A model generated the notes under the pieces. The model was not told the DNA's origin, did no database searches, and saw only the letters and a list, made by a program, of their open reading frames with translations. 24,245 nucleotides of DNA, from positions 1-24,245 of the forward strand of contig JACKBR010000066.1 in NCBI GenBank assembly GCA_020634495.1, written 5' to 3'. Every line of letters begins with the position of its first letter. The stretch's first letter is position 1. Below are positions 1-24,245 of the stretch, one piece after another. This stretch comes from Ardenticatenaceae bacterium. Lineage in GTDB: Bacteria; Chloroflexota; Anaerolineae; Promineifilales; Promineifilaceae. A program made the translations under genes and the position numbers.

Positions 1-417
1 TGGCTTGTCTAAATTGCTCACTTCGGTAACCACATCGCCATTAAAGGCGGCGGCCAGGCCGCTTTCAATTGGGTATTGCTGACCAATCAGCTCTGGATTG
101 GTGGCGTACAAAACCACGCCGTCAGGGGACCAAACTTTGAAGGAGACGATTTGCGTGCCCAATGAGGTTTCGGCCAGCAGTCGTTCCAGAGCATCCACAT
201 TGACGGCGTATTTGTTTTCGCTTTCGGCCAGCCCTTGCAGATGGGGAGAGATGTAACTGTCGACGTAGAGGGCGGTAACGGCGGCGGTGCGGTTGGTAAC
301 GGCCGTTTCAATCTGCTGGCCAATCCATAAGCCAATCCCCACCATGCCGCCCAGCATCACCAGCAGACTAACAAGCATATACTGTTGTGCCAGCGTTAAC
401 GATTTTTTGGCAACCAT
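1..417 (-). CDS. Membrane sensor protein, probable sensor histidine kinase, N-terminal part only
   Basis: The reverse strand is open from an ATG at 417 to the window edge, giving 139 codons without a stop; the rest lies outside. Residues about 13-33 (YMLVSLLVMLGGMVGIGLWIG) form one membrane helix. A long helical stretch follows, then a segment reading FKVWSPDGVVLYATNPELIG and ending near the edge in an alternating hydrophobic pattern. This resembles the extracytoplasmic Cache-like sensor domain of bacterial sensor kinases, where a 'DG.v.y.t.p.liG' strand pair is common. No HAMP, kinase or GGDEF domain is visible, so the output domain is an inference. Start choice: GGAG lies 7 bases before ATG 417; an in-frame ATG at 429 is possible but has no Shine-Dalgarno sequence. 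Confidence 0.7.
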   Translation of the reverse strand, partial: MVAKKSLTLAQQYMLVSLLVMLGGMVGIGLWIGQQIETAVTNRTAAVTALYVDSYISPHLQGLAESENKYAVNVDALERLLAETSLGTQIVSFKVWSPDGVVLYATNPELIGQQYPIESGLAAAFNGDVVTEVSNLDKP

Positions 418-429
418 GCCCAACTCCAT

Positions 430-660
430 AAAACGGGGCAAGAAAGCGCGTCTACGCCTCTTCCTCTATAAGTAGTCAACCCTAAAAAATGATTATACCG
501 ACTTTGGCTAATTGCTCACATGGACTAAGGTCTGATCAATGCTGCCCTAGGGTCTGAGCCAGGTTGAGACCATCTCCCCTACTGCCGTGCCAGGCAAAAA
601 TTTACAATGAATTTATTCAATAAATGATTCTTTTTTGTGATTTGCTTGGGAAATCTTTTT
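430..660. other. Divergent intergenic region between the sensor gene and the sigma factor
   Basis: This stretch lies between the leftward sensor gene and the rightward sigma gene and should hold both promoters. It is AT-rich near 595-660 and includes an imperfect dyad around 610-630 (GAATTTATT and its near complement). I could not assign a convincing -35/-10 pair. The ECF-type elements found at 13808 and 14702 are not repeated here. Confidence 0.4.
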
Positions 661-1206
661 ATGTACGACGAAATGAAATTGCTGCATCAGGCCCGTTCCC
701 TAGACCAAGAGGCATTGGCTGAAGTACACAACAGATACTACGACTCGATCTATCGCTATATCGCTTTTCGGGTAAACGACACGCCAACGGCCGAAGATTT
801 AACCAGTGAAGTGTTTTTACGTTTACTAAGCGCCCTGCGGGATAAATCGGCCCCACAAAACACGCTGCGTGGCTGGCTGTTTGGCGTGGCCTCTCGCGTG
901 CTCAAAGAACATTATCGCAAAAAGAAACGGGACAGTTTTACCTTGCTCCATGACGATATTCCCTCAACGGAGCAAGGGATAGACCACCAGATTGACGCCA
1001 TTCTGCAAAACGAAAATTTACAGGCCGTTATGTCAAGTCTAACTGAAGACCAGCAAAATGTGCTGGCTTTGCGCTTTGGCTTTGGTATGCCCATTCAAGA
1101 AGTGGCCAACACCATGGGCAAAAGCGAAGGCTCCATAAAAATGTTGCAGACCAGAGCAATTGCTGCCATTTCTCAGCGGGTGATGCTGCAAGGGGTGCTG
1201 GCATGA
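661..1206 (+). CDS. ECF-type RNA polymerase sigma factor
   Basis: A 181-residue sigma-70 family protein that directs RNA polymerase to a dedicated promoter set. Region 2 is visible at about residues 20-60 (YYDSIYRYIAFRV, then TAEDLTSEVFLRLLSAL), the usual core-binding and -10 recognition part. Region 4 is at about 125-170 (LTEDQQNVLALRF, then a helix-turn-helix through SEGSIKMLQTRAI) and would read the -35 element. ATG 661 is preferred, with GGGAA 8 bases upstream; a GTG at 637 in the same frame would add eight residues. The stop codon overlaps the next start by 4 bases (ATGA), so the two are translationally coupled, as is typical for a sigma factor and its regulator. The target promoter is unknown. 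Confidence 0.9.
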   Translation: MYDEMKLLHQARSLDQEALAEVHNRYYDSIYRYIAFRVNDTPTAEDLTSEVFLRLLSALRDKSAPQNTLRGWLFGVASRVLKEHYRKKKRDSFTLLHDDIPSTEQGIDHQIDAILQNENLQAVMSSLTEDQQNVLALRFGFGMPIQEVANTMGKSEGSIKMLQTRAIAAISQRVMLQGVLA

Positions 1207-2432
1207 AAGTTGTTCAGGAGCAGATTTTGGTGGATTGCCTGGCGCAGTTTGAAGCTGGCGTTTCTGTTGAAGAATTAGTGGCCCAGTACCCGCAGGCAGC
1301 AGCGGAAATCGAGAAGTTTTTAGCGGTAGCAGCCCATTTGCAGCAGATGGGCTTGCAGCCAAGTTTGGCCGCCAAGCAGCAATCGCAGAAGCTGTTTTTG
1401 CAGCAAGCGGGGCAACTGCGTGCCAATCAGTGGCGATCCCGGTTTTCCTGGCGCAATGTGCAGCGTGCGCTGCTGCCGGTGGCTTCGCTGGCTGTTGTTA
1501 CGGTGCTGTTGGCGGTTAGTTTGCTTTTTGCTTCAGCTTCGGCGCTGCCGGGGGATTTGCTTTACAACACCAAACTGCTGGTGGAATCTTACCAGTTGGA
1601 GCAGGCCGATGACGGCACGGCCGTTTTCGACCTCAATGCGCAGCGGAATCAGGAGCGGATGCGGGAAGTGAAAGCCATTTTGCGCACCAACGAAACGGCC
1701 GATGTTTCTTTTGAAGGGCGCATCAATACCAAACAGGATCGCAATTGGATCATTGCTGGCGTGCCGGTGCGGGTCAATGAGCAAACGTTGGTTGAAGGGG
1801 ATGCTGCGGTGGGGGCAATGGTTTTGGTAAACGGCCGTACCCAAAATGGCCATCTTTATGCCAGCCACATCGTTGTTTTGAAAGAGGCCCAAGCCACGGT
1901 GACCCCTTCGCCCACGGGAACCGCCTTGCCAACAACACAGCCCACTGAAACGACCACCGCCAGCGCCACGCCCACACAAACGCTGCCCGCCAGCGCCACA
2001 CCAGAAATCACCGTTTTGCCAGGCGCTACCCAAACAACAGTGGGCCACACGCCAGCCGCTTCGCCAACGCCGCAGGCCAGCAGCACTCCCACAAAGGTGC
2101 CGCCAACGGCCACGGCCGTTCCTCCCACCGCCACCGCAGAACCCACCGACCTGCCAACGGCCGTTGCCAACGACAACGACAACGACAACGACGACAGCAG
2201 CAATGACAATTCCGGCAACGACAACGAGAATGACAACAACGACAACGACAACGATGATGACGGCAATGACAATGATGATGACGACAACGACAATGGCAAT
2301 TCTGGCAGCGGCAACAACGATAATGACAATGACAATTCGGACAATGACAACGACGATGACGACAACGACAACGATGATGATGACAACGATAACGACGACA
2401 ACGACAACGACAACGGCCGTCGGGATGATTAA
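1203..2432 (+). CDS. Single-pass membrane anti-sigma-like protein (DUF5667/DUF5666-like) with Thr/Pro stalk and Asp/Asn tail
   Basis: The roughly 409-residue product overlaps the sigma gene by 4 bases and is probably its membrane partner. Residues 1-85 are cytoplasmic and helical, and would be the sigma-binding part. About 88-112 is a membrane helix. It is followed by ALPGDLLYNTKLLVESYQL and a helical segment with Glu/Arg, which matches the DUF5667 pattern. About 166-226 (FEGRINTKQDRNWIIAGVPVRV onward) resembles a DUF5666 beta domain. Residues about 230-320 are a Thr/Pro/Ala-rich stalk like many O-glycosylated surface linkers. The last 85 or so residues are almost only Asp and Asn, with a few Ser/Gly, ending in GRRDD. 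The export direction is inferred from one helix and the low-complexity exterior. No zinc finger is present, unlike the anti-sigma at 13842. Confidence 0.8.
   Translation: MKVVQEQILVDCLAQFEAGVSVEELVAQYPQAAAEIEKFLAVAAHLQQMGLQPSLAAKQQSQKLFLQQAGQLRANQWRSRFSWRNVQRALLPVASLAVVTVLLAVSLLFASASALPGDLLYNTKLLVESYQLEQADDGTAVFDLNAQRNQERMREVKAILRTNETADVSFEGRINTKQDRNWIIAGVPVRVNEQTLVEGDAAVGAMVLVNGRTQNGHLYASHIVVLKEAQATVTPSPTGTALPTTQPTETTTASATPTQTLPASATPEITVLPGATQTTVGHTPAASPTPQASSTPTKVPPTATAVPPTATAEPTDLPTAVANDNDNDNDDSSNDNSGNDNENDNNDNDNDDDGNDNDDDDNDNGNSGSGNNDNDNDNSDNDNDDDDNDNDDDDNDNDDNDNDNGRRDD
2167..2415 (+). repeat. Imperfect GACAAC-type hexanucleotide repeat tract coding Asp-Asn
   Basis: About 250 bases at the 3' end of the anti-sigma-like gene consist mainly of GAC, GAT, AAC and AAT codons in near-alternation. 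Both codons of each residue are mixed, so this is not a fresh perfect microsatellite. The antisense strand shows long false reading frames because of it. It may be prone to length change by slippage. Confidence 0.85.
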
Positions 2433-2505
2433 CTGAGATCGATAAAAGCAAGATCGTTACTTTTTATGCAGCCTCGCGCACTCACTGGCGTATTGCGCTA
2501 AATAA

Positions 2506-2542
2506 GGCGACCAACTGATCGTTTCAATTGGTCGCCCTTTTT
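2506..2542 (+). terminator. Rho-independent terminator of the sigma/anti-sigma operon
   Basis: GGCGACCAA (2506-2514) pairs perfectly with TTGGTCGCC (2528-2536), with three extra inner pairs (TGA with TCA), and is followed by CTTTTT. It lies 74 bases after the stop codon. Confidence 0.85.
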
Positions 2543-2545
2543 GGA

Positions 2546-2638
2546 GGCAGCGACACCAACTGTCGCTGCCCACCATAAATGAAAATTCGCAGCTTACGCA
2601 GATTTTTCTCTGCGTTCTCCGCGTTCTCTGCGGTTAAA
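2546..2638 (+). repeat. Hairpin followed by a CTCTGCG-type dispersed repeat in the leader of the next gene
   Basis: GGCAGCGACA (2546-2555) and TGTCGCTGCC (2561-2570) form a perfect 10-bp stem with a 5-base loop. At 2596-2615 ACGCAGA and TCTGCGT pair around a T-rich loop, and a pyrimidine-rich run containing three CTCTGCG/CTCCGCG-like units continues to 2638. Related CTCTGTG units occur at 20101 and 21543, each time just before a start codon. Such units are known as dispersed repeats in many bacterial genomes; their role is not established. Confidence 0.6.
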
Positions 2639-2658
2639 TTTTTTTTCGAAGGAGAAAT

Positions 2659-4188
2659 ATGTTCAAGTTGACAGCCTTGCCTTCTTTTGACCGTTCAAAA
2701 AAAGCGACCAGCGATTTGCAGCAGTGGGTTACGCAGCGCGATTGGGTCTCTGTGGTTGTCTTTGCCCTGCCCTTGCTGCTCTACTGGCTCACCCTGGCCC
2801 CTACCATTTACAACCTGGACAGCGCTGAATTTACAACGGCCGTTGCCACCAATGGCATTATTCGGGCTACGGGCTATCCACTATTTTTGCTCCTGGGCAA
2901 ATTGTGGTCCTGGCTGCCGCTCAGCAGCGACATGGGCTACCGGATGAACTTTTTCTCTGCTTTCTTAAGTGCGCTGACCCTGCTGCAAGTGGAATTTATT
3001 TTACGCCGCCTTCAGGTGAATCCCTGGCTGCGCCTGGGCGCGCTGGGGCTGCTGGCCACCGCGCCCTATTTCTGGGCCATGTCGCTCATCGCGGAAGTCT
3101 ACACCCTGCACACCGCCCTGATGGCGGGCATCATTTTGACGCTGTTGCGCTGGGCAGACCAGCCCACGCCGCTGCGCTTGGCAATCCCCATCTTTTTAAT
3201 GACGGCCAGCCTGGGCAACCATATGGCGACGGTGCTGCTGGTGCCGGGGGCTGTTTGGTACGTGCTCACCAGCCATCCGGCCCAGCTAAAAAATTGGCGT
3301 GTATGGGCTGCGGGGGGAACGGCCGTACTGCTTGGCCTCACCATCTTCCTTATTTTGCCCCTTCGCTATGCCAGCCAGCCCATCTTTAACTACGCTGGCG
3401 AATATGATGCCAACGGCATCTTCCATCCCACCAACCTGGCCACGCTGTCCGGGCTGTGGTGGCTCATCACCGGGCAAACCTTTGCCGGGCAGATGTTTGG
3501 CTACCGGCTAAACGAAATCTGGCCGCAGGTGGCGGCTTATGGCGTGCAGCTGTGGACAGCATTTTTGGCCATCGGCATTGGGCCGGGGCTGCTGGGGTTG
3601 GTCATGCTTCCCCGGCGCAATTGGCGGTTGGGCGGGATGCTGCTGCTCATGTTTTTGACCAATGCCATCTTCTACATCAACTACCGGGTTGTGGACAAAG
3701 ACACCATGTTTTTGCCCACTTATCTTATTTGGGCCATCTGGTTGGGCGTTGGCTACCAGCAGTTGGCCAGCTGGCTGCACAGTCAGGCGTTTTTCACCCC
3801 CCGGCTGCTTCGCTACCTGGCGGTGGGGGCTGTGGTTTTGGCTGCCGGATTGAACTGGGGCCTGGTGGATCGTTCCCAAGATTGGAGCACGCGAGAAATG
3901 GCCGAGACGATTCTGCAAGAAGTCGAACCGAATGCGCTGGTTCTGGGCTGGTGGGATACGGTGCCTGCCGTGCAATATTTACAACTGGTTGAAGGCCAAC
4001 GCCCGGATGTGCAAACCATCAACCGCTTTCTTATTTCTGGCGAGGCAATGGAGACGTTGATTCTCAGCCAGGTCGATGAACGGCCGATTTATATCAACAA
4101 CCCGTCAATGGCGCTGCTTCAGCAAACCAAAGCGATACCCCTGGGGCCAATTTATAAGCTGGAGCGGCGTGTTGAAAATGTCCCGTAA
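2659..4188 (+). CDS. DUF2723 family GT-C type integral membrane glycosyltransferase
   Basis: A 509-residue protein with about ten or more hydrophobic helices. Residues 35-110 carry the DUF2723 signature: LAPTIYNLDSAEF (Asp54 and Glu57 in the first outer loop, the usual GT-C acidic site), then ATGYPLFLLLGKLWSWLP and YRMNFFSAFLSALT. Members are thought to transfer a sugar from a lipid-linked donor to proteins or lipids on the outer face of the membrane. Near 350, YRVVDKDTMFLPTYLIWAIW is another recurring family element. The last 100 residues are a soluble tail. AAGGAG sits 5 bases before the ATG. The Thr/Pro-rich exported proteins encoded nearby are plausible acceptors, but that link is inference. 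No partner gene fixes the sugar. Confidence 0.8.
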   Translation: MFKLTALPSFDRSKKATSDLQQWVTQRDWVSVVVFALPLLLYWLTLAPTIYNLDSAEFTTAVATNGIIRATGYPLFLLLGKLWSWLPLSSDMGYRMNFFSAFLSALTLLQVEFILRRLQVNPWLRLGALGLLATAPYFWAMSLIAEVYTLHTALMAGIILTLLRWADQPTPLRLAIPIFLMTASLGNHMATVLLVPGAVWYVLTSHPAQLKNWRVWAAGGTAVLLGLTIFLILPLRYASQPIFNYAGEYDANGIFHPTNLATLSGLWWLITGQTFAGQMFGYRLNEIWPQVAAYGVQLWTAFLAIGIGPGLLGLVMLPRRNWRLGGMLLLMFLTNAIFYINYRVVDKDTMFLPTYLIWAIWLGVGYQQLASWLHSQAFFTPRLLRYLAVGAVVLAAGLNWGLVDRSQDWSTREMAETILQEVEPNALVLGWWDTVPAVQYLQLVEGQRPDVQTINRFLISGEAMETLILSQVDERPIYINNPSMALLQQTKAIPLGPIYKLERRVENVP

Positions 4189-4189
4189 C

Positions 4190-4258
4190 GTTATGAAGCG
4201 AACCTCCGGGAGGGTTCATAACATTACCCAATTATTGAACAAACCTCCCGGAAGGTTT
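4190..4258 (+). other. Two hairpins between genes, probable terminator or processing site
   Basis: GTTATGAA (4190-4197) can pair with TTCATAAC (4215-4222), enclosing a competing inner hairpin made by GAACC and GGTTC at 4200-4217. A second hairpin, AAACCT with AGGTTT (4241-4258, one inner mismatch), is followed by TGG rather than a long U run. The start of the second hairpin resembles the first (AACCTCC...GG), so the two may be copies. Together they fill most of the 85-base gap. Confidence 0.5.
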
Positions 4259-4273
4259 TGGTAAGGAGGCTCT

Positions 4274-4720
4274 ATGAGTCAAGAAAGGAAAGATGTCGTT
4301 TTGAGGTTATTTATCACCCTGTTTGTGCTGCTGTGTGGCGTGCTTTTGCTGCCCTATGTGGGCAACGCCAGAGCCGCCATCAACTGGGAGACGTTTGGGA
4401 GCGCCTACACGCCAGATTTGAGCGTGGACACCAACAAGGGCGCGCCAGGCAGCCAGTTTGCCTTTACCGGCAGCGGCTATCAGCCTAACTGGCTGGCAGT
4501 GATCTATGTAAACGGCGATGTGGTTGGCAGTGTGGTAACTGATAGCAATGGTGGAGGAACGTTTATTATCGACACCACCGGCGTGCCAGACGGCGAGCTA
4601 ACGGTGGTGATGGAAACGGATGCCAACGTATCGGCGTTCAAAATAGTTACCGTGGACAGCGCTGAGCCGGTTGTGAGTCCACCAGGTGGTTTTAGCGGCC
4701 CTGTTTGGCACAACGGGTGA
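4274..4720 (+). CDS. Small secreted Ig-like domain protein, copy 1
   Basis: A 148-residue protein beginning with a positively charged segment and a hydrophobic stretch (LRLFITLFVLLCGVLLLPYV, then NARA), which reads as a signal peptide or signal anchor. The rest is beta-rich: APGSQFAFTGSGY, IYVNGDVVGSVVTDSNGGGTF and GELTVVMETDANVSAF. The 'GaPGs.f.ftGsGy.p....v.vNg..vg.v.tD..G.f' pattern is that of bacterial Ig-like (IPT/TIG-style) surface domains. The gene 116 bases downstream encodes a clear paralogue. AAGGAGG lies 4 bases before the start. Function is unknown; a structural envelope or adhesion role is a guess from location and fold. Confidence 0.75.
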   Translation: MSQERKDVVLRLFITLFVLLCGVLLLPYVGNARAAINWETFGSAYTPDLSVDTNKGAPGSQFAFTGSGYQPNWLAVIYVNGDVVGSVVTDSNGGGTFIIDTTGVPDGELTVVMETDANVSAFKIVTVDSAEPVVSPPGGFSGPVWHNG

Positions 4721-4836
4721 AAGCGACTTTTTGCCGTTTACACAGCGTTAATTGGGTTGGTTCGGTGATGGCTGGAAACGGCCGTTTGCCGCTAACAAAT
4801 TTTTATCCACTTTTTGTAGTTGCGAAGGAGGTAGCT

Positions 4837-5304
4837 ATGAAACAATTGAGTCAAAGGGCGATTGTACGAACGGTGTTTGCCCTGGTGATCCTGTTGGCTG
4901 GGGTCGCTATGGTGCCCTACGTGGATCGCCCTGCCGCTGCGCTGGAGTGGCGCATGATGGCCGGGGTGTATGCGCCGGAGCTGTCTGTACACGCCAGCGA
5001 AGGGGCACCGGGCAGCGCATTTGCCTTTACTGGCTCCGGTTTTCCGGCGCATGGTGTGGCTACGCTGTTTGTGAACGGCCGTTACTTAGGCCGCGTCATG
5101 ACAGATAGCCAAGGCAATGCCCAGTTCATTGTGCAAAGCCCGGCTTCCAGCATGGCCATTGGCCAGTACGACATCACGATGGAAGTAGACATGAATGCGT
5201 CTGCTACCACAGGGTTTAGCCTGCGACACGATGCTCCCCTGGTGATGCCTCCCGATGGCTTTGCTGGGTCAGTCTTTGGCTTTGGCCACCGGCTGCCCCG
5301 CTAA
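4837..5304 (+). CDS. Small secreted Ig-like domain protein, copy 2
   Basis: This 155-residue protein is paralogous to the preceding gene over its full length. Shared elements in the same order are a basic N-terminus and hydrophobic helix ending in VPYV, YAPELSVHASEGAPGSAFAFTGSGF, LFVNGRYLGRVMTDSQGNAQF, a 'TMEVDMNASA' strand and a final PPDGFAGSV (PPGGFSGPV in copy 1). The frame is open further upstream, but GAAGGAGG at 4824-4831 fixes the start at ATG 4837, which gives a signal-like N-terminus matching copy 1. The pair probably arose by tandem duplication. Protein identity is well below half by eye, so the duplication is old. Function is unknown. Confidence 0.75.
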   Translation: MKQLSQRAIVRTVFALVILLAGVAMVPYVDRPAAALEWRMMAGVYAPELSVHASEGAPGSAFAFTGSGFPAHGVATLFVNGRYLGRVMTDSQGNAQFIVQSPASSMAIGQYDITMEVDMNASATTGFSLRHDAPLVMPPDGFAGSVFGFGHRLPR

Positions 5305-5307
5305 GAA

Positions 5308-5349
5308 GCTGTAATGGTGAGATAGCGGCACTATCCACACCACTACAGC
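5308..5349 (+). other. Long three-segment hairpin between genes
   Basis: Three 5-bp stems stack on one axis: GCTGT with ACAGC, TGGTG with CACCA, and GATAG with CTATC. They are separated by 1-2 base internal loops and capped by CGGCA. There is no U run, so it is not a standard terminator. It sits just after the second Ig-like gene and could be an mRNA stability or processing element. Confidence 0.5.
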
Positions 5350-5489
5350 CGAGGATGTTCTGGCGGCCTGGTCACAACCGTTGGTTTCCCAGAAGCAATG
5401 TGGGCCAGGTCGTTAGAACGTTTTCATTGTACTCAATTTACTGGTGGTCGTCACTTTTGGAAGTAACAGCCACCCCCACAGGTCAAGAG

Positions 5490-6701
5490 ATGGACGTGAA
5501 ATTAGAAAGTTCGCCGCCAGCCACAACAATTTTTAGCCGCTTAACCAGTTTGAGCGTGCCCCGCTGGCTGTGGCTGCCGCTGACATTGTTTGTGGTTACG
5601 CGCCTGGGCGTGATGCTTGTGGCTTATCTGGCGGTGCCGCTGCTGCTGGATGCCACCTCGCCGCCACCGTACCATTTGCGCGGCACGGAGAATATTTTGC
5701 TGGATGTGTTTGCCAGCCGCTGGGATACGGGCTTTTACGTCAGCATTGTGGAAGAGGGGTACAAGTTTCAGGGGGTGCCGCTGCCGTCGGTAGCCTTTTT
5801 CCCGCTGCTGCCGCTGTTGATGGCGGCGCTGCTGCCTCTGGTGGGGGATGCGGCCGTTTCTGGCATTATCGTGAGCAATTTGGCTTTGTTGGGCACGGCC
5901 GTTTTCTTTTACCGTCTCGTGGCTGAAAACTGGTCACAAAAGGTGGCGGACCGGGCTGTCTGGTATTTGCTCATTTTTCCCCTGGCCTTTTATGGCTCGG
6001 CAATTTATACCGAATCCCTCTTTTTATTGGTGACCATTGCCGCCTACTACTTTGCCCGGCGCGGGCAGTGGCGCTACAGCGTGCCTTTTGCCATCGCCGC
6101 CACGCTGAGCCGCCTGGTGGGGCTGATCATTGTGCCCATGCTGCTGCTGGAGTGGTGGCGGCAGTGGCGGGCGAATGATGTGGGGGAACGGCCGTCTTTG
6201 TGGGCGTTGTTGGTTCCGGCCAGTGCGCCGCTGGGACTGGCCAGCTACATGGCCTACCTCTGGTACGTCTTTGGCGATGCCCTGGCCTTTGCCAATGCTT
6301 CCGCTGCCTGGGGGCGCGTGCCGCAATCCCCTTTTGAGACGGTGGCTGAACTGCTGCAACGGCCGTCCATCGGTTGGCTCAATGCCTTCATCAGCGGCCA
6401 AATCCACTTCGACAACTGGATTGATTTCACCTTCGTGACAGTTTTTCTCCTTTTGGGCATCGTGCTTTTGTACAAAGGCCGCTATGCCGAAGCAGCCTTT
6501 GTGCTGTTGGGCGTGCTCATTCCTTTTAGCTCTGGCTTGCTGATGAGCCAGCGGCGCTACATGTGGGTGTTGTTCCCGGCCTTCATTCTTTTGGCGGAAT
6601 GGGGCGAGCATCCCTGGGTGGATAAATTGATTACGGCCGTTTCCCTGCCGATGCTTGCTTTATTCACCGCCCTGTACGCCAACTGGTACTGGGTTGCCTA
6701 A
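5490..6701 (+). CDS. PIG-V-like mannosyltransferase family membrane protein
   Basis: The 403-residue protein has about eight to ten hydrophobic helices. Family-type elements are ASRWDTGFYVSIVEEGY (Trp78-Asp79 in the first outer loop), VAFFPLLPLLMAALLPL, AIYTESLFLLVTIAAYYFARRG and ATLSRLVGLIIVPMLLLEW. These are arranged as in bacterial relatives of PIG-V (GPI mannosyltransferase 2), which use polyprenyl-phosphate sugars outside the membrane. Bacteria do not make GPI anchors, so the acceptor here is unknown. The frame is open back to ATG 5355, but that would add 45 residues unlike the family, so ATG 5490 is preferred despite a weak ribosome site. It lies in one direction with the DUF2723 enzyme and the flippase-like gene, suggesting a glycan-export or surface-glycosylation set. 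Confidence 0.75.
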   Translation: MDVKLESSPPATTIFSRLTSLSVPRWLWLPLTLFVVTRLGVMLVAYLAVPLLLDATSPPPYHLRGTENILLDVFASRWDTGFYVSIVEEGYKFQGVPLPSVAFFPLLPLLMAALLPLVGDAAVSGIIVSNLALLGTAVFFYRLVAENWSQKVADRAVWYLLIFPLAFYGSAIYTESLFLLVTIAAYYFARRGQWRYSVPFAIAATLSRLVGLIIVPMLLLEWWRQWRANDVGERPSLWALLVPASAPLGLASYMAYLWYVFGDALAFANASAAWGRVPQSPFETVAELLQRPSIGWLNAFISGQIHFDNWIDFTFVTVFLLLGIVLLYKGRYAEAAFVLLGVLIPFSSGLLMSQRRYMWVLFPAFILLAEWGEHPWVDKLITAVSLPMLALFTALYANWYWVA

Positions 6702-6782
6702 GAATCCGGGCAACTTCGTTACTTTTTTGGCCAGGATGTAACTCTCCAGAAAGCAAACAAATAAAGCCCAATGGAGATCAAG

Positions 6783-7814
6783 ATGCAGGTAAGCGTACAG
6801 AAGAAGCGAAAATTTTGGCTAGGTATTGTCATTAGTTTGTTGTGCCTGGGGGGGATGTTTTGGCTGATACGGCCGTCTGACATTGCCCAGGCGATCCAAA
6901 AAGCCAACCCCTATTTTTTACTTTGGACAGCGTTATATTTGCTGCTTTACCTGCTGTTTCGGGCGGTGCGCTGGCGCGTTTTGCTTGGCAACCAGGTGAC
7001 GCTTAGCGACCTTTTCCACATTCAAAACGTGGGGCAAATGCTTACCCAACTGCTGCCCTTTCGCCTGGGGGACGTGGCGCGGGCGGTGCTGGTTGGGCAG
7101 CAGCCGGGTTTGACGGTGCCGCAGGGCGTGACGACGATGGTTGTGGAGCGTCTGCTGGACATGCTGCTCATGGTGTTGCTGCTGCCGCTCACCCTGCTGC
7201 AAATTGAAACGCTGCCAACCTGGCTGCGGCAGGCGGCGCTTTTTTCTGGTGCGGCCACCGTGGGTTTGGTGCTGTTTTTGGGCGTGTTGGCCAGGAAACG
7301 GCCGTTTGCCCACAAACTTCTAACCCGATTGGGTACGATGTGGCCCCGCCTGTCTACGCCGCAGCGCCGCCAACAGTTGGATAGTTTGCTAAACGGACTG
7401 CACGCCTTTACCCAATGGCGTCTGGCGTTGAAGGTGTTGGCCCTGAGTTTGCTCACCTGGCTGCCGGTGGTGCTGGCTTATCACGCTGCTTTGCAGGCGG
7501 TGCATTTGTCCCCTTCCTTAATAAATGCCACCTTCATCATGATTGCGGGCGCATTTGCCGTGGCTGCGCCTTCCTCACCCGGACAGATTGGCGTTTTCCA
7601 CATGGGCGTTATTGCCGCCATGACCGCCCTGGGGCAGCCAGCCGAGGCCGCGGCCTCGTTGGCCGTGCTGTACCACGCGCTCAACTTTTTGCTGATGGTG
7701 CTGGCTGGCGTGGTGGGGGTCAACAGTATTCAAATCTCTTTCCAGCGGCTGACGCAAACGCTTGGCTTCAGGTTTGGTTCGCCTTCCCCAGAGTTATCGG
7801 GCCATGTTTCATAA
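6783..7814 (+). CDS. Flippase-like membrane protein (lysylphosphatidylglycerol synthase TM-region/UPF0104 family)
   Basis: The 343-residue protein has about eight membrane helices. Hallmarks are RAVRWRVLLGNQ near residue 60, then NVGQMLTQLLPFRLGDVARAVLVG, VVERLLDMLLMVLLLPL and a late APSSPGQIGVFHMGVIAAMTALG. This is the PF03706-type fold also found in AglD and in the membrane half of MprF. Only the membrane part is present, without the aminoacyl-transferase domain, so lipid lysinylation is not expected. Such stand-alone proteins often sit with glycosyltransferases, as here, and may move or tether lipid-linked intermediates. GGAG lies 8 bases before ATG 6783. An in-frame ATG at 6771 lacks a ribosome site and would add four residues. 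The stop is 43 bases before the regulator gene. Confidence 0.8.
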   Translation: MQVSVQKKRKFWLGIVISLLCLGGMFWLIRPSDIAQAIQKANPYFLLWTALYLLLYLLFRAVRWRVLLGNQVTLSDLFHIQNVGQMLTQLLPFRLGDVARAVLVGQQPGLTVPQGVTTMVVERLLDMLLMVLLLPLTLLQIETLPTWLRQAALFSGAATVGLVLFLGVLARKRPFAHKLLTRLGTMWPRLSTPQRRQQLDSLLNGLHAFTQWRLALKVLALSLLTWLPVVLAYHAALQAVHLSPSLINATFIMIAGAFAVAAPSSPGQIGVFHMGVIAAMTALGQPAEAAASLAVLYHALNFLLMVLAGVVGVNSIQISFQRLTQTLGFRFGSPSPELSGHVS

Positions 7815-7857
7815 TAAAATTTAGACACTTTCCGAAAAAGCTACAGGGGATGCTATT

Positions 7858-8541
7858 GTGCTCACTGAAACCACATTAAACCAACTTCTTTATCATTATC
7901 CCGCCATTCACCAACTGCCCGCCGATTTGCAGCACATGGTTTGCCAAACGGCCGTTACCATCCAGCTTCCGCCCCACCACATTCTTTTTAATGAAGGGGA
8001 TGCCTGCCTGAACTTTGTTATGCCCCTGTCTGGCAGCGTGCGGGTGGTGAAGCCAGAACGGTCGGGCAGAGAGCTGCTGCTCTACCGCATTCGCCCCGGC
8101 GACAGCTGCATCCTGACGGTGAGCTGTTTGTTAGGCAATCAAAAATATAACGCCAGGGGCATTGTAGACAGACCGGTAACGGCCGTTTCCCTCCCCAAAC
8201 CGTTATTTATAAACCTCATTACCTTTTCGGAAGCTTTCCGCGAACTTGTCTTTGAATTTTTTGGCCAGCGGCTAGGGCAGCTAATTCAGCTCATTGAGCA
8301 GGTGACGTTTCAAAAGCTGGACCAGCGGCTGGCCGCCATCTTGCTGCGCCGTGGCCCCGCCCTGCACACCACGCACCAGCAATTGGCCGATGAACTGGGC
8401 AGCGTTCGTGAAGTTATCAGCCGCCTGCTGAACGATTTTAAGGAGCAGGGCGCTATCTCCATTGAGCGCGGCAAAATTTTGGTCTTGAATGAGGCTGTTT
8501 TGCGGCAAACGGCCCAGACAGAAGGTGACTTTAGTCACTGA
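7858..8541 (+). CDS. Crp/Fnr family transcriptional regulator
   Basis: A 227-residue regulator with a cyclic-nucleotide-binding-type beta barrel (about 15-125; HILFNEGDACLNFVMPLSGSVRV, then LLYRIRPGDSCILTVSCLLGN), a long dimer helix (125-155) and a winged helix (170-212; THQQLADELGSVREVISRLLNDF). The recognition helix has Arg184, Glu185 and Arg189 with the spacing of E. coli CRP Arg180, Glu181 and Arg185, which read GTGA half-sites. The phosphate-binding cassette lacks the CRP-type GE...RSA pattern, so cAMP is unlikely to be the ligand. No N-terminal Fnr cysteine cluster is present; Cys84 and Cys90 are the only notable pair. It starts with GTG at 7858, and AGGGGA lies 7 bases upstream. Sites of the matching type occur at 8525 and 23585. 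Confidence 0.9.
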   Translation: MLTETTLNQLLYHYPAIHQLPADLQHMVCQTAVTIQLPPHHILFNEGDACLNFVMPLSGSVRVVKPERSGRELLLYRIRPGDSCILTVSCLLGNQKYNARGIVDRPVTAVSLPKPLFINLITFSEAFRELVFEFFGQRLGQLIQLIEQVTFQKLDQRLAAILLRRGPALHTTHQQLADELGSVREVISRLLNDFKEQGAISIERGKILVLNEAVLRQTAQTEGDFSH

Positions 8542-8585
8542 GTTTTATCCAACAGATTTTTACACTGGGAAGGTCACAGGTGTGA
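8525..8585. promoter_or_regulatory. Candidate Crp/Fnr-type operator overlapping the regulator's 3' end, plus a second dyad
   Basis: GTGA-CTTTAG-TCAC at 8525-8538 is a perfect dyad with the GTGA-N6-TCAC core, the half-site that the adjacent regulator's recognition helix should read. It lies inside the last codons of that regulator. A second dyad, TCACA-GG-TGTGA, at 8574-8585 has its arms in the opposite order. Both lie in the region upstream of the PKD protein gene, which has no other visible promoter. Regulation is inferred from sequence only. Confidence 0.45.
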
Positions 8586-8658
8586 ATCCTTTTATGATTT
8601 TACATCCCCGCACACCCAGAAAAAAATAATGCTTTAATTACCAAGCTTGGAGGCAACG

Positions 8659-11600
8659 ATGCAGAATAAAATACCCATACGTAAAGTCAGCATATTTTTG
8701 TTTGCCGTTCTCATGATTATGATGAGCGGGACAACGTTTGCGGCTGTTACCCCGACCCAATTTGTACCCGGCGATACGGCCGTTGCTCTGGCCGCAGATG
8801 ACCAAATTACTCCCGCTGTGGCCCATGGCAACGGCCAATCCCTGGTTGTCTGGTCAGACCAACGCTCGCGGGCTGCTGGCGCTGCGTTTCTAGAATTTGA
8901 GACCACTGGCGACATTTACGGCATGTTCCTGGATGCCAACGGCAATCCGCAGAGCGCCTTGCCGTTTCCCATTGCCCAGGCCAAAGGGAACCAAACCATG
9001 CCCCGCGTATTCTGGAATGGCACCGACTGGCTGGTTGTGTTCCAGACCTACATGCTGAGCGGGACAGGCTTCTTCTATGAGCTCTCGCTGGCGGCGGTGC
9101 GCATTTCCGCTGCCGGGCAGATTTTGGATGAAACCCCCATCATTTTGTACAACACCCCGGCCAGCAGCGCCTGGGACGTTGCCAGCGACGGCACAGACTG
9201 GTTCATCGCCTACCAAAATGATGACATTTATGCCGTCAAACTAACTGGAGATGGTCAGCTACAGCAGCCCGGCACCATTCTGGTTCCCCAAACATTTTAC
9301 ATGCGCTCCAATCTGGAGTTAGCCTGCGCCAGCGGTGTGTGCATTCTCACCTTTAATGACCAGGACACAACCGGTGCGGTGCGCTTCGATAGCAATGTCA
9401 ATCTGCTGGGCGGAGGCATGTTTACCCTGTTGGATGGCGCTTTTGTGAGCGATCTCGCTGCCAACGGCACCGAATTTTATGCGGTGTGGACAGCACAACT
9501 GCCTAACTTCACTTCAGCTTCCTTTGGCTCCCGGTTGGATACCAACGGCAATTTGCTAAATGGTACCGATACAATGATTGCCAACCAAAATGGGGCATCT
9601 CAACCTGCGGTTGGGTGGGATGGCACCAACTGGCGGGTCGCCTGGACACTAGTCTTTGATCTCTACACGGCTCGCGTCAATGCGGCAGGGCAGGTGCTAG
9701 ACCCTGGCGGCGTGCTTGTATCTAATTTAACGTTGAACAATGTGTCGCTGGGGGCAACGGCCGTTACCAGCAATGGCAGCCTGCAAATGGTGCGCAGCGA
9801 ATTTGCCAACAATGAGTACGATGTGTTCACCACCAACATCTCGGCGGCTAATGTAGCTGGCCCGCAGGTGCCACTTTCTGTGGGTGCTCCGGCGCAGGTG
9901 TTTGTGGATACGGCCGTAGGCAGCAATGGTTATATGGTTGCCTACCGCAGCGACACTGGCAGCGCCTACCGCCTCATGGCCCAACCGCTGGATGCCAACG
10001 GCACACCCCTCACCACAGAACCCATCCAGCTGGCTACCGGCGACTATCTGGCAGGCCCAGGTTCCCCATCGGTTGCCTGGAACGGCAGCAGCTACATCAT
10101 CACCTGGGGGCAAAATGGCACCGTTTACGGCCAGCGTTTGCTGCAAGACGGCACCCTGCTGGATGCCAGCCCCATTGCTGTGATGCCCGGTTTTGGCCCC
10201 GCTGATGTTTCCGCTATTGGCAGCACCTACCTCATTGTAGGGCGTCAATTTGGTTTTACAACGCAGGTCATCAACGTGTATGCCGCCCGGCTAGACGGCA
10301 GCACAGGAGCTGTGCTGGATACCACACCATTCCTGGTTGGCTTTAACCATGCGCGCTCTGTTGCCCTAGACACAATGGGCAACCGCTGGTTCCTGGCCTA
10401 TCAGCGCAACTTCACCCACGACGATCCCATTGCTGAAACACGCGGTGTGTTTATCAACGCCGATGGCACCGTGGAGCCGGAGTTCCAGGTTTATGGCTTC
10501 TATTCCAGCTCTGGCGGCAATGGTATCTTCCAGGTAGCCACCGCTGCCAGCGACAACACCGCCCTGGTGGTGCAATCTGCCGAAATCAGTTCTGGCGTAG
10601 AAACCGACCTGGTTGCTGTGCTGGTTAACAGCGACGGCACCACCCAACCTGCCCAAAACCTGACGCCGTGGCAAGGCAACCAATATCGGCCGCACCTGAC
10701 CTGGGACGGCACGCAGTTTGTGCTGGCCTACAACGAGCAGCGCAACCGCTTTGCCCCGCTCACGCTGGATCAGCTGGATGCCCGCAGCGATTTGTACGGG
10801 ATGCGCATCAGCGAAACCGGCACCGTCATCGACCCGCAAGGGTTCATCTTCTCCAATTCGCCGCTGGCTGAAGGCAATCCGCATGTGGCAGGAGCCAATG
10901 GCGTTACGCTGTTCTCCGGCTCCATCCTCCAAAATGCCCAGGCCGCTTACCGGGTGGGCTACCAGCAGTTTGGTGTGGGCGGTAACCAATGGCCCGTGGC
11001 TGTAGCTGGCGCTGATGTGCTGGGCGGCGATGTGCCATTCACGGTGAATTTCAATTCAACTGGCAGCACAGACCCTGACGGCACGATTGCCGCCTACTCC
11101 TGGGACTTTGGCGATGGGGCAACCTCCACCGCCGCCAATCCCAGCCATGCCTACACCACCCCTGGGGATTATGTAGCTATCTTGACGGTAACCGATAATC
11201 AGGGAGCCACCACCAGCATTGCTGTAGCCATTTCAGCCCAAGCGCCGAACATGAACCCGGTAGCTTTCATTGCTGCCGACGTTACTTCTGGCGCTGCGCC
11301 GCTCAGCGTGGAGTTCACCGCTGCCGGGTCCTATGACCCCGATGGCTCCATTGGCAACATCGAATGGAACTTTGGCGATGGATCTTTCAATTATTTTGGC
11401 TCCCCGGCTTTCCATACTTTCTCTGCTGAAGGGACGTTTACGGTGACGGTGACGGTGTATGATGGGCGCGGTGGCTCTGGCACAGCCAGCATGGTGATAA
11501 ATGTTGGCCCCGAACCGCCGAACCAGCCGCCAACGGCCGTTGCTGGCGTGAATGTTACGTCTGGCGAGGTGCCTTTCAATCCGTTCTTCAACTCGTTTGA

Positions 11601-13194
11601 CTCTAGCGATCCGGATGGCTCCATTGTGGGCTGGCTGTGGGACTTTGGCGACGGCACCACCTCGAATGTGCCGCATCCTGCCATTAAAATTTATGAAACG
11701 CCAGGCACCTACACGGTCACGCTGACCGTCACGGATAACGATGGCGCGACGGACAGCGACTCGTTGGTTGTCACAGCTACAGGCACGGCCGGTGACCAAC
11801 CGCCAACGGCCGTAATCGGCGTGTTCGATACAACAGGCCCAGCACCTTTTACACCATCGTTTAATTCCAGTGGTTCCTCAGATGTGGATGGCTTTATCGT
11901 CTCCTACTTGTGGGACTTTGGCGATGGCACTACCTCCACGCTGCCGAACCCAGGCTTTAACAAAACGTACACCGTGCCCGGCACCTATCTGGTCACGCTT
12001 ACCGTGACGGATGATGATGGCTTGACTGGCACCGATACCGTTACCATCACCGTGACGGGTGGCAGCAGCAACCAGCCCCCGGTGGCCGTGATTTCGGCAA
12101 CGCCAACCAGCGGGCCAGCTCCTCTGACTGTTGTGTTCAATTCAGCTGGGTCTAGCGATCCCGATGGCTCGATTGTGTCCTACTTCTGGGAATTCAGCGA
12201 CGGCCGTTCCACCAGCCGACAAAATCCAAGAGTGCGCTTTAACAGCGATGGTGTCTACACAGTGACCCTCACCGTGACAGATGACCAGGGGGCAACCGGC
12301 ACCGCCACCGTTACCATCACCGTGGGGGATGCTCCAGTGAACCAGCCGCCAACGGCCGTTGCCAACGCCGATGTGACCAGTGGTGATGCACCGCTCAGCG
12401 TGAACTTCACCGGCTCTGGCTCCACAGACAGCGATGGCACAATTGCCAGCTATGCCTGGAGCTTTGGCGACGGCGGCAGCTCTACAGCAGCCGATCCCAG
12501 CCACAGCTACACCGCAGCGGGTACGTATGTGGCCACCCTCACGGTAACCGACAACGAAGGGGCCACGGATACAGACACTGTGACCATCACGGTAACTGAT
12601 CCGGCGGTGAACCAACCCCCAACGGCCGTTGCCAGCGCAGACGTCACCAGCGGGGAAGCGCCGCTGATGGTCTTCTTCAACGGGTCAGGCTCTTCCGACA
12701 GCGACGGCATGATTGTGAGCTACGCCTGGGAGTTTGGCGACGGCAACAGCGCCACCGGAGCGACGGCCTTTAATACCTACACCGCCGCTGGCACTTACGT
12801 GGCCACGCTCACGGTAACCGACAACGAAGGGGCCACAGCCACCGACACCGTAACCATCACCGTCACGGACCCCAGCGCCGGGTGCAGCAGCAACTGTGCG
12901 CGTGTTACAGCCATAAACCTGGCGGTACGCGGCAATGGTTCCCTGGTGGGCAATGTCACCGTGCAGGATGAATCTGGCGACTCGTTGGTGGGTGCCGTTG
13001 TAAGCGCCACCTGGACATTGCCAGATGGGTCTACCACAACGGCCACGGCTTCAGTCTCTGGCCGAGGCACCGCCCGCTTTAACCTGGGCGACAACGGCCC
13101 CGGCACCTACACGCTCACCATCACCAACGTGAGCCAGAACGGCTACACCTTTGATGCGGCCAACAGCACATTGTCGGCGAGTGTTGCAAAATAG
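8659..13194 (+). CDS. Large secreted protein: beta-propeller-like repeats and seven PKD domains
   Basis: A 1511-residue exported protein. The signal peptide is at about 1-28 (basic start, then a hydrophobic run ending TTFAA). Residues about 30-770 hold many repeats of the type 'WDGTNW.VAW....vya.rl...G..ld....', which suggests one or more beta-propellers. Seven PKD domains follow from about 775 to 1408, each with SSDPDGSI..Y.WDFGDG...S and a closing GTYTVTLTVTDN.GAT. The first four contain a clear WDFGDG or WNFGDG, the fifth WEFSDG, the sixth WSFGDG and the seventh WEFGDG. About 1408-1511 is a Cys-containing linker and a last Ig-like domain ending without an LPXTG, PEP-CTERM or Por signal. 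GGAGG lies 5 bases before ATG 8659. Binding to polysaccharide or protein at the cell surface is likely; no catalytic motif was seen. Confidence 0.9.
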   Translation: MQNKIPIRKVSIFLFAVLMIMMSGTTFAAVTPTQFVPGDTAVALAADDQITPAVAHGNGQSLVVWSDQRSRAAGAAFLEFETTGDIYGMFLDANGNPQSALPFPIAQAKGNQTMPRVFWNGTDWLVVFQTYMLSGTGFFYELSLAAVRISAAGQILDETPIILYNTPASSAWDVASDGTDWFIAYQNDDIYAVKLTGDGQLQQPGTILVPQTFYMRSNLELACASGVCILTFNDQDTTGAVRFDSNVNLLGGGMFTLLDGAFVSDLAANGTEFYAVWTAQLPNFTSASFGSRLDTNGNLLNGTDTMIANQNGASQPAVGWDGTNWRVAWTLVFDLYTARVNAAGQVLDPGGVLVSNLTLNNVSLGATAVTSNGSLQMVRSEFANNEYDVFTTNISAANVAGPQVPLSVGAPAQVFVDTAVGSNGYMVAYRSDTGSAYRLMAQPLDANGTPLTTEPIQLATGDYLAGPGSPSVAWNGSSYIITWGQNGTVYGQRLLQDGTLLDASPIAVMPGFGPADVSAIGSTYLIVGRQFGFTTQVINVYAARLDGSTGAVLDTTPFLVGFNHARSVALDTMGNRWFLAYQRNFTHDDPIAETRGVFINADGTVEPEFQVYGFYSSSGGNGIFQVATAASDNTALVVQSAEISSGVETDLVAVLVNSDGTTQPAQNLTPWQGNQYRPHLTWDGTQFVLAYNEQRNRFAPLTLDQLDARSDLYGMRISETGTVIDPQGFIFSNSPLAEGNPHVAGANGVTLFSGSILQNAQAAYRVGYQQFGVGGNQWPVAVAGADVLGGDVPFTVNFNSTGSTDPDGTIAAYSWDFGDGATSTAANPSHAYTTPGDYVAILTVTDNQGATTSIAVAISAQAPNMNPVAFIAADVTSGAAPLSVEFTAAGSYDPDGSIGNIEWNFGDGSFNYFGSPAFHTFSAEGTFTVTVTVYDGRGGSGTASMVINVGPEPPNQPPTAVAGVNVTSGEVPFNPFFNSFDSSDPDGSIVGWLWDFGDGTTSNVPHPAIKIYETPGTYTVTLTVTDNDGATDSDSLVVTATGTAGDQPPTAVIGVFDTTGPAPFTPSFNSSGSSDVDGFIVSYLWDFGDGTTSTLPNPGFNKTYTVPGTYLVTLTVTDDDGLTGTDTVTITVTGGSSNQPPVAVISATPTSGPAPLTVVFNSAGSSDPDGSIVSYFWEFSDGRSTSRQNPRVRFNSDGVYTVTLTVTDDQGATGTATVTITVGDAPVNQPPTAVANADVTSGDAPLSVNFTGSGSTDSDGTIASYAWSFGDGGSSTAADPSHSYTAAGTYVATLTVTDNEGATDTDTVTITVTDPAVNQPPTAVASADVTSGEAPLMVFFNGSGSSDSDGMIVSYAWEFGDGNSATGATAFNTYTAAGTYVATLTVTDNEGATATDTVTITVTDPSAGCSSNCARVTAINLAVRGNGSLVGNVTVQDESGDSLVGAVVSATWTLPDGSTTTATASVSGRGTARFNLGDNGPGTYTLTITNVSQNGYTFDAANSTLSASVAK

Positions 13195-13325
13195 GGTTGG
13201 TTCAATCGGGCTGGAGAAACCATCGGCCCTGGTGAGGAGGGAGCATTCTCAAATGCGACCGGCTTCTGAGGATGCCAACCGCCTCATTTGGATAAATTGA
13301 AAATCACTTAACTACCCGCAACAAG

Positions 13326-13363
13326 AAAAAGCCCGATGCCGAAAATTCAGCATCGGGCTTTTT
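13326..13363 (+). terminator. Rho-independent terminator after the PKD protein gene
   Basis: AAAAAGCCCGATGC (13326-13339) and GCATCGGGCTTTTT (13350-13363) form a perfect 14-bp stem with a 10-base loop. A run of T follows. It works in either direction by sequence. The 130 bases before it, from the stop codon, show no gene. Confidence 0.92.
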
Positions 13364-13387
13364 TGTTGTTTCGCGCCGGTAAGCAGA

Positions 13388-13419
13388 AAAAAAGAGAGTG
13401 ACCGCAGTCACTCTCTTTT
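13388..13419 (-). terminator. Rho-independent terminator of the leftward sigma/DUF2892 cluster
   Basis: GAGAGTGAC (13394-13402) pairs with GTCACTCTC (13407-13415) around CGCA. On the reverse strand the stem is followed by TTTTTTTCTG, and flanking A/T pairs extend it. It lies 29 bases past the DUF2892 stop codon. Its apex contains GTGA-N6-TCAC by chance or otherwise. Confidence 0.88.
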
Positions 13420-13447
13420 GTGAATTACTCATATTCAGGCAGAAAGA

Positions 13448-13651
13448 TTATTTTTTGCCGATTGTGGAGAGCTTGAAGGGGGCGTACAGCGGGCAAAAGC
13501 CAACCACGCTGGTGAGCAAAAAGACGATGGCCAGAATCCCCAAAATGATTGCGGCCGTTCCCGAAATGAGGTTGGTAAAATACAAAACGGCCACTGCAAC
13601 TGCCAAAACCAGGCGAATAATACGATCTGCGCTTCCCATATTTTGTTTCAT
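13448..13651 (-). CDS. DUF2892 small inner-membrane protein (YgaP membrane-domain type)
   Basis: The 67-residue protein begins MKQNMGSADRIIRLVLAVAV and ends VVGFCPLYAPFKLSTIG, the two conserved ends of DUF2892. Two membrane helices fit between (about 12-28 and 32-50). The Cys in GFCPLY is the conserved one. In other bacteria this unit is fused to or encoded near rhodanese-like sulfurtransferases, but none is present here. The position after a zinc anti-sigma, and the shared ECF promoter upstream, make it a likely member of that sigma factor's regulon. GGAGG lies 7 bases before the ATG. Confidence 0.85.
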   Translation of the reverse strand: MKQNMGSADRIIRLVLAVAVAVLYFTNLISGTAAIILGILAIVFLLTSVVGFCPLYAPFKLSTIGKK

Positions 13652-13667
13652 GCGAATCCTCCGAAAC

Positions 13668-13790
13668 CTATTGTGTAAACAATTGAATTAGAAAAACAAG
13701 GCCAGAAATGAGGCTGATACAGAGCAGGCAAACCAGCAAAAGCTTGATGAGGGTGCTGCGTGTGGTTTGTGAATCGTCTCTATTTTTCAT
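13668..13790 (-). CDS. Small 40-residue single-pass membrane protein
   Basis: A short reverse-strand frame from ATG 13790 to TAG 13668 encodes 40 residues. It has a charged N-terminus (MKNRDDSQTTRSTLIK), one hydrophobic helix (LLLVCLLCISLISGLVFLI, with two Cys) and a short tail ending FTQ. AAGGG sits 4 bases before the ATG. A strong ECF-type promoter motif ends 17 bases upstream of the start, and the DUF2892 gene begins 16 bases after the stop, so it looks translated and co-transcribed. I do not recognise the family. It could be a membrane partner of the DUF2892 protein or a stress-response microprotein. Confidence 0.7.
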   Translation of the reverse strand: MKNRDDSQTTRSTLIKLLLVCLLCISLISGLVFLIQLFTQ

Positions 13791-13807
13791 TTTGCCCTTA
13801 CTGCTTT

Positions 13808-13841
13808 TTTAGACGGAGACGGAGGCCAAAGGTTACAAAAA
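13808..13841 (-). promoter_or_regulatory. ECF-type promoter driving the 40-residue protein and the DUF2892 gene
   Basis: Read on the reverse strand: TTTTTGTAACC (13841-13831) as -35, 15 bases, then CGTCTAAA (13815-13808) as -10. The AAC and CGTC cores are typical of ECF sigma promoters. The same two blocks with the same 15-base spacer precede the sigma gene at 14702-14735. The spacer sequences differ, which argues for function rather than simple duplication. The expected transcript start leaves only about 10 leader bases. Confidence 0.8.
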
Positions 13842-14087
13842 TCATTGGTGAGTTTGGGATTTCAGGAAGGCGTCTTGTAGCTGGGCAAAAAGGCGGCTCC
13901 GGCTTTGGGCCGGGATGGTGCGTTTGCCCTGCTCGCGGAACAGAAAGATGGTTTGCTGGGTGCTGTCTAGCACCACGCGGCAGTTGTGGCAGGTGGCCAG
14001 GTGTTCTTGGGCTTCGGCGGTTAGCTCTTCATCCAACTCCTGGTCGATGTAGTCGGAAAGGTATTGGAGCAGTTCTTCACATTTCAT
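13842..14087 (-). CDS. Soluble zinc-binding anti-sigma factor (zf-HC2/ZAS family)
   Basis: An 81-residue protein with Cys3 and the His29-x3-Cys33-x2-Cys36 motif (HLATCHNC), the zinc site of ZAS anti-sigma factors such as RsrA and ChrR. The fold is LLQYLSDYIDQELDEEL, then the zinc motif, then a C-terminal amphipathic helix (RSRLFAQLQDAFLKS) that would clamp the sigma factor. No membrane helix follows, so it acts in the cytoplasm. Cys3 with the HCC triad gives four possible ligands, which is compatible with redox or zinc-release sensing by analogy. The start overlaps the sigma stop by 4 bases (ATGA). The next gene has its own promoter immediately after this stop codon. Confidence 0.88.
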   Translation of the reverse strand: MKCEELLQYLSDYIDQELDEELTAEAQEHLATCHNCRVVLDSTQQTIFLFREQGKRTIPAQSRSRLFAQLQDAFLKSQTHQ

Positions 14088-14695
14088 TTGGTTTCTTTCT
14101 CTAAGCCAATGGCCAGCAGCGATTGGGTTAAATGCTCACGCAAAAAGAGGCGAGCGCGGTGTAAACGGACTTTGGTGGCGCTGAGGGAGAGGTTGGTGAT
14201 TTCGGCCGTTTCCTGGGTGGATAAGCCTTCAATTTCTCGCAGCACAAATACGATTCGGAACTTCTCTGGCAGGGCGGCGATGGCCTTGTCCAGGGTTTCT
14301 GTGACTTCGGCATCGGTAAGCAACTTTTCTGGCCATTGCTGCCACTCTATCAATTGAGCCGGGATGGGTAAACGGCCGTCTTCCGGTTCATCCGCCAACA
14401 TTAAATCTGGTTTTCGCTGGCGCAGCCGGTCTACACTTAAATTATAGGCAATGCGGTAAAGCCAGGTGCCCAAATTTGAGCGCCCATCAAATTGGTCCAG
14501 CCGTTCGATAAGCCGCAAAAAAGTGTCTTGCACCACCCCCTCCGCGGCTGCTTCCTCTTTAAGCATACTTACCGAGAGGCGGTAAATTTTGTCGGAATAT
14601 TGCTCAAAGACAAAAGCGAAGGCTTCTGGTTCACGCCTGCGCAAATCGCTGAGCAGCTGGATGGCATTATTGGCATAAATAGATGACAGTTCCAT
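14084..14695 (-). CDS. ECF RNA polymerase sigma factor (RpoE-like)
   Basis: A 203-residue sigma-70 family protein. Region 2 lies at about 20-85 (FAFVFEQYSDKIYRLSVSML, VVQDTFLRLIERLDQF, NLGTWLYRIAYNLSVDRLRQRK). A linker with Pro and acidic residues follows. Region 4 is at about 140-190 (ALPEKFRIVFVLREIEGLSTQETAEITNLSLSATKVRLHRARLFLRE). It is coupled by a 4-base overlap to its anti-sigma gene. An ECF-type promoter stops 6 bases before the ATG and a matching one lies downstream at 13808, so the protein very likely activates both. No Shine-Dalgarno sequence precedes the ATG, and the predicted transcript starts almost at the ATG, so the mRNA may be leaderless. Confidence 0.92.
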   Translation of the reverse strand: MELSSIYANNAIQLLSDLRRREPEAFAFVFEQYSDKIYRLSVSMLKEEAAAEGVVQDTFLRLIERLDQFDGRSNLGTWLYRIAYNLSVDRLRQRKPDLMLADEPEDGRLPIPAQLIEWQQWPEKLLTDAEVTETLDKAIAALPEKFRIVFVLREIEGLSTQETAEITNLSLSATKVRLHRARLFLREHLTQSLLAIGLEKETK

Positions 14696-14701
14696 GTTTT
14701 C

Positions 14702-14735
14702 TTTAGACGGTGATCGGGGTAAAGGGTTACAAAAA
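14702..14735 (-). promoter_or_regulatory. ECF-type autoregulatory promoter of the sigma/anti-sigma operon
   Basis: Reverse-strand TTTTTGTAACC (14735-14725), 15 bases, then CGTCTAAA (14709-14702). The two blocks and spacer length equal those at 13808-13841. The -10 block ends 6 bases before the sigma start codon, which puts the transcript start at or very near the ATG. Confidence 0.82.
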
Positions 14736-15008
14736 ATGCTGCTAAAAGGTACGAAGGGAAACGGCCGTTGGATTCACGAGCAAAATTTTAAGCTACAGAC
14801 TCCCAAATTTGGATGACAAATGCTAAAAAGACGGGTCTAATATGGTTAGCATCCTGCCCTGCCTCATACCAAATAGATTTACACAGCCCAAAGAAAAATT
14901 TGTGACGAATTCAACGTTAGCTTGTCTATGGTATTGAAATTCAGGTGGGGAAGCTTGTAATTTACACACAACGACTACATAAAAAGCCACAAAAATAAGG
15001 AGAGGTTC
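14736..15008 (+). other. Intergenic region upstream of the LysM protein gene
   Basis: About 270 bases with no gene. It holds one ACGGCCGT copy at 14761. A possible housekeeping promoter for the rightward gene is TTGAAA (14934-14939), 18 bases, TAATTT (14958-14963), which is a moderate match only. AAGGAG at 14997-15002 is the ribosome site of the next gene. Confidence 0.4.
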
Positions 15009-16001
15009 ATGTCTAAAGCAAAATTATCGGCATCTGAGTGGGAATTGGTGAAGGATGCCCCCTTTTGGGTAAATGCAGCGATGTCGGCCGCAGACGGCCG
15101 TGTTGCCCTCATTGTCCAACGCAAAGAAGCCAAAGCGCTGAGCCAGGCAATGGAAGCGTACAAATCAAATAACCAGCTGGTTCGTGATGTGGTTGCCAAC
15201 GAAGACGACCCAGATAAAGCTGTGGGCAAAGCATCTCAAAATGATGCCGAAGTAGCCCTTGGCCGCATCTCCAGGGTAGTTGAGAGCAAGCTTGGCGCTG
15301 ATGATTTGGACGAGTTCAATGCTTTTCTCTTAAGCATTGCCCGTTCTGTAGCCGAAGCTGCTGGCGAAGGCGTTTTGGGCATCGGCAAAAACACCAGCGA
15401 TGAAGAAAGCGAAATGCTGCAAAAGCTTGCCAAAGTGTTGCAGGCCACGCCTGCTCACAAAAAAGCGCGCCGCCAGGCCAAGCAGACAGCAGAGAAAGAA
15501 GAACGTGAAGCCGCCGCAGCAGCTCAGGCCAAGGCCGCCGCCCAGGCCAAAGCCGCAGCGGAAGCCAAAGCCAAAGCAGAGGCAAAGGCCAAAGCAGAAG
15601 CCACCGCAAAGGCGCAGGAAGAAGCGAAACAAGCCAAAGCTGCCGCAGAAATTCAGGCAAAGATGGCGGCCCAGCAGCGTAAGCGGGATGCCGAGGCTAA
15701 AGCCCGCGACTTAGCTATGGCGAAAGAAAAAGCAGAGCGTGAAGCCGAAGCCCAGGCCGCGGCGGAAGCCAAAGCTGCTGCCGAAGCTGAAGCCGCTGCC
15801 AAAGCTGCCAGCCAATCTCGCTTTAAGGAATTTATTGCTGAACACAAAGTTGTGTCTGGTGAAAACTTGAGCTTTATTTCCCAGAAATATTACAATACCC
15901 AGGCCAACTGGCGCTTAATTTACGAAGCCAACCAGGATGTCATTGGCGACAACCCGAACCTGATTCGGGTAGGCCAGGTGCTAAAGATTCCCAAGCTCTA
16001 A
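15009..16001 (+). CDS. Cytoplasmic Ala/Lys-rich coiled-coil protein with C-terminal LysM domain
   Basis: The 330-residue protein has three parts. Residues 1-150 are a helical domain (LSASEWELVKDAPFWVNAAMSAADGRVA, then a TerB-like run of helices) that I do not recognise by name. Residues about 152-275 are almost wholly Ala, Lys, Glu and Gln in a heptad-like TolA-style coiled coil. Residues about 280-330 are a LysM domain (HKVVSGENLSFISQKYYN, then WRLIYEANQD and NLIRVGQVLKIPKL). There is no signal peptide or membrane helix, so the LysM domain is probably cytoplasmic, as in the potassium-binding protein Kbp (YgaU), rather than peptidoglycan-bound. AAGGAG lies 6 bases before the ATG. The small membrane-protein gene follows 21 bases later. 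Confidence 0.8.
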   Translation: MSKAKLSASEWELVKDAPFWVNAAMSAADGRVALIVQRKEAKALSQAMEAYKSNNQLVRDVVANEDDPDKAVGKASQNDAEVALGRISRVVESKLGADDLDEFNAFLLSIARSVAEAAGEGVLGIGKNTSDEESEMLQKLAKVLQATPAHKKARRQAKQTAEKEEREAAAAAQAKAAAQAKAAAEAKAKAEAKAKAEATAKAQEEAKQAKAAAEIQAKMAAQQRKRDAEAKARDLAMAKEKAEREAEAQAAAEAKAAAEAEAAAKAASQSRFKEFIAEHKVVSGENLSFISQKYYNTQANWRLIYEANQDVIGDNPNLIRVGQVLKIPKL

Positions 16002-16022
16002 AGGATTGCAGGAGAAAGCATT

Positions 16023-16193
16023 ATGATTTTAAGTGCGCCGAAGCGAGTAACTTTTATTATCGCCGTTGTCATCACCGTTGTGGGTATGTTGGCGTCAGTT
16101 GTTCAGTTGGGGTTTTTAACGGATCTATCGACCTGGCTGCTTTTGCTTGGCTTTATTGTGCTGGCCGCTGGCTGTTCTGTGCCCAACCTGTAA
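16023..16193 (+). CDS. Small 56-residue membrane protein with two helices
   Basis: The frame from ATG 16023 to TAA 16193 has GGAGA 7-8 bases upstream and ends 28 bases before a strong terminator. It begins MILSAPKRVTFIIAVVITVVGML, continues through a short loop (QLGFLTDLSTW) and ends with a second helix (LLLLGFIVLAAGCSV). The layout, a polar 'PK.vT' start followed by two helices with a '...W.lllgF.lLa.g' second helix, resembles small unnamed membrane proteins I have seen in Chloroflexota; that comparison is from memory. It is likely co-transcribed with the LysM gene. Function is unknown. Confidence 0.7.
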   Translation: MILSAPKRVTFIIAVVITVVGMLASVVQLGFLTDLSTWLLLLGFIVLAAGCSVPNL

Positions 16194-16221
16194 AAATTAA
16201 AACATCTCGTTAAGAGAATAG

Positions 16222-16261
16222 AAAAGCGTGATGCGGTTTAGGAACTGCATCACGCTTTTTT
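16222..16261. terminator. Bidirectional rho-independent terminator between convergent genes
   Basis: AAAAGCGTGATGC (16222-16234) pairs with GCATCACGCTTTT (16247-16259), and weaker inner pairs close the loop to about four bases. T runs lie on both strands. It serves the 56-residue protein on the plus strand and the terpene cyclase on the minus strand. Confidence 0.92.
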
Positions 16262-16267
16262 TCTGTT

Positions 16268-17839
16268 TTATGAATGTGTATCGATGGAGATGAGCAGGGC
16301 GCTCAGCTCAAACATTTTTTCAATGCGCGGCGGGGTGTACAGCTCTTTTTCAATCCACAACGCGGGACGGTCCAGGTTGGATTGTTCGCTAAATTGATAT
16401 AAATAGGCCTGCCCTTTGTGGAAGGCGCGGCGGCCTGCATCGGTTAGCAGGTTTTCTTTGTGCAGGGTGTAGAGCGCCAGCAGGGCATAGGCTGTTTCAG
16501 AGGTTGTGGCTTCGTGGTTAACGCCCCAGCCGCCGCTGTGGTGCTGGCTTTGGATGAGGTCGTCTTGGGCGTGCATCACGGCCGCATATCCAGAGGGTTC
16601 TGCGGCTAAGGCCAGCAGGGCGTGCAGGGTGTTGTAGAGCCAGGAAATGTGCCATTTGTCGTCCTTCCAACGGCCGTTTTCCCCTTGCATGTCTAGCAGA
16701 TATTGAACAGCGGCTTTGTCTCGCTGGCCAAACAGCCGCAAGGTGTGTACGGCACGGGCCGTTAAGGAAACGGATAGCTGAATTTCGCCAGCAAAAGCGT
16801 AATAAACCCCATCCCCTCGAAAACGATCCAGGACAGACGGGTCTAACATGTAGCCAGCCGCGTGGAGAATTGCCAGGGCTGCGGCCGTATCGTCGCCATC
16901 CTGGTAAAAATGATCGCTTAACCCAATGCCCTGGTTTGTCAGGGCAAACCCTAGGGCATCCAGCTGTGGTTGCAGCGCTTTTTGCAGCGATTGCTGACTT
17001 AGCAAGTCGGCAATGAGCAGCGGGTACAGGCCAAAAGCCAGTTCAAAGCGGTTGATTGGCCAGATGCCGGGGACCACGCCGGGAATGTTATAGCCGGTGA
17101 CCTGGGCAGCCTGGTGCAGGTAGGCTTCTGCCTGATGGCGTAACGGTTCTGTTTGTTCATCTTTTGGCAGGCGAGAGAGCCAAACGGCCGTTGCTGCCGG
17201 ACTATGCCCAATGCTGCCAGCCCCATCCAGGTAATCTGCTTCTGATTCATCTCCCCAGGCTTCCCAGGAGTGCATGGGGGGAGAGCCAGCATCTGGTTTG
17301 ATGAGCGAGATATATTTCAGCTTTTTGCGCCCCTGGCTTAAAAGCGCCGTGTTTCCCTGGCGGGGAATGTGTAATTTCAGGCGGGCCGCTTCGTCAATCA
17401 GGTAAGGGTAAATGAGTTCGGCCCCCACGGGCAGGCTGTCTGGCACCGTGTTGGCCCACAGCTCACGCTGAAACCGGAGATGGTCTAACCCGGCGGCAAT
17501 ATGTTCAGCGGCATCAACGATCTCTTTATATTGATGCAGGGCTAAAACGGCCGCAATGGTTGAGATGCGCCGGTACAGGGGCGCTGCCGGGCTGCCCCAA
17601 CCGCCATCTACCTGCTGCTGTCTTTTTAACCATTCCAGTCCGGGAATAACGCCCCCCGGCGGGGGATAGGCGCGTAGCACTTGTGCGGTATCGTAAACGG
17701 AGGCGCTGATACGGCCGCCGCCCATGCCTAACAGGGGAAGTAGCCCCTGGATGCGAGCGAGGGTGGGTGATTCTGTGGTAAAGGGAATTAAGGTTGTACG
17801 GCCGTAAGGTTCTCTACGCCATTCGCGTTGTGTCTGCAT
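16268..17839 (-). CDS. Class II terpene cyclase, probable diterpene (copalyl-diphosphate-type) synthase
   Basis: A 523-residue enzyme with the class II cyclase acid motif DxDD as Asp-Gly-Asp-Asp at 314-317 (FYQDGDDTAAAL), where the middle Asp protonates the substrate. Repeats of the alpha-barrel QW type are visible: QQQVDGGWGSPAAPLYRRIST (about 74-94), DMQGENGRWKDDKWH (about 383-397) and QSQHHSGGWGVNHEATTSETAYALLAL (about 430-456). The C-terminal WIEKELYTPPRIEKMFELSALL resembles bacterial copalyl diphosphate synthases. At this length it is shorter than squalene-hopene cyclases (about 630-720) and lacks the class I DDxxD motif, so a single-function class II diterpene cyclase is favoured. GGAGG lies 7 bases before ATG 17839; an upstream ATG at 17857 has no ribosome site. 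No prenyl synthase or class I partner is in the window. Confidence 0.82.
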   Translation of the reverse strand: MQTQREWRREPYGRTTLIPFTTESPTLARIQGLLPLLGMGGGRISASVYDTAQVLRAYPPPGGVIPGLEWLKRQQQVDGGWGSPAAPLYRRISTIAAVLALHQYKEIVDAAEHIAAGLDHLRFQRELWANTVPDSLPVGAELIYPYLIDEAARLKLHIPRQGNTALLSQGRKKLKYISLIKPDAGSPPMHSWEAWGDESEADYLDGAGSIGHSPAATAVWLSRLPKDEQTEPLRHQAEAYLHQAAQVTGYNIPGVVPGIWPINRFELAFGLYPLLIADLLSQQSLQKALQPQLDALGFALTNQGIGLSDHFYQDGDDTAAALAILHAAGYMLDPSVLDRFRGDGVYYAFAGEIQLSVSLTARAVHTLRLFGQRDKAAVQYLLDMQGENGRWKDDKWHISWLYNTLHALLALAAEPSGYAAVMHAQDDLIQSQHHSGGWGVNHEATTSETAYALLALYTLHKENLLTDAGRRAFHKGQAYLYQFSEQSNLDRPALWIEKELYTPPRIEKMFELSALLISIDTHS

Positions 17840-18208
17840 GAAATATCCTCCATCCAACTAGAAAACTGCTTAGTCAATTAACGGAACTCAGGACAATTCA
17901 AAAAGAGAGAAGCAAGCGTTGATAAAATCCTAAATTACCTCAACCGGAAAACGGCCGTGATGGTTTATTTCATTGAATCGGGTTAAGGCAATAGTGAGGA
18001 GATTTGGGTGTCTTTGGCTCTGACATCAAGCTCCGTTGGGCAACGGCTGCATAATAACAAAACATCCTGCCGAGGGAAAACGACGATAGTACTAAAATCA
18101 TATGACAAATGTCCCAAACACAGCGTTGGGCGCACAATTGTTCTAATTTTGCTATAATTGGCAAATTTGGCAACCAGCTTGCTTTTGCAAACAACAAAAG
18201 AGGACTTC
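17840..18208 (+). promoter_or_regulatory. Divergent intergenic region with an extended -10 promoter for the ABC exporter
   Basis: About 370 bases without a supported gene. TGC-TATAAT at 18150-18158 is a consensus extended -10 hexamer; the -35 is poor, as is common for this type. It would start the transcript near 18165, about 44 bases before the ABC gene's start. One ACGGCCGT copy is at 17951. The promoter of the leftward cyclase should also lie here but was not resolved. Confidence 0.6.
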
Positions 18209-19963
18209 TTGAGCAAAAAAGAGTTTCGTGTTGAAAACGAATATTTTTACAATCGGGGTGGCCCTGTCCGGTGGATATTTTCCCATGTGATGCGCTACCC
18301 CTGGCTGCCGCTGCTAGTCACCATTGCCTCCATCATCAACAACTTTGCTGCCAGCTTTGTGCAGGTTTTTATCGGCCGTTCCTTTGATTTAATTAGCCTG
18401 CCCAATTGGGAAGTATCTGCTTTGCTTGCTCTGGCTTTGGCTGTGTTTGGCGCAGTGGCTGCCCAAAGCGTTTTGGGCATTACCCGCAACTACACCAACG
18501 AATTCATCGCTCAACTTGTGGAGCGCAATACGCGCGATGAGCTGTATGTTAGCCTGCTGGGCAAAAGCCAAACCTTTCATGGCCGGCAGCGCATTGGCGA
18601 CATCATGGCCCGGGCAACAAATGACGTGCGGGCGCTAAACATTATGTTTAGTCCGGGCATTATGCTGCTCATCGATGGCCTGATGGGCATTGTGGCCCCC
18701 ATCGTGCTCATCGCCACGCTGCGGCTGGAACTGCTGCTGGTGCCAGCCATTTTTCTGGTGCTGTTTGTGGTCACCGTGTGGGATTATGCCCGGCAGCTCA
18801 ATCCGGTAAGCCTGTCTATGCGTGAGCAGTTTGGCACGATGAACGCGGGTTTGGCCGAATCAATTGGCGGCATTGAGGTGGTGAAGGGCAACGCCCAGGA
18901 ACGACAAGAAATCCAAAACTTTGCCGCAGATGCCGGGCAGTTTCGGGATTATTTTGTAAAGCAAGGGGTTATTCAGGCGCGATACCTGCCCTTGCTGGTG
19001 TTTAGCCTTTGTCTGGGCGGTGGGTTTTTCCACGCCATGTGGCTGTGGCGCGGGGGCACGCTTACTCTGGGTGAGGTAGTGACGTTTATGGGCCTGTTTG
19101 GCATTTTGCGTTTTCCCACCTTCATCTCCATTTTTTCATTTAATCTGGTGCAGCTGGGCATTGCCAGCGCCCGCCGCATTTTAGAGATGATTAATGATGA
19201 GACCAATTTGGATGAAAACGAAGCGGGGCATCAGGCCACAATTCGGGGGCAGGTGACGTTTGAAAATGTCAGTTTTGGCTACAATGGCGAACCGGTGCTG
19301 GACGGTATTTCTTTTTCGGTGGAGCCGGGGCAAACGGTGGCCATTGTGGGGCAGACTGGCTCTGGTAAAACGACGTTGACGCGCTTGATTAACCGGATTT
19401 TTGATGCGGGGAACGGCCGTATCCTCATTGATGGCTGTGACGTGCGCGACTGGAGCCTGGAATCCCTGCGCTCCCAAATTTCCACAATCGAACAAGACAT
19501 CTTTTTATTTTCGCGCACGCTGGCGGAAAATATTGCCTTTGGCGTGCCCAACGCCACCCAGCCAGACATTGAGCAGGCGGCCAAAGAAGCCCAGGCCCAC
19601 GACTTCATCACGAGCTTCAACGAGGGGTACGACACCGAAGTGGGCGAGCGGGGTGTGACGCTTTCTGGCGGGCAGCGCCAGCGCATTGCCATTGCCCGCG
19701 CCTTCCTCACCAATCCGCGCATTCTCATTCTGGACGACAGCACCAGCGCCATCGACAGTGCCACCGAAGACCAGATTCAGCAAGCCATGCGCCGCATCAG
19801 CCGCCAGCGCACCACGTTCCTGATCACCCATCGCCTGTCGCAAATTCGCTGGGCCGACAAGATTGTGGTGTTGAGCAACGGCCGTCTCACCGACCAGGGC
19901 ACCCACGAGGAACTGCTGGCCCGCAGCCCTGCCTACCAGCGCATCTTTGCTCGATATGAATAG
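18209..19963 (+). CDS. ABC exporter half-transporter, subunit 1 (degenerate ATP site)
   Basis: A 584-residue type IV ABC exporter half. About 30-330 is the six-helix membrane domain (HVMRYPWLPLLVTIASIINNF onward). The nucleotide-binding domain has Walker A GQTGSGKTT (about 380), the Q-loop in STIEQDIFLF, signature LSGGQRQR (about 485), Walker B ILILDDSTSAID and the switch His in THRLSQ. The residue after the Walker B Asp is Asp510, not the catalytic Glu. This marks the degenerate-site subunit of heterodimeric exporters such as TM287/288, BmrCD or TmrAB. The partner is the gene at 21576. TTG 18209 with AAGAGGA upstream is the chosen start; the in-frame TTG at 18158 overlaps the -10 box and is unlikely. 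The substrate is unknown (drug, lipid or peptide). Confidence 0.9.
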   Translation: MSKKEFRVENEYFYNRGGPVRWIFSHVMRYPWLPLLVTIASIINNFAASFVQVFIGRSFDLISLPNWEVSALLALALAVFGAVAAQSVLGITRNYTNEFIAQLVERNTRDELYVSLLGKSQTFHGRQRIGDIMARATNDVRALNIMFSPGIMLLIDGLMGIVAPIVLIATLRLELLLVPAIFLVLFVVTVWDYARQLNPVSLSMREQFGTMNAGLAESIGGIEVVKGNAQERQEIQNFAADAGQFRDYFVKQGVIQARYLPLLVFSLCLGGGFFHAMWLWRGGTLTLGEVVTFMGLFGILRFPTFISIFSFNLVQLGIASARRILEMINDETNLDENEAGHQATIRGQVTFENVSFGYNGEPVLDGISFSVEPGQTVAIVGQTGSGKTTLTRLINRIFDAGNGRILIDGCDVRDWSLESLRSQISTIEQDIFLFSRTLAENIAFGVPNATQPDIEQAAKEAQAHDFITSFNEGYDTEVGERGVTLSGGQRQRIAIARAFLTNPRILILDDSTSAIDSATEDQIQQAMRRISRQRTTFLITHRLSQIRWADKIVVLSNGRLTDQGTHEELLARSPAYQRIFARYE

Positions 19964-19981
19964 CCACTTCTCCTTTTCTTG

Positions 19982-20076
19982 TTCCACGCTCTGCGTGGAA
20001 TGATGATCTGGAGCGCTCTGCGCTCCATTTGGGACGCGGAGCGTCCCGAAAGGCATTCCAACGGAGACCGTTGGAA
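19982..20076. repeat. Array of four consecutive perfect hairpins
   Basis: Four stems stand side by side, each with a three-base loop. TTCCACGC/GCGTGGAA is at 19982-20000, GGAGCGC/GCGCTCC at 20010-20026, GGGACGC/GCGTCCC at 20031-20047 and TTCCAACGG/CCGTTGGAA at 20056-20076. No U run follows. It lies 18 bases past the subunit 1 stop and upstream of a CTCTGTG repeat. The look is that of a REP-like dispersed element. Confidence 0.8.
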
Positions 20077-20100
20077 CGAGCAGGTAAAAATTCTCTTAAA

Positions 20101-20120
20101 CCTCTGTGCCCTCTGTGGCA
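20101..20120 (+). repeat. CTCTGTG-type repeat, copy upstream of the truncated ABC gene
   Basis: An 18-base unit, CTCTGTGCCCTCTGTGGC, is found at 20102-20119 and again at 21543-21560. Both stand just before the same start codon context. It is related to the CTCTGCG tract at 2608. Confidence 0.7.
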
Positions 20121-20131
20121 AGGAAAAAATT

Positions 20132-20380
20132 ATGGGATTCATTTTAGATGGTTTAGACACTGAAGATTATGATCGCAGCTACTCGGATCGGGAGCTGTTG
20201 GGGCGGATTGTGGGGTATTTTCGGCCGTATTCGCGGCAAATGGCGCTGGTGGCGGTGATGATTACCCTGAATTCGGTGGCGGGCACCGCCGGGCCAATCA
20301 TCATTGCCAAGGCGATTGATTTGATTGTGGCTGATCCCACCACGCGCACAATGCTGCTGCTGGCAGGCGGCGTCTGGTAA
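20132..20380 (+). pseudogene. Truncated duplicate of ABC exporter subunit 2 (first 81 residues)
   Basis: The frame starts [17 protein letters not shown] and matches the first 81 residues of the intact gene at 21576 exactly. It then reads Trp and stop where the sequence diverges at 20376. By hand count 12 of 243 bases differ and every change is synonymous. The product would be a short soluble head and the first membrane helix pair, so it is probably non-functional. The similarity reaches upstream through the CTCTGTG unit at 20102. It marks the left edge of an approximately 1.2-kb insert between the two exporter halves. Confidence 0.85.
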
Positions 20381-20387
20381 TTTTAGT

Positions 20388-20870
20388 GCCTTACAGGTTG
20401 AGGCTGAACGCCGGATTGACAGCCCACAAAACGAACGATTCATCCGGGCCAGTACAAAACGATGCCGAACCGGAAACTATAGCACTAGCGAAATTCATTA
20501 CTATGCCACACCAGAAGAAACGCCTGCCAAAAATGGCTGGTCTAATGGCCTGAGTATCGTCAAGAAATTGATAAAGATGAACTTCATCCGTTGATTCTGG
20601 CGGCGACTTTCCGTTATCAGTTTGTGGTCATTCACCCGTTTGATGATGGGAACGGCCGTATGGCCCTCCTCATGAATCTCATCTTCATGCAAGCGGGCTT
20701 TCCCGTCATCATCCATACGAGGACAATAATTGCATCTAGCCCTTGAACAAGCGGACGCAGGTGAGCTTGAGCTGTTCATTGTTCACATCGGCAATCAACT
20801 CCTCAATCTCCTGACCTGTTTTTGCGCGGTACCAGAGGTGAAGATTGAAAGTCGAAGATTTTTGACATGA
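20388..20870 (+). pseudogene. Decayed Fic-family (AMPylase-type) gene
   Basis: Three reading-frame segments together read as the C-terminal part of a Fic protein. Segment one gives ERFIRASTKRCRTGNYSTSEIHYYATPEETPAK. Segment two, after a shift near 20535-20557, gives RQEIDKDELHPLILAATFRYQ and IHPFDDGNGRMALLMNLIFMQAGFPV, with the Fic core HPFxDGNGR. Segment three, after a shift near 20730, gives LALEQADAGELELFIVHIGNQLLNLL and ends at TGA 20868. The Arg normally three residues after GNGR is missing, as if one codon was lost. Active Fic proteins transfer AMP to target hydroxyls; this copy cannot. The N-terminal half is absent. Confidence 0.8.
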
Positions 20871-21429
20871 AGTACCTCACAAATAAAAATAGAAGCACAG
20901 TGAAGCAAAGAGCGAAGCGAAAAGTCAGGCAAGAAGAACAGAGAAAGCGACTACAGCTGGAAAAATTTTCTCTATCTTTTTCTAAATTTCAAATTGCCTT
21001 TCAAAATTGACCTCTTTTATGGAATCATTTTGCATGTTCCAGAGGTGAATCGAACTGCCTGTCCTTTCAACGGGGAAAGATTTGAGATATTAACTAAACT
21101 TCTTCTTCTTTTCGAGAAACGAACTCCGCTTCAATTTTCTATGAATGGGAAAGATTTAGAATTGACACAGATTTAATTTATCTTTGATAATTGAAATTAC
21201 CTTGAAGGAAAATGAATTTGAGATTTTCGGTCAAATCAATGCAGAAGAACGTTTTTAATGTTTTTAAAGACAAGTATGAAAAGAACTATTCTTAGAGCAA
21301 TTAGATCGCACTAGCGGTAGGATTGCATTCAGTTATTAAAAAATTGAGCAACAAGGTAACTACTAACCGTCATTCTCCTGCGCAGTCAGGAACTCCCTCT
21401 TGCCGTATTCGATATCTTCGCGGGTATGA
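20871..21429. other. AT-rich insert of unknown origin
   Basis: This 560-base stretch is clearly richer in A/T than the rest of the window and contains no ACGGCCGT copy. A 60-codon frame at 20994-21176 opens with TTG, has no convincing ribosome site and resembles nothing I recognise. Near 21365-21425 the reverse strand reads TREDIEYGKREFLTAQENDG and a stop, possibly the tail of another lost small gene. No insertion-sequence ends or target duplications were seen. Confidence 0.5.
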
Positions 21430-21531
21430 CAAAATGTGGCTTACCTAAAAGCCACAGGGCTGAAACGCGGCCTATTGATTAACTTCAGCAAAAAGCGATT
21501 GGTAGATGGCATCAAACGAATCTCTCTCTAA
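21430..21531 (+). pseudogene. C-terminal remnant of a GxxExxY-family protein
   Basis: Thirty-three codons before TAA 21529 read VAYLKATGLKRGLLINF, then VDGIKRISL. This matches the conserved C-terminus of GxxExxY (PDDEXK-like) proteins, where 'YLk.tg...GLLiNF' precedes an 'iKRi' end. A TGA lies just upstream in frame and no N-terminal part is found, so it is a tail fragment. Confidence 0.7.
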
Positions 21532-21540
21532 AAACTCTTT

Positions 21541-21561
21541 TTCTCTGTGCCCTCTGTGGCT
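21541..21561 (+). repeat. CTCTGTG-type repeat, copy upstream of intact subunit 2
   Basis: Second copy of the 18-base unit also at 20102. It lies 15 bases before ATG 21576 and marks the right junction of the insert. Confidence 0.7.
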
Positions 21562-21575
21562 AAAAAAGGTTTACT

Positions 21576-23435
21576 ATGGGTTTTATTTTAGATGGTTTAG
21601 ACACTGAAGATTATGACCGCAGCTACTCGGATCGGGAGCTGTTGGGGCGGATTGTGGGGTATTTTCGGCCGTATTCCAGACAGATGGCGCTGGTGGCGGT
21701 GATGATTACCCTGAATTCGGTGGCGGGTACGGCCGGGCCAATTATTATTGCCAAGGCGATTGATTTGATTGTGGCTGATCCCACCACGCGCACAATGCTG
21801 CTGCTGGCGGGCGGCGTCTCGCTGATGGGCGCTTCGGCCTGGGTGTTCAACTTTATCCGCCAATATTTTTCGGCGCGAATTGTGGGCAACGTGGTGTTGC
21901 AGCTGCGTGAAGATGTGTTTACCGCCACCATCAACCACGATTTGTCGTTTTACGACGAGCATCCTTCGGGCAAGATTGTCAGCCGGGTCACCTCAGACAC
22001 GCAGGATTTTGCGGCCGTTGTGGATTTGTCGCTGAACTTGCTGAGCCAGGTGCTGCTGGTGCTCATCCTGACGGGCTGGCTGTTTAGCATCAACGTCTGG
22101 CTGACGCTGATTCTCATCGGCATGACGCCGCTGGCGGTGGCGATTGCCCTGAGCTTCCGCAGCATTGCCCGCCGTGTGACGCAGGATGCCCGCCGGGTGA
22201 CGGCCAAAATCAATGCCCAAATTCAGGAGTCGGTGAGCGGCATCATTGTGGCCAAGGGCTTCCGGCAAGAAGCGGCCATCTACGCCACGTTTCACGACAA
22301 TAACCGGCAGGGATATTCGGTGGGCGTGCGGCGCGGACTGGTGCTCATTTCCATTTTTCCCATCATGGTCATTGCTTCGGGGTTGGGTACGGCCGTTCTT
22401 GTTTACTCCGGCGGTCTGGCTACATTGCCCGATTCATTTTTGGGCGGCCTGGCTGGCTTGTCGTCTGGGGATTGGTATTTGTACATGCAGGCAGTGGGCT
22501 TTTACTGGTTCCCCATGACCAGCATCGCCTCCTTCTGGAGCCAGTTCCAGGATGGCCTGTCGGCTTCTGAGCGCGTCTTTGCTCTTATTGATTTGGAGCC
22601 AAAGGTAAAGCAGTCGGCTGCTCACCTGCTGGATGGCACTTTGCGGGGCGAGATTCGCTTTGAAAAGGTGCGCTTCAGCTACACAGACAAAGAAACAGTG
22701 CTGCCGGAGTTTTCGCTGACGATTGCCCCCGGCGAAACGGTGGCTCTGGTAGGGCACACTGGCGCGGGTAAAAGCTCCATTGCCAAATTAATTAACCGCT
22801 TTTATGAGTTTCAAGACGGCCGTATTCTGGTAGACGGTCTCGATATTCGCGCACTCGATTTGGGCAGCTATCGCCAGCAGATTGGGCTGGTGCCGCAGGA
22901 GCCGTTTCTGTTTTCTGGCACCATTCGCGACAATATTCGCTACGGCCGTCCCGATGCCGACGATGCCCAGGTAGTTGCTGCTGCCAACCGGATTAGCCAG
23001 GGCGAATGGCTGCGCGGCCTGGGGCACGGTCTGGATACCGATGTGGGCGAGCGGGGCAGCAATCTATCCATGGGACAGCGGCAGCTGGTGGCCATGGCTA
23101 GAGTGCTGCTCAAAAATCCAGCCATCTTCATTTTGGATGAAGCGACCGCCAGCGTAGACCCTTTCACGGAAACACAAATTCAGGAAGGGCTGGACGAGGT
23201 GATGCGCGAGCGCACGGCCATTGTCATTGCCCACCGGCTGAGCACGGTAAAAAATGCAGACCGGATCATTGTGATGGGGAACGGCCGTATTATCGAAGAA
23301 GGTACCCACGGCAGCCTGATGGCCGACAGCGGTCACTACGCCGAGCTGTACAACACCTACTTCCGGCACCAGTCGCTGGAGTACATAGATAGTTTTGCTT
23401 TAGAGTTGAATGTGGATAATCCTTTGGAAAATTAA
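21576..23435 (+). CDS. ABC exporter half-transporter, subunit 2 (canonical catalytic site)
   Basis: A 619-residue type IV ABC exporter half. It has a soluble N-terminal head (1-30), a six-helix membrane domain (about 35-330, with [22 protein letters not shown] as the first coupling region) and an ATPase domain. Motifs are Walker [10 protein letters not shown] (about 393), Q-loop [10 protein letters not shown], signature LSMGQRQL (about 497), Walker [13 protein letters not shown] with catalytic Glu522, and IAHRLST. Glu522 with the altered signature LSMGQ complements subunit 1 (Asp510 with LSGGQ), so the pair should form one active and one degenerate ATP site. AAGG about 7 bases upstream is a weak ribosome site. 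Between the halves lies a 1.6-kb gap with a duplicate 5' end and decayed genes, so they may no longer share one transcript. Confidence 0.92.
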
Positions 23436-23460
23436 TCAATGCCTGATTGTTCAATGTAAA

Positions 23461-23544
23461 ACGGCCGTTACCCGCCTCGACAACGTTTACGGCGACCGCA
23501 ATCTGGTTTGCGCCTGCCTGCCCATCGAGGCATACGAAAGTTAA
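23461..23544 (+). pseudogene. gcvP: C-terminal remnant of glycine dehydrogenase (gcvP)
   Basis: Twenty-seven codons before TAA 23542 read [21 protein letters not shown] and end IEAYES. '[13 protein letters not shown]...Y' is the highly conserved last segment of glycine cleavage P-protein. Nothing of the remaining protein lies upstream, because the ABC gene ends only 25 bases before. There is no start codon or ribosome site, so this is a relic or a rearrangement junction. It begins exactly with an ACGGCCGT copy. Confidence 0.75.
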
Positions 23545-23584
23545 TTTGCCGGGATAGGATCAATCTTAATGCTGCAAAGCCGAA

Positions 23585-23628
23585 TGTGATTTTTGTCACA
23601 TGACGGTGGCGTCGGTTAGATTTATAAT
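23585..23628 (+). promoter_or_regulatory. Promoter with a CRP-type operator at class II position
   Basis: TGTGA-TTTTTG-TCACA at 23585-23600 is a perfect match to the CRP consensus half-sites. ATGACG (23600-23605) as a weak -35, a 17-base spacer and TATAAT (23623-23628) follow. The expected transcript start near 23634-23635 places the operator centre about 42 bases upstream, the class II activator position. The Crp/Fnr regulator at 7858 has the residues to read this half-site. Confidence 0.75.
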
Positions 23629-23638
23629 AAAAGGTGAT

Positions 23639-23714
23639 CGCTGCACTCGTTGTAGCGGCTGATACAAAGATTCGTGTTAAGCAGCAGCCGAGGAATATCG
23701 GCTGCTGTTTTTTT
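23639..23714 (+). promoter_or_regulatory. Leader with an intrinsic terminator: putative attenuator or short RNA
   Basis: The first hairpin is CGCTGCA/TGTAGCG (23639-23657). The second, CAGCAGCCGA/TCGGCTGCTG (23682-23707) with seven T after it, is a textbook terminator placed before the gene's ribosome site. CGGCTG (23656-23661) could instead pair with CAGCCG (23685-23690), which would break both hairpins. This is the arrangement of an attenuator. Alternatively the promoter makes a terminated RNA of about 80 bases. No known riboswitch class was recognised. Confidence 0.65.
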
Positions 23715-23744
23715 ATTGGGGCCTGCAACAAATGGAGGTGTGTA

Positions 23745-24152
23745 ATGACCAGCTATCAGCCTGTTCTGAAGCGCAAGCATAAGCACAACTATTTGCCGAT
23801 TGTGGTTGGCATCTTGTTGGTGCTCATTGCTGTTGCTATTGCGTATCTGGTTGTGACGTCAGCCATCGTGACGACAGCGGAAGTCCGTAACCCGTTGGCC
23901 GTTAATCCAGAATTGAAAACAGTGGCTCTGTATGAAGGTGTTGTATCTGCTCCTTCCCTGGCCGAGAATCCAGAATTGATCAGCTTCCAACATTTTGTGA
24001 CGCTGGAAAGTGAGAAAGCAGAACGGAATATCTTTGCCGAAAATCCAGAGTTAACGGCCGTTCAACATTACGTCGCTGCCAGAAGTGGACTGCGTAATGA
24101 GCTAGCCATCAACCCGGAGTTGTCCTGGTACTACCGTTACGCAAGCAAATAA
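23745..24152 (+). CDS. Single-pass membrane protein with four NPEL repeats
   Basis: A 135-residue protein. Residues 1-16 are basic (KRKHKHNY), about 17-40 form one membrane helix (LPIVVGILLVLIAVAIAYLVV), and the rest is exterior by the positive-inside rule. The tail carries four copies of Asn-Pro-Glu-Leu at 54, 75, 100 and 123, each preceded by Ala-x (AVNPEL, AENPEL, AENPEL, AINPEL) and spaced 21-25 residues apart. Aromatic and His residues follow (FQHFV, VQHYV, YYRYA). I do not recognise the family. GGAGGTG lies 4 bases before ATG 23745; the frame is open further upstream, but that would run through the leader hairpins. Expression is probably controlled by the CRP-type promoter and the leader. 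Confidence 0.75.
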   Translation: MTSYQPVLKRKHKHNYLPIVVGILLVLIAVAIAYLVVTSAIVTTAEVRNPLAVNPELKTVALYEGVVSAPSLAENPELISFQHFVTLESEKAERNIFAENPELTAVQHYVAARSGLRNELAINPELSWYYRYASK

Positions 24153-24160
24153 GCACGAAA

Positions 24161-24240
24161 GATTGGTCCAATCCCCCAAATTGGACCAATCTCGGCGCTT
24201 TCTTACACAAAAAGGCCACCTCGCAAGAAGTGGCCTTTTT
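24161..24240 (+). terminator. Two hairpins after the NPEL gene, the second a clear terminator
   Basis: GATTGGTCCAAT (24161-24172) pairs perfectly over 12 bp with ATTGGACCAATC (24180-24191) but lacks a U run. AAAAAGGCCAC and GTGGCCTTTTT (24209-24240) with a 10-base loop and a T run form an intrinsic terminator. Confidence 0.85.
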
Positions 24241-24245
24241 CTTTC

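Follow-up and report, generated by a model that had tools for sequence, protein, structure and literature searches.

A highly iterated palindrome with a CGGCCG core and varying outer bases in Chloroflexota

The octamer ACGGCCGT, which is its own reverse complement, behaves like HIP1 of cyanobacteria and, to judge from the sequences, is a separate highly iterated palindrome (HIP) system in which the core is fixed and the flanks can switch. In this lineage of environmental bacteria the iterated unit is the core CGGCCG, whose outer pair varies among branches, and copies of ACGGCCGT are largely preserved across species over long times.

In the window, by which we mean the whole stretch of 24,245 b analysed here, ACGGCCGT occurs exactly 42 times between 299 and 24061, the number at which a hand count in the first-pass annotation had arrived. 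The expectation of less than one copy given there is borne out by 100 shuffles preserving dinucleotides, which contain 0.40 copies on average and 3 at most (0/100 reaching 42), and the runner-up palindromic 8-mer of the window has 4 copies. All copies are exact matches and have no assigned strand. Copies 1 to 24 lie at 299..306, 1617..1624, 1831..1838, 2112..2119, 2157..2164, 2413..2420, 2836..2843, 3319..3326, 4778..4785, 5075..5082, 5895..5902, 6188..6195, 6359..6366, 6633..6640, 6869..6876, 7298..7305, 7948..7955, 8179..8186, 8776..8783, 9757..9764, 9910..9917, 11533..11540, 11806..11813 and 12200..12207, and copies 29, 36 and 42 at 15094..15101, 20652..20659 and 24054..24061. Copies 25 and 26 (12352..12359 and 12622..12629) are not independent, since they sit 270 bp apart inside a tandem repeat of period 270. 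The called ORFs hold 37 of the 42 copies, with a phase split of 19, 14 and 4, so that all three codon phases are occupied as had been claimed. The 4,198 b of non-ORF DNA contain the other 5 (1.19/kb), and the copies that had been called intergenic (28, 33 and 41, at 14761..14768, 17951..17958 and 23461..23468) each lie between listed ORFs. The AT-rich stretch 20871-21429 is indeed free of the word; as supporting evidence, however, this has to be discarded, since only 0.97 copies are expected there at window density. Rfam gave no match in the window at the gathering threshold.

Genome-wide counts were taken from relatives' genomes, not from the window's own genome. The nearest relatives of the window are Chloroflexota/Anaerolineae MAGs, not cyanobacteria, and one of its proteins is 91-92% identical to two of the 24 carriers counted. 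In these 24 Chloroflexota genomes ACGGCCGT has a density of 0.99-2.1 copies/kb (991 to 2,102 per Mb), while the reversed word of the same composition is 17 to 201 times rarer, with a median of about 53; a relative of 7.2 Mb, for example, contains 15,031 ACGGCCGT and 130 reversed words. A HIP-type palindrome has to lie far above expectation, and ACGGCCGT does so both in the window (42 copies versus 0.4 in shuffles) and by an order-2 Markov O/E of 38-54 for the window and five genomes. With a word-masked background, 25.6-28.5 copies are expected in 942 kb and 1,816 are observed. The first-pass annotation had allowed that the excess might dissolve against a Markov background or into codon usage, and in the relatives and the window it does neither. 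Across the codon phases ACGGCCGT exceeds the amino-acid and codon-usage expectation 5.4-6.2-fold, 13-20-fold and 35-77-fold, the commonest reading phase being Thr-Ala-Val, and non-ORF DNA is enriched as well. Within the sequence analysed, at most 200 kb from each genome, no regional pattern was seen. The carrier lineages from the contig scan are those among the matches listed, and there may be further ones; as class sample a single draw of 396 genomes was used.

Individual sites are conserved between species. Of ten window copies alignable with genome G011 (DNA identity 81.6%), nine are identical (copies 27, 30, 31, 32, 34, 35, 37, 39 and 40, at 14372..14379, 16670..16677, 17184..17191, 17798..17805, 19413..19420, 19878..19885, 22389..22396, 22942..22949 and 23281..23288), and copy 38 (22816..22823) reads ACGGCCAT in G011; among 156 8-mers of the same composition the identical fraction is 0.385. 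Synonymous codons within ACGGCCGT are kept above the same codons elsewhere in 21/21 genome pairs, which share genomes, and in one such pair 139 of 141 codons are kept versus 94.6 expected. Octamer identity is lowest in the pairs G001-G013 (15/35) and G005-G002 (4/9). Two columns of rpoB are ACGGCCGT in 20/21 and 18/21 genomes. CGGCCG with other flanks is kept at 8 of 11 sites between G004 and G005 and at 4 of 18 between G005 and G001. Maintenance that depends on spacing was rejected, as the spacing of ACGGCCGT is near Poisson and the distance to the nearest copy has no effect on conservation (290 of 341 comparisons conserved, p 0.81).

In carrier genomes the density of the CGGCCG core is about 1.2 to 5 per kb. 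Most carriers examined also require a particular outer pair, which is A..T in 24 genomes, T..A in one only and G..C in one only, and others have little or no clear preference; of two sister genomes, G117 uses TCGGCCGA and G174 lacks a flank preference. Iterated CGGCCG and all flank types fall within a single RpoB clade (SH-aLRT 100), which also encloses G352 and G325, yet these two have no excess of CGGCCG words. The first RpoB tree covers 70 genomes less five (G002, G396 and G261 unmatched; G106 and G368 present as fragments only); the second, to which 19 new genomes minus G392 (unmatched) and G266 (fragment) were added, also omits G119 for its long branch. One-base departures from ACGGCCGT stand at 1.6-1.8 times expectation at the first and last base and at 0.44-1.03 times in the core, a depletion too weak to serve as proof of restoring repair. 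The one-off variants are uneven: TCGGCCGT and ACGGCCGA stand at 3-4 times expectation, and CCGGCCGT and ACGGCCGG do not exceed it.

HIP-type palindromes occur in coding and non-coding DNA, and so does ACGGCCGT. Chi sites, octamers that flag DNA for recombination, differ in being non-palindromic and sparser. Selection on HIP1 was reportedly the subject of a study by Xu and others in 2018. Part of PMC1939737 gives 1008 copies of GCTGGTGG (Chi) for the 4.64-Mb E. coli genome. HIP1 itself is GCGATCGC (Elhai 2015, PMC4390886), so the window, whose word is ACGGCCGT, does not carry HIP1. Both are 8-base palindromes with a CG-NN-CG core and softer outer bases, both are widespread within their own group with exceptions, and the published HIP density of around 500-2500 per Mb (PMC4390886) covers that of ACGGCCGT in the 24 genomes. 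The parallel with HIP1 drawn in the first-pass annotation is thus supported by the density in relatives, the sharp octamer with softer ends, the occupation of all phases and of non-coding DNA, and the conservation across species. Unlike HIP1, ACGGCCGT has the core CGGCCG, belongs to the phylum Chloroflexota, has no methyltransferase family shared by its carriers among the four searched, and shows within one clade an outer pair that is A..T, T..A, G..C or without clear preference. The alternate cyanobacterial HIPs (TCGATCGA, GGGATCCC, GGCGCC, rCCGGy and GCsGC) have each been reported from a single genome or a few (PMC4390886). There the words change, the step from HIP1 to TCGATCGA being likewise a change of the outer pair, whereas the Chloroflexota word keeps a fixed core clade-wide with several flank types. 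CGGCCG does not appear in the main text of Elhai 2015, and in titles and abstract openings, which cover the literature in part, we found no description of ACGGCCGT or of HIPs in Chloroflexi.

With a confidence that falls just short of even, we read ACGGCCGT as the highly iterated palindrome of this clade, served by a putative inherited reader protein, with the loss of copies disfavoured at each site. The reader would be a protein, passed on within the clade, that binds DNA sequence-specifically at CGGCCG and in most branches may also recognise the flanking pair. Copy loss would be disfavoured site by site, either through selection or through repair that puts the word back. The most likely job would be that of a DNA repair, recombination or self-recognition system taking word-bearing DNA for its own; such a system would fit the absence of preferred spacing or phase, the occurrence of the word in phage DNA, and the finding that no methyltransferase family searched is common to all carriers.

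A methyltransferase acting on CGGCCG or GGCC, with methylation-directed mismatch repair ratcheting near-sites into the palindrome as proposed for HIP1 (Elhai 2015), is unlikely, but it is an explanation to be reckoned with. HIP genomes have been reported to possess one or more methyltransferases that can act on their palindrome (PMC4390886), CGGCCG and the CGATCG of HIP1 share the CG-NN-CG layout, and the departures gather at the outer bases, as they do in HIP1 according to the abstract of Elhai 2015. We searched the C5, N4/N6, D12 and PF02384 families (PF00145, PF01555, PF02086 and PF02384) for an enzyme of this kind, which the first-pass annotation had suggested looking for. None of the four is common to all carriers, and each was rejected as the common factor; the completeness of the MAGs is not given, so that single absences are not proof. 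C5 enzymes are absent from 12 of 27 carriers, for N4/N6 enzymes the matches in G005 and G190 are no more than weak and G226 has none, and PF02384 is absent from the carriers G190, G387, G226 and G368. G226 contains 25,568 CGGCCG, yet all four families are without a match there. At E<1e-40, Dam-like D12 genes are found in 22 of 27 carriers, but also in 6 of 10 non-carriers. In G005 the D12 enzyme is similar to DpnM and E. coli Dam, which suggests GATC specificity, and relatives of this enzyme occur in many non-carriers, G352 and G325 among them. One carrier's D12 is matched at E<=1e-15 by 164 of 396 class genomes, most of them non-carriers, and D12 was therefore rejected as HIP-specific.

It is improbable, too, that ACGGCCGT serves chromosome organisation by binding a segregation protein or one associated with the nucleoid. 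The word is strand-symmetric and placed almost at random in both coding and non-coding DNA, and its sites are maintained one by one; this is consistent with such a role, and the differing flanks would fit a co-evolving protein. Against it stand the lack of regional pattern and the density of the word in a virus. A tailed-phage record with head, portal and terminase genes contains 227 ACGGCCGT in 65,512 b, denser than any host genome counted, which a chromosome-only role would not predict; the scan that yielded the virus records favours clustered copies, so that their density is biased upward and word-free phages would escape it. Of the seven virus records counted, three have only 5 to 16 copies. 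The host of this phage probably belongs to the carrier clade, judging from the shared word.

Rather improbable is a clade-wide identity code, in which a fixed CGGCCG with a heritable, switchable outer pair would be a lineage self-mark read by a putative non-methyltransferase protein, and the clade's phages would overcopy the word to pass as self. A DNA uptake sequence (DUS/USS), raised in number through biased natural transformation like those of Neisseriaceae and Pasteurellaceae, is very unlikely. Uptake sequences are likewise short conserved words in many copies, and their density and positional conservation resemble those of ACGGCCGT. The known ones, however, are non-palindromic in the part of PMC1939737 that treats them, while ACGGCCGT is palindromic and frequent in a phage record, and the one-off core variants, which a tolerant receptor would presumably leave in large numbers, are not in excess. 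An artefact of composition or codon usage, for which the frequent Thr-Ala-Val phase might speak, is practically eliminated by the shuffles, by the enrichment in every phase and in non-ORF DNA, and by the rarity of the reversed word.

In Elhai 2015 (PMC4390886) the role of HIP1 was still a subject of proposed models. Natural contrasts are now offered by a second HIP system, from a different phylum, whose core is fixed while its flanks take several states, and which includes near-losses and a phage record; among them are the sisters G117 and G174 and the clade members G352 and G325. The carriers without a common methyltransferase family bear on the published HIP model and suggest that not every carrier needs an enzyme from one shared family. 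These contrasts within Chloroflexota make a search for the putative reader protein practical.

In the window the exact count of ACGGCCGT, an octamer consisting of a CGGCCG core and an outer A..T pair, is 42, in agreement with the first-pass annotation, which had put it at about 42 copies against an expectation below one. Dinucleotide-preserving shuffles of the window yield a mean of 0.40 and a maximum of 3 copies. The reported occurrence in every codon phase and outside genes is likewise borne out: 37 copies lie in called ORFs (phases 19/14/4) and 5 in the 4.2 kb of non-ORF DNA. The AT-rich stretch at 20871-21429 (36% GC; the second MsbA-like ABC gene lies downstream of it) is indeed octamer-free, but this is uninformative, as only 0.97 copies are expected there. 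The window also harbours a CAACGA-rich tandem repeat within a DUF5666-containing protein (2168-2415), and a tandem 270-bp repeat within a 1,515-aa PKD-domain protein (12337-12860).

Based on an order-2 Markov background, ACGGCCGT is enriched 38-54x, far from expectation, both in the window and in five carriers, i.e. relatives whose genomes are rich in octamer or core, sampled at 40-200 kb per genome. In 942 kb of carrier DNA including the window, we counted 1,816 copies compared to 25.6-28.5 expected from a word-masked background. In the same DNA and against the same background, one-base variants at core positions range from 0.44 to 1.03x expectation by position, and those at the two outer positions reach 1.6-1.8x, with TCGGCCGT and ACGGCCGA at 3-4x and CCGGCCGT and ACGGCCGG at or under expectation. 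Codon usage does not fully explain the excess, since all three phases exceed the expectation from the real amino acids and codon usage (5.4-6.2x, 13-20x and 35-77x). The density in non-ORF DNA is 1.05-1.7 per kb. Binned at 5 kb, copies show a nearly Poisson distribution in most stretches.

Scanning a species-genome collection for three nearby copies returned at least 119 stretches, many from Chloroflexota MAGs, with scattered others. Seventeen Chloroflexota genomes counted whole contain 6,316-15,176 copies each, compared to 40-459 of the reversed control word TGCCGGCA; six non-Chloroflexota genomes from the scan contain 9-540, at most about 66 per Mb. Of 396 class members sampled in a single draw, 19 carry 991-2,102 copies per Mb, followed by one at 514, the great majority lying below 100. 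Seven of these 19 are new, giving 24 octamer-rich genomes. The MsbA-like ABC protein of the window (21576-23435) is 92% identical to a protein of G016 (MAG KLAP72) and 91% to one of G011 (MAG SJ142, Anaerolineae); for its equivalents in most of the other carriers compared, identity is about 70-78%, and in the remaining carriers the best match reaches 51-60%.

The octamer also occurs in virus contigs. A scan for clustered copies, which favours dense records and is not an estimate for phages generally, gave 14 stretches. Seven records were counted whole: copy numbers are 226 (100.4 kb), 227 (65.5 kb), 106 (46.2 kb) and 85 (33.5 kb) for four of them, and 5, 12 and 16 for the other three. The 65.5-kb record encodes major head, portal, head morphogenesis and terminase proteins and carries ACGGCCGT in every phase. 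The 100-kb and 46-kb records, with partition and FtsK- or terminase-like genes, may represent phages, plasmids or phage-plasmids; hosts of the octamer-bearing records are assigned by inference.

Some relatives iterate the core alone. CGGCCG outnumbers the reversed hexamer GCCGGC by 21,019 to 132 in G174, 19,906 to 768 in G300, 25,568 to 7,284 in G226 and 19,809 to 1,835 in G368, with little preference at the outer bases (36-59 kb sampled). Two further flank types are represented by one genome each: GCGGCCGC, the NotI site, occupies 65 of 75 sampled cores in G204 (13,814 CGGCCG and 51 GCCGGC in 8.0 Mb), and TCGGCCGA 62 of 75 in G117. In an 81-row RpoB tree (quick search, SH-aLRT without bootstrap), which placed 22 of the 24 A..T genomes and not G368, these 22 fall into a single 34-row clade (SH-aLRT 100) together with G174, G300, G226, G204 and G117. 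The clade also includes two members without excess (G352, G325) and five with raised core and few octamers (G309, G058, G137, G090, G345). In the sister group of this clade (G246/G338/G291), cores number 2.6-3.3 per kb, 1.3-1.8x the reversed hexamer. G117 and G174 are sisters, and the A..T type requires two changes on the tree. The simplest reading is a single clade with a single core and changing flanks.

Other palindromes show biases of their own. A separate branch of the class (stretches L315, L319, L258 and L256 from G178, G062, G160 and G293) iterates CGCGCG (130 in 20 kb of G062, 12 expected from base composition), with CGGCCG almost absent (92, 162, 200 and 35 copies, respectively); this is possibly another CG-NN-CG palindrome habit, although CG dinucleotides are raised there overall. 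GGGCCC is strongly depleted in fetched stretches of G004, G005, G001 (2 compared to 119 expected) and G002, and in G005 and G001 CCCGGG ranks near the bottom of the palindromic hexamers, a scarcity that looks like restriction avoidance. One 5.6-kb segment of 41% GC in G002 (L238, G002:C98, about 8556-14120) is octamer-free (chance about 0.005 for that single sample, uncorrected for the others) and is perhaps recently acquired DNA.

Individual copies are retained between relatives. At about 84% DNA identity, 41 of 47 copies are identical between G004 and G005 (same-composition 8-mers, 41%) and 35 of 38 between G005 and G001 (38%); CGGCCG with other flanks is kept at 8/11 and 4/18 sites, respectively. 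Nine of ten window copies alignable with the fetched part of G011 are identical (6.8 kb, 81.6% identity). Where the amino acid is unchanged, codons inside copies are kept more than the same codons elsewhere in 21 of 21 genome pairs, which share genomes (139/141 vs 94.6 expected, 122/126 vs 87.5, 108/108 vs 93.0, 33/38 vs 19.5, 45/60 vs 29.2, weakest 10/13 vs 8.4); for entire octamers, the two lowest-scoring pairs have 15/35 and 4/9 identical. In rpoB, compared across 21 octamer genomes, ACGGCCGT is present in 20 and 18 genomes at the two most conserved columns, other core sites of the gene being mostly less conserved. Across 341 comparisons, whether a copy is conserved shows no dependence on how far away its nearest neighbour lies.

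These patterns point to some factor that recognises CGGCCG plus, in most carriers, the flanking pair, and that disfavours losing individual copies regardless of coding, phase or spacing. Methylation-directed repair is one candidate, although an unlikely one. Methylation has been described at GGm4CC in Synechocystis (PMC6560206) and at GANTC, TTAA and GCWGC in another Anaerolineae group (PMC6329791). A CGGCCG methyltransferase, which the first-pass annotation had proposed to look for, did not emerge among 27 carriers (the 24 octamer-rich genomes, G300, G174 and G226): none of four families is common to all, bearing in mind that absence from one genome is not proof, as MAG completeness is not given. 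C5 enzymes have no match in 12 of the 27; N4/N6 enzymes (PF01555) are absent from G226 and at most weakly matched in G005 and G190; PF02384 lacks a match in 5 of the 35 genomes tested, including four carriers; and G226 has zero matches across all four families. D12 enzymes (PF02086) occur at E<1e-40 in 22/27 carriers and 6/10 non-carriers. The D12 enzyme of G005, whose relatives are widespread among non-carriers, is similar to DpnM (E 2e-64) and to Dam of E. coli, making GATC its likely specificity. The D12 gene was located in 7 of 8 neighbourhoods, and in these seven no obvious restriction partner lies beside it, judged only from the starts of neighbouring ORFs.

A role in chromosome organisation appears similarly unlikely. 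DNA uptake, whose words are treated in PMC1939737 with mention of the cyanobacterial palindrome, is improbable for copies of this kind, and an artefact can practically be dismissed.

Palindromes of this type are known as HIPs, surveyed across 97 cyanobacteria by Elhai 2015 (PMC4390886), the main text of which, by term search, mentions neither CGGCCG nor Chloroflexi; the titles and abstract openings searched likewise contained no description of the palindrome in Chloroflexota. For the carriers we tentatively prefer a sequence-specific reader protein, which may act in repair, recombination or self-recognition.
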